A DNA stretch of 64,000 nt from Branchiostoma floridae (lineage: Eukaryota; Chordata; Leptocardii; Amphioxiformes; Branchiostomatidae). Positions within the stretch are counted from its first letter, which is position 1. Each line of letters begins with the position of its first letter. A model generated the notes under the pieces. It saw only the letters and a list, made by a program, of their open reading frames with translations. It did no database searches and had not been told where the DNA came from. The translations under genes and the position numbers were made by a program. Positions 1 to 64,000 of the stretch are shown one piece after another. The stretch is taken from positions 17,578,746 to 17,642,745 of the forward strand of contig NC_049983.1 in the NCBI RefSeq assembly GCF_000003815.2. The letters are read 5' to 3'.

Positions 1-285
1 CGAATACACGTACGCAAAGATACCTTAAATGTTTTCTCTTTACCTTGCAGATATAGTACAAGTTGAATCGCGGAGGTCTTTGGTTGAATAGACGTCTACA
101 AATACGTTGTGCAGGGCACATTGCAGGTCCTTTATTCCTGCTAATAAGCCATGCATAAACCAAGCAGCACATTCATGGCAGGCCGATACGTATGTCATAC
201 ATACTAGTACTTGCATGGCCTTTGGCAATACCATCGAATCTGCAGGGTAGAATATCTCGCTAGCACGGTATGGCATGGTCGACCC

Positions 286-313
286 GGACGGACGGACGGA
301 CGGACGGACGGAC
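286..313. repeat. GGAC tetranucleotide microsatellite
   Basis: About seven perfect copies of a GGAC unit lie next to a GC-rich hairpin at 338-364 (arms CTTTCGCCGC and GCGGCGAAAG) that is followed by an A-rich run. I see no coding role. Confidence 0.9.
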
Positions 314-1580
314 AGCAATCTAATATCAGTCTGATTGCCTTTCGCCGCGGAAGCGCGGCGAAAGACAAAAAAAACTTGATTTTGATATCTCCAAGGTAAT
401 GGTCTTGGACCTGCATATCATGTACCATATGGCTATAATGATGTTGGTAGGTACGTGAATTTGGTATGAGCTTGGCATATAACAATACATTGCGCAGCCT
501 TCTAAGTCTTATCACTTATTGGTCATTCAATTTTTGTCTTGAAGCAACTTGTGGAAGACTACCCCTCAGAGAAATTTAGAGATATATCTTAGACATATTG
601 GGGCTTTCTTAACATGAAAGTAAATTAAGGAGTTTCGCTACCAATGAAAAATCCAAACCAGTTTCAAAGTGGCTGTTGTTTGTAAATTCACAGTTGAAGG
701 AAATCAGTGTCAAAGTGTGACATAGATCTTTTAGAAGTGGCAGAAAACTGCAGTCAAGGCACTTTCAACACAGCTAATACTTGATCAAATTTATGAGGCT
801 GAAAAATATTCCAGTTATTTGCAGTCAACTTTGTACTGTGTTTTTGAGGGTGGAACTGGAAGGTTACATTGACTCCCACACTTGAACAAACCTACAGGTA
901 AAAGGGGGCTGAAATTGCCTCCACTGCCCAACCTTTAACAAATATAACCATGTTGGTAATCAAGACCAGCATAAAGGGAAACAACTCACCTCTTGAATCA
1001 AACATAGCAGACAGTAAAAAGGACTAGAATTTCTTGAAAATCAAACACTGGATATTATTATTGTGATAGGAGAAATGCTTTACAATTTGTGATTAACTTT
1101 CAGGCTGCTAAGGTTGTCATTTGGCACCAAAGCAGCAGTGTCTGGGAGAATATTTTTAAGAATATTTCACTTTTATAATAGCTGCTTCGAAGTGTCACAA
1201 TACACACAGTAATATTCTAGCAAAGTATTTTTCATACAAAATGGTTGTAGGCACAATGCATTTTCTCTTCTTTTGTTGCAAACACTGTTGAAATGATATG
1301 ATGAAATGGCCCTTGAGACGGAGCACGTTTATGAGGCGTTATCACTGCCCATTGCCAGACCCCTGGGGCCCCCAGACGGCTGCATGAGACCGGGGTTTCC
1401 TATCGTCTGGATGGCAAGGCAAACTGCACCATGGCAACTGACAAGTTCCACCTGCAAGTGCTGGGGTCAGCTCGGCTCAACCCTTTGTTTAGAATACATG
1501 CAAGATCGTCCGTTACCATGGCAGCGGGACCCTGATAGCTTCCTGCCAGTTCTACCAGTTTGGGAGAGAGTGTGTGGGGG

Positions 1581-1659
1581 TACTCTCCAAGCAGAGGTTG
1601 GTGAGGAGAATTATAGAAAAAGGTAATGATTTTCCCCACCAACCTCTGCTTGGAGAGTA
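1581..1659. mobile_element. Short TA-flanked foldback element (MITE-like), 79 bp
   Basis: Terminal inverted repeats start CTCTCCAAGCAGAGG and end with the mirror image; TA lies on both sides, consistent with a TA target-site duplication. The arms take up most of the element, leaving only a short core. Relatives with the same tip but other cores are at 6349, 37030 and 56674. Confidence 0.8.
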
Positions 1660-3611
1660 TATGAGGGAGGTACTCTTGGCTTGTACAAAAATGACTTTTT
1701 TTGGGACAGTAGTAATTCAAAGGCAATCCATATTTATGGTGTTAAGATTTTGCTATGGAGAGGTCATCGTAAAAGCTGTGAAAATAAAACCACATTTCAA
1801 GACTTGCTGTCTAACCTGTTATAAGAATTATCAATGAAATAGATTATCTATGAAATAGAAAATTGATATCAGTCACAATGTAAAATTGAACTATACATTG
1901 GAATTGAGCCAAAGTTGAAGAAAAGTTCTACAAAGGTTTTTTCCCTCTCTTTTGGAGATTGCTAATTTTTTCTTCAAAAACATACAGCAAGGCAGACCCT
2001 TGCCACCTTGTCTCATTTGGCTACATCAAATCAAATGTATGGTTTCAGTCCATATTGAACAATTGTAACATTCATAAAAGTCATTTTTGAGGGAGCTATG
2101 CATGATTTGACATTAGTGATCCAATGTGTATATATATATTTATATAAAAATATATAAAACGTTATGGGATCGATGACTTCATGTGACTACCTTGGCAGAA
2201 TTTTTAAAAAAAATCATCACTTGTAAAATTCAAAAGTAAGTTATTTGGGGAAGGACAAACTTTTTGAAAAGTGCTAACTTTATAGACTTTGGTTTAAAGA
2301 ATCTGCACTGTATACAAAAAATGTACTGCTTTGTAGCTATTTTTTACCTTTGCCAAGAAGGTCATATTTTTGAGGGCTTTGGTTCATGTATGTAGATGTA
2401 TGTAGCAGAACACAGAGCAGAGCAAGACTACCACATGTACTACTAGTGTACAGCACTTCAATTCAGTCTTGCAATTTTTTTTTCTGACTATAATTACCCG
2501 GTAGGTTGTAATTTGGAACAGTTGACTTTGCCAAAGTGTGAACAAATATCCATGTAAATAAAATCTGAAGGCACCAGCATGGCTGCATTTTCTAATTCAG
2601 TCTCCGAATCCAGCAAAGTTGAACTTGAACATCCAAATTGAAAGCTGTTCATAAAAACTCCAACAACAGTTGTTCAGGGTAGACTAGGGAATCATTAGCT
2701 CTTCCAACAGTTTGGAAAATCTGGAAGGAAAGTAAATTAATTGACACCTTTGCACTTTCCAGGTCCTGACCTAAAACAATGTGCTGCATTAAAAAGTCCT
2801 GCGGAAAGATTTATTAGACCAAGGGTCGCACCTGTGGTGCCGGCTGTAATTGCCGAGGAGCCCAGAAAATTCTGGCAGATTCTGGGGTACACCTGTGCCT
2901 CGAACAAGGGTGTGATTATAGTGGGCGGTTTGTGTTTGATTCAACCCAAATTAATTGGACACCGTCGTTCCTTTCAATCTTTTTCTTTTCCTTATCTTCT
3001 CCGAAAATAACAGGGTGTGTTATTTCCTCCTTAACATAGAAGCACGCCGCCCAGAGTTTTGCTGCACAGAGCGGCACAGGTTACGTAAATATTGCATTCG
3101 CCGCTCCGCAATCTCCGTAGCAAAAGTTGGAAAACATTTGCGAAGTGTGTGCTTGTCGGTGAGGGCCTGTTGCTGGGTCATACTCAGAATCAAGCCAGGC
3201 TCTCTGAATATTTGAGATGCTGAAGAGTGCTGCTTTGAGTATGAAAATGGGATGGTAGCTTCTTCAGAATCAATCTTATGAATAGATTTACTCCCACAAC
3301 ATAAGAAGCAAACAAACACACACACTGGACTGGTACAAGGCAGTTGGGGTAAACAGGTTATCACAGGCCCTTGGTTTACACAGCTGTTTCTATGGTTACC
3401 AAAACCCTGACAGAATGTAACACTGACACTTGTTTAATCTCCAAGCAGATGTTGAATGGATCATTTTTGTTCTTGTCATGTATAAGACGGGCAGTCTCCA
3501 TGACCCGTCCCTCCATACATCCAGGGACCAAAATTTTATTACTGTGAAGGACAAAAATTTAAACCCATCCATCCCAAAATTTTGAACTTTATTCACTTAT
3601 TTCTCTCCTTG

Positions 3612-3710
3612 ATGCAGCAGGTTGGTTTAATAGCTAGGCTGGGTATCAGGGAGTATGGGAGCCACTGGAAACTAACCAGGCTCATACTCAGGCTAACCAA
3701 CCTGCTGCAT
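3612..3710. mobile_element. Foldback element, about 99 bp
   Basis: Arms ATGCAGCAGGTTGG and CCAACCTGCTGCAT face each other, with more imperfect pairing inside. It has no coding capacity. It is probably a MITE or its relic, of a different family from the CTCTCCAAGCAGA type. Confidence 0.6.
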
Positions 3711-6348
3711 TGAGGATTATATTAAAGAGTTCTAACTGTTAAATCATATAATTGGATAGTGTTTGTTTCAATTCTTGTAAAAAAATAAATTTACAAAAAT
3801 GGGACCAAAAAAGATTACATTCCTGTGAAATATTGCAAGGTTCAATAAGTTGACGTTTTGGACATTAGCTCTTTATATTTTTTCCATTATGACCAAATCG
3901 TCTCCTAATAACATAATCCTTAGGGGTCAGTTTAGCATTCTTGCAATGATTGTGGAGAGTTTGAAGTCATCCAGTAAATCTATAATGGATATCTATACAA
4001 AGTAAAAAAAGGGTCATTTGACAATTATGGCAAACTACCCATGACACTGGGGAGTACTTCATCATTTCTATCTTCAGCAGACATTGCCAAAACAGAGATA
4101 CCAATCCTTCAAACTACATTCCTAGAACTCTTGTTTTAGAAACAGAAAGTCTGAATGCAAATTCCCAAGGGTATACAAATTCCGATCGCCTTCCGTGCAT
4201 GAACGCTGGCAGTGCTCTAAGCATCAGTCAGGGAATTGCGATAATGTTTCCGATGGCCGAATGAGCCAGGCGAATTCCCCCGCCAAACATTTAGAGCAGA
4301 GAAGTCGTTAGGGACCGTTGGGTATTGCAGAGCCCCGGGAATATAGAGTAAGTAAGTAAATTGACCTTGGAGGGGTTCTGGCGCATTAGGGGCCTTGTGC
4401 CCTACACAAACTGTTAAGCCAGTTTCCTGAAAATTTCCCGAGCGATCGTGAAGCGCAGAGTTTCCATAAAAATACAGTTTGAAGGCCGGTCTTGAGGATT
4501 TCCTGCCATCTTGCATGATGACGGGAACATTTCAAGGACATATCACATGCTGTAGATATGACTTTGCATGCATTATGGATTAGGAGGTGTCCTAAAATAC
4601 TACCTGCACAGAGGTGGCTGATGCCAAAAAAAATCCGGGCTTTCTGAGGGCTTGACCCGACTGTAGTGAGTTTTGAATAAAGTTCGAACTGAAATATGTT
4701 TTTACATATAGTTACATGAAGCTACAGCATTCAGTCAATTCCTTCAGAAAGAACATTCATTCTTTGCAGCATGCCAATCAATATCTGTTTTTCATGTACT
4801 GTAAATGAAGCTTCATTATTAATATTACTACTAATACTAGAATGCTGAATTCTTCAATTTGAATCATTGCAGTGCAGGTTTTTATTTTCTGAAGATAACA
4901 AGTCTTTCCAACCTGTCACATCATGCCTCTGATAGTCATTATGTCAGGCTTCTGATTGGATAATGGCTGACCAATCAGTTTGCAATGTTTCCAACAGCCA
5001 ACCAATCACCTGGAAGAAGGTCTGGGCCAGGCCTCAACATTTCATTCATGAAAGTATAACAAATTGATCAGCAACCTGTACAGTAAAGCTGTTGGGTGGA
5101 CCTTTCTGCTTCTACCAACTTCAAGGTCATGATTATTTTTGCATTTTTCAAGGTCAACGCGTGTCAAGGGGACAGCGCAGACACAGCAGGTAGTGAAGAC
5201 AGGGCAGACAGTACCAAGGGCATTCATTTATTTCCTGTTCTACTGAAGGACAAAAGCTAACCTACACATTGTTGGAGTGATTATTCTTCGTACAAACCCT
5301 ACGTTTGTCATATCTTACATATCTACCTTCTACTGTATCACAAGTTCTTAAATACAAGAAAATGAAAAAATGAAACATACCTTGTTGGCTTCAGGGCTGG
5401 CAAACTTCTTCTTGAAAGTCCCCATCTTGTGGTTTTCAAAAGTCTGCATCTGCATCAGTCAGTATAAACCATTTGATAGAAAACTTGAAGATTGTCTTCC
5501 AGCTTATGGGGGGTTGACTTATGATTCTGCTCTCCCCTGATGTCCGTAACTGGGCGCATTGACTTTCACAGTTTCACCTGTAGTTAGTTTTTGTCTGCTA
5601 TTTTCTGGCACTAGCCTAACTTTTGGCAGAAAGAGGCTGGGCCATTTCATCTGTGCAATTACCCTAAACTCTCCTGCTGTAAGTCACAGGAAATTGAAAC
5701 ACAAGCTTCTTTAGGCCCAGAATGTCCCTCTCTTTGCCAAGAAATGTACCAGTGTAAGTAACATTACATGAATGGTTATGCACACAAGTTGCAGTGATGT
5801 CACAAGGCACCCATATCAAGTTTTGCAGTGGACATACCAACTTTGTTACAACAAGGCTCCAGTTTTGGTAGGGATAAAAATTAGGGGGGCATCTTTTCAA
5901 ACAAAGATGCCAGTGTTTTATTTAACAACATGTTATGTCAGCCAGTTGTTGCAGGTTTATTGAAGTTTTCTGCACTTTAATTCGCACATTAAAAATCAAG
6001 CATTTAGTATTTACAGTGTATTTGAGGTCTCGGTTAAGACGATGATAGTGGTACAATAGAGGACAGAAAATATTTTTGTGGTGCTTTATAAGAGTTTGTG
6101 AGAGGGTCACCAGGGAAAACCACAAACATAAAAAAACAATGTTGAAACATCAGTATTGACAGTACCATATAATAGATCTAGTATTCCACCAGCCATGATT
6201 AATTCTGACAGATGACTTTTTGTAACAAGAGATAAGAAAGGAATGGGTGGACAGATTCCTCCCTGTATGGGGTATCCTAAACCAGAAAAGGAAGGATGGC
6301 CCACTTCTCCATTTCCTGCAGTTGTCATGCTGTAACATTGAATTTATT

Positions 6349-6542
6349 TACTCTCCGAGCAGATCCTACGGTGCTGTAAGATAGTATCAAAGCTGGCCAA
6401 GGGGTATAGCTGGTCAAAGGGAGTCAGACGGGCACCTCCGGTAGCATACACACTCCTAGGCTGACTTCACTTCTCTGGTACCTTTTGATAGTACTAAGTA
6501 TCTTATGCTTCCATAGGATGATTAGGATCTGCTTGTAGATTA
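6349..6542. mobile_element. TA-flanked foldback element, CTCTCC tip family, 194 bp
   Basis: The tips are diverged (CTCTCCGAGCAGATCCTA at the left, mirrored at the right near 6526-6540) with TA outside. The interior shares the AGTATCAAAGCTGG segment with the element at 37030-37203, so the two are a subfamily. It is non-coding. Confidence 0.6.
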
Positions 6543-7096
6543 GAATTTATTTATTTTCCTATTCTTGCTGAAGGAGTTGAGTTTAAGTTTTTGCCTTGTT
6601 TTAAGTTCACAGTGGAAACAATACTGCAGCGTAAAAAATGCATATTCGTGGTGGAGATCCCACCTGAAAATATTCACAACTCTACTGCAAACATTTCAGG
6701 ATTTACAGTATGTGAACTGATCTTGTTTTATTTTCTGCATTTTTTCAGATTTGAAAAGAAAATTGCATGTTAGTACATGGAGGAACAAAAAAAAAAAAAA
6801 AGCAAAAATTGTGGCACCAACACTAAATTAGAAACCTTTATACATATTGCCCTTTTATAAAGGTTTCAGAAAAATGTGTCTTTTTGATAGGCTGGACTTT
6901 CAAACCAATATATGGAATTGCCCTGGCCTGCAAACTTCAACATGGACATATCATAAAGTCAACTAAAAACTGCTTTTTCTGAGTTTCCAATAAAAGTAAA
7001 CCGATTTCATTCAACACGTTTCACTCTACTGCTGGTGATTTTGCAGGGGTTTCATATTTCTCAGTATGTCCCTATGGCTAGCATATGAATCCAGAT

Positions 7097-7290
7097 TACT
7101 GTAAATGCATTTAAATTCGCAAGGATTTAATTTCGAGGTAGCGGGAAAATGGAGTGTTCGCTGTGGTTTTAAGTTTGGGGTAGCGCTCTAGACTGCAGTC
7201 TCATACTATAATAGAGAAAGAGAGTTCACGGTGAAGTGGTCACAGCGAAAAGCACATCAAATCACCGCGAAAATTTCTGCATTTACAGTA
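7097..7290. mobile_element. Foldback element with TACTGTAAATGCA tips
   Basis: The left tip TACTGTAAATGCATTT and right tip TGCATTTACAGTA are inverted. The interior has GCGGTGGTTTTAA-like and CACCGCGAAA-like arms. A second copy with the same layout lies in STRIP intron 11 (46292-46463), and decayed relatives are likely near 9300, 23470 and 31094. It is a non-autonomous element without coding capacity. Confidence 0.7.
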
Positions 7291-10200
7291 TATTATGGGA
7301 CAGATACTGCATCACCAGAGGTCAATAACCTTTGCTTGACCAACTTCTAGGCCCAAACATTGTACAAACACGAACATTGATTTCCCATATACAAATGTAC
7401 ATGAAAACAAAACATTTACGAAAATACACAGCAGTTGAGACAAAAATATTCAAATCATTAAAAAAAGGACTCGTTGCCAGTCATAAGCCAGATTAGCAGA
7501 GGCAAACCTGTTGATAATTATACCAGCTGGGCAGCAGTATCTTCAAAGTGACCCCAACTTGTTGACCCAACTACTGTAAGTCTTTAAATGTTCACGGTGG
7601 TTATATTCTTGCAGACTTTTCCTGTGTCCTTTTGCTGCAAATTTGTGCTTCTATATATTGATAATACTGTACTGTAGGATAGTTTCAACCGCTCATGTCA
7701 AATGCTGAAAAATTCAATTTTCTCTGCGACTGCAAAATAAAGTATTAAAATATTCTGAAATCTCTATGTTCGAAATTTTTATGTTCCGAAATCTCTATGC
7801 TCATAGGACAGCCTGAGAGCTGTGTTAAAGTTGAATGCTGATGCATTTCAAGTTTCAAACTTCCGGTGAAAATCTGCCCCAAACTTTAAAGGGGCCAAAG
7901 CCTCCTCCACGAACCAGAGTTTTGACTTGGCAGGGGTCCCAGCTTGGGTCTTCCCTTACAAGTCAACATATCACAGCCTCCAGTTGCATGAATCGGCATG
8001 CACAACTTCTGGCTAAACTTGTCCAAATTAGGAATTATCCATGGAAACAAAACAAACGGTCATTCCGTCATTTAGGAAATGGAGGGCTCAGTTTTTCAAT
8101 GTTGCTGGTAATGCTCTTTGTACGTGTAACGTTATATACGTTGACCGAATAGAAAATGAAAAGTGTGCAACTAATTAGTACCTGGTAGTCTCTCCTGCAT
8201 GTGAAACTTGATATTGGTCATGTTGCTCCCAAGAATTTTCCAGCCACAGCCACAAAGCCATTAATTTCACAAGTTTGACTTGAGCCTGAGCCTTTGAAGG
8301 CAGATTTCATGTTGCTGTTCCAGCCACATAAATACACCAGCAGAATTCAGTGTCAGTCAGTCCTGACTCTGCAAATCTTCCTGCCAAATGTCACAAGACA
8401 ACTGATTCATCATATTAAGATAATCCAAGCCTTCAATCTTTTGACATCAAACAAATGCCTGGGATTAAATTGGTAGTTCTGCTTTTAGGCAAAGAAAGAA
8501 AATTGGTGGATCAGGTTGGGTAAAAATTACATGTCTAGCAACCTTTCTAGAAAAAGTAGAATAATAATTTCTTTCTTTCTACGTTTAAATCTACAATCAT
8601 TTTCCTGTGAACATGAGTGAACTCCATCAACGAATTTCACTGGCGGGTATCTTTCCACTGTGATCTTGCTTCACGCATTAAAAGAAAATAAGACTATATT
8701 GTAAATGCGCAATATTATGATATTTGAGATTGAAAAGCTGCTGATAGCACTTCAGTTTTCTCCCGTCTCAAATTACGTTCCATTTTTCCTTTGGCAGAAA
8801 CTTATGTCACCCAGCAGATAAGGCAGGAACATTACTGGATATGCGCACTACCTTTTCATTGGCAGTAGTGGGCCATTTACAGGTATCCCTAAGAACACAT
8901 AAAGGCCACAGGGGACATACAAGGCAGTGGCATTCCTTGGAGCTGTCTGACCCACTTAATGCAGTCAGTTGAGTTGCAAACAAAACCCAGGTTGGGCAAA
9001 CTCCCCTATATTGACACGGCCGCCTCCAAAGAAAAATCCATAATTTGACTGCTGTCAGAGTTTCCAATATTGTGTGCTCTGTCAGATTCTGGGACATTTA
9101 ATTTGAATGGCAGAACGTAGCACTTGGGAGTAAAACTAAAAGTACTACACTACTGTATACCTCTGGTAAAAGATAAGGTAAAGTGATGGTATAAGACTGC
9201 CATACACTAATTGGTGTGTTAATTGGGATCACAAATATCTAGGAAACTCATAGTAGGAGGTTCTCTGCCCGATTTCTAGAGATGCTGATGACACAATGAC
9301 TGTAAATTGTTTTATTTTAGTGGGGACTTAATTTTTTCATAGGAGAGGATTTAAGTTGGTTTTCTCACAGAGACGATTTGAAATGATCCTGTAATTGTGG
9401 TACAAAAGATGAATATTCTCTCCAACATGATTTCGTACGAGGTCAACACGAAAATTAAACCACCACCAACGTTTCAAAATTCACATTAACTGAGTAAGTT
9501 CAACATGACAAGGACTCCTGCTCGTGACCTCTGACCTGTCATCGCTGTTGACCTTTTTGCCATCCAGGAAAATAAATCCAGGATCTTGACGGTGGTAAAT
9601 ATGACCCAAATCTGGATTTGCTGGGGACGGTCGGTGGTGACATCCAGCTGGGCAAACATCACCAACAGGAGATGGAGAAATGGGAGGGAATTGTTCACCC
9701 TCCTCTCCTTCAATACACAGTATAGGGGGTGGGATTATAAAGGACAATTCTGTCAGTCCCTAACTTGGACTAAGTAGAATAGGGGAAGAGGGATTGTTGT
9801 CTTGCATGTGTGTTCGTGTGTACATGGATGCGCTTCTTATAAAGGTGTCAAACATCAATTAGGTTGTAGTTGTATCATCGGGTTTTATGTCAAAATAGTT
9901 TAAAGCTGCATGTCCAATAAACAGTATTTCTTAAGTTTTGCTTTCAGTTGCAAGCACACTTGTTCTTTTAGCAATGAAAAAAATGTTCCATTCTGACCGG
10001 TGGCTGCACTTATCCACTATCCACAACATGCCCTCTTTGGTCGCCAGAGCTAGCCAGGGTGCCATCCTCTGTAGTAACTGCTGGTTCAAGCTTTTTGCTT
10101 ATCCATGGTTAGCAAGTGAAAAGATTGACTGAGGATAGACAAGCGTACATATCCAACAATCGGATGCAGAAACTTTCCTGTCAGTAAAACGAGCTTTCAC

Positions 10201-11070
10201 CTCAAATCCTTTTTATATCAGGTGGGATTGATTGAAAAGGAATTTATGATTGACCTAAACACACGCTCTAAACACACGAGTTATATTTTAGACCGGACCC
10301 GTTTGGAATATATACTTGTAGTAGTAGCCATTTTCTCTTTCAATAAGTTACAACCTTTCCTGTCTTCCCCCATGTTTTTGTGATTTAGGGGGGAGTCTTG
10401 GCGTGGGTTCAGTTGCAACCCAATTTCAGATCTCATTTCAAGCAAAATGTGTTAGCTGTTCACTCAGTTGGACAGGAATGCCAGAAGCTGTAAGGTAAAT
10501 CCAAGAATTTCCTCTTGAGCCAGAATGAAGTGGACGTTGTCAGGTGACACTTGTAGTGCAACTTTGGTAGCTTCTACCATGTAATTTCCATATATTAATC
10601 ATGACATCATTTCCTGTGTTTAAACGTGTCTACTTGTGTTTTGAGTCTGACCTGGAATGGAACAACAGCTAGCCTGAATCATTCCCAGACACAAGTACAA
10701 ATAAAGTCGGTGTAGTCATGACCAAAGAAACCATCTCATCAATGTTGATGGTTAACTGCAACGGAACAAAAATTATTGAGAATGCACATCCAGTAAACAA
10801 TTGTTTGATCAAAGATTAATAATAAGACATTTGTAATAAACGATGGCTTATCAAATTTTTGTGACTGAAATACATCTTCTGTGGGATTTTAGACAGGTAT
10901 GAAAATAAACATCCCGTGAAAAAACCATGTACTCAATATGATGTAGGATTATTATCATTTTGAAGATACTAGGGAAACTCATTCAAGTGTTTTCAATTAC
11001 AGTGTATCAACTGCTTCCCTGCTGTGACTAGTACAAATTTGGTGCAATCATGTTGGATGAGGAAAATGTG

Positions 11071-11190
11071 CTCTCTCAAAGCAGAGGTTAGGCTCTGGCT
11101 GGTTTTGGATGTTTCTACGGTTCTTGGCGAATTTGTTGGGCTTGAAAATTCATCAGGTTTTCTTTTTATGGCCAAGCCTAACCTCTACTG
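11071..11190. mobile_element. Degenerate foldback element related to the CTCTCC tip family
   Basis: The left end CTCTCTCAAAGCAGAGGTTA and the right end AGCCTAACCTCT are inverted and resemble the 1581 element. The right tip is lost, so this is an old copy. Confidence 0.4.
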
Positions 11191-11449
11191 TAAACTCAGT
11201 TGTAGTTATCTTTCAATTCAAGGTTGAAAGAATTATGTATACAAACACATATTCGTTGTGTTGTGATTCCTCAGTAAGAGGTCACAATCCACTGCAAACA
11301 TTTTAGTGTTTACACTATCAGTTTTACATAATTGCCTGTGCTAGATCTAAAATGAAACTAAAATTCATCCATAGCTTCTTGGGAAAAGGTGTAGCTTTCA
11401 AGCAAGTTCACAGAAGAAATACGAATATATAGTAATATCATCTGGTGTA

Positions 11450-11697
11450 TTTTGCCAGCCAGTAGGTACCCAAAGTATGAGTAATGAGGCTGTTTAACGT
11501 GGTCGAGGCACCTCCTCGAGCACGGGACCCCCGTTTTACGTCCCTCCCGGAAGACGATTTCGTGGAAAACTTCGTGAGGCTACAGCAATCCGGACGTCCT
11601 TGGTTGGTCCCCCATCCAAGCACTGTCCGGACCGTCGCGTTGCTTAACTTCCGAGATCGAGGGATCGGGTGTACCAACGCGCCACGCGGCCGTAGCG
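11450..11697 (-). mobile_element. 5S-rRNA-derived SINE (SINE3-like)
   Basis: Read on the minus strand, 11697-11577 is a 121-nt 5S rRNA-like head. It has CTACGGCC at the 5' end, an A-box region CGATCTCGGAAGTTAAGCA (11659-11641), a C-box region CTTGGATGGGGGACC (11620-11606), and GCTGTAGCC closing helix I. A non-5S body follows to about 11450, with GGGACGTAAAACGGGGGTCCC as a striking GC-rich part. 5S-headed SINEs are an established class (SINE3), transcribed by RNA polymerase III from the internal promoter and moved by a LINE. The head differs from chordate 5S at many sites outside the promoter boxes, so it is not a working 5S gene. I cannot name the LINE partner or fix the 3' end exactly. Confidence 0.8.
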
Positions 11698-14600
11698 TAA
11701 TATAGTTGTTGACTACTTTGATCTCCTTTTCAGCTCTGTGTTGCATTCTGTTAAAACTTGTATCCCACAGCCAATTAGCAAAATATAAACAGAGTCATGG
11801 GAGGAAAGTCCTGTATGCCCCTCAAGAATTACCCCAAGAAAACCCAGATTTGGGGCCAGATGTTAGCTTGCCCTCCCCCAAAACAATCACTGCACGGCTC
11901 TCAGTCTGTGGCCTTGAAAATATGCGAGAGTGTGATGCAAGGGAAGCCGCAGCTGTCCTTTGTCGTAAACCGTCCATGTTCCATCTAAGCCCCGGAGTAA
12001 ACAGTCTTCTAATTCCCTTTCAAGATTTGTTTATATACAACTGTGTTGCAATTTTCACCAAGTACACAGGCCCGGGACGGAAGGTTATTTTTTCAATGGG
12101 CGATATTAACTGGTCTTTGCAAAAGGGAAATCTTCTGGCCTTCAGAAAACCAGTTATTAACGTTACATTTTTTAATAGAGCAAAGCTACTTTCATCAAAT
12201 CAAATCTGATATACATTGTTACATTAAGTTCCCCCACCATCCTACAAGAATCATTGCAGTTTTCACATAATACTACACATTCAGACTGCCATGTGTATGA
12301 TAATGTGACTGCAGTTTTTTGAATGGGTAATACTCGGTCTTTTCGAGTCTGAAATTTCCTCTTGGCCAGAGCTTTGCATAAATCTACCATTTTAGAACAT
12401 AACATTATATATTACATTTTCATAAAACAGAGCTACATGTACTGGTAACTAAACCCTGTCCTTTGTTACATGTAGGATAGTACACTACACTGCAAAATCC
12501 CCAAAGGCATCCACTTCACTGCCAGTGCCAGCTTCCAAGAGGCAACTTTGTTTGGCTCCAATGAAATTACTGGAGATTAGAGGTGTACAGTACATGGATC
12601 ATTATTACATTACTGACACAGTAGCTCCATATAAGCCCTACCTAGCACCCTTCGTAATTTCATTGTAGCTCCAAGAAAACCTCAGCAATAAGGTAGGCAC
12701 ATATATACACAGATTTTGGTGAAAATATTCCACAAATCTGTCCACAAATGGATGCCATACAACCCGCAGTTTTTGTTTTGACCCATGGTTGCTGCGTTCG
12801 ATTGTGATTCGTGCAGCAACCTGTAAATGTTTGTACATTCTTTGACAGCATTTCGCAAATTCCTACCTGCCGCAGAACGAACAGCTTATACTTGGTTCAG
12901 CGATAATAAAGAGGGGTGATTTCTAAGGTTGGAAGGCAAGTATTTCTGACACGTTTGTTTGCGTTGAATCATCAAGCGAGTCTGTAGGCAGTCAGTACGC
13001 ATTTCAGACTGTTCATGAAGATTCATCAAATTGCCCCCAGAAGACGACTCAGGACCGGAAAACTTGAGGTCTATGTGGACAGGTGGTCACTATACTATAG
13101 ACAGGATTCTTAATTATTGTGTCAATGGGAAAAATTATATTAGTAACCACAAAATATGGTCACAAGGTCCTGTTATAGAAATGGTCACTTGTACAGGTTT
13201 GGCAGTTAAATATCGCAGTCTTGAAACACTGTAATAAGGTCTTTGCTTTACATGCAAAATTCTTCAACACATCAGAGTTACCAAGTAGTATTTGTAGAAC
13301 ATAGTCTGGAAGATAGCATCCTAGTACTGTAGTATAGAGGCATTTTTGTCATAACATCATTTGGTGCATTGAATTTGCAGACACTTATACACATCTGACA
13401 AAGTGTTAGAATATCTTATGGAATTGGCAGTTTTGTGTGTTACTGTTAAAGATTTTTGTAGGTTTAATGTAAAGAAGCTGCTGCAACTTGCTAGCCACTG
13501 TCTTGTTGTTTACCATTCACACCACAAAAATATACACGGACGCGTATATAGGAAATCCATGCCTATGTACAAGAAGGTGGACAATTTATTGAATGATGGA
13601 AAAAACAATCAACCAATGTATATCAACTGCCACCATATACCGACGACTTAGTAGTTGTTTAGAGGGATGAGTGGTCAAGGGTCTCCAAGGGGTTGCCAGA
13701 CAACCTGATTTGATACTAAAAAAAGGAAAAGTACTTATCAGAGATGCTTTTCTCTGTTATTTCCACTTAAGACAGAAAGGAGCCTCTCCTTACAACTGCA
13801 ACACAAAGCTTTCCTTATTCTTTTGATCACCTACAGGCAAAACCCCTAAAAGACCCTTGTCCTCCCAACATATTGGTCAGTGTAAAAACATTGGCAATAA
13901 AGGTAACAAAGTGTTAAATAAAATATAACTACTACATGAACTACCTTGTCATGAATAACTACATTGTACAGGTACTAATTGTTTGTAGAAATTCCACATA
14001 AAAATGGCCACCTAGGCTAGTCAAGTTCATTTATGAACAAAAGCGTACATATAAACCTTAAATACACCTGCTACCAGAAATAAGCTGAGAAACCTGTCTA
14101 CCAACCCAGCAAGGCTAGTCATTTTTTTTTACTATACATTTTTGTCAATGTACTAAGCAAATCTGCCTGCTAGGTTTGGGTTAGATATGATAATAAAAAG
14201 TTGTAGAATGAAGGGAATAATCCCTTATTCAATTATTACTGTACAGAAATTACAAAATGCGAGATCTCCTTGGAATATTTCGTCAAAAACAGTGCTGGAA
14301 TCTCAGATGAATAGTTTACCTCGTCGCTCAGACTTTCGTTTTTATGTATCAGATTTCATGTGTGGTAGAGAAGCATAAATAGGACACAAGATCACGTTGT
14401 CATATCTTTGTACATAAACACAGCAATGGTAGAATCCATTCTTTGCTACATTTTTCTGTGTCCACATTTTTTTCTCCTGACCACGATCTCTCTCAGTGTA
14501 GAGGCTTACAATTTTTTGTTAGAGACTTTGCTGGTAAAACGACAGTGGGGTGTAGTATCGTATATTACTGCCACATCACCTCAACACACCTCCCTGTCTC

Positions 14601-17357
14601 CTTATTCTCACCTCTACCTATGATTAAAGCATCTACCTGCTAGCTGGCATTAATATGACATTCTTTATCAAAATATATCTACTTAACTACCTTATTGTAG
14701 TAAAATATAGATGAAAATAAATGACATTGAAACTTCTTTTTTCGTATCAAGTGTCGTCCCCTCATGTAGAGTAGTACTGTTTTGCGGGAATGTCATTTGA
14801 GGGGGGCCTTTGTGATAGAACTGCACATGGTAAAACAAAAACTATAACGCTACATTAACATAATACCTTTGTACTTAAACCAAACAAAATAATTGACTGC
14901 TGACAACACACGCTGCCATACTGGTAGATAAAAGGATGCTAACTAATTTTTTTCCAGAAATTTTCCACCGCAACATTTGGGTGAGCTGCACTGGAAAAAA
15001 CGCTGCTTTTCTTAGTGACAACAGCAGGCTGTTTTTTTAAAAGCCCTTCTTTCCTTTGTTTGTCCTCGCCTGATATTGTGGTTTTCTCTCCCTGCGTTTG
15101 TGACAGTCCAAGGGTTACACGCTTATAGATCGCTGCCTGCTAGGGGGGCACGCGGGATGTTTACCGAATGCACCTGGCCTTCGAGTGTTTGTTTAAGATA
15201 GAGCCTAACCAGGAGGCTCTACTATATAGCCAGCATTGTCGCTGCTACCAGCTAATGACAAAAATCTGCAAGCCTTCTCCCTGCAGCTTTGCTTGAAAAT
15301 CTTGAAGAAGGGGCTGAGATTTTTTGGTAACTTGAGAAGGAAACAATGACCCCAAATAATGCCAGGCCCAAGCTTTGCTAATGGGAACCATAAGTACAGG
15401 CAGAAGCCATAAAAGTGGGACCCCTTCAACATGTCACAATCCACATGGGAGCATTCAAGGAAAAGGAAAAGAAATCTACCAGAGAGAGCCACCCGACAAG
15501 AACAGGCTTGCGCCGTAGCTTCTTGAAAATAATTGGGCACTTTTCAAAACCGGCAGCATATTCCAATTATCTATGAGTTAGCTCTATAAATAATAATGGC
15601 ACTGAGTGTAGCGATATTGCTAATAATTCATCCTCGACTAATGGCGGTGACATCATTTGGAAGCAATGGTGCAGAGAGAGTCCAGAAGTATCAAAGTAAG
15701 GGTAATGCAGACAGGCAGGCCAAAGTTCCTGCCCTTAAAAATAGGGTATCATATTTCAGTCTGCCAACTTGGAATAACCAGTGGTAAGCACAACTGTGTG
15801 GAATCAGGCTTTTCTGGAAGAAATTCTTGCCATTTCCTGCCGAAACATTTTCAGAACTATCTTTGTGAATATGGAATATGTCCGGGCAATTGTGTAAAAA
15901 CAAAGCCCTTTGTCTGCTACACCTTTTGCAAATACATTAGCAATATGCTCACTTTCAGTAGTCACGGATGTGCAAAAATCGGCTATCCTAACCCTCATGA
16001 AGTTCATTTTTTTCTTTCTCGTAACGAAAAAAATTGCTTCAACCCCAAGTCTATATACACAATAAGTGTGGTCTTAAGAGAGCCGTTTATACCAACCCAG
16101 GGGTAGTCAAGCTAGGGAAGAATTTTGACGTTTTCTTGGGAAAGAAAGCTACCAATGTTTTAGCGACAGAAACTTAACTGCAACTGCAACATTAAAATCA
16201 TATCCTTTTAGGATACTGCCCCAGCACTTGAGCTGCTACGTGACTTTCCCCCAAGATGGTTGTAGACAAGCTCACTGCACCAAACTCCCATCTCTTATAT
16301 CTCTTTTTCTCTCTCATAGTAAAGTACTGTATTTCGTATCTCCAGCATACAAATATTTCTTTCCGTAAAGTGATCTTAAATATCTTCTCTTCTATGCAGC
16401 GCCAACCCGGACATTTTCAGAAAGCACCAAAAACCGAATATCTACCTCACCCTGGGCTCGACCCTAAAACCTAGCATATATAACGCCAACAACTACCTTG
16501 CACTGCCAGAAATTCTCCTCCACAATTTGAGCCAGCACTAGTTTCTGTGATATAGCATAGTTATTAATTCATAATACCTCTTATGTATATTTTACAAATA
16601 TATATAGTGACTTTTTAAAAACTTATTTCTAATCCTAAACTTCTCGGCAATGTTGCTTTCTGAGAACATAGAGGTTGGGAGGAACGATATTATCACTGCA
16701 TGTTTTTCTAATATCATGTTTTCGTCGCGGACTGATTCCAGGGTGGAAAAAAAGGTTCGAGTCGGTCCAATCAAGGCCAATTAGGTTCACTCTTGGGGCC
16801 ATACTAACTGGCAACGGGCACAACAATAGGAACAAAGCCAGGTAATTACCTGTGTTGTAATGAGATTACCTTTTACCTGACTGAATCTTACAGTTGTTTC
16901 AGAAGGGACCTTGTCATAAACCCTCTTCCCAAACACATGGAACCAGTCCTAACCGAAGTTTGTTTTTTCTTTGCACTAAGGCAAGGGAGAAGTGGTCAAT
17001 GTTTGTGACACAGCATTAATGTGCAACATGAGTTAGGCTGGTAGCCATACATACGTACATGCAAACTTAGGGAATACGCTACACTGCCCTAGTCTCCTCC
17101 GTCTTCCTTTTCTTTAAGTGCATGCCAGTCTTTATAGCTATCTGCATTCACTGTAGTCCATATCCAGGTGACTTAATGCTCTGTAGAAAAATAGGGCTTT
17201 CTGATTATTTCCCTGACAATTGTGCTACTGCAAAATGACCAATAAGGACTAAGTTTTACTTTTTTTGTTCAGCAATTTTCGGCAGAGCCACCTGCCTGTG
17301 GTTCTAGTACTGGTTTGGTCATGGTCAGGCTTAGTGCGAGGGAGAGATCAGATAGCC

Positions 17358-19418
17358 CTATTTAAACTGGGAACTTAGGGTGGTCAGCATACCGGTGATG
17401 GAGGCCTGGTCCGTGGATGCCGGTGCGCCCGCCGCCACCGCGTGTTCCTGCAGGGCCTGGCTGGTCTCCACCTTCTCTTCTTCGCGCCGCTTCAGACAGG
17501 CCGCCTTCGGGTTCAGGTTGCGCTCTCGGACCTGGCGCTCCAGGTCGGTTATGACCTCCACGGCCTGGTGGAGAGTGGTCAGCTTGGTCTGCGGCTTGTC
17601 GGTGTTGAGGTGTAACGAACACATCCTGCCCAGCTCCCTGAAGGCCTCGTTGATGTCGCGTACCCTCAGACGTTCCCTGGCGTTGTTTGCTGCACGGCGG
17701 TCTCGTTCGCGCCTCTCTCGTTCCTCCGGCGTTTCATCCTCCGGGATGGGCCCCTCATCCAATGAGGATGTGGGCGAGTTCACAAACGAGTCCCGTGTAG
17801 ATTGCGAGGGGGGACGACTCTTCTTGGGCTTGCTGTTCTGCACTGCTTTTCCCGAATCCTTCCCATCTTTGTCCTTATCCTTGGACTTGGACACGTTTTC
17901 CTTGGTTTCCACTTTTTCCACTTTGACGACGCCTTCCCTGTCGCCGGACGCGACCCCGCTGCCCTGCAAGGTGTGGAACGGCTCCTGTGACTTCCCCAGG
18001 TCGGTGGATGACGTCACGCTCTGGGTAGGCACGGTCTGGCTGCCAGGCAAGCTACTGGACACCGCTCCCGGGCCAAGCAGATGAGAACTCATACCGGACT
18101 GGCTGTACTCGGAACCTTGAGGACCGAACGGACCTCCGTTGGCGGGAGCCAGGAGACCCCCCATGGGGTGGAGGGAGCTTCCCGACCCCATGGGGGGTTC
18201 TTCGGTTGCAGCATGGTTTCGTAAGACATGGATTGCATCGTCTAACCTCTCTTCCACCCTGCTCTGTAGTGCGTGTAGATGGCTTTCAAATGGCTGACCT
18301 GGCGGCGAGGTTGGATTCCTGCTGGTTGGTCTTGACCACTGGCCGGTGGGACCGGTCAGTGCTGGCGGCGAGCCCGGCCCGGCCGGCGTTGACGGGTTGG
18401 AAGGGAAGCTGCTGCTGGTGGGCTCGGAGTAAATGGAAGCGAGGGCTTTGCCGAGAGCGTCGCTCGACTGCGATGTCACGGCGGTGCTTCCAGACGCGGT
18501 GACGCTCGACGGGACCACGGAATCACTGCTGTTGACTGAAGACATGCTGACGAAGGGAGAGCTGGAGTTGTGGCTGAGACTGGAACCACGGAAAGTGTTC
18601 ATTGGTGGAAGACTTGGAGGGCCGTAGCCCATCGAGTCTGGATTATGATGAATACTGCTGAAGGCTGCACCGGGCGCCGGAGGTATGTGTGAACTTGTTG
18701 ATGTCAAGATGGAAGGATATGCTGAAGGGACGCCCCCAGTCCCCCAGGGGTCCGGGGAGCTGTGCGCGCCGCTAAAGTACTCGTCGCCGTACATCCCCGA
18801 CGGCTTGGGAGACGTGTAGCTAGGGGATGCACGGTTGAACTCATCCGAACTGCTAGGTGAGTAGACTGGAAGCCCACCGTGCCCCGATCCCTTTCTTCTT
18901 TTTGCTGTACTGCTGGGCTCTGGAAGAGGTCTCCTCTGGGCCGGTGAACTGAAGGGGTAGAATGGGGAACTTGAGTTGGGACTTGGCAGGGGGACATCTC
19001 GGCTCATTCCGGGGACTCCGGGCCCTCCATCCCGGGATGTGGAGAAAGGGTAGGGTGGAACTGAAGGCATGCTTCCTGAGGTGATGAAGGGGGGGCTGAG
19101 ACTGTCGTGGGACAGTCGCCGTTCCCTCATCCCTTCACTGAAAGGAGTGCCGTCAGGAGGGTACCCCCTGCTGCTCTCAAAACTTGGTCCGTGCGACCAT
19201 GGACCACCACCGACCTCCTCCATGCCTGGTCTCATTCCCCTAGCCGGTCCGTGGGCCATCTCCTGCATGCTAGCGCGTTCTGCCACCGCCCGGGGATCGC
19301 CTCTGCCCGGTCCCCCGTGCGAAGGGGGCAAGAACATCGCACTGAAGTCCAGCAAATCATTCAGTTCTTTGTCGGTCCCCAAAGCAGCCATTCTTTCTGC
19401 TGGGTTCATGGCGCTCAT
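17358..19418 (-). CDS. TCF3/TCF4/TCF12: Class I bHLH transcription factor (E protein), complete in one exon
   Basis: The 686-aa protein is a nuclear E protein, which binds E-boxes (CANNTG) as a homodimer or as partner of tissue-specific bHLH factors. The order of parts matches vertebrate TCF12/TCF4 end to end. Activation domain 1 holds GTDKELNDLLDFSAMF (about 14-29). A basic nuclear-localisation patch KRRKG comes next, followed by a Ser/Pro/Gly-rich linker. Activation domain 2 has DALGKALASIYS and SSSFPSNPSTP, then a QSRVEERLDDAIHVLRNHA segment. The bHLH (about 570-637) has NNARERLRVRDINEAFRELG and the family-specific tail RNLNPKAACLKRREEE. Helix 2 reads TTLHQAVEVITDLE, nearer to fly Daughterless (AVEVI) than to vertebrates. 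The start is firm: an in-frame TGA sits directly before the ATG. Vertebrate E-protein genes have many exons, but this one has none interrupting the frame, so it may be a retrocopy (see findings). It lies head to head with STRIP. Confidence 0.95.
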   Translation of the reverse strand: MSAMNPAERMAALGTDKELNDLLDFSAMFLPPSHGGPGRGDPRAVAERASMQEMAHGPARGMRPGMEEVGGGPWSHGPSFESSRGYPPDGTPFSEGMRERRLSHDSLSPPFITSGSMPSVPPYPFSTSRDGGPGVPGMSRDVPLPSPNSSSPFYPFSSPAQRRPLPEPSSTAKRRKGSGHGGLPVYSPSSSDEFNRASPSYTSPKPSGMYGDEYFSGAHSSPDPWGTGGVPSAYPSILTSTSSHIPPAPGAAFSSIHHNPDSMGYGPPSLPPMNTFRGSSLSHNSSSPFVSMSSVNSSDSVVPSSVTASGSTAVTSQSSDALGKALASIYSEPTSSSFPSNPSTPAGPGSPPALTGPTGQWSRPTSRNPTSPPGQPFESHLHALQSRVEERLDDAIHVLRNHAATEEPPMGSGSSLHPMGGLLAPANGGPFGPQGSEYSQSGMSSHLLGPGAVSSSLPGSQTVPTQSVTSSTDLGKSQEPFHTLQGSGVASGDREGVVKVEKVETKENVSKSKDKDKDGKDSGKAVQNSKPKKSRPPSQSTRDSFVNSPTSSLDEGPIPEDETPEERERRERDRRAANNARERLRVRDINEAFRELGRMCSLHLNTDKPQTKLTTLHQAVEVITDLERQVRERNLNPKAACLKRREEEKVETSQALQEHAVAAGAPASTDQASITGMLTTLSSQFK

Positions 19419-19867
19419 TCAACTAGTCGCGGCCCCCAGAATGGGCCTCTCCTTCCGCTAAAAGTCCGTGCAAGACGTTCTGAAACACTCCCCGACTTCA
19501 GTGAGCAGCTTTCCGGAGCTGTAAAAGGCGCTCCACGGCCGTTTTGGACGTAGTTTTTCTGTGCTCGGGACACCTCGCCCTTTCCCTCGACACCCGCAAA
19601 TGCAAATTATGCACCCTCCGCACTACTTTCGCCTGACCCGATTCATGAAATAATTATGCCCGTTTTTTCTTCAACCTCATTTATTACAAATTCACAATAT
19701 ATCTCCGTATAAAAACTAGATATAAAATGAACTGATCGCAAGATTACTTTTCATCATCATTTGTAGAGAATTAATTGAGAAACGCGATATAAAGTATCAA
19801 CTTTTAGTCAGGCACACAAATATGATAAGTTTGGACGTGCGTCGAGGCTTGAGGCCCCACATCCAAG
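19419..19867. promoter_or_regulatory. Shared bidirectional promoter region between E-protein gene and STRIP
   Basis: Only 449 bp separate the two start codons, which point away from each other. The stretch holds 5' UTRs and any promoter of both genes. An octamer ATGCAAAT (19600-19607) runs into a partly mirrored ATTATGCA, giving a POU-type composite. No TATA box is obvious in either direction. The E-protein side is GC-rich and the middle is AT-rich. Transcription starts cannot be fixed from sequence. Confidence 0.6.
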
Positions 19868-19948
19868 ATGGAGGCCGGTGGAAACAACAAAAGGCAGGGC
19901 CTGCCCAAATTACGAGAACTTTTGCGCCGCCAGCGGAAAGACTCCGAC
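19868..19948 (+). CDS. STRIP1: STRIP coding exon 1 (aa 1-27)
   Basis: It opens MEAGGNNKRQ and ends RRQRKDSD, matching the human NQRKDSE segment. The donor is GTACGT, phase 0. The N terminus is shorter than in human STRIP1, lacking the proline-rich start. Confidence 0.88.
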
Positions 19949-22900
19949 GTACGTTTGCCTCTCTCTTGACGATTTTCCCACTTCCTTACGATACTTTTGC
20001 GCCACGTTAGGACCCTCTGTTGTGATCGTAAGGTCTAGTTCACGGCAAGTCGGCGATCTAGTTTAGGTCATTTTCTGATATGACCAAAGCCCCAAACCGT
20101 TTGCAAACTCTACAGACAGAGGAAATATGTAGCATCTTAGCATTTTCTTCGTCAGTGACGGCTTTTCTTCATAACTTAAAGGGAACAATGCTTTATTCTG
20201 TAGGTTAGTTTGTTTTCCCTGACGGTCATAAGCTCGCATGTGAGAGCCAACATTTAGAAGTAGAATTGCATATTCATTGAACTTCATGAATTTTAACTTC
20301 ATTTTCCTGTTGTTATTTGCTAATCAATTGGATTTAGCACAATACTGGTAATTTCCTAAAGTTCTGATTTGAATTAAAAACAAATTAGAATTAAGCACGA
20401 TTTCTCCAGAGTTAATTTTCTATGCAGCAAATTTGTTAAAACTTGAGTTTTGATCTACAAGTTACAACCAACCAAATTGCTTGGAATTAGAGAAATCAAA
20501 GTTTGTAGTAGACTTGTACATTAGATAGCAAAATTGTGCAATGAAGCTATTGAAAATAAGATGTAACAAGGACATTTTGGGTTCAGTCGGTGTTAACAAA
20601 GACTCAGGTGTGTAGCGATGATAATTCTACCCATGAGAGTTAAGAGTCTCGGTTAGGTCAAGCAGAGGAAAACCTCTTCCGACAAGTTCACTCACGAAGT
20701 CTTCAACAACTTTTCCTTCATCCTTGACTGCACCAAGGTGAAGACGAAAAGTTAGAGGATGTGCGTTAATTGTTTGTCATCACCTGGTTACAAGTATTTT
20801 TCTGTCGGAAGTGAATTTGTCGAAAAATTACTTGATATTCAGTTAACCATGCTGTAGTTTCTCCAATTTGTAATTCCTCGTTGTATTTTCAGTACCAATA
20901 ATGTCATGTTTTTTTGTTTTAAAAAATTCCATAAATGATGTGATAGTCTGTTAGATTTAATGTTAAGTTGCTCCAGTTGTATTTCGTCTTTTATTTTCAG
21001 TTTTGCTTGGTTGCATTTTCGGTAATAACAAGTTATAATGGAAAATGGATTTGTAGATTTTTTTGTGAAGAAGTCACCTTGGAGTACTTCCTACTCATGT
21101 ATGTTGTCATGTATGTTATCGTATACAGCACTGCAGTGTTGTGATCCTATGTATTTTCTATGCTAACAGTGCATTGACTGAAATGGAAAAGGATGTTTTT
21201 ACTTTATACAGTATCAACACAGATAGAAGTGTTTTCAAATTCAATGTACAATGTATATATTTTGCATCAAGGATGTAAAGCTAAAGTGTCCTCACTTATA
21301 TATCCTGCACTTTTATATGTTTACAAATAATATAAGACACAGTATTGTTGCACACACGAAAATCCAAATCTGGGAGGAAAATTCTGTCTGACTGCACTGC
21401 TAATCTTCTTAGTAACAAGTTAGGCTTTCATATTCTAATGGTTATTATGATTTATACACTGTGAAAAAATGGATTACCTTGTAGCATTCAGGGATGTGCA
21501 TAATCCATTTCCTGTTGTTAGAGGACAGTGATGTGGAAATCAGCGGTAATGTCAGTTTCAAGAGACAGGAACGACACTTGACCTTGGTACAACAAGCTTT
21601 TCCACAGAGGTAGCGACAAATTAGAATGGTTAGATGGAGTTTGTAGAGGAAGTTTTCATTGTCTAGGATAAGTTAGCATCCTTTTGTTATATTTTATTTT
21701 GTAAATTTAGTCATATTATACTTGTTTGTTGGTATATATGTACATCATCGGTTACAGAAACTTTCTAACTGAAAGTACAATGGATTTGGTGAGTTTTACA
21801 ACTTGATCTTTTTCCTGATCATTCAGTCATTGGTCAGCCACACAGTTTCAAAATAGAAGTAGTAACTGCCTGCTGAATAGTACATGGATTTTAAGAATAT
21901 TTGCAGTACTGAATTTCCAAAAAAACTTCCATAAAACTCTGGAGTTTGACGTGTTTAATGACACAAGATAGGGACTGCAGAAAATTGGTGGGAAATCTAA
22001 AACGACATGTATATCAGCTTGATAGGGAGAGAAAATACACAAGGATGCTAGAAAATTCACACTTATTTACCATTTTAGAGGGAAAATTGTGACCCAGAGT
22101 CCTGACAACATCCACACAAAAATATACTAGTCAAGCCACCGCAATTATTTTAATACCCTGTCCATGTACAAAACATAGAATTGTAGAATCAATGCATTGA
22201 CAGTTCATTTCTAATCTCAGCAACTTGGAATTGCATGGTACTGGGTACTACAGGTACCACACAATCATCACCACAGGTGATCCTATATTCCCTCTGATCC
22301 CCTTGTCCACTGCTTTAGACAACTTGATTGCACAAACTGATCAGGTGGACAAATCAGATTTCCTGACACAGATAAGGCCCAATCATCTCCCGCCATTGAT
22401 ATGTTGATCGCACGGCTTTGTAGGAAACAAAAGTATTTTTGATGAACTGTTTTTGTAGGAAGCATTAGGTGTTTTGTGGTACTTCATAGCATAGAATTAA
22501 TAAGAAACTGTGGAGAAAGAGTTTACTAAGAATAGGAACATTATACATGTAGCTGTTATCTCAGGAATACTTGAAGTGGTGTTAGGTACTAGTAATTGTT
22601 GAAAGGAAAACAAAGTCAAGTGTTGAAACTTTGTGACAACAAAATGAATATTCAATAGTTAGCAATTGGTAATGGTGAGATAAAAGCATGGGAAGAAACA
22701 ATATTGGGAAAACTTTATACATTAGAAAAGTAATATTTTCAAGTTTTGAATGGCATTTTAGAAGGAAAGAAATTGATTCTTATGGAAAGTTTTTATTGCT
22801 TGTAAAATGGGAAACATTTGGGTATTTTTCAATTGTTGTATTGGTATAATTGAAATAGCAAGGCTTCGTAATATCATATGTGACTCCAAAAACAAAGATT

Positions 22901-25900
22901 GTAGGTTACCTCATTTTACTGTGATCTTGTTGCTTGCGATTATTATGATGTATATAANNNNNNNNNNNNNNNNNNNNNNNNNNNNNNNNNNNNNNNNNNN
23001 NNNNNNNNNNNNNNNNNNNNNNNNNNNNNNNNNNNNNNNNNNNNNNNNNNNNNNNNNCCCGAAACTGTGCTTCTGACTGATGACTTTCCATCCGGTAATT
23101 TCAAGCACATGAGACGTATTTGGAAAACAAGAAGCTTTGTTTGTGTGTAAGCCACTAGCCATACTAATGTGCCACCATCATGATTCATACATACTCTGTG
23201 TCTGACTCATTGAATGACCAAGAGAAGAGGTTACTGTGCTATCATCTATAGAGGTTGGGTCATGGGGTGAACATGTTGTTCTAGTGTTAATCATCTGACC
23301 ACTTCCTTGGTGTGTTTACATGTATGCTTGAGAGTCCTGATTCAGGGATAGTGGTCAACATTGCTTAGAACAACTTTTAACTTATTTTTTGTCCAAAAGA
23401 TATTCATTAAATAATTTAATTCACATAAACATCTAGAAGACATGTTCAGATTTATAAGTGTAATCTGTTTACTTTTGCGGTGATTTTATTTTGCGGGAGG
23501 AGGAAAAAGGAGGTTGTTCTGGTGATTTAGATTTGCAGTTATAAAATTTTGCAGTGCTATGGATTCGTGGCAGATAGGTTACTGTGAAAAATAAAGTCAC
23601 AGTGAAAGTTTCAAGATTTGCAGTATTTGTAGTACAATAGTACAGGTACTTGTCTTTGTCGACAACTCAAACTCTTTATCACACCAAATATTTAGAATAA
23701 GGTACATTTGTACATGTATTTGCATGAAACAAAAGATGTGCAGATCTATAAGTAGAGACTCTGTATCATACAGGCCATTGTTTCTTTCATGGGCTATCTA
23801 ATAATTTGATTATTGCTGTCGACCAATCAGATACGTCGCAGCTGCCATGTCTGATATCATGACAGATTAAATGGCTAATTTCCTTTGCTAAGGGCAGTAA
23901 GGCATGTCTGATTCCACTATTTTTCATTGACTTTTCTTGAAGTTGAACCAAAGATTTTAACCTCCTTGGTTGAACTAAAGTGTTGTGTGTGGATGTTTGT
24001 AAGCCTCTACCAGGTTCCACAGGTCACTGGAAAAATAGTAGAAATTGACCAAATAAGACAGAAAACATGCCAGAGGTCACAAATTGTACTCCTCTGCCGT
24101 CTAACTCCTCTGGTGTGTTTCTGTCGTATTTGACAAATTTCTGCTATTTTTCCAGGGACCTGTGGAGCCTGGTAAAGGCTAGATGTTTGTCTGAGTTTTT
24201 ATAGAATAAATCATGACTCATACAACTTAAAAGTAACATTAGTTAGGAAATTCTAAATCATATATTAGTTTTATAAAATCAATTTAATTTAATTAAATAA
24301 ATAAAAATAAATACATTAATTTTCAATTTTGTTTTTGTTTGTCTCCAGGGTAACTTGGAGCAGCCAGATCTGGAGTTTGAGTATGATGATGCCGACAGAC
24401 ACCAGGTGGAGATAGCAGGTCAGTTGTTTGTTTGTTTACATGTTTATCACATGTACGAACCCGCGGAAAGGGCGGTGTAAACAGGTATGACAGAAACGTC
24501 ACTCTCACATACAGAGGTAGCATTTTTGTGGTGCTACTGACTTATGCTGGCTCTCAAGCACATGACACTTGCAGCTTGATTCTATGCTACATATCTGATC
24601 TCTTATGCCTATACCAAACTTGTTGTATTTTCTTGGGTATTTGACCATTTGAAGTGGCAATTTAGCATGATGATGAGGTAAAAGATTTTAGTTAAATCCC
24701 TTCCCTAGAAATTTGTTTACAGACATTCTCCTGAGACTCTCTTTTCATGTTGATATTTTTCTATATAATTATAAAAGAACCCAGAAATAGTACTCATGTG
24801 GCCTCAGGAAGGCACATGAAAGTTAGTATCCCATTCCTCAGAAACTTTTTAATTAGAAAAGTCTTCGTTTTGGTGATTTCCTAATGCTTAACGTATTTGC
24901 AGTAAAGGAAACAACGATTCTTGTGTCATTCAGACTCCAAAGTTGAATTCTCTGGTAACATTTGTTTTTAAAATATTCAATGACATTTTAACATTGATGT
25001 TGACATTGTCAATGACTTATGAGTATATCAAGGATGATTTATCTGAAACTGTCATTTGAATTCATTGTGTAAGAAAGGTATGACAACACAGAAATTCCCT
25101 TTAAGGTAGACTTTACATGTTTATAAGCCCGTTTCCCCCTTCCTGTTTGTTTTCCTTTGTTTGCTCTGATGCACAGTACTGCAGACATAGCTGCTGCTCA
25201 TGACCTTTGACCTCCCAGGATTCCCCCAGCCATTTGTAATTGTCTGTCTTGGCCCAACAGAATTTGTTTGAACCTTGAACCCAAACATATTTGCACATAT
25301 GGCTTCTGCCGGGTGTTCCGTCTCCCGAGCAAGATGTCCTTATTTGCCGATCAAGCAAGGAGATACTGATACACTGGAGAACGGGGTTTACAAAATACAG
25401 GTGTTGTTGACTGTTCACCTAGATTGTACATGACGATAACCTTGGTTTTATCAGATTCAAGTCAGTTGCCCCGCCATATTTCAAAGCGAAAATTGACAGG
25501 GAAGCAAGCAACTTGCACCCCCTTACCACAAGAGGCAGGGACTCCGGAGCGACCAATGGGCTACAAATCTGATACATCACTTGACAAATTTCATAGCCTG
25601 GGTACCATTCTATTTCAACCAAGCTTCTTGCATTCACCCAGGCTAAAGATTTCATCCATAAAGAACAAATTTCTTTCTACATTTACATTTGTCTTGTTAT
25701 CTTTTAAATCATACTTTTACAGTTTTACATAGTTCATCATATGCCAATTATTTTTGTCGCTCAATGCATGGTCACCCAGCAATCACTGTCTAATAGAAAT
25801 GTGGCCTTACTGTGCCTTCAAAATTCCTAGCAGAAATCTCTACTGCTGTATAATCAGTATAATATCACTAAAATTCCATCCCTAAAATTGAATTAATGTC

Positions 25901-28900
25901 CAAAGTTGTCAACATTAGATAAACTGTGTCATTTAAGTAATTCAAATTATGTAAATCAAAGGAGAACCAGAATTTTCTACCGAGTGATACAAAAAAAACG
26001 CTGTCGTGTGTAGTGCCCTCTCTATATCTTTCTATGAATAATAGATTTACACAAAACCATTTGTCAAAGATTCCAGGCTGACTCCTCCAGAAAAGACACA
26101 TCTCTTGATGGTTGTAAGTGCATGCTTTTAGAGTTCTAGGCCGCTCAAATACAACTGAATGGTTTCAGCCACAGAGTGTCCATGTGTTATTGAACTCTTT
26201 TATCTGTTTTGACTGAGGCAATGTCGGAAACTGCACTTGAAATAAAACAGCTGTTGAAAATGCGGTGGTATGGAAAAGATATGGTACATAATTTTGTGAT
26301 GCTGTGTCTGGGACTGTTTGAATTTATTTCTATCATAATTTAGATGAATAAAGCGTGTAGGACATTTAATGAAGTACATGTACCAAAAAATGGAAGGCCA
26401 CACCAATATAATATTTTGGTTCTAGGATTTAAGAAAGACACACGTGTCTAGAAACATTATGAAAATAAAGCCTGAAGACCAGGTTTACGCCTTGGTTAGT
26501 TGGTCTACTAGTACTTGGTTTTTACAGAGTGAGTCCAATATTTAGGTTTTATGCTGTCTGCTTCATATATTTTTACCTCAACATATCCAAGACCCCCCCC
26601 CCCCAAATGGTGTGGCCTAATTAGCCCTTTTCTGAAAGTGATAGACGCCAAAATTTGAAAATCAAAACTTGGTGTAGAAGCAAACTTATCATTGAAATTA
26701 ACGCACACCGGAAATGTTTCCATAGATTGTACACATAGCAATGTAATGAAGAAGGAATATCATAAATTAAAGTTTTGGCATACATTTCTGTGAAATCATC
26801 CTATTTGTTGAGATTTGCAAAACCTGAAACACTAGTAACTTTTTCCCTGAATCTCTACAAAAGCTTGAATGATTTATCCTTCAAATAAGTCAAGCTAAGG
26901 TTGCAGCATATGCCCCCTTGCTTAGCTCCGATGGCAGATGGTTTACGACACCCAAACAATGCAGGAAAACAGTGTGTCGAATTGAACAAGCCGGAACCAA
27001 TGTAATACTGAACAGAGCCTTCCTATCCCACCCACACACAGGAAAAATATTCCTCGGGGGATAATATTTCTCCCAGGTATACCAAGGGACAAGGGTTTTT
27101 CACTCACAGTCATTAGTTCTTGCTGACTTTGTCAGTTTATTGATAACTCTGAACATGGAGGCAAATTTATGACTGTCAAGGGTGCACTGATTATGCAAGG
27201 AAATGCCAAACAAACAAATAAACAAGCAAAAAGCAAAAAGCAAAGTCAAGTATGTTAATGTGTCTAATCAATTATAAAGACATAAAAGACTCATCGTGTT
27301 TCCGTGATAGGGTGGTTCTTCTTTCTTCTTTTTCTTGTCATTGTCATAAGGCTTCAGTGGAAAGAACCATGGGGTAGATTGACGAAACGCTACGGGAAAC
27401 ATAGTCTGCATTTTCGTGGAAATGTTGCATTTCTAGTTTACACATTGTTCACTGTATCTTTGTCAAGTTGAGAACCTGTCAGTGTAAACTCTGAAGGGGT
27501 GTAAGGGGCAGTGTGCTCTGGAATAAACTTCCACTCTTCATAAAGGTGGTAGAATATTGATACAAAAGATAATTGGAGTAGGAAACATACCGCTTAAGTA
27601 TGTTTTTTCTTAACTTCTTTCTTAGTACAATATGAATTGCTATTTATTGAAGTTATGCCACATATGTTAGCTGAAAACTTTCTACCATAATCACAAGGCC
27701 ACAAGTCTTTAAATTGGTTAGTAAAAGTTTTATGCAATCACACACAGACAAACATATCCAAGCTACCATAATTCTCCCTGAGTGACTTTTAAGTGAACAA
27801 TATAGCAGATTTTGAATCTCTCTCTATCCTGTATTTGTACTTGATTCATCTATGTAAAAAAAACATCAGACATTCCCAATTCACCTTCACCTTTTTCCTC
27901 TGAGGGCACCTCTTTAGGAAACTGTATAATGTTACAAAAGATCATCGTTATGTAATAAAATCAAAGGAGTAACCTTGGCTTTGTGTTTGCTTTTTCCAGA
28001 GCTCTACAGTTACACAGAAGAACCAGAGTTTACACAGAACCGAAAATATTTTGAAGAGGATTACCAGCAAAGAGGTTTGAGTTTGAGTTTATTTTGATCC
28101 ACAATTAGCCTCATCAGAGGCTATTCTTCCTGTGGTCACATACATATTACTAAGTATATCGGTTCTCCTTGATGTTGCTACTGTCTTTTGATAACCATTT
28201 TTGTGACTATCGGAGCATGAAATGATTTTAGGAGGTAATAGAGGTCTTATACAAGTATCAAAGAGTTGGTACACTTGCTTGAAATTTTTGGAGATCCTAA
28301 GTTTTACTGAAAAATTATGTAAGCTTGAATTGTAATGGAAATGTACTTGTTTGGAATAGTTCAACCAAAGCTACAAAAAGTATCAAATCCGTCGTAATAG
28401 GAAAAAAATTCAATGTCACTCTTGACTGGAAAGAAGAAGTAGATTTATTTCGTGCCCCTGTTGACCCCAGCTAACCATAAATTCCCTAACAAAGCATGCA
28501 GTTTTTGTTCATTTTTCATATTTCGCAGTTGACTGGCTGTTCCACTTGCAAATTGGGTTCCTGCTTGAATGGGGGATGTAACTATATCTTTACGTTTGAT
28601 ATTTTTTGTTGCCAAAAGGCTAAGTGTCTGTAGTCACCCCAAAAGTTGCAGATTCATTCCAAAAGTATAGTGTAATAGAGAATTTTCAGTGCACGAAAAG
28701 CCCTTTTATACTTGAAAATTAGTAGGTTTTATCCATTTTGTAAGCTTGTCTGTAGCCAGTCCAACTTTTGGGGTACAAATGTGATGAAAAAAGTATGATA
28801 TATTACAACATTTATTAAAGAGCACATGAAGAACAGTGAAACAATTCAAAATAAAAAGTCAAAAATAACAAAATGACAATTCTTAAATTCTAAATCGGTT

Positions 28901-31900
28901 TGCCCCATGGTTTTGGGATCTCTCTGACATTTCTACCATTCAAATTTTCAGTCACAGAAAACGTTGGCAGACAGTAACATTACTTAGTGACAAGATGCAA
29001 AGCAAAAATCCGTCCCCATTTCTGCACAGCTCCCAGTGGGAATGGGACATTGGCCCCCAAGCTACAGCGGAGCATGAAGTAATTAATTCTTGTATTGAAT
29101 TTTATGGCTGTTTTTAATCCCTTCACACCTCACTGCAGTATTGATATAATGATATATTCTCCCCATAATCTATTTCTACGAAATTGAATAATCAAAATGA
29201 AGCTAGTGAGGGCCCCCCTAAACTCCGTATAGTATTGATTTTTTTTCTCCCCTCCATTCAAATGAACATGATAATATCATTTTAATACATGACACTTGAT
29301 GAATAGAGTTATGTGATCCGTTCTGCATTATTCATGAGTTTGCAGGACCTCTGGGACGCCTGTCTGGCAAGAACATAACTGGATAGAAATTTATAATTAT
29401 ATACCTATAACAATGTAAGCTGTAAGCTATGCATATACTTATGCATGGTAATGCATACCTAACAGAGTGGAAGAATTGCTAAATTGGCAAAAAAAAGTTT
29501 CCTCTTAATGCAAATGTAATAGTATATAAATAAATAGTATATAATTTTTGGTATTGTATTTCTTTTTTATTGTAAATTTGCTTACTAAAAATTCTATTTT
29601 CAGTGTTACATTTAATACAGTATACAAGCAATGATTATGCCTTTATGGGGTTAAAATTTGTACTGTAGCTATACATGTAGAAAATGTGTTGCTGTGTATG
29701 GTGTAATTACAAAATGTACTATACGTTATTTTCCTAACTTTTTGGCAGTTTGCATTGTTAAACAAATCATCTGCATCTGCAAATATACCCCCAAATGACC
29801 CCGCGAGGGGCAAAAGTTAGGGCGGGCATAATGACACATTCCAAGGGGGGATGCTATTTTTTACCCCCCCCCCCCCTTCTTGGCCATTATGATATGATTT
29901 TGGTAATGATTTCTCAGATTGTACCTTAGAAGTGTAAGATCTCTGATTTGCCATGTTGTTAATTAAATTATCTCTCTTCCAACTGAGCTGCATTCAGGTG
30001 GAAAATACAGAATCAATTACAAAGATTACAAACTTCAAGCTTATCAAAACCTCCATGGCTGGAAAATACATTGAACTGTAAAATAGCATGAAGCAAAAAT
30101 ATGATTCCCAGAGCATGACTATCATTATACATAGTTTCTACCTTAGATAATTTTCTCTTAGAGATCCATAAACTTGTAGCCATATTTTTTATTAATTGGT
30201 TATTTCATGCTTCAGTCCCAGAAAAATGGACAGTTATAGACTCCGGCCTACAAAAGATGCACATTCTCCGCCTTCTGAACGGTACGGAGGACACGAGACG
30301 CGAGCGGCGAATACGGTCCATGCGGTCGCTCCTGTATCTGGCGCAGGGTAAGTCCTTACGGATCCGTGTGCGTGTGTTCTGGACTCTACTGGGATTGGGG
30401 CGGCTCTGTACGAGGATTTACAGGCAACTAGCCTGGAGCCGCTGTGTCTTTAAGTTAAACTGGAGAATTCCTTACAAATAACTGACATTAAATGGTTACA
30501 GTGTCTTCAAAAGAAGGTAAACACTATTTTTGTAGTGAATTTTGTGATGTTGGTGACTTTGCATGTGAGAACTGAACAAAAATGGTTCCAAAACTGATTC
30601 TTATTGAAAGTTATTCTGGAAATTTCCTTCTTTCTTTAAATAAATTCAATTAGAAATTCAGAAAACAATCCATAAAAAGTTGAATTTACGAACTGAGACC
30701 TAACAGGAAGGCTTATATTTCTGGGTGGGCGAAAGCTCACTGTGGACAACGTCAGGGAGTATGTAGTATATGTACTCAAGTGTTTATATTTGTACCCCTC
30801 AAACGAAAGTTGATGCTGTTAACAGCTGCACTTGGGACACCCCGGTGTGTGATACATTATACAGGTGGAAACTTCAAGTCTCAAAAAATGAAAGGAAACA
30901 CTTGAACCAAATCGGACCTCTTACAGTAAGTCCAAAAATCGGGGTTTGGGGGTTTGAAAAAAACTGTTATAATTAATAAAGCACATGGTCTCTTATATTT
31001 TATGCTAAAGTTTCATAAAACCCTATATTGTATGTTCATTTTTTGGACATGTAATTAATAAAGTTAGAGTTGTTGTAATTGTCAAACTCTAGATACTGTA
31101 AATTTCTTCATTTTCACCATTTATTTTTTATATCTTGGTTGTTGCAGTGACATTTCACTGCAAACTCGTTTTCAGTCTTCAATTGCATTACTACTAAAAG
31201 TAAAAAATGGAAATTCAAAAATATATACTCTTGATTTTTAGAGTGCAGTGAAATTAAGTGAATTTACTGTACTTGGAGCTTCAAATGGCAACAACATTAG
31301 AGACCAAAAAGTCTCTCTTTTCTGATTGTCTATTCCTTTTTTTACGTTTTTTGTCACTTTGGCATCAGAAATGGTCACTAGATTTGCAGAAAGCTAAAAC
31401 AACTGACTGTTACACAGAGAAAACTGAGGGTTTTATATCGGTTGATAACCTTGATGCCCTGTCGTGTGCCAGCCAATTTGTTTCTTCTTAGCCCCTCCAG
31501 ATGTCAGAGTGGCTTGCATTAGCTTTGTAGCCAACATGCATATTATAGATGTGGGGTGTATTACACAGGATTTGATACAGAGAAGGAAGATTTGCAGTAT
31601 CATGTTATGTTATTGTTATGATAGAAGAATTCTTTGTACAATTTTATTTGACAGCAATAGTATAACCAATGTAAGTTTGTAAAGTTTGAAAACATTTTGT
31701 ACGGGACATTGCATCTTCCATTATTTCTCGTAAAGTTTTAGACAAAATGAAATAACAAGCTGTAATGGATTCACTGTAAGGTTTCTATTTTTAAGTGCAC
31801 GTCTTTATTCATTGCAAATATCCAGAGTATAGAATAGAAAATCCAAATATGCAAAAAAAATGGATGTACGAATTTTCGATGAACACATTTGGTAAGTCAG

Positions 31901-34900
31901 AAAAAGTTTGAAAAGCATTGCATTTAATCAATGGAATGACAGCATAATACAGTTGAAATGATACCCAGGTACTATTGCACCAGCCTGGCCTTGGAGACAA
32001 ATGAGGCAATGAAACGGCGTTCCCCTGTTGTTCCAGGTGTGTTTGGAGAGTGCGAGACGGAGGCTGACCAGCTGAAGTGGGCGCGGCACAACGTCTTCTT
32101 GTTGTACGACTGCGGCGTGTTCTCGGCCTGTGTGGAGCTGCTCAGTATGGAGATCGAGTCAGTGCCGTTTCGAAGCCTCCCTCTAATTGTCTCTGATGCT
32201 GCGCTCGCTCTATTTTTGCGTATACATTTCTATTTTTCATTTCCAAAACTGTTTGGAAATGTGACGTTAGCCCTATGTCTAGCCCCATGTTCCCAGACAT
32301 GCAAATGGTAAAGGCGACTCATTCAGTGGAAGCTCATTTCGGCATCTCTCAAAGAATATAGTTTTGCCTTCACAACCCCCCCGATAGAAAGACAAGGTCA
32401 ATGTTTTCATCCATGCAAATGGTGGGCAGATCGACATTGAAATATTGAAATCTTAATTTGATAGATAACTCTTTTTGTTCACAAAAGATCTGTTACTTCT
32501 AGTTTTTTCAAATCCTGCATGGAGCTGTTCAGTATGGAGATCGAGTCAGTGCCATTCTGCATCCTCCCTCTAATTGTCTCTGACGCTGCGCTCTCTTAAT
32601 GCGCCCCGACGTTTTTACGATCGTTATAAACACATCGCGGGGCAAGTCTAGAACGTGCCATGATTCCCCTTAGAGGGAGAGCTATGCATCTCTTTCAATA
32701 AAATTTTGAAAAACCCTGCAAGATTGTTGCAGGCAAGCAAAGCTGTAAGAAGGAGGCCGTGATTAAACATTTATTTTCAAATGCCACAAAGTTCGGTGAC
32801 CGTTTGAAAAGAAACATATGGACAATGTGTTGCATAACGCACTGTAAAACATTTCCTAGGAGTGTACACAAATCTTTCCTCAGGGCATATTCGTGATTTC
32901 GCTTTCCCGCTCAGGAAGATTTTTCTCTGAATCAAAGTTTTATACTTTGTGGTCTTCCATAATCCTTAATGGAAATCAAGTATTTACAAAGGTTTCAAGA
33001 TTCTGAGACCAAAGATTCTGGAGTAGTTGGCATTTCATTTCGAGGTATCAGACTGGATCAAGGAATAACCCTGTGAAATGTTTTGCATCATTGCAATCCT
33101 TTGTCAGGAACACGAAGGCTTATTACTTCTAGTACTAGATTTATATACTTTTACGTCACTGGCTTTAGTTTGTGCTAACACATGAAACCAGATCAGTTGT
33201 TTTAGGTTACCAGTTCTTTTTGGTTTCAGAATAAACATACCAGCGACACCACCTTCGGATTTCGAAGGATGTTTTCTTCCTTCTGTGTAAAAGAATCCCG
33301 GTGACCTTTGCGAGGTGTCAAATTTCCAATTAGTTTGTCCGTGATCAAAACCTGGGGGCTTTGTTGCCCTTGGCAATGATCTGTCTTGTGCCTCTCGAGG
33401 TGATAGCCTTAAGAAAAGACTCCGGGGCTTAGAGCAGGCTTGAGACCACATGTGCAACCACAAACACCCCGCCGCCGGAGTACTTGCCTAAACTTCAACT
33501 TTCCTTTGTTCTAGGAACGGCAACGCACAAGCCAGCGCACTAAGGAAGCCTGCGGTCTCGTTGGCTGACAGTACGGACCTCAGGTATCGTTTTTCCCCCG
33601 TCGCCTCCTTTGTTACATGCGCAACAATGCAGGCCTGTGTTAATCCATGCGGCCTGGCAGGTATTGCACACATGTAACAATATATCTAGTTACTAATTAC
33701 AAAGGATGAGGATCACCTTGAGCACGACAACTCCTGTATTGTTTTCCTTTGTTTGACCGTCAACAATGGCCGTCCAGAACACCTATTGGGTCTGCATTCT
33801 TGGGAAATTCCTTTGTTTTTTCGTACTTGTAAGGTGTGAAGTTGTGCGGTTTGTCATGTAATTGATACTCCAGGGATTGTTTTGAAGATGAGGTCATCTG
33901 GTGTTGGTCACTTTTTGCATCTTAATTTATTTGTTCAATGGACATTCAACTTTTATCTAGTTGCCAGAGCTACTCTTAGGGATATCATTGTTTCTAGACA
34001 AGGAAAGGCTAGATGTAATACTTCCATTGTGGATTATGATACCAGTTTTAAAGGCTGACTTCAAAGGCAGACTTCTACCTCTGTTTTCTCTCCCAGATAT
34101 TAAATCCACATAATAAAAGTGTCTCTGAACCCAATCCACCAAAAACACAGCCTTACAAACTTCTAGTTACCAGAGTGTTACTCTTAGGGCTGTCTATGTT
34201 TCTAACTATAGGCAAGAAAAGATGTAATACTTCTAAGTGAAACATGGAATAAGATACTTGTTTTAAGGCAGACTTCGAAGCTTGAATCAGAGACTGGACT
34301 AAGTGATATAATGATGAATGATATATCACTCGATAAGAGTATGACTATGTACATGTATATATACAAAGTGCTCAAAGGCTGACTTCTCTGTTTTCTCCCC
34401 CAGAGTTGTCCTGAGCATCCTCTACACGATGGTGGAGACCATGAGGATGGGGTGTGACGCAGACACTCAGGAACAACAGCACCTCAGGGACATGTTCCAA
34501 CGAGAACTTGGTCAGTCCACTTCTCAGTTTTATCATGGAAGCTCATCTGTAGCTGTGTTTGTAGTACTAGTAATCATAGTACCAAGATAAACTTTCTTCC
34601 AACACAAAAGTACACACAGATCAAAATTTCAACGACCGTCACCTTCTTCAGGATCAATATTGATGACCAATCACTTCAGAACGTAAACTTGCGAGAGTTA
34701 TGGACATGTGATCTCATTAACACGTGATCTTCCAGATACGTGTCGTCGCAATTGGTCAAACTTTTCTGTTTTATTGCTGTCAACTTACTTTTATGATATC
34801 TAGTATGTGAGTAGGTGTTGGCATGACGACGAATAAGTTCGATTCTTGGCCCCTAGCAATTTTCTATGATAATGCACTAGAACATCAAGTTTTGTATCTT

Positions 34901-37900
34901 GGTGTGCGTATGTGTGTCTGGTATGCAAGTGTATATGCAGTTGTATGTACGTGTATGTATTGAGTGTATGTCCAAACATAAGGAATGCAGCGTTTACATC
35001 TCTGATTGCATCTTTATTGATTAAATGTCACTTGTAAGTGTCAACATTAAAATTGAATAAGACATAATGTACATGTCATGTACTTTCAGATTGGAAATGT
35101 CATATGATATCTTATCTGTACATGTGTATGTTCCTCACAAGAGTACTTTACACCAAATTAATTTTTTTTCTGTCTTTTCCGTGTAATTGAGTGATCAGTT
35201 TTGACTATATATGATAAAGATTATTAACAATATGTCATTGTAACATTATGAGCACCATGTGCAGAGAGGTTGACTGTATCAGCAATGGAGATATAGCACA
35301 AAAAAGTAATAGATATTAGATAATTTGCACACAGTTCACTCGTACAGATAAACTTTGCTTCACACTTTCCCCTAGGACTAGATCTTCTTGCTCTTCCCTT
35401 GAACATGGAGTATGTATCTAGAAGGTATACATAATGCAGATAACAGTGTGGGTCATCCTTGAAAATTTCAACAACTTTTATGGGATGGATGGAAAATTAG
35501 ATTTACTCGTAGCTTTTTCATAGAACAACATGGTGATTCTTATCTAATAACTCTATATTGGATGTATATAGTGGCTACGATATGTTGTTAGTTTGTAAGG
35601 ACAGCAGTAGATCATCAATGACGGTGACGGTCTGCTTAAACTATGGGTGGAATGCACAAACATACAAACGATGTTCTTGTGTTTTGTCTATACATTGGAG
35701 GATGTTTTCCCTGTGATTTTGTTGTGGGATGATAAATTCAGATAGCATTCAGATTGAGGACAAAGCATGACTCTTCTTCATTAGGTAGTTGTGCAAACAG
35801 TGGGTCACCCCTACGTAAGTGTGTTGGGTTCATAGGTTTGACGCTTGAGGCTTAAGCCTGAAGCTTTCTCATACACGGGGCAGCCGGCTTTATGTCATTA
35901 GCCAAGATGACAAATGCTCTTCATTTTAAAGCTCTTTTAAAGTGTAACACTAGAAAGTACAAAATGTCTACTGAAAAGACTAGAAAGTAAGAAAAATGTG
36001 TCTTTTCACGTATTCAAAACTCTATCAAATACATTTTTAAAAACTTTTGAGACTAAAATGCATGTATAAAATACATGTCTTTCACTCGTTGAAACACTCT
36101 TTCAAATACATAACACTTTTTTATAACGGTAAAAGTACCTACAAAATATGTATTTTTCACTTGTTTAAAGTTCAATGCAAAAAGTAGCTACAAAGAGTGT
36201 ATTTTTTCACTTCCGTTCAAAAAGTCCATCACCTACATTTTTAAAAGATGGGCCTTGTGAGTTTGTGACATTATAGCAATGCCTTTTCCAAGTGTCACAT
36301 TGTAGTAATTGATGCACATCAATGGATGAAATTTACTGCGGTCAGGTGGGCAACCTGTTGTATGTTCTCCACATGTAGCACATGCTGGCCTCTCGGTGGG
36401 GGGTGGGGGGCACGTAATAAATGACACCTCAGCGCTCAAGGTTAGGATTAGAGAAAACACACCACAGAGACCCACCGGACCAGGGAATGCAGTAATTTGT
36501 TTACCGTAACAGTCGACGTAATGTAATTATGCGCAGGCCAATCGGTCTTGCTCATCGCGTGTAGGGTGTGTTGTAAGACTAGTGATCAACTTGTCACGGA
36601 TTACTATCCGCACATGGGCAGGTATGCAAATCCTTTGTTAAAACGTGCAAGGTGGTGTCGACTGGTGAGGCTACGGAATCCAATAACCCAGCTGCATAGA
36701 TGGGGGATCAATTGACCAATACCCCATCCATCAATTTCAAGACAAGCAATAAGAAACCGTCCTTGATGGCCGATGTCATTTTCTCCGTGCGCGCACGTTT
36801 TAACTGCGTCACACAGAGCTTTGCGCTCTCCGAGAAGAGGATAGCGGGGCAATTTCGCACACTTGTGCGGCGGAGACATTCTTCTGGACTTTTGCGGGAA
36901 CATCTGGTGGGATCCAGTGACGTCAGGCCTTGCCCCACACCTGGGCAAACAGCCTCACCTTTATACCTGCTGAACAGTAAACAAACAGGGCGAGGTCACG
37001 GGGTGCAGATGTGAGGGAAGGGGCAAGCCTAGTCTCCAAGCAGACCCTACGGTGCCTTAGAGACAGTATCAAAGCTGGCAAAGGAATATAGCCAGTGCCC
37101 GTTTGACTCCCTTTGGCTGGCTATCTCACTTTGGCCAGCTATAATCCTTTGCCAGCTTAGATACTATCTCTAACTAGGCACTGTAGGGTCTGCTTGGAGA
37201 CTAGGCAAACTTCAGCCACACACCGGCACACCTCAACACCCAACACCTCCCACCAATTGCCCATTATAAGGAAAGACCTTACAGTGATCTCTCAACCTCA
37301 AGGTCATTAATCAAATTGTAACAAACTGGTAGACGCAAGGGAAGGGGCAATAAAGGTCCTGGGCAGGGGCGGAGGGGTGAGAGGGCACTCCTACGGACTC
37401 ATTTGCTATCATCCCGAAATGGCACCTTTGAACTGGGCGGCGATAATTGCTCCTGGTACTCCACAACTCTGCCACAGGCGCACACAGAAAATTAAAAACT
37501 ATAGGGGGCCGATTGAAGAGCTCAGATTAGCCTCATTTCTGGCGCGGGAGTTCCGACCCCAGCTGAAGTGAAACGAGGTATAAAGGAGGAATAAAAGACT
37601 ACACACCCACTGGTCAATTTGAAAATAAAAATTAATTGAAAAGTGCTGACATCTTTTAATGGTGAAATATCTAACAAATGAATGTTATGAAAAATGGAGA
37701 TATTACATTCCATAGTAAGGAATTGTGTACGTGACGTGCTATTTTGTTGTTAGATTTAATTCTCTACAACTGGATAGAAAATTACATCCAGATGTTTCGA
37801 GTTGCGTCTGTCACTGTTTATGGTCTAGTATGTATGTATCCAGTTACAAGTTGAGACTTCTGTGTGCAGAGTTTTCATCCTGGCACCTTTGCAATTGTGG

Positions 37901-40900
37901 TTGACCAGTGTTTTCTATATCTATATTTCCTTCACCATATAGCACATCATCTGTCGTGAAGGAAATTTAAGAGTTTGACATTACTCTATCTACCTTCTAC
38001 AATACAAATACATGTTTGGATGAGATGAATATCAAAATTTTTAACTATTATTTGCTTTTAGATAGTAGGCCAAGCCTATTATGATGAAGAAAATCCAACT
38101 CTTTCACTGTCTTTTTCCATAGGTAAAAGGCGAGACATGGTGTAGAGTAAAGAAAATCAAATCTTTCTCTTCTACATTTTTCCTCAAGGCCAAAGCATCT
38201 ATGATAAAGTGCATCAAACTCTTTCACTTTTTTTGCCATAGGTAATAAGCAAGACATGTTGGGTAAAGAAAATCAAAAACCCTCTCTTGACTCTTCTACA
38301 TTTTTCCTCAAGGCCAAGTCATCCATGATATAGAAAATCACTTTCTTTTGCCAGGTAATACACCAGACATGCAGGGTAAAGAAAATCAAACTTTCTATTC
38401 TACCTTTTTCCACCAGGCCAAGCCATATATGGTAAAGAAAACCTGGCTGTTCTACTGTTTGGGATGGTGACAAAGTTCTGCAGCGGAAACGCTCCCCACT
38501 TCCCCATGAAGAAAGTGTTGCTGCTACTGTGGAAAGTTGTCTTGGTGAGAGAAAGTCTTAAGTTGTTGTAGGAGCTCTATAAGATGTCCTGACTTTTGAC
38601 AATATAGTTTGTATGTGAGATTTAATTAGATGCCGTGTATATGTATATTTAGATATATGATAATTTGCAATATTGGCATTTTCAACAGCATGAAGTAAAT
38701 CAAACAAGTCATATGTCTTGAACCAAGAATTGTATTAACTTTCATAACAATGTAATCTAGGTGTTCCCGTGAGCAATAATCTGGAAACCGCCGCAAAAGC
38801 CTGTTATAGAGTAGCACCAAAATTACAGCATTGCTTGGAAAATAGTTTTTGTGATATGCCAAAATGTTACAATTTTCTGAAGTAGACTGCACGGTGCCAT
38901 TATTAAGGTTTTGCACATGTTTTTCCAAATTCAAAGTGACACATTCTGAGCATTATTTCTGAAATAAAAGTCTTGTGTGATAGTTTCAAAATGGCACAAA
39001 TTCTTAAAATGGATGTATAAAACATATTTCTTGTCAAGCACATTCGCTTGACTCTTTCATGTAGCAGTGCAAAGTGTTCAGTACACTTATGATATGGTAC
39101 TTTTTCAAATAATGTGGTACTTTGCAGATGTAATATGGTACTTTTGCAAATAATGTGGTACTTTGCAGATGTAATATGGTACTTTTGCAGATATGATGTG
39201 ATACTTTGCAGTTATAATGTGGTACCTTTGCAGATACATTGTATAAATGTACTTTTGCAGATATAATACAGTACTATTCTAGATAAAAGGTGATACTATT
39301 TTAACAAGAGTTCGTAGACCTCAGGCCTGCATGAAATGTATTGGGTGTCTGTAGACCTATTGTTTATCTTTTTTTTCTTTTCGTCCGTGGTTGCGTTGTT
39401 GGAAAAGTGAGATTTTTACCATGTTGGTTGTGCACCATGCAAAAGTTTAAAATTCCATTTTCGGAATGTGTAAGTTTGGGCATGGATGAACATAACTTAT
39501 TTTGGATTTCTTAAGCATGTAACCAACCACAGCACCTTGAAGTTGTTGAGACGACCTTTCCTACCTTTTTTTGTCTCAGAAGGCCCATGTAGTTATTCTG
39601 TCACATATGATATATTCAGTACTGATATCTTCCTATTTCAATGTACTGACCTAATGGAGCTGCTAAATCTCCTTAGTGTGGCAATGATATTCATTAAAGA
39701 TTTATTTCTGGGGTGTTATATCACTTGACACTGGAAGGTTATTTGCATAATTTGACCAATTATATTTTTACAGTAGTTCCATGGACAATATGAATAGTGG
39801 TAGCCCCCATCCAGCAACAACAGTTAGTCCCCAGGGTGGTATGATATTTTTATTCAACCCATCCAACTAAAACCTAAATTTCTTGAAGTACCTAAGCCAA
39901 ATTTAACAGCAGAACTTGCTATTCAAAATGTCCTTGTCAATCCCATTCATAAATGGCAAGCTGCTGGCAACTGTAAAAAGTTCAGAAAGCTGTTGTAGTC
40001 AGAGTGAACCCCCAGCAAACATTCCCCCAAATCAATGAGCAGTTGCTTAGAGGGGGAAAACAATTTCATCATATTTTTGCAGTGACAAAATGCAACAAAC
40101 GATAACAAATTTAAAACAGAACAAAGCCTCTACCACTTAACCCTGCCCGTACTATAGATTAAGCAGGCCCAAAAATCAAGTGAATATGACTAGCCCCAAA
40201 CTACAAATTACCTGCATACAATAGGGAAATGGCATCCCCAAAGAAACAACTGTTACAAGAAACACAGGAAAAATCATACACATACCTTTCTCTTACACTC
40301 AAGCTCTATACGTTTCTCCTTCACTTTAGAAAGTTGTGTCTTCTGCTGATTGCCAAACAGGGTAAAAGAACTTGTACCAGAACTTTAAACTCAGTACTAC
40401 ACAGCTCTCAAAACACCACAAAGACTAACAAGCAAACTCAAATTGGTTAGGTACAATTTGTAGTACATCATCTGGTATTAGACACTGTTGATACAAAGTA
40501 ACCTGATACATTAGAGGTGGCCCAGGCCAGATGATGGTTCTACACCCAACCGTAATCTGTTTTAACAACCAAGCAGATATTGGGAGGATGCCCCAACCAC
40601 ACCAAAACAGGGTCAACCTATACAGTATCAAGTTCAAGCACTAGGAGGCCCAAAATCAAACCTCACCACCAGGACACCACCAACAACTCACGTACCAAAT
40701 AGCAACACAATGGCACCTTGCGTTCCGGAGATACAGCGCACGCCCCGTGCCTGCACAAAAGGTAACCTAAAATGTCAAGTTCAAGCACCAAGGGCGCCAA
40801 AATCAAAATTGAGAATTATTCAGCCACCGCCAACACATGTGCCAAATATCATCGCGCCCGCACCAACCGTTCAGAAGATATAACTCCGGAAATACCCCTC

Positions 40901-43900
40901 CCGGACACAAAATTCGACCTGCCGCGTCAAGTTCAAACGCGACAAGGCCCAAAGTCAATCCTAGGCAACAGGCAACAACTTCCCACCCATGCACCAAAAA
41001 TCGTCGCAATGGTGCGTATCGTTCCAGACACACAGCGCCAAAAGTGCCCCAAAAATGCCACCTACAATGTCAAGTTCAAGCGCCAGGAGGCCCAAAATCA
41101 AACCTGAGTGTCAGGCCACCACCCCCAACCCACGTACCAAAAATCGTCGTGCTCGCACCATCCGTTCTCGAGATACAGCGCCCTAAATCCCCAGCTTTCA
41201 AATTTTCCCACGCCCGTGAAAACCATACCTGCATACATGCAGGTAAATATAGTGTGGTACTTTTATAGATATAATGTGGTACTTTTCTAGATGTATGAAA
41301 AATGGTCTTTTCTAGATGTTGTGTGGTTCTATTTCTAGATATAAGGTGCTTTTCTAAATACACTGTGGTACGTTTCTAGATTTTGGTTTTCTGAAATCTC
41401 TACATTCCTTCCCAACCAGACTTCTCTGGGAGGTTTTCGCGAGCTGCAGGACTGGAAGAACAAGGCGCGAGAAGTGGCGGGGCTTCCGCACGTGCCGGAC
41501 GACAGTCTGAACGTCATCAAGAACATGCGCGCCGCATCCCCGCCCACCTCCGCCACCGAGATAGTGGAGCAGGCCAGGAGACCCAGGATGTCACAGAGAA
41601 AAGTATGATCTGTTTTTGTTTTGAAATTTTTTGTTTGTTTGTTTGTTTTAACCTTCATTTATTCATGAGAAGCCGCTTTTCATTGAGGTCATGAGGGAGG
41701 TAAGGCTTAGGTAAAATTTATTTAAGATCGTGGAGCAGGCAACGAGACCCAGGATGGCACAGAGAAAAGTACACTTCGTTTTGTTATGAAAGTTTTGTTT
41801 GTTTGTTTGTTTGTTTGTTTGAACCATTATTTATTCATGAGAAGCTCAAATTGGCCTGCAGGCCACTTTTCATTGAGGTCATGACGGAGATAAGGGTCAG
41901 ATAAAATTCATTTAAGATTGTGGAACAGGCAGGGAGACCCAGGATGTCACAGAGAAAAGTATGCTTAGGTTTTGTTATGAAATGTTTGTTTGTTTGTTTG
42001 TTTATTTGTTTGAACCTTCATTTGTTCATTAGAAGCCGCTTTTCATTGAGGTCATAAGAGAGGTAAGGCTAATAGATAAAATTGATTTAGATTGTGGAAA
42101 GGCAGGGAGACCCAGGATGTCACAGAGAAAAGTATGATCTGTTTTTGTTATGATGTTCTTTGTTTGTTTGTTTGTTTGTTTGAACCACTATTTATTCACA
42201 AGAAGCTCAAATTAGCATGCAGGCCGAGTTCCGTAGTTACACAATGGAAACACAAATTTGCAAGAACATGATTTTATGTTGAAGAGGGCTCTGCAAAATG
42301 AGACCAACAAAGGTATTTGATCACTTACAGTTAATTACATTGTCATTGTCTTTTTTTCTTCTCTAAAAATGTCTTCTTTTTCACCTGTATGACTTTTTGT
42401 TTGCCCTTTGGTGAGACTCTCTTGTGTTATGCTGTCTTGTATCAGAGTAGATATCCTTAACACATACATTAGACACAGTTACACATGCGAGAGTGGAAGA
42501 TAATAACGGATGTAACAATGAAAATCTAACAGGATTTCCCCGGATTAAAGGATTCTAATGGTTCAGTAGATTGGGGATTACTTAACTAAGATGTATAACT
42601 TAATAATGTCAGGAGTGGTGCCGTCATTGTAGTCAATTCTGGATTGTGGAAAACTTTGACTTTATTGCTGAATGCTGATTACTTATGATTCTGATTCAAT
42701 TTAACGTCTTAGAGCCAGAATTATGGAGCTGGTGTTAATTTGTTCATTCAACTTATTTGTTAAGACCTGGTATCAGGGGTTCATCCCATTAGTATGATCT
42801 ACTTCTGTGAAAAATACTCTGATATTTGTTTTCAAAATATACTTGAGTCAGTTGAAGTCAGATATTGAATATGAATCAAAGCATCCTAACTTTGAAATTC
42901 AGTTCCTAAAGTCACAAAATGTTTTTATTTCATTGCAAAATTCGTAAGGTTCTGATTCCATCTAATTCTGAGCCGGCTATAGCCAGAACTATGGGTTTGT
43001 GTCAATTTGCTTCTTGTAACTGCTGTTAGCGCTTGTTAATGAGGGTTTATCTCATTATGATCCACTTGAACGACACTTACTTCAGCTACGTAAGTGTCAA
43101 GACTAGTATATAATGATGCAGAATCTATCATAGGTACAAGAGTGGATTCAATTATTTATAATTGCACTTGAGATTACATTGTAGTGCAAGCAGGAAGCGA
43201 AAACTTGCTCTTTGCAACGTGTCTTTGAATACAAAGTTTTAGCTTACCTCTTAGCAACTGAGAATTTTTTAATGATTGTCATTAACACTAATGATGTATA
43301 GATAGACTGAAGTGCATTTCTATCTGTCAGTAAGATCTCTTATGGACATGTCATCCTAGAGAAGTTGACTTCTATGCTGATTTGGGCTTGTTGCTTTCAG
43401 CCGTACAGGAAATACAGTTTCCTGATGAGAATTGGAGATGTCACCAAGATCTGCCCATTTTTGTGATCGTCAAATCCTGTAAAACTAAAGAGCACAGACA
43501 GGTGGCAGGGCGTTTGGTCGCGTTAGCGTTAATTACCGACGACTTAACAGTCTTCTACAAATTTTTACGCCTCCTGTAATTGCTGGTTGACAGGATAGTG
43601 AAGAGACTTTAACTAGAAGAACCGTTCACACCATTGTGTAGGATACTAGCAGTGAATGGTAATTTGCCCAATGAAGGACTTAAGTTTTTCTGTGAACCTT
43701 TTGTACATACAAGTACAGTTTTTTCTTTGTTTGGGAAAGCACAAGTTGGATGAAAGTTACAAGTTTAGATTTACTGTTGACAGAACGTAGCTTTGTATAC
43801 AAAAGTTTTCACTCTGGAATATTCATAACTGAAACTCCTTTAATTGATCATTCACGGTTGTGCTATATTCTGATTCCTTTATCTGCTAATAGGTTATCTT

Positions 43901-46900
43901 ATTATCAACATCAAGATGCAAATGCACTTGGAACTGGTCCAGAAAGAAATAGAATTCAATTTTATGATGGCTTCAAGCATCTCCATGCTGTTTTCTTACA
44001 TTCTGTGGATGTGTATTCTGATGTTGTCAAGATTGTCCAACCCATAACCTTCAGCACACCAATTCTTTATTCGGGTTAGGTAGCAGGGACAAGGTTACAT
44101 AATAGAAGTTGCCACATTTTGTTACATTAAAAACAATCATACATTTGTTGTGCAATAAATCAAATTATTGTGATAGACAGAAGAACACCACAGAAGCCTC
44201 AACACAAACTGTTAAATTATGGAGGAGAAACTTCCTCATACGAGCGTAACTTACAGTGAAAAAAGATCCAGTATGTCATCTGCATAGATTGCGATGCAGG
44301 ATTACTATTTGATCACGCAATCCCCATGTTTAATTTTCTGTATGCAAATGTGAGCAAAGAGATCAGAGGTCTTAATGCGCTTCCCGCCGTGACATGACAA
44401 ATGTACCCTGTCATCTGCACGTTCCTCGTGTTTCCCCAATCCCTCCAAACTTCAGAACTAGGATTTTCATTATCTTCGGATTACGCGGGTCTTACCCTGA
44501 TCGTATGATTAATTGCCGACTTCTCCCACCGGAATTGTCGGTATGGCTTTGCCATGACTTTTTTCCCCCCTTTATTTTTCCATTTCAGGAATTAATACTA
44601 AGGCAAACTAGTATGGAAGATTCCATGCAGGGAAGGAGGGGGAGGATGATGGGAAGGATGGGGATGTTGGAAATGGAATTGTTGGTACGGATTTGTCGTG
44701 ACTTTTTTCCCCCTTTTTTTTCATTTCAGGAATTAATACTAAGGCAGACTAGTATGGAAGATTCCATGCAGGGGCAGGATGGGGAGGATGATGGGAAGGA
44801 TGGGGATGACGATGATTTAGACGATTACAACGAGGGGATGCCAGGAGCCATGCGACCTTCGACCCCTCCGCCACCACTAGTGCATGTACCAAAGGGGCTG
44901 CCCTGGACCCCAAAAGTCAGGTCAGTTTGGGTTTTGTGATGGTGAGTGAGTCAATGAGAGTATAAGTGAGTGAGAGTGAGTGGGTGGGTGAGTGAGAGAG
45001 AGGGAAGGAAGGAGTGAGAAGAGAGGATGTGAGTGTTGAGTGAGTGAGTGAGTGAGTGAGTGAGTGAGTGAGTGAGTGAGTGAGGGTGCGTGAGTAACAG
45101 TGAGTGAATGAGTGAGTTAGTATGAGTTTGAGTGAGTGAGTAAGTGAAAATGAGTTGGTTAGGATATTAGTGAGTCAGATAAAGGAGGAAAGAGAAGTAA
45201 TATGATAATAATGATTATCTTTATTGCATGTTCATGCCTGAAGGCCAAACACACAATTGACTACATGTGGTCTGTTGAATGAAAAGAACATTCTACATGA
45301 CATTGTATGACAATGTATCTTGTCAATGGTTTGGTAACAATAGCTACATGTACATGTACATACAAGTTCCCATTTTGTAAGTTTTGAACCCACTATAAAA
45401 TGCATTCTGAACATTGAAGAGATTCATTTGAAACGTGTTAACAGCTAATAGAATCTAACAGTTACTTCTTTTTAAAGGTATACATACTTACCTCCAAATT
45501 TTTATGGCTATCAGTCCATCTTGTTCATGGCTTAATCTAGTCTTGTACATGGAGGTACACGTGTGTACCTTTAAAAAGAAGTCACTGTTAGAGGAAAATT
45601 CTATTAACCAAGTATTCTTAAGTTTTAAAGTGAACATCACGTAACACTGTTACTATGTAAGTGGATTAACGAAATCCATTTTGCATGAAAAGCTTCACAG
45701 CAACATCCCACTCCTTGACAGGATTATGAATGTGTCTAAGTTATAATGAAAAACTAATTGACATAAATGTCGCGATTAGTATAGAGTAAGTGCAAATTTG
45801 GTAAACAAATGTAAAGAAATAGACTAAGCAGTGTTTGGCATACATTTGTTTTTGTTCATAAGGGTCCCAAGTTGCTCGTTTAAGATATCTAAGGATTGTG
45901 TCAACATCAATGAGATTAAAGTAGCTTACATTTACTTAAAGCATACATGAACTAACTGACAATGAATGGAAAAATATGTGTTTGTTTTTTCCTGTTTCAG
46001 ACAAAAAGATTTGGAATGCTTCCTGGACCACACTAGAAACAAATTTGTAGGATTTTCAGTTGGAATGTAAGTATGAGTCAAACTGTTTTACCACAGAGCT
46101 TTTTCCTTGGTTTTACCATTTTCTTCCTCTAAACTTTTCTTTGTGATTCAATTTGGAGTATGCTAATCAAATCTATTCTAACAATATACAATTATAGTAG
46201 ATGGAAGGAAGATATATTTATAATATAATGTATGCTTGATGGCTAACTGCATGTACAGTACAAGTTTCTTTCGGTCTTGTAGTGAATACAGTAACTGTAA
46301 ATGCATTTAGATTTGGTGGGATTTGATTTCGTGGTAGCGGGAAAGGGACTTTTTTGCGGTGGTTTTAAGTTCGCGGTAGCACCATGCACTGTAGACTCTT
46401 ACTGCCATGGAAAAAAAAAACATTAAAGTTTTAACCACCGCGAAAGTTTCTGCATTTACAGTACTCTAACTAATGAAATGTATTTCATTTTCTGCTGCAT
46501 TTACTGAGCAATTTTACTTCTTTTGAAATGGTGTTTTCTTTTTCATTATCCACAGAGATTCTGACACGTTAATAGGACTTCCACAACCTATACACGAAGG
46601 AGTAAAAGTTTTGAAAAAGGTACTGCAGATTTGTCTTTCTTTTGAGCTCTAGTAATAGTATGTTTGTATGATATTAGCATATTTTAAGATTGATGCAAGT
46701 ATCTTATTATTGCTTCCAAATTACATGCTCTAATCTACTTTAAAGTAAGCCTTCAAAGAATACTTTAAGTCGACGGATTAGGTTGTGCTTGTAATGTTAT
46801 TTACCCAGTAATTGTTTTTATTTTCAGCATGTATATGTGTCACTAGCTGAAGTACAAATTAGAAGAGAAGAAGAAATTGCAAAGAATCCCATGACAAAGG

Positions 46901-49900
46901 TAAAAACCCTTTTATTTTCTCAACATAGTATTTCAAACACATTTTTTGTTCTATTCTGACATTCCTATTTTCAGCAAGCCTGGCTTTCTAAAGGAAAATT
47001 ACATACATTATGGAAAATTGTCTTCTACTATCAAACTTACCGGTATCTATTATTCTATTTCTCATTTCTGCATCATTGTGTATTGAAGATTCCACACTGA
47101 AAAAGGAAACAAGGTTCAAATAACTAGAGGCAGTGTGGGACTGGTCAATACTAATAGATATGCTTTGCTTTCTTTTGACTTGATTGTTACATAATTGCCA
47201 TGAACTGGGTAATGACAGAAATAAAAACTGTTGACAACTTTGAAAAAAAAAAAACTAATTGTGATGATCATGTTTTTTCAGCAAAGTTCAGCTTAAGATT
47301 ATGCAGTGAGAGTACTTGCCAAAAGTCTTATTGTAGCCTGAAATCCATCCTATTCTGGGTTAAGTCAGCTTCTCTGATCGCCACCATGCAGAATAGTTAA
47401 CAGACAATTGTTTGACATTTGAATAGTCTCCTGAAGTGTAGGTGAGAGCTGAGATAAGCTCCAAGTCACAGGATCTCCTGTAATGGCATGGTAACAGAAT
47501 CACACAAGCTATTGAATCCTTTTACACTACTTCTGAAAAATTTCACTATACCAAAACTAATCCATAACCTTTGGCCCAAACGTTTGAATGGGTACTGGTT
47601 TCAGACTATTTTGCTGGGTAGCGATCAGACAAGAACACTGGAGCTAGACTAAGATGGCTTCAATGTTGCTAGTGTTGCTGTTCCATGGCACCTTCAGTTT
47701 GAGTTGGTGATGGTCACCCAGGTAGACTTTTACTTTTTTTTCTGACGTGTGTGCTTCTGTCCCCTGGGTCTGAAGTTCGACCTTGTTGCTCAGGGTGAAG
47801 GTGAGATCGTGATGACCCCCCGGGAGGTGCTGTACCAGGGGATGCTGCCCAGTCTGCCGCAGTACATGGTGAGGTCTTAGTATATCCTGTATTTGTTTGA
47901 CAGAAACTATACAGAAACCTGTTTAGTGACACTGTTTACAACTAGTTTATACTCAACAATAAATACAATTAGGGGTGGGTACCGGTACAGACATTTTCAG
48001 GATTAGGTATAGTCCAGGTCTAAAGGATCAGGTCAAGGTCCAAACCTGAACCGGGACCTGATTATCTGTGAAAACTTGTGAATGTTCAATACTCAAAACA
48101 ATGGTACCTTTCACTTCAAAGGAATCTGTTTGATAGAGTTATCCAAATGGCGTTTTAAAATCCTGTCTTCATGTAAATAACTCTGTTAACTCAGACTGTA
48201 CTGATACTAACCTGTAACGAAGCAATGGTGGAGTATATCAATATGTGACAAAATATAATTCATGCTGTGTTGCTGGCTGTTGAGACATGCTAAGTATCTT
48301 CCCCCTCCCCCAGATTGCCCTGTTGAAGATCCTCCTGGCAGCTGCCCCCACCTCCAAAGCCAAGACAGACTCCATCAACATCCTGGCTGATGTGCTGCCT
48401 GAGGAGATGCCGTAAGTACTTGTACACTAGAAGGAAAGAACCGTTAAAACTATGAGTTCTACTTCTCACCGCTATATGTAGCCGATGTAGGTGGCGCTTT
48501 TGCGGTGAGAAAACCGTTTTTCTCACCGTTAAAACTATGCTATGATATTACAACATGATGCAAAACTTGAGCAACAACAACATGCTGCTCTGAAACATCT
48601 TGGCCACACAACACAGTAACACAGATGTTACAAATTGGGAAGGAAGTTCTGTCTCCACCATTCTTCACACAAATTCATGCCCTTGGTCCACCTGACAGGT
48701 GTGGTTTATCATGCTGTTTAATAAATCAATCAAGGTGACCAATGACATCACTTCTTGTTAAAAGCAATCATTTTAACATGCCTTCAAAACTGTAACGTTA
48801 GTTCACCTTTATCCGTGGAGTGGCTTCTATCTGTTGTATTTAGAAACGTGTCTAACTCTCGTAACTTTACGTTCAGTGATTTAATGTCATCAGTATTGAT
48901 TCTGAAGAAAGCGACGGTGGTCATTGAAAATTTGATCCATGTATACCTTGGTGTTGGAAGAAAGTTCAGCATTGTTCTATCAATTTTTTACCTCCCCCCT
49001 GACAGGATCACAGTGTTACAGTCCATGAAGCTGGGGATCGATGTGAACAGGCACAAGGAGATCATCGTGAAGGCCATCTCAGCTGTCCTGCTGCTGCTGC
49101 TCAAGCACTTCAAACTCAACCATGTCTACCAGGTGAGGAAAAAAACATTACATTAACCCTAAAAGTGTCAGGCTGGCCCAAACATACTCTCTAAGCAGAG
49201 GTTGGGTCAGGCAAATAGTAGTAACTAAAAACAACACTGGTGTAGCAATGTGTATCTGCTTGGTGCTGAGTGCATCTACATTAACCCTAAAAGTGTTAGG
49301 CTGGCCCAGGCAGAGGTTGGGTCAGGGGAATAGTAGTAACTATAAAACACTACATTAACCCAGAAACTGTCAGGCTGACCAGAACATAAGGTTAGACATC
49401 CAGGTGAACAATATTCAAATACAATTCAGTCTCTACCATTAGGTGAAAAATGGAGTTTTACTTCTGGACATTTTGAGTGACATCCATTACTCTTCTTCAG
49501 CGTCACTAGAGTTGCAGGGATATTGCCCTATCTGGTATTGGTGATGAAGCAGAAGAAAATTCAAAATTTCTTAGCTCACTTAATTTTGGTCTGAATCTTT
49601 GCCTACAATCATTCACAACTCACAACTTGACACAACTATGCACAAAAGCAAGAAGACAACCATGAAATTGTGAAAAGCAGAGTAAAAGAGGTGACAGCAA
49701 AGAGAATTGAAAGAGACATCTTTTTCCCAGATCTAAAATAGTGGCACTATTGATTGTAAGGTCCCAAGTGTAAAAATGCACACTACATTCTAATACCTTC
49801 CCCCTGAAGCAAAAGTACAAAAGTACGTTTATTTGGGTTATATTTTCACCTGTAAGCCATGCAGCCTAGAGACAGGATGATCACACCTTCAAGACATGGA

Positions 49901-52900
49901 ATTAGTGCGGGCAGGCCCACGTCTGACTGAATATCCTGACATTTCGTTTGATCTCCCGGCAAACATTGGACTCGCCGAGCTCAGGTGCCGGTCTGTACGC
50001 TCTCATTAGGTAACCACGGCGATAAGGCGCTCATCTCCCCGGCTCCCCCGCGAAACATGGTCTCGGCGGGATTGTGGGGAGAAGGCCAACGCCGGACGGG
50101 GGATTAGTACATCAAAGTGGGACCTCATCACGCCTTCGTTATAGAAGGCCGAAGGACTATTAGCAAGGATTAGGTTTTACACGCATCGTCAAAGTCTTCT
50201 CTCATGTAGAAGACATTAGTACTTATCAAGGAGGGTGTCAATCTTCTAACAGGTTACTGTCTCCTTGTAGGTGTCTTGAAGAACGTTAACAAGCGACAAG
50301 TTGGCGCAGTCACTTTTGTTTTGGGTACTGCGAAGTTGCAGGAAGAAGGCAGTTGCATAAGCATCAATTATCATTTTCTGTCAAAATTGTGACTCCATTC
50401 CTCTTACCATTTTGATGAGGACTGATATATAACATTATAGACATAAAATAGTATTATACTTGTGAAATAGATCTTATAAAGTTCAAACTATTGTTCTTAT
50501 AGATATGTCTCAATGTCAAAATATTTCATGTCTATCACTATCTATAACATATATATAACATTATGTATATAATGTTGAAGTTCTTGTTCGTCAACAGTGT
50601 TTTTTAATTGTTCATACCTAGGGCACAGCCTTTCCTACACAATTTTGTGAATCAGGATTTTATGACATTCAAAGCACTGATGGTGATGCACCATTTTAAG
50701 AGGGATCTCTTAACAAATCTCTGTTGTCTGTAACCTTGAAATTTCAAAATAAAACTGTCGCATAGTTCAGACTCTGGGGACTTTTAAGGGTTTAAACTTT
50801 TTAGAGTTAAAACCTTGAGCACATCCTTCCCAATCAGCCTTGAGCACATCCCTGACTTCCAGGATGTTTTTTTTCACAGTAGTGTAGAAAATGTTTTCAC
50901 TTATGATCTTAATTTTCAAATCAAGTCTACATTTCAGTTAAGTGCATGTCAAGCATACATGTACATGGATAATATGGATGACATCCTCTGGGAACCCCAA
51001 AACTGATGTGAGCTTACAAATTTTTAAAAGGTTTGTCAACAAATAAAAAATGTTGCCCTCATTATGAAATCTAAGTGGTCAGGAAGGTTGGAAAAATTTA
51101 ACGATTCTTCATATTTGTTCTTTTACATCTCCTTTACCTTTGGAATTGACTTTGGAATTCTACAGCATCACTATCCGTTTTCAATATTTTGTTGAAACTT
51201 ACAGCAGATTTACTCACTTAGTAGCTGCTTTGAATGATTTACAGCATGGTCAAAACTTTTCCTTGTTGGAAATGGATGAGAATTGTCGTGCATGCGGATG
51301 TCATCCATATACATATATGTAATCAAATCAACATGGCCTCATGATTATTTGTTTTTCCTCAATAAGTCTTAAGTTTAGATATTCCTTTATTCTTGGAGCT
51401 TCCAATATTGAGCTGTGGTTACAACACAAATATTGTCTTGGCACGTATTGTAAAATGCTTTCTGTTTTTCCCCAGTTCGAGTACATGTCCCAACACCTGG
51501 TGTTTGCCAACTGCATCCCGCTGGTGCTGAAGTTCTTCAATCAGAACATCATGTCGTACATCGCAGCCAAGAACACCATCGCTGTCATCGACTTTCCCAA
51601 CTGTGTCATCGGCGAGCAGCCAGAACTCACCGCCGAAAGTCTGGTGAGTCAGTCGTCTTTCTTCATATTTTCTTTGTGCTCTTTATGTAACAACGCACAA
51701 CAGACGCAAACAAGGACGCCAAGCTACTACCTATCAACAGTGTATGTTCGACGGTGCCTATGAGATTTTAGATCTGCCATCTAGCTGCCAACAGAAGGGC
51801 CTGGCAGAAACACTGCAGCCAACTGATGAAGACGATGACGATATTTTTTAATAGTGACATTTTTTACAGTCACTGAACTTGTTCAAACTCTTGAAACCTG
51901 ATACTTAGTGCCAGAATTTTCAGTGTGTTATTCAGTAGCCTAGATGCCAGACTGTTTCCTGGGGCCTACACAGGCCAGATTAGTTGAGATCGGGCAGGGG
52001 GTCTAGAATCCAGGGTAGTTACGGAGTAACTATGAAATCTGGATCTTTTACACTTACTTGCTGAAGCATTGTTTGTCATGGCATTGTGTCGACGTAACGG
52101 TTTGGGTGTTTTGGGCCCAGAACCCAGAGGAACTGGGTTAGAATCCCCCGACATGCCACCGATGTTGTGCCCTTGGCAAAGTCACTTAACACGACTTTAC
52201 TCAGGCCACCCAGGTGTAAAAATGGCTTTGGTTGGCAAGGTAAGGAGAGGACTTGGCCCCACCTTCCAATGCACTTGGATATCAACCCACTGTCACTATG
52301 ACCTCAAAAAATGCTATGGAACAACCTTTAACTTGACCCTTTACCTTCATGTTTGTGTCCCTTCCCTTTTGTCCACAGGAAGCAGGAGACAGTATCCAGT
52401 TCTGCTGGAGGAACCTGTTCTCCTGCATCAACCTGCTCAGGATCCTCAACAAACTCACCAAGTGGAAACACTCCAGGACCATGGTGGGTACTGCTAATAG
52501 TATTTACTCTAGTTCACTTTTATCGCACGGGGCAACCTACATCCGTTGTATTGAGTTTAACTTCTGGAAAGAGATCGGTTGCTAAATTTCCTTGCTAAAA
52601 CTGTCTGTTTGCCCCCCTCCCCCCTGTGTCTGCACAGATGTTGGTGGTGTTCAAGTCTGCGCCGATCCTGAAGCGAGCCCTGAAGGTGAAACAGGCGATG
52701 CTGCAGCTGTATGTCCTGAAGCTGCTGAAGGTGCAGACCAAGTACCTGGGGCGGCAGTGGAGGAAGAGCAACATGAAGACCATGTCTGCCATCTACCAAC
52801 AGGTCAGGCACAGACTCAACGACGACTGGGCCTACGGAAACGGTGAGTTTGTACCACAGAACTGCGACCCCTAGTCATGCAACAGCTTTATGTAAGTCTC

Positions 52901-54400
52901 CCCCCTTTCAGGTCCACCGCTACCATTCACTCAGAAACAAACACACAATCTCCATCCCATCAGCAAGAATAAAAAGGACTATAGAACTTGTTCTACACCA
53001 ATCTATCAGACTATCAAAACAGATGTCCACTGCTATCCCCGTGCACAGTTTCCAACTTCTTAATTCATTGCCTTGAAGTGGTCTTGTGACCTTGCTTTGA
53101 ACAATCTTGTTAAAAAAAAAAAATTTGACAATCAGACAGTAGAATCAGGTACATAATAAATGGGTAACAGTCATGTCAGGGATGTACAGTTTATATGTCC
53201 AGTCTGTTGAATTGTGCTGTAAATGTCTGGCAGTGTTCTTTTGTGTTCTTTAAAAAAATTTATGTCTGTAATGTTAATATCTGAATAAAGAATTGACTTA
53301 GATGTAAATTATTTACATCTATGGAACCCTTACCCTCTGTAACAGACATGGATGCCAGGCCATGGGACTTTAAGGCGGAGGAGTGTGCTACAATGTAACT
53401 CTTTCTTGAACAAATAATAGAATTATTGCATGTTTGCTTTACTTATTTACTTATTTTCATGTGTTAAACCCATTTTACTCTGTAACAGACATGGATGCCA
53501 GACCGTGGGACTTCCAGGCAGAAGAGTGCGCCCTTCGCGCCAGCGTGGACAGGTTCAACCAGCGGCGGTACGGGGAGGAGCCCAGCGGCATCGAGGCCGA
53601 GTTCCAGCATGTGGACAACAACCTGCTGAGTGTGCTGGGGCAGAAGGTGTGTACGAGTACGTTATTAGATTGTGGCTGTTTGACAAGGCACAATTTGTGT
53701 GCATCTATGTTAGATTGCGGCCATTTGACAGGGCAGAAGGTGTGCACATCTACATTCTTAGATGAATGCGGCTGTCTGACGGGGCAGAAGGAGTTCTAAC
53801 CAGCATCTGTCCTTCCATTTTGACAGAATTTTGCTGCTGGGGATGGACAAACATTTTGCCCATTCCATCCTCTTTGACAGACAGGAAATCGGCATATAAA
53901 GATAGTAATTGAACCAAGCTGAGTCTACCAGCATAATTTGCCCCTCAAAAGAAAGGAAATAGCATTTCAGAGGGTCTATATTTGTCTAGGATTGTCACGC
54001 TTTCGACAGGATTTCTATTCAAAATCCAGTGGACTGAAAAAAATTTCATGAAATAATCCACCTCTTAGGAGGAAGTTCCACGCTGACAGCGCCTTTCCTA
54101 GAACTTCATCATTATGGAATAAGCTTCCACAGACTTGCTTCCCTGTGGGGTACAACCTGAAACTTTTTAAGTCAAGGGTCAGACATCTTTCTTCACATTC
54201 CTTTATTGTAACCCCAAACGCTTGAGTGGCTCTATGAGCCTTGTTTTGCGGTGAAACTTAAGTAAATAGAAAATTTTAAAAACATCTTCCAACGTTCCCT
54301 CCAGGTGGACCTACCCGAGGAGTTCAAGCTGGGGTACGAGAAGTGGCTGCAGCGCGAGGTCTTCACCACGCAGATCGACTGGGACCAGCTGCTGTCCTGA
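19868..54400 (+). CDS. STRIP1: Striatin-interacting protein (STRIP1/STRIP2 pro-orthologue), 21 coding exons, gene span
   Basis: STRIP proteins are core scaffolds of STRIPAK, which joins PP2A, striatins, MOB4 and MST/GCK kinases and acts in Hippo signalling, cytoskeleton and vesicle traffic. Joining 21 exons gives 2394 nt, 797 aa plus stop (human STRIP1 is 837 aa). The N-terminal N1221-like half runs from about 25 to 320 ([64 protein letters not shown]). An acidic linker follows (about 320-375), then the DUF3402 half to the end (PKGLPWTPKVR, PSLPQYMIALLKILLAAAPT, RNLFSCINLLRILNKLTKW, RQWRKSNMKTMSAIYQ). Conservation with the human protein is very high in the C-terminal half. All junctions are GT-AG and phase-consistent except the exon 5 donor. 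The gene stands out for duplicated exon edges (see findings). Exons are listed separately. Confidence 0.95.
22958..23057. other. Assembly gap, 100 N
   Basis: A run of exactly 100 N is the usual placeholder for a gap of unknown size, so the true length of intron 1 is not known. Confidence 0.99.
24002..24180. mobile_element. Foldback element in STRIP intron 1
   Basis: The left arm AGCCTCTACCAGGTTCCACA is mirrored by the right arm ending TGTGGAGCCTGGTAAAGGCT. Pairing continues through CTGGAAAAATAG and beyond, for roughly 50 bp per arm. It is non-coding and MITE-like. Confidence 0.7.
24349..24418 (+). CDS. STRIP1: STRIP coding exon 2 (aa 28-51)
   Basis: It encodes [18 protein letters not shown], the first strongly conserved STRIP block. 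The acceptor is TCTCCAG; it leaves one base at the donor. Confidence 0.92.
24419..27999 (+). other. STRIP intron 2
   Basis: It contains a candidate regulatory block at 25120-25420 (separate entry), a poly-C run near 26587 and otherwise unremarkable AT-rich sequence. Confidence 0.85.
25120..25420. promoter_or_regulatory. Candidate intronic enhancer with perfect DR1 site
   Basis: TGACCTTTGACCT (25201-25213) is, on the minus strand, AGGTCAAAGGTCA, the textbook DR1 bound by HNF4 and by RXR heterodimers. Forkhead-type TGTTTGTTTTC and TTTGTTTGC lie within 70 bp upstream. The block is richer in GC than its surroundings and has no repeat signature. Enhancer function is inference. Confidence 0.4.
28000..28074 (+). 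CDS. STRIP1: STRIP coding exon 3 (aa 51-76)
   Basis: It encodes [20 protein letters not shown], close to the human ELSELYSYTEGPEF segment. The acceptor is TTTTTCCAG. Confidence 0.93.
28075..30215 (+). other. STRIP intron 3
   Basis: AT-rich, with a poly-C tract near 29866. No gene, element or conserved-looking block that I can support. Confidence 0.8.
30216..30347 (+). CDS. STRIP1: STRIP coding exon 4 (aa 76-120)
   Basis: It encodes VPEKWTVIDSGLQKMHILRL through RSLLYLAQG, the counterpart of human ARAILYVAQG. The donor is GTAAGT. Confidence 0.92.
30348..32036 (+). other. STRIP intron 4
   Basis: AT-rich unique sequence. A diffuse relic of the TACTGTAAAT foldback family may lie at 31094-31272. 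Nothing else is assignable. Confidence 0.75.
32037..32160 (+). CDS. STRIP1: STRIP coding exon 5 (aa 120-161), donor unresolved
   Basis: It encodes [20 protein letters not shown] through LLSMEIES. The acceptor is good (TGTTCCAG). The end given is the point that restores frame with exon 6 and the human spacing, but no GT follows it (the genome reads AGTGCC). The frame stays open to 32308, so a weak downstream donor is possible. The last bases of this exon are duplicated 387 bp downstream. Confidence 0.75.
32519..32600 (+). repeat. Duplicate of STRIP exon 5 3' edge and flank
   Basis: About 80 bp repeats 32133-32213, which is the last 28 nt of exon 5 plus about 50 bp beyond it, with few changes (the core AGTATGGAGATCGAGTCAG is identical). 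The offset is 387 bp. Confidence 0.9.
33515..33583 (+). CDS. STRIP1: STRIP coding exon 6 (aa 161-184)
   Basis: It encodes [20 protein letters not shown] then DLR, matching human [16 protein letters not shown]. The acceptor is TGTTCTAG and the donor GTATCG. Confidence 0.9.
33957..34406 (+). repeat. Local duplications of the intron flank before STRIP exon 7
   Basis: 33957-34100 and 34162-34275 are diverged copies of one segment (GTTTCTAGACAAGG... then AAGGCAGACTTC). The polypyrimidine run TCTGTTTTCTC ending in CAG appears at 34098 and again as the true acceptor at 34402-34403. Confidence 0.7.
34404..34510 (+). CDS. STRIP1: STRIP coding exon 7 (aa 184-220)
   Basis: It encodes RVVLSILYTMVETMRMGCDA through MFQREL, the counterpart of human VLLNIMYLIVETV. 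The acceptor is TCTCCCCCAG; relics of its flank occur upstream. Confidence 0.92.
36480..37015. promoter_or_regulatory. Candidate intronic enhancer block (octamer-SOX, CRE, forkhead)
   Basis: This GC-balanced, repeat-free block sits inside AT-rich intron. It holds ATGCAAAT (36624-36631) followed at once by CCTTTGTT (36632-36639), an octamer next to a SOX-type site. It also holds a full CRE TGACGTCA (36918-36925) and a forkhead-like GTAAACAAAC near 36976. It opens no convincing reading frame. A role for STRIP or the neighbouring E-protein gene is inference. Confidence 0.4.
37030..37203. mobile_element. TA-flanked foldback element, GTCTCC tip, 174 bp
   Basis: Arms GTCTCCAAGCAGACCCTACG and the exact mirror at the right end are bordered by TA. 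Inner arms TATCAAAGCTGGCAAAGGA and its mirror extend the pairing. It is the best preserved member of the longer subfamily also seen at 6349. Confidence 0.85.
38061..38416 (+). repeat. Tandem array of acceptor-bearing units before STRIP exon 8
   Basis: AG sites end pyrimidine-rich runs at 38122, 38188, 38241, 38312 and 38354, with a further, T-rich but weaker AG at 38068; the true acceptor is at 38416. After each AG comes a version of the exon 8 start (GCCAAGCCATATATGGTAAA) or of a related GTAAAAGGCGAGACATGG form. The two forms alternate, giving a higher-order period of about 120 bp. Confidence 0.9.
38417..38544 (+). CDS. STRIP1: STRIP coding exon 8 (aa 220-262)
   Basis: It encodes GQAIYGKENLAVLLFGMVTK then [20 protein letters not shown]. 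The acceptor at 38415-38416 is the last of seven similar AG sites in a tandem array; it is the only one followed by the conserved frame. Confidence 0.93.
39090..39300. repeat. AT-rich minisatellite, left block
   Basis: Roughly 20-25 bp units of the type GGTACTTTTGCAGATATAAT occur about nine times with drift. The same unit resumes at 41247, so the two blocks were probably one array. Confidence 0.85.
39301..41246. mobile_element. Probable insertion of unknown type splitting a minisatellite
   Basis: This 1.95-kb stretch lies between two blocks of the same minisatellite, which suggests insertion. Its right part is a 147-bp tandem satellite, and near its right edge is a palindrome CCTGCATACATGCAGG (41228-41243). 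I see no transposase or reverse transcriptase and no clear target duplication, so class and exact limits are open. Confidence 0.4.
40625..41190. repeat. Satellite-like tandem repeat, unit about 147 bp, four copies
   Basis: The marker TCAAGTTCAA recurs at 40628, 40776, 40928 and 41070 (spacings about 148, 152, 142). Units share GGCCCAAAATCAAA, CCACGTACCAAA and GAGATACAGCGC. An older, more diverged unit may precede 40625. Short open frames across it are an effect of the repeat. Confidence 0.8.
41247..41385. repeat. AT-rich minisatellite, right block
   Basis: It continues the unit seen at 39090-39300 (GTGGTACTTTTCTAGAT type) for about six copies and stops 35 bp before STRIP exon 9. Confidence 0.8.
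41420..41602 (+). CDS. STRIP1: STRIP coding exon 9 (aa 263-323)
   Basis: It encodes TSLGGFRELQDWKNKAREVA, then LNVIKNMRAASPP and RRPRMSQRK. The donor is GTATGA, phase 0. Its last 42 nt are repeated three times in the next intron. Confidence 0.93.
41564..42230 (+). repeat. Four-copy tandem repeat of STRIP exon 9 3' edge with donor
   Basis: Units start at 41564 (true exon), 41730, 41920 and 42094. Each holds GAGACCCAGGATG, CACAGAGAAAA, the donor GT, a TTTG microsatellite and ATTTATTCA-type flank. Copies two and three keep a 42-nt open segment between AG and GT (41727-41768, 41917-41958); copy four has lost frame. Confidence 0.92.
42231..44528 (+). other. STRIP intron 9, remainder
   Basis: No repeat or exon that I can support. 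The part around 44330-44500 is less AT-rich and could be conserved noncoding sequence. Confidence 0.7.
44529..44729 (+). repeat. Upstream copy of STRIP exon 10 acceptor and first half
   Basis: The segment 44529-44669 repeats as 44670-44810 with few changes. An acceptor CCATTTCAG ends at 44588 and is followed by GAATTAATACTAAGGCAAAC; the true exon starts 141 nt later. The interval has no stop in the exon frame, so use of the upstream acceptor would add 47 residues. Confidence 0.88.
44730..44920 (+). CDS. STRIP1: STRIP coding exon 10 (aa 324-387), acidic linker
   Basis: It encodes ELILRQTSMEDSMQGQDGED, a run of Asp/Gly, then PPPPLVHVPKGLPWTPKVR, the counterpart of human CPKGLPWAPKVR. An earlier copy of its acceptor and first half lies exactly 141 nt (47 codons) upstream in the same open frame. 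Confidence 0.9.
44937..45170. repeat. GTGA/GAGT microsatellite
   Basis: Long runs of a GTGA unit with interruptions start 17 bp after the exon 10 donor. Confidence 0.95.
45448..45606. mobile_element. Foldback element in STRIP intron 10
   Basis: The left arm AATAGAATCTAACAGTTACT is mirrored at the right end; TTCTTTTTAAAGGTA and TACCTTTAAAAAGAA pair further in. It is about 159 bp and non-coding. Confidence 0.75.
46001..46066 (+). CDS. STRIP1: STRIP coding exon 11 (aa 387-409)
   Basis: It encodes RQKDLECFLDHTRNKFVGFS then VG, matching human EKDIEMFLESSRSKFIGYTLG. The donor is GTAAGT. Confidence 0.92.
46292..46463. mobile_element. Foldback element with TGTAAATGCA tips in STRIP intron 11
   Basis: Left ACTGTAAATGCATTTAGAT and right TGCATTTACAGT tips are inverted, with GCGGTGGTTTTAA and TTAACCACCGCG as inner arms. 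Same family as 7097-7290. Confidence 0.75.
46556..46619 (+). CDS. STRIP1: STRIP coding exon 12 (aa 409-430)
   Basis: It encodes IDSDTLIGLPQPIHEGVKVL then KK, matching human SDTNTVVGLPRPIHESIKTLK. Confidence 0.92.
46828..46899 (+). CDS. STRIP1: STRIP coding exon 13 (aa 431-454)
   Basis: It encodes HVYVSLAEVQIRREEEIAKN then PMTK, the counterpart of human HKYTSIAEVQAQMEEEYLRSP. Phase 0 at both ends. Confidence 0.92.
46900..47793 (+). other. STRIP intron 13
   Basis: About 0.9 kb of AT-rich unique sequence; nothing assignable. Confidence 0.8.
47794..47868 (+). CDS. STRIP1: STRIP coding exon 14 (aa 455-479)
   Basis: It encodes GEGEIVMTPREVLYQGMLPS then LPQYM, which is nearly the human LYQGLLPSLPQYM. 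Phase 0 at both ends. Confidence 0.94.
48314..48411 (+). CDS. STRIP1: STRIP coding exon 15 (aa 480-512)
   Basis: It encodes IALLKILLAAAPTSKAKTDS then INILADVLPEEMP, identical in pattern to human STRIP1. The donor is GTAAGT. Confidence 0.95.
49006..49132 (+). CDS. STRIP1: STRIP coding exon 16 (aa 512-554)
   Basis: It encodes TVLQSMKLGIDVNRHKEIIV then KAISAVLLLLLKHFKLNHVY, almost identical to human. Confidence 0.95.
49133..51475 (+). other. STRIP intron 16
   Basis: After the short tandem repeat it holds a GC-rich, repeat-free island at 49850-50200 (contains GGTAACCACGG and CGGCGGGATTG), possibly regulatory. The remainder is AT-rich with no support for genes. Confidence 0.7.
49145..49395. repeat. 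Short tandem repeat after STRIP exon 16
   Basis: ACATTAACCCTAAAAGTGT with GCAGAGGTTGGGTCAGG recurs at about 49150, 49280 and 49350. One unit contains a CTCTCTAAGCAGAGGTT piece, so the repeat may stem from a broken foldback element. Confidence 0.7.
51476..51643 (+). CDS. STRIP1: STRIP coding exon 17 (aa 555-610)
   Basis: It encodes FEYMSQHLVFANCIPLVLKF then FNQNIMSYIAAKNTIAVIDF. Phase 0 at both ends. Confidence 0.95.
52075..52310 (+). mobile_element. tRNA-derived SINE in STRIP intron 17
   Basis: A tRNA-like head includes a B-box-like GGGTTAGAATCC (52136-52147) with a degenerate A-box region before it. The body CCCTTGGCAAAGTCACTTAA then CACCCAGGTGTAAAAATGG resembles the conserved central part shared by several animal SINE superfamilies. 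The 3' tail is not clear. Confidence 0.6.
52379..52483 (+). CDS. STRIP1: STRIP coding exon 18 (aa 611-645)
   Basis: It encodes EAGDSIQFCWRNLFSCINLL then RILNKLTKWKHSRTM, almost identical to human. Confidence 0.95.
52638..52842 (+). CDS. STRIP1: STRIP coding exon 19 (aa 646-714)
   Basis: It encodes MLVVFKSAPILKRALKVKQA through RHRLNDDWAYGN, the best conserved part of the protein. The donor is GTGAGT with one base over. Confidence 0.95.
53330..53397 (+). repeat. Upstream copy of STRIP exon 20 acceptor and first codons
   Basis: After CTCTGTAACAG the copy still encodes DMDARPWDFKAEECA, nearly the same residues as the true exon 143 bp later, with mostly silent changes. It then diverges and meets a possible donor GTAACT that would not keep frame. 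Confidence 0.88.
53489..53646 (+). CDS. STRIP1: STRIP coding exon 20 (aa 714-766)
   Basis: It encodes DMDARPWDFQAEECALRASV through NNLLSVLGQK. Both of its edges are duplicated in the flanking introns: the 5' edge at 53330-53397, the 3' edge three times between 53686 and 53800. Confidence 0.93.
53638..53800 (+). repeat. Tandem repeat of STRIP exon 20 3' edge with donor
   Basis: Units of 45-50 bp begin GGGGCAGAAGGTGTG at the true exon end (53638) and recur near 53685, 53731 and 53781. Unit three keeps the donor sequence; the others are altered. Confidence 0.85.
54305..54400 (+). CDS. STRIP1: STRIP coding exon 21 (aa 767-797 and stop)
   Basis: It encodes VDLPEEFKLGYEKWLQREVF then TTQIDWDQLLS and TGA, matching the human end REVFSKPISWEELLQ. 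Confidence 0.94.
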   Translation: MDLPEEFKLGYEKWLQREVFTTQIDWDQLLS

Positions 54401-55755
54401 CTAGATGTGGAGACGGGGGCGGGAGGGGGGGCATAGGCGTGTGGCAGGCTTTTAGCCAGGCATGCGTCCAGGCGTCATTTAGATACTCTTTTCTTAAAAT
54501 AACACGAAATGGGATGCACTGACGCCCTTACACTGTGGAGCAGATCCTCTGACTACCATGAAATTCTGATTGACCAGGGATGACATTGGGTCATTTGTGG
54601 TCACAGTCTTCTACTGTGACCTCTCTGACAGTTGTTTTCCCCCTTGTAATACCTTAGAATGCACCATTTTACCTTAAAATTGGTGGCCCGCTTCTGCGAC
54701 AGTTGGATAGTTGGCTGTCAAGAGAAGCTTGGTTTTCCAAAAAATATGATCTTTCACTCCAACATCTGATTGAAACCCAAAGGAGTTCAATCTTTTCCCA
54801 CCCTTATGATAAAAAAAAAGCAGGTTTATTAACAACCAAAACCACATACAATACATCAACCATAGACGTTCTGTGTGACATTTCTGCTGGCCAAACAAAA
54901 AATTGATAGAGTTTGTGAAAAACCGATCTAGTATATTAAGAGCAACTCACGAGTTGGGATGAAAATGAAATATTAGTTTGTTCTGCTGTACACAGGAACT
55001 GTAACTTACAGATGTATACCACTACATGTATTTGGGATCCCCTTTTAATTTTACCAACCTTCTCATGTACCATTAACCTCCTCCATGATGGAGTAGCCTT
55101 TTTGCACCAACTTGTTTACAGGACCAGGCAGCAGGAGAAGGTTAATTCAACTACAATGCCTATTGTGTATAAAACTAGCCTGGTATCCAGACGTAATATA
55201 GCTCCCGAGTCTCTTCTGTCTCAAAGGTGTCGTAATCCAGCCACAATCCTCACTCAGCATGTTAATGCCACATTATCAGTCTTCACGTAGTGAGATGTCA
55301 TTTTTTAAAATCATTATCGCTGTCCAATATTTGGCACCTTCGGAAATATGTCTAATATTACATGTATGTAGAACCAATAGCTACTCCTTGACTCTTGAGC
55401 TGTGTATGCAGTGACTTAAATTTATGGCCAAATTGCTCTTGAAGAGTTGAGTACAATTTTGTATTTATGCTAGTGTTTAGGTATATGATTTTGCCTGAGA
55501 CATCTTCGTGAATGGTGACTCAATGTACTTTTCCACTTCAATGTTTAGATATTGTGGATGTTTTTATTTGTCGCGACCACCTTGGTACAGACGTCAAGTG
55601 TACATAGAAATGTTGTAAGACCAATGATTTCTTTTTATATCATATTTATGTTTGTACTGTTATATCAGGTGGCAGCTTTTTTAAACTGAATGTCCAGATG
55701 TTTATATTATGTTGGTTTCTTTTATTAAAGTGAGGAGTGTCTAAAGTACCATGTC
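54401..55755 (+). other. STRIP1: STRIP 3' UTR with polyadenylation signal
   Basis: No splice site or gene is evident after the stop. ATTAAA at 55734-55739 is followed by a GT/T-rich stretch from about 55770, fitting cleavage near 55755. AATAAA proper is absent nearby, so the exact end is uncertain. Confidence 0.65.
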
Positions 55756-57149
55756 TCATCTCGTTTGTTTGTCTCTTAACTGACTGATAATCAAGTTTAG
55801 GGAACAAGACAGTTAAGTTTAGTCATGCACTTGGATTTTGTCAGATTTGTAGGAAGGTAGACCTAAGGGATAAGTGGTATAATGATAGAGCAACTTCATA
55901 CCTTTGCCAAATACATGTACTTTAGTTCAGAACTGACCTGTTAGATAGCTTTCATTGTCTATGCAAATAAGGACCTCATTTGCATAAATTGTGACATTTA
56001 ATTGACAGTCTGTAGCACTTATCAACTATGCATATGACCTGTAAAACTCTCATCAATCATTAAAATCTTAATTACATTAAGCATGAAATAATGTCCATCA
56101 TTACTTAAATGGGGGAATAATGACGTCTCATCTTGAGTTCTTCTCTCTCAAAGCCTGGGTATGCACATTATGTTCTGGGGCCCGAGGGGAGAGGGAGTCG
56201 TCGGACTTTAATCTATAGAACGAGTGTACGCCTAGTTCTACCTTCACAAATATTCATTGGTGGTACAGTATACGTACATGTACCGGGCGTTTCACTGGTC
56301 CTCTCCCAGCAAAGGTTGACGGGGAAAATTCCGCTAGGGGGCGTGCCTTTACTAGAGTGGAGAAACGGCGCCAAGCTGAGAGATGAATCCAGTATTATTT
56401 TGGAACGTTATCAACGTTATTTCCGCGGTGAAACCGGCAAAAAAAATATGAAATCGTCGCAGATCGTAGAGAGAGTTTTACGCTTCGAGGGAGAAAAAAT
56501 CGAGAGAACAAAATTGAACTTTGAAGAGAAACCTTTACCTTCTGGCAGGTCCGTGGTCCTTTGGTTGGGACCAAACAATCCATATCGCCGTAGGAACTTC
56601 TGATGGAGGCTACAACCCGACCATGAGTAAAGCGCTTCTCAACTTCAAGAATGACGATACAACGGCAAATTACTACTCTCCAAGCAGAGGTTGAGTCGCG
56701 TAGATATAGTAGTACATGTAGTCGGAAAAATTACACCGGTGCTCCTCTTACTACTATATCGACTACGCGACTCAACCTCTGCTTGGAGAGTAGCAAATTA
56801 CTAGTTATTCACCTTTCTCACACGGTGGCCATGATAAATCTAAAACGAGTTCAATGAGGCAAACAAAAGACTGTCCATCATAATTTGCAGTTCAACCAAT
56901 GAAATTAGAAAAGCGACCAATGAGAATGACTGCATGTCCGTCAAATATTTGCATTATTATGTTTTATTTTGCATATCTTCTGGGGCTATGGGATCAGTCT
57001 ACGCTACTAAAGATTGACATCATTCGGTGCATAACACTGGTAATAACATTTATTATTCGATCTTATTTACTTATATTGTCAAAACTTGTGTGGTTTGGGG
57101 AAAAAACTGAATGGGAGCTGATTTTAGAAATAAATTTTGTCTGTTTGCC
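55756..57149. other. Intergenic stretch after STRIP
   Basis: It contains one foldback element (56674). Around 56150-56610 there is a long open frame, but it has no recognisable domain and I do not call it a gene. The rest shows nothing assignable. Confidence 0.7.
56674..56792. mobile_element. TA-flanked foldback element, CTCTCC tip, 119 bp
   Basis: Arms CTCTCCAAGCAGAGGTTGAG and onward (about 39 bp each) are almost perfectly mirrored, with TA on both sides. The short core contains GTGCTCCTCT. Perfect arms suggest a recent insertion. Confidence 0.88.
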
Positions 57150-57430
57150 TCATCCTCCTAACGCCCGGTCCCCAACGGCACTACCTTATGGGGCCCTGCT
57201 GTCCCAGGCCCTACCTACGGGTATTATGATTGTCGCCACAAACAAGCTGTCAACCAATCAGAGAACAGGCCTTCCTTGGGCTTGTTGTTGTCGCAAGCTG
57301 TCTCGCAAAGGCCGCTGGGAAGCTATCAGCCAATCATGTTACGTATTACCATGACTTTGTTTGCTCACCATGCCAACGCCCGATCCCCAACGGCTGACTG
57401 CCCATATAAGGGCAAGCTCATTAATATTCA
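57150..57430 (+). promoter_or_regulatory. Candidate promoter with CCAAT boxes and a CArG box
   Basis: Two CCAATCA motifs (near 57254 and 57331) precede CCATATAAGG (57402-57411), a perfect serum-response-factor CArG box that may also serve as a TATA-like element. A Kozak ATG lies about 200 bp downstream. Direction and use are inferred. Confidence 0.4.
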
Positions 57431-57619
57431 TAAGCAAGGCACCCCTAATAACCGAATACTGTGGCTAATTTGTCAGGGTTGATATCATAGGCTTTGCCGT
57501 GATTGTCAACCCTGAGTGTGAGGGTGGTTTGCCTCATTGACCTCCTCTTCGATCTGTAATGGCCGCCGCGTGAGAAAAGTGAATTCCGTGTTTTCCACTC
57601 AATGCCACCATGAACAAAG
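57431..57619 (+). other. Candidate first exon of an unidentified gene
   Basis: GCCACCATG (57604-57612) is a strong Kozak start; AAC AAA G follows and then GTAAGA, a good splice donor at 57620. That gives a 5' UTR plus a three-codon start MNK, a common layout for first exons. No continuing exon is recognised downstream, so the gene may have its body beyond the window. It could also be chance. Confidence 0.35.
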
Positions 57620-58640
57620 GTAAGAAAACTCAGTTACCGCAATGAGCTTTCTGATGAAAGCTCCCTCATTACCGTGGTTTCCCAGACAATCCAATCCTGT
57701 CCCTGATGAAACCCCAAGAACTCATCACTATTGACACATTTCCGGGGATGAAACTGTGGTCCGTGTGGTATCAAGATGGACACCGTGATCAAACATAACT
57801 CACAAGGTGTACATCCTTGTCGCTGTGAGAGTACAGCTATATTTTATTCTCTGTATTCTTTGTTGAAGAGTCAAGACACATTTAAGAGCAAAAGAAACGA
57901 CCTTCATTCTACATTTATGGGGTGAAATTGGGAGGAAAGCCAGAGAGTGCAGAAAAAGGACAGGTTTCATTATGAAATCAGGAAGTGGTCGAACAAATTA
58001 TTGAACACACACAGAACGTGACACAGAAACAATCATTTCTTCAATCAGCATTTTGTTAGTTCACACCTTCTCTTTTGCATCACGATTTCACTCATTAGTA
58101 TCCGTAGTACCAGACGAACAAACACGGGACATGTTACAACATTTCCCTCTCGGTCCGGGCCCGTTAAACCCGAAAGAGGTTAGCTGTTATAGGCCTTTAA
58201 TCCCTTGGTCAAACCCTGTGGTGGCCAAACTTGTCTGGTAAACTATGGCCAGTGTATTTAGTCTAATACTAATGAGTGAAATCTTGTAAAAGCAAAGGAG
58301 AAGATGGGAAAGAACAAAATGATAATTGAAGAATTGATTGTTTGTATAACATGTTCTGTGTGTGTTCAATGATTTGTTAAACCTTCCTGACCACTTCCCG
58401 ATTTCAAAATGAAGTCTGTTCTTTGGCCCACCGTTTTTCTTGTTCACTCACATCATTTTGGGGGTAACATTATATTATATGTAAACATGGCCTCACTATT
58501 CAAAATGGTGTCATGACAAGGATGAAATTAATTGCACTTGTGCTTTATTTGTTCTCCAGGGCAAGACTTGAATGCAAAGTGTGTGATGATTGTGTTTATA
58601 TTACTACGTTACTTTATTCTTGAATGCTAGTGTATTGAAC
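57620..58640. other. Stretch without an assignable gene
   Basis: AT-rich unique sequence, possibly intron of the candidate gene starting at 57431. I see no exon with conserved coding character. Confidence 0.6.
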
Positions 58641-59765
58641 AGAGCAAAGAATAGACCCTAGCTGTGCTTTCCCTGTGGCTAGGGATGTACTCCTTATGGA
58701 TTATGTATGATTTGTCCATCTTGGTGCTACAAGGACCACAGTTTCATCTCCCAAAGTATGTCAGCAGTGATGAGTCCTTGGAATAGGAATCTATGCGAAA
58801 TTGAATTGTCTGGGAAACCACTGCACTATGGTCCCATTTGGAAAAAGCCTCACCCCCACCCCCAGGTACCGTGCGGGATGTTTTCTGCACTTTCAGGCGC
58901 GACCCTTACAGTACGTGGCCCCGTGGGACACACTGCGGCTACCGGGCTATTTTTGGGTACGGTCGGGCCCCATGATTTTTTTTTTGTAAACCTGACCACA
59001 AATACACGCCGTGACCTACCGTGAAAACATCGAGAGGTCTCCCCCAAAACAACAAAACCGTCATGCTTATGTCCGACCGTCCACCGGGACAAATTTGTGG
59101 CTTCCAAGTCCGCGGCTTCCAAGGGAGTCCGGTTTGGGCTACACCCCCGACGTGCACCGGTGGAAATGGGACCATGTCACTACCACATCGGTAGGTGTTT
59201 AATGAACAAAACAGACCCTCCCCGTATTGTGCATACCTATTGGTTAAAATACAGAAACGGTCACTGAACCATACAAAAACAGATCAACCAAACAGGAATT
59301 ATACCAGCTAGTAGTTACAGATACACAATTAAGTCAGTTGAATTACACAAGACAGCTCAGAAGTGTCTTCAACAGAGAAACAAAGAATAGAACCTGGCTG
59401 CATTCTACGAGTGGCAGATCCTTGTGGATTATGTATGATGTGTCCATCCTGATGCTACAAGGACCGGGTTTCATCTCCCAAACTATGTCAGCAGTGATGA
59501 GTCCTTGGAAATAGGACTCTATCCGAGGATTAAATTGTCTGGGAAACCACCGCACTAACACAGCGGTGTAATTAATGAACACAGCCATCCCCCCATACCC
59601 TGCCCAGTTTGTGCATACCCATTGGTTAGAGCACATAAAAGGTCACTGAACTGTACCGACGACTGGTAATAAAATCAACGGTTGAGTACAACCCCAGAAG
59701 GAATTATACCGACTAGAACTTACAAATACACAATTAAGTATTTTAAATCATACCGGACAGCTCAG
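58641..59765. repeat. Tandem duplication (two diverged units)
   Basis: 58641-59348 and 59380-59765 share long segments: TGGATTATGTATGAT, TATGTCAGCAGTGATGAGTC, AATTGTCTGGGAAACCAC, GGAATTATACC and ACACAATTAAGT. The left unit is longer because a foldback transposon sits in it at 58829. Confidence 0.85.
58829..59175. mobile_element. Foldback DNA transposon inside the left duplicate unit
   Basis: ATGGTCCCATTT at the left and AAATGGGACCAT at the right are perfect inverted repeats; inner parts pair loosely. CACTA occurs just outside both ends (58824-58828 and 59178-59182) and once at the matching uninterrupted site near 59554, which fits a target duplication. It is non-coding and its family is not identified. 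Confidence 0.7.
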
Positions 59766-60250
59766 AAGTTGGTACGATGGTTTATTAACTTTATATAATG
59801 TAGAAAACAGACGGTGCTACAAGTTTGTTACTTTGTAGGAGTTTACAAGGCTTTAGAATACCAAGAAGCACATAGAACATACGTAGCTACTTGCTTACAA
59901 CGGTAACAAAAGTGGCATACAGGCGCAAGTGACAAACCCAACATTGTTAAACCTACTCCTTGTCTCACCCATCGGAAAACCTTGAGTTAAAATTAGGTTT
60001 TAGGAATGGTGTTTGAGCCTTGTTTTGTGGTAAACTATAGTACAATACATTTACTGTCATTGGTCACTCGTCAGTTGTTGAATAACACTCATACAGGGTA
60101 CCCAAACCCTCTGTAGTGGCAATGTTTCGGTGTTGCTGTCCATATAAGCTTGAAAAATAAGAAACAGTCTCTGTGTGATTCTCATCACATGTGCAGTAAA
60201 TACACAGTCAAGTCAGTTAAATCACACAAGACAATTCAGAAGTTTGATAC
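59766..60250 (-). repeat. Diverged duplicate of the LRR gene 3' end and its flank
   Basis: The stretch matches 61080-61510 along nearly its whole length, including the 3' flank and the last codons of the LRR receptor gene. See the pseudogene entry for the coding part. Confidence 0.85.
60064..60198 (-). pseudogene. Broken copy of the LRR receptor C terminus
   Basis: It is homologous to the last 45 or so codons of the gene at 61374-63266 and ends at the equivalent TGA (60066-60064). The copy has substitutions and small length changes that break the frame, and nothing of the LRR or membrane part is present. It is a relic of local duplication, not a working gene. Confidence 0.75.
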
Positions 60251-60255
60251 GCTAG

Positions 60256-61043
60256 TTTATTATTATTATTTCTTTATTTCAGGCTCTCACTGGCCCATAT
60301 AACACAGGGACAAACAAGAAAAACAAAGAATATGTACAACAGGTTAAGACAAACTGACAATATCATGGCTATGTATAGAGGCGGCGCCAGAGATTGGTGA
60401 AAAATGAATTCTGGTAAAAAGAGTCGGATCTAAGTACAGACTGTATAATGGTATTAGTTGAATTGAAAAGCCTATGTACAAAGGAATGGCACTGTTTACG
60501 CCATCTGGCGTCAAAGGTATCAGTATGATTGAACACAAACATTTCACTAGCGCTGCAAGATCTAGGTAATCTCATTATTATACGGAAACAATTGTTGTAG
60601 GCAATGCGACATTTCGACCGAACACTCGAACGAAAAGAATTCCATAACTGCGCACCAAATAGTTGGGAGCAGTGAGATGTGAACAGTGTTTTCTTAATAG
60701 TAGGTGAACACAGACAAAACTTTCGAATTATAGTATTTGCACGACAATACAGACCCCTTAGCTGGGCAAGAATACAGTCATCATCATTCAGTCTGTCGTT
60801 AATAGCAATTCCAAGATATACAAATGATGTCACAAACCTCAAACACTCTCCATACAGTTTGATCGACGGGAGCGGATGTAGAAGTGGCAAACTAGTACTC
60901 GGGAAGTACATACAGCATGTCTTGTTTACATTGAATAACAAATCATTTTCTAAACCAAAGTCCTCACAGGTACTTACAAGATTTTGCAGAGACTTGAGGC
61001 TAGGGCATAACAAACACATGTCGTCAGCGTAAAAAAAGATGGT
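60256..61043 (-). pseudogene. 5'-truncated non-LTR retrotransposon (LINE) reverse transcriptase remnant
   Basis: Read on the minus strand, the frame enters at FFYADDMCLLCPSLKSLQNL (61037-60978), which is the reverse-transcriptase catalytic YADD box of LINE elements. It goes on through thumb-like sequence (LFNVNKTCCMYFP, FVYLGIAINDRLNDDDCI) and a C-terminal part rich in Cys and Arg to a stop at 60369. Everything upstream of YADD (endonuclease, palm front) is missing, typical of 5' truncation during target-primed insertion. The 3' end has an AATAA-type tail (about 60256-60275). It sits inside the sequence that joins the two LRR 3' copies. The clade (CR1/L2-like) is a guess from the tail and motif; it cannot move by itself. 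Confidence 0.85.
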
Positions 61044-61373
61044 TCACAAGAAAGCCTATTATTAACTCTCTATATATTTCGAACACAGACGGTACTACAA
61101 GTTTGTTTGTAGGAGATTTAACACTACAAGGCTTTAGAATGCCAAGAAGCATATAGAAAATACTTCACTACTTGCTTACAACAGTAACAAAGTGGCATAT
61201 AGGCGTTAGTGACAAATCTAACATTGTTAAACCTACTTGACTATCTTCACTCCTTGTCTCACCCATTAGCAAACCGTGAGTTAAAACTAAGTTTTAGGAG
61301 TGGTGTTTGTGCCTTGTTTTGCGGTGAACTATAGTAGAATAGATCATTTTACATTTATTGTCGATGCCATTGG

Positions 61374-63266
61374 TCACTCGCCAGTTGTTGGACAACTCTC
61401 ATACAAGGTGCCGAGGCCCTCCTTAGCGGCAATGGGTTGATCTTGCTGTCCATACAAGTTGTTCCTTGAAACAGATGAAATAGTTTCTGCGTGATTCTCA
61501 TCACCTGTGCGGTAATAAGGTACTGGGTTATCATTTTGCGAGGTACATTCACTCTGATCCAGGTTTGTGTCTTCATATATTGCATTTGCAGCTGCTATAC
61601 CGTAAGGCCTTTCTTCCTCATCAGACTCTGATTCTTCGGTTTGAGAAGCGGGTTGCCCAGTCGCGGTTTCTGGCTGGTCTGTATCTTCAGAATGGTCTGA
61701 AGCCTGAGGGCTTGAGCTGTCTTCATCGTCACACACAGGTAGAGGGGGCGGTGCCGCAGAGGCGTAGCAGTGATCCAGGCCCTCCTCAGGGTCTCCAGAA
61801 CGCACGGATGGGGATGTCTCATCGTTACTGTAGTGATGGATTTCTGCTCGTGTAGTGAGGGTCGAGTTCGTAGCAGGGATTTGAGTCACAGCCTGGGAAC
61901 GGGATTGTGCCTCGCCAACCAATTGAAAACGTCGGAGGGAGAACGTGTTCGCATCGAGTTCTTCATTTATCTGATGTTTTGTTATATTGGGTATGGCATG
62001 AATATTGACACAAACAGACATAGCTTGTACTCCTACTTGCAATGTTGCACTAGCGGTGTGTGTGTTATTTTGGTTAGCAGACCGTTTTCTCAAACATAAC
62101 ATCAATGCAGGAAAAAGTACCAAAAGAAATATGGCAAAGGCAATTGCAACAATCAACACCACGTTGGGTGCATTTTTGGTTTCTAAAGTAATGTTGTCAG
62201 GATCACAGAACTTCTGATCAGTCAACCCTGCAAGAAATGTATGGCAGCTTTCATTTCTGGGTATTGCATCAGTTGTCGTTTCTTGTTGCTGTATTTCGCT
62301 CGGGTTCTTAATCGTACAAAACACAACATCGTATTTCATTTTCCTGTCACCTCTGTCTGCTACAAATGTGTATAATCCAGTAACGTTAACGGTAACGGGA
62401 TCTGCAAAAGAGTTAAGATGGCGGCGTCCAGTCGGGGTGTCCCAGTAGTATGAGTCAGCGATACGTGATTGTAATACTTCATGTACACCATTATGGGGTA
62501 AGACAACATCAATGTTTTCAAATATCTTGACTATCGGGGGATGTACGCCAAAGTATCTAAACGTTTCTTTGCGAAAGAATGTTCTATGAACGAAAGATCG
62601 ATTATTTTTGATATCAACTAAGTAATAATAGGTGTCCAACCTATCTGTATATGCGCTGCTGTTTGCTTCAGTTGGACAACGCAAAGGGTTTCCTCGTAAA
62701 TCGTAGGACGTTTCTGGACGTGCAGTTTTTATATCTCTCGGTACTTGACTAATGCTGTTCATTACAAGAGTGACGAAATAGAGATGTTTACTAGGAATAA
62801 ACTTGATAGCCCGCATCGGAAATGCAGAGAGGCGGTTTCCTGAGAGTTCTAGGAACTCCAAATTTGCCAAACCGTGAAAGGCATGTTCTGATATGTGAGA
62901 AATACAGTTATGTGACAGGATGAGTTCGGACAATGTGATGAGTGCAAAAAACGTAAACTGACGAAGAGAAACGATGTCATTTCTGTCCATATCAAGGTAG
63001 ACCAGCTGACGAAGTTCTTTGAACGTTTGTGGCAATATAGTGTTCACCTTGTTGTTGTCGATAAAAAGGTATCGGATTCCTGGGGTTGTATTAAAAGTGC
63101 CTAGGCCTAGGTTGGTTATTTTGTTATTTGACAACCTCAGAGTGTGTGTACTTGGCGGGATGGAGTCTATCGGGACGTGTGTTAAGTTTCGTCCTCTATA
63201 GTCAAATATTCTTCCCAAACTAGTCGTTAACAAACTAAAGACGATGACTGCAGCTAGGGAGTCCAT
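61374..63266 (-). CDS. Leucine-rich-repeat single-pass membrane receptor with tyrosine-rich tail
   Basis: The 630-aa protein starts with a signal peptide (1-18, SLAAVIVFSLLTTSLG). Five to six LRRs follow (about 25-190; LRLSNNKITNLGLGTF, YLDMDRNDIVSL, LILSHNCISHISEHAF, LEFLELSGNRLSAF). A possible Ig-like region comes next (about 240-325), then the membrane helix (about 368-392, VVLIVAIAFAIFLLVLFPAL). The 235-aa cytoplasmic tail has a PPPLP motif and tyrosines in AIYEDTNL (Y564), NLYGQQ (Y605) and TLYESC (Y622). It should sit at the cell surface and bind a ligand through the LRRs; I do not recognise a named orthologue. Amphioxus has many LRR receptors. The ATG follows an in-frame TAA; a longer reading would need a GTG start. 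AATAAA lies at 61359-61354. A fragment of its 3' end is duplicated at 60064. Confidence 0.85.
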   Translation of the reverse strand: MDSLAAVIVFSLLTTSLGRIFDYRGRNLTHVPIDSIPPSTHTLRLSNNKITNLGLGTFNTTPGIRYLFIDNNKVNTILPQTFKELRQLVYLDMDRNDIVSLRQFTFFALITLSELILSHNCISHISEHAFHGLANLEFLELSGNRLSAFPMRAIKFIPSKHLYFVTLVMNSISQVPRDIKTARPETSYDLRGNPLRCPTEANSSAYTDRLDTYYYLVDIKNNRSFVHRTFFRKETFRYFGVHPPIVKIFENIDVVLPHNGVHEVLQSRIADSYYWDTPTGRRHLNSFADPVTVNVTGLYTFVADRGDRKMKYDVVFCTIKNPSEIQQQETTTDAIPRNESCHTFLAGLTDQKFCDPDNITLETKNAPNVVLIVAIAFAIFLLVLFPALMLCLRKRSANQNNTHTASATLQVGVQAMSVCVNIHAIPNITKHQINEELDANTFSLRRFQLVGEAQSRSQAVTQIPATNSTLTTRAEIHHYSNDETSPSVRSGDPEEGLDHCYASAAPPPLPVCDDEDSSSPQASDHSEDTDQPETATGQPASQTEESESDEEERPYGIAAANAIYEDTNLDQSECTSQNDNPVPYYRTGDENHAETISSVSRNNLYGQQDQPIAAKEGLGTLYESCPTTGE

Positions 63267-63302
63267 TTTGCGTCTCGACACGATAGCTTTCTGTTAGACT
63301 TT
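63267..63302 (-). other. 5' UTR part of the LRR receptor coding exon
   Basis: The acceptor TTTGTTTGTCCCCACAG (minus strand, AG at 63304-63303) opens this exon 36 nt before the ATG; an in-frame TAA lies between. Confidence 0.75.
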
Positions 63303-63938
63303 CTGTGGGGACAAACAAAAGTCATGAAACTGTTCTTTAAAGTCATTAAATGTTCTCAATTGCAAGAAAAAGAAGAGCCTATGAGGCGTACCTAAAATGA
63401 ATTCTCTACCAAATGATAATGATAATTTTTGGAATTCTCGACTGTAGCGTACTGCTAAATGCCACCCTCCCTGTCGTAAATGATTTTTTTTACCGAAGAT
63501 AGCCTTGGAAAGTTAGTCTTTTCAAGGAACCGAGCTATGAAATTCATCAGTCAATTTACCACAACTGTCAATGATACACATGTTGTGGCTAAACAATGAA
63601 ATGAAAACACATTTTGGCATACTTGTTTCGATTTGAAATATCAGATTTTTATCAATAAGAACAGTAAGAGTAGGGCAGCCTATTGAGTCGTTATGGTTTC
63701 AAGTTTAACAAGAACAAGAACAAAAACTACACATGCTCAACAATCATGTGGTGTAGGTTTCCTACCACGGTTTCTGTTGAGGAAAATATCTATTTATCCC
63801 AAACCCGGCCTTACATATTTTGTTGCTTTTCAACACTGGTGTTGTTGGAACGACCAAAGGTGACATATGCTACATGAACGTTAGTAGCGAAGGAGCAAGA
63901 CGGTGGATCGTACCAAGTAAAGTAATGTGGAAGCTTAC
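63303..63938 (-). other. 5' UTR intron of the LRR receptor gene
   Basis: This 636-bp intron has a GTAAGC donor at 63938 and a strong pyrimidine-tract acceptor at 63303. Its sequence is AT-rich without features. Confidence 0.6.
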
Positions 63939-64000
63939 CTGACGTTGGGAGGGCCAAACTCAGGAAACCCGCACCTCTGTGCTCCTGAGTGTCTTCGTAT
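63939..64000 (-). other. 5' noncoding exon of the LRR receptor gene, cut by window edge
   Basis: On the minus strand the exon ends CCCAACGTCAG before GTAAGC. It contains no ATG linked to the receptor frame. Its start lies beyond the window. Confidence 0.5.

Follow-up and report, generated by a model that had tools for sequence, protein, structure and literature searches.

The STRIP (striatin-interacting protein) gene of the amphioxus Branchiostoma floridae carries copies of several of its own splice edges in the adjoining introns, and the question that this locus raises is whether such copies are produced by a process that favours exon-intron borders, as the original prediction proposed, or whether they are ordinary local duplications that happen to include a junction. 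To answer it, we rebuilt the gene within the window, that is, the whole stretch of 64,000 nucleotides analysed here. The spliced model comprises 21 coding exons and 796 amino acids, with AG and GT at 20 of 20 introns, and its exon numbering agrees with the one used earlier. Residues 14-795 match STRIP1 chain 7k36_I with 1172 bits in phmmer, and this alignment supports the exon borders that underlie the edge-copy finding; it includes no insertion of more than two residues, and neither a new intron nor an inserted segment is seen in it. Pfam searches identified DUF3402 (STRIP domain) in the open reading frame around exon 17 and nothing in three open reading frames lying in introns or downstream of STRIP. 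A run of 100 N at 22958-23057 represents an assembly gap, which implies that the window probably derives from a scaffolded draft.

The surroundings of the gene include other features. An open frame of 686 amino acids in one piece (17358-19418, minus strand) faces the first STRIP exon head to head. An HLH domain occupies its C-terminal part (Pfam PF00010, E 8e-11), and we take the protein to resemble an E-protein (TCF3/4/12). Since vertebrate E-protein genes have many exons, this one may lack introns or have arisen by retroposition. A full-model Rfam match to 5S rRNA at 11577-11697 on the minus strand reaches 50.4 bits (gathering score 38), which is modest for an intact 5S rRNA gene, so that it possibly represents a 5S-derived repeat or pseudogene; ARAGORN found no tRNA in the window. 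Direct repeats with a period of ~128 at 49142-49388 begin 10 bases past the exon 16 donor and are wholly intronic. Downstream of STRIP, a larger direct-repeat cluster extends over 58629-61515 (best pair 59782-60199 versus 61059-61515, 357/462) and is perhaps transposable-element material.

Local duplications were defined as copies lying 15-1500 bases apart with a blastn score of at least 20. They were identified by block-wise local blastn over the window, since whole-window self-blastn is too insensitive for local repeats. At this threshold the window yields 91 HSP rows (each pair being listed from both sides), whereas four Markov-shuffled windows yield a mean of 0.0. Junction-carrying local copies that extend 5 or more bases to either side accompany 6 of the 40 STRIP splice edges at score thresholds up to 28, namely the donors of exons 5, 9 and 20 (E5, E9, E20) and the acceptors of E8, E10 and E20. 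All six had been proposed from the sequence, and alignment of each authentic unit against its intronic copy, by which the pairs in Table 1 were delimited, confirms them. The count falls to 5/40 when at least 10 bases per side or a score of 35 are required; the E20 donor is the loosest case and is lost at either setting. For E7 the acceptor flank alone is copied, with a single exonic base, as had also been described.

Table 1. Authentic splice edges of STRIP and their local copies (positions in the window; fractions are identical over aligned bases).
Feature	Position	Strand	Basis and details
STRIP gene, coding exons 1-21	19868..54400	+	spliced model and phmmer match
E5 donor edge, authentic unit (junction after 32157)	32127..32209	+	local alignment
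E5 donor copy in intron 5	32514..32596	+	73/83 identity, offset 387; exonic 28/31, intronic 45/52; nine-base donor identical to authentic
E7 acceptor flank, authentic	34372..34404	+	local alignment
E7 acceptor flank copy in intron 6	34061..34097	+	intronic 30/32, exonic 1/1
E8 acceptor edge, authentic unit (junction before 38417)	38365..38489	+	local alignment
E8 acceptor array in intron 7, three copies, first weak	38043..38380	+	TRF period 124 and alignments; units 113-124 bp apart
E8 acceptor copy	38252-38380	+	local alignment
E8 acceptor copy	38133-38232	+	local alignment
E8 acceptor copy, weak	38043-38110	+	local alignment
E9 donor edge, authentic unit (junction after 41602)	41559..41715	+	local alignment
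E9 donor array in intron 9, three head-to-tail copies	41725..42206	+	TRF period 173; 166-190 bp apart
E9 donor copy	41725-41905	+	exonic 40/44; GT present
E9 donor copy	41915-42070	+	exonic 40/44; GT present
E9 donor copy	42089-42206	+	exonic 39/43; GT present
E10 acceptor edge, authentic unit (junction before 44730)	44675..44808	+	TRF, local alignment
E10 acceptor copy in intron 9	44531..44666	+	exonic 75/78, intronic 50/55
E20 acceptor edge, authentic (junction before 53489)	53441..53531	+	local alignment
E20 acceptor copy in intron 19	53296..53388	+	exonic 36/43, intronic 37/47
E20 donor edge, authentic (junction after 53646)	53638..53690	+	local alignment
E20 donor copy	53731-53786	+	exonic bases only 9 (9/9), intronic 34/44
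~45-bp array in intron 20	53665..53800	+	TRF period 45 at 53665-53752; the E20 donor copy in it keeps its GT (53739/53740)

Each edge has one to three copies rather than the one to six stated originally: one each for E5, E10 and the E20 acceptor, and three each for E8 (one of them weak) and E9; the E20 donor array contains one copy with an intact GT and two without it. At all six edges the copies lie on the intron side, as had been emphasized; this location is uninformative, because a duplication that contains a junction leaves its unused copy intronic by definition. Contiguous arrays are found at four of the six edges, with periods of 113-124 bp (E8), 166-190 bp (E9), 141-144 bp (E10) and ~45 bp (E20 donor), and the other two are spaced direct repeats, with spacers of 304 bp at E5 and ~50-60 bp at the E20 acceptor. 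The three intronic E9 copies have common differences from the authentic unit, as would follow from growth of the array out of a single initial copy or from homogenisation. Gaps apart, divergence between copy and authentic unit ranges from 6% of aligned columns (E10) to 27% (weakest E8 copy).

The splice signals are largely preserved. As read from the alignments, the AG or GT dinucleotide is kept in 10 of 12 copies (E5 1/1, E8 3/3, E9 3/3, E10 1/1, E20 acceptor 1/1, E20 donor 1/3), and under a leave-one-out matrix 7 of the 10 edge copies scored fall within the range of the gene's real sites, reaching at least the weakest of them. The E10 acceptor copy scores 7.8 versus 8.1 for the authentic site, and the E20 acceptor copy even outscores its real counterpart (7.5 versus 4.4), which indicates that signal strength alone does not always separate a true site from its copy. 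Exon definition, given that the authentic exons are shorter, and published results for other genes lead us to infer that the true splice pair would be the one in use.

The copies belong to a broader regional pattern. The window contains 16 local-duplication clusters, 14 of them within STRIP; all 14 lie in 32037-53800 and none in the preceding 12 kb of the gene (p 0.002). This third of the window holds 14/16 clusters (binomial p 1.6e-5, with clusters taken as independent and with three short TRF arrays in the first 8 kb outside the 16). The 32-54 kb segment is a local-duplication hot spot, which can account for the accumulation of edge copies. Six of the gene's clusters span an edge and eight span none, although two of these eight touch one without spanning it by 5 bases (the E7 acceptor, and the E10 donor with a GTGA microsatellite).

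Are edges preferred within this background? At a score of 20 and a 5-base margin, 15% of edges (6/40) are spanned versus 10.9% of intronic positions, and circular shifts of the edges along the gene give a mean of 4.3 spanned edges against the 6 observed (p 0.26), with p values between 0.22 and 0.42 over 18 settings. Random placement similarly predicts 4.2 spanned edges versus the 6 seen (p 0.27). When whole clusters are placed at random, 3.0 edge-spanning clusters are predicted versus 6 seen, an excess of about twofold (p 0.053). Across variants of this test p varies from 0.03 to 0.24, being 0.034 without the microsatellite cluster, 0.09 to 0.24 at a 10-base margin, and, with placement confined to 30-54.4 kb, 0.13 at the 5-base and 0.24 at the 10-base margin. 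The observed-to-expected ratios are 1.43 for edges (Poisson 95% CI 0.52-3.1) and 2.0 for clusters (0.74-4.4), both with low power.

Two further controls err in opposite ways. The GC-matched control expects 5.0-5.9 edges versus 5 or 6 observed at the 5-base margin, and 4.8-5.6 versus 4 or 5 at the 10-base margin; it is inflated, since the GC-rich intronic points include the copies themselves, and we do not rely on it. When the edge-spanning clusters are removed from the control, only 2.6/40 edges are expected over the gene and 4.4/40 over 32-53.8 kb. Overall, no edge preference is clearly shown in STRIP, and the data are compatible both with none and with a moderate, three- to fourfold one. The step from six cases in one gene to a border-favouring process is therefore unsupported. 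Equal rates at edges and at random intronic points, proposed at the outset as the result that would speak against such a process, are close to what the edge-level comparison inside STRIP gives.

Our findings suggest that the STRIP copies are very probably mirages, as boundary-spanning repeats are called in amphioxus: ordinary local, mostly head-to-tail duplications that happen to straddle splice junctions. The observations behind this reading are the copies themselves, their local and mostly tandem layout, the kept splice signals, the wholly intronic duplications alongside them and the lack of a clearly significant edge preference. Duplications of tens to ~190 bp would arise in the 32-54 kb segment by replication slippage or unequal exchange, and would be tolerated through exon definition wherever the authentic exon and its partner sites stay intact, since splicing can then still pair the true sites. 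Unused copies would then decay as intron, and the divergence of 6-27%, together with indels, is as expected of decaying duplicates. Counting against plain duplication, two of the six edges have spaced rather than contiguous copies, a count by events puts the edge-spanning ones roughly twofold above expectation with borderline significance (p 0.034 to 0.13 at the 5-base margin), and the control without edge-spanning clusters expects the low values given above.

A border-aimed process, such as the repair of transcription- or splicing-linked breaks, would duplicate splice edges preferentially, and we regard it as unlikely. It draws on the 6/14 clusters that span an edge, on the two further clusters that touch one, on the 2.6 edges expected versus 6 once edge-spanning clusters leave the control, and on the same structure being reported for several amphioxus genes in the listed passages of two papers (PMC3087553, PMC3902484). 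However, the edge-level tests are null, and the event test within 30-54.4 kb reaches only p 0.13-0.24. The published cases stem from studies of exons, and STRIP was itself picked after the fact, which may raise the edge count without any targeting. The same effect may come from constraint on the exonic part of the authentic unit, which would make old edge duplications more readily recognisable than wholly intronic ones. The wider proposal, in which amphioxus has a duplication process with a real border preference of ~2- to 4-fold, STRIP is a hot gene for it and introns keep receiving junction copies from which new exons and introns could form, is improbable on the same data.

Selection might instead maintain the copies as functional alternative splice sites or as alternative exons in the making, a reading to which we give very little credence. 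The preserved dinucleotides and real-site scores would suit it, as would the higher identity on the exon side than on the intron side that 8 of 10 alignments of copy with authentic unit show, in most cases by a few points (the reverse holds in two E8 alignments); pooled over these 10, which leave out E7 and a third E20 donor alignment that is a self-match at offset 0, the two sides are alike (377/442 versus 529/616). For Adh3 and globin mirages, regular splicing seems undisturbed according to the passages listed (PMC3087553, PMC3902484). The suggested route to new alternative exons fares unevenly in the predicted products. Nine copy splice sites were tried, leaving out the third E8 copy and the two GT-less E20 donor copies, and two are predicted to give an open, in-frame outcome: the E10 acceptor copy (44589; +141 nt, 843 residues) and the E20 donor copy (53739; +93 nt, 827 residues). 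With each of the other seven, translation would end prematurely, after 210 to 729 residues. Beyond QG, the open E10 copy is translated in a shifted frame and hence does not look like conserved coding sequence.

Amphioxus heterozygosity amounts to a few per cent, and copy pairs other than E10 differ at 9-27% of aligned columns plus indels, more than allelic difference would be. Since, moreover, the repeats comprise nothing but short pieces around junctions, at six places whose periods differ, it is highly improbable that the copies are an assembly artefact in which two haplotypes or misassembled reads were placed side by side, despite the gap in the window, the E10 pair differing at just 6% of aligned columns plus gaps, the globin mirage that appears aberrantly assembled in the amphioxus draft (PMC3087553, passages listed) and the repeat counts that differ between two public versions (PMC3902484, passages listed).

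The STRIP edge copies belong to the already named mirage phenomenon, of which this gene is a new and rich example. A splice-site minisatellite at an amphioxus alcohol dehydrogenase locus had been put forward as a precedent, and it is borne out at second hand: as far as the listed passages of PMC3087553 and PMC3902484 describe them, "mirages" are local repeats in tandem with a unit that crosses an exon-intron boundary, known from Adh3, globins, troponin C and PGBD5. They sit at 5' or 3' edges beside an intact exon, and many copies keep AG or GT. In these passages, globin mirages are located in BflGb6 and BflGb9, with units of 150-160 bp (PMC3087553), whereas PMC3902484 adds PGBD5, with units of 60 and 108 bp, and cites troponin C; length or haplotype variation is reported for the Adh3 and globin cases in the two sources. 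The passages listed from a paper on huntingtin (PMC2206037) describe tandem repeat elements and assembly errors in amphioxus scaffolds and include no edge duplications. Among the matches listed from the open-access literature, outside which most subscription papers lie, none gives a genome-wide count of mirages.

STRIP resembles these cases in that its repeat units span the exon-intron boundary, at 6/40 edges with a 5-base margin and 5/40 with a 10-base one, and in that many copies (10/12) keep the splice dinucleotide. The tandem head-to-tail layout is shared by E8, E9, E10 and the E20 donor, whereas E5 and the E20 acceptor are spaced direct repeats. Units of ~45, 113-124 and 141-144 bp fall inside the 10-160 bp of mirages in the published passages; the E9 units of 166-190 bp lie slightly above this range, and the E5 unit measures 83 bp, with its copy offset by 387. 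STRIP differs most in number, with six edges in one gene versus one or two per gene where those passages give a number. In the Rogers model of intron gain by duplication across AG/GT proto-splice sites, which the listed passages apply to globins (PMC3087553), duplicated junctions such as those of STRIP are the raw material; STRIP differs in showing no new intron or inserted segment. If edges were preferred genome-wide, the rate at which duplicated splice junctions become available for intron and exon gain would be measurable, and the question must be posed against a high local-duplication background rather than against zero. To the list of one- or two-edge cases, STRIP adds a six-edge gene together with an in-gene control.
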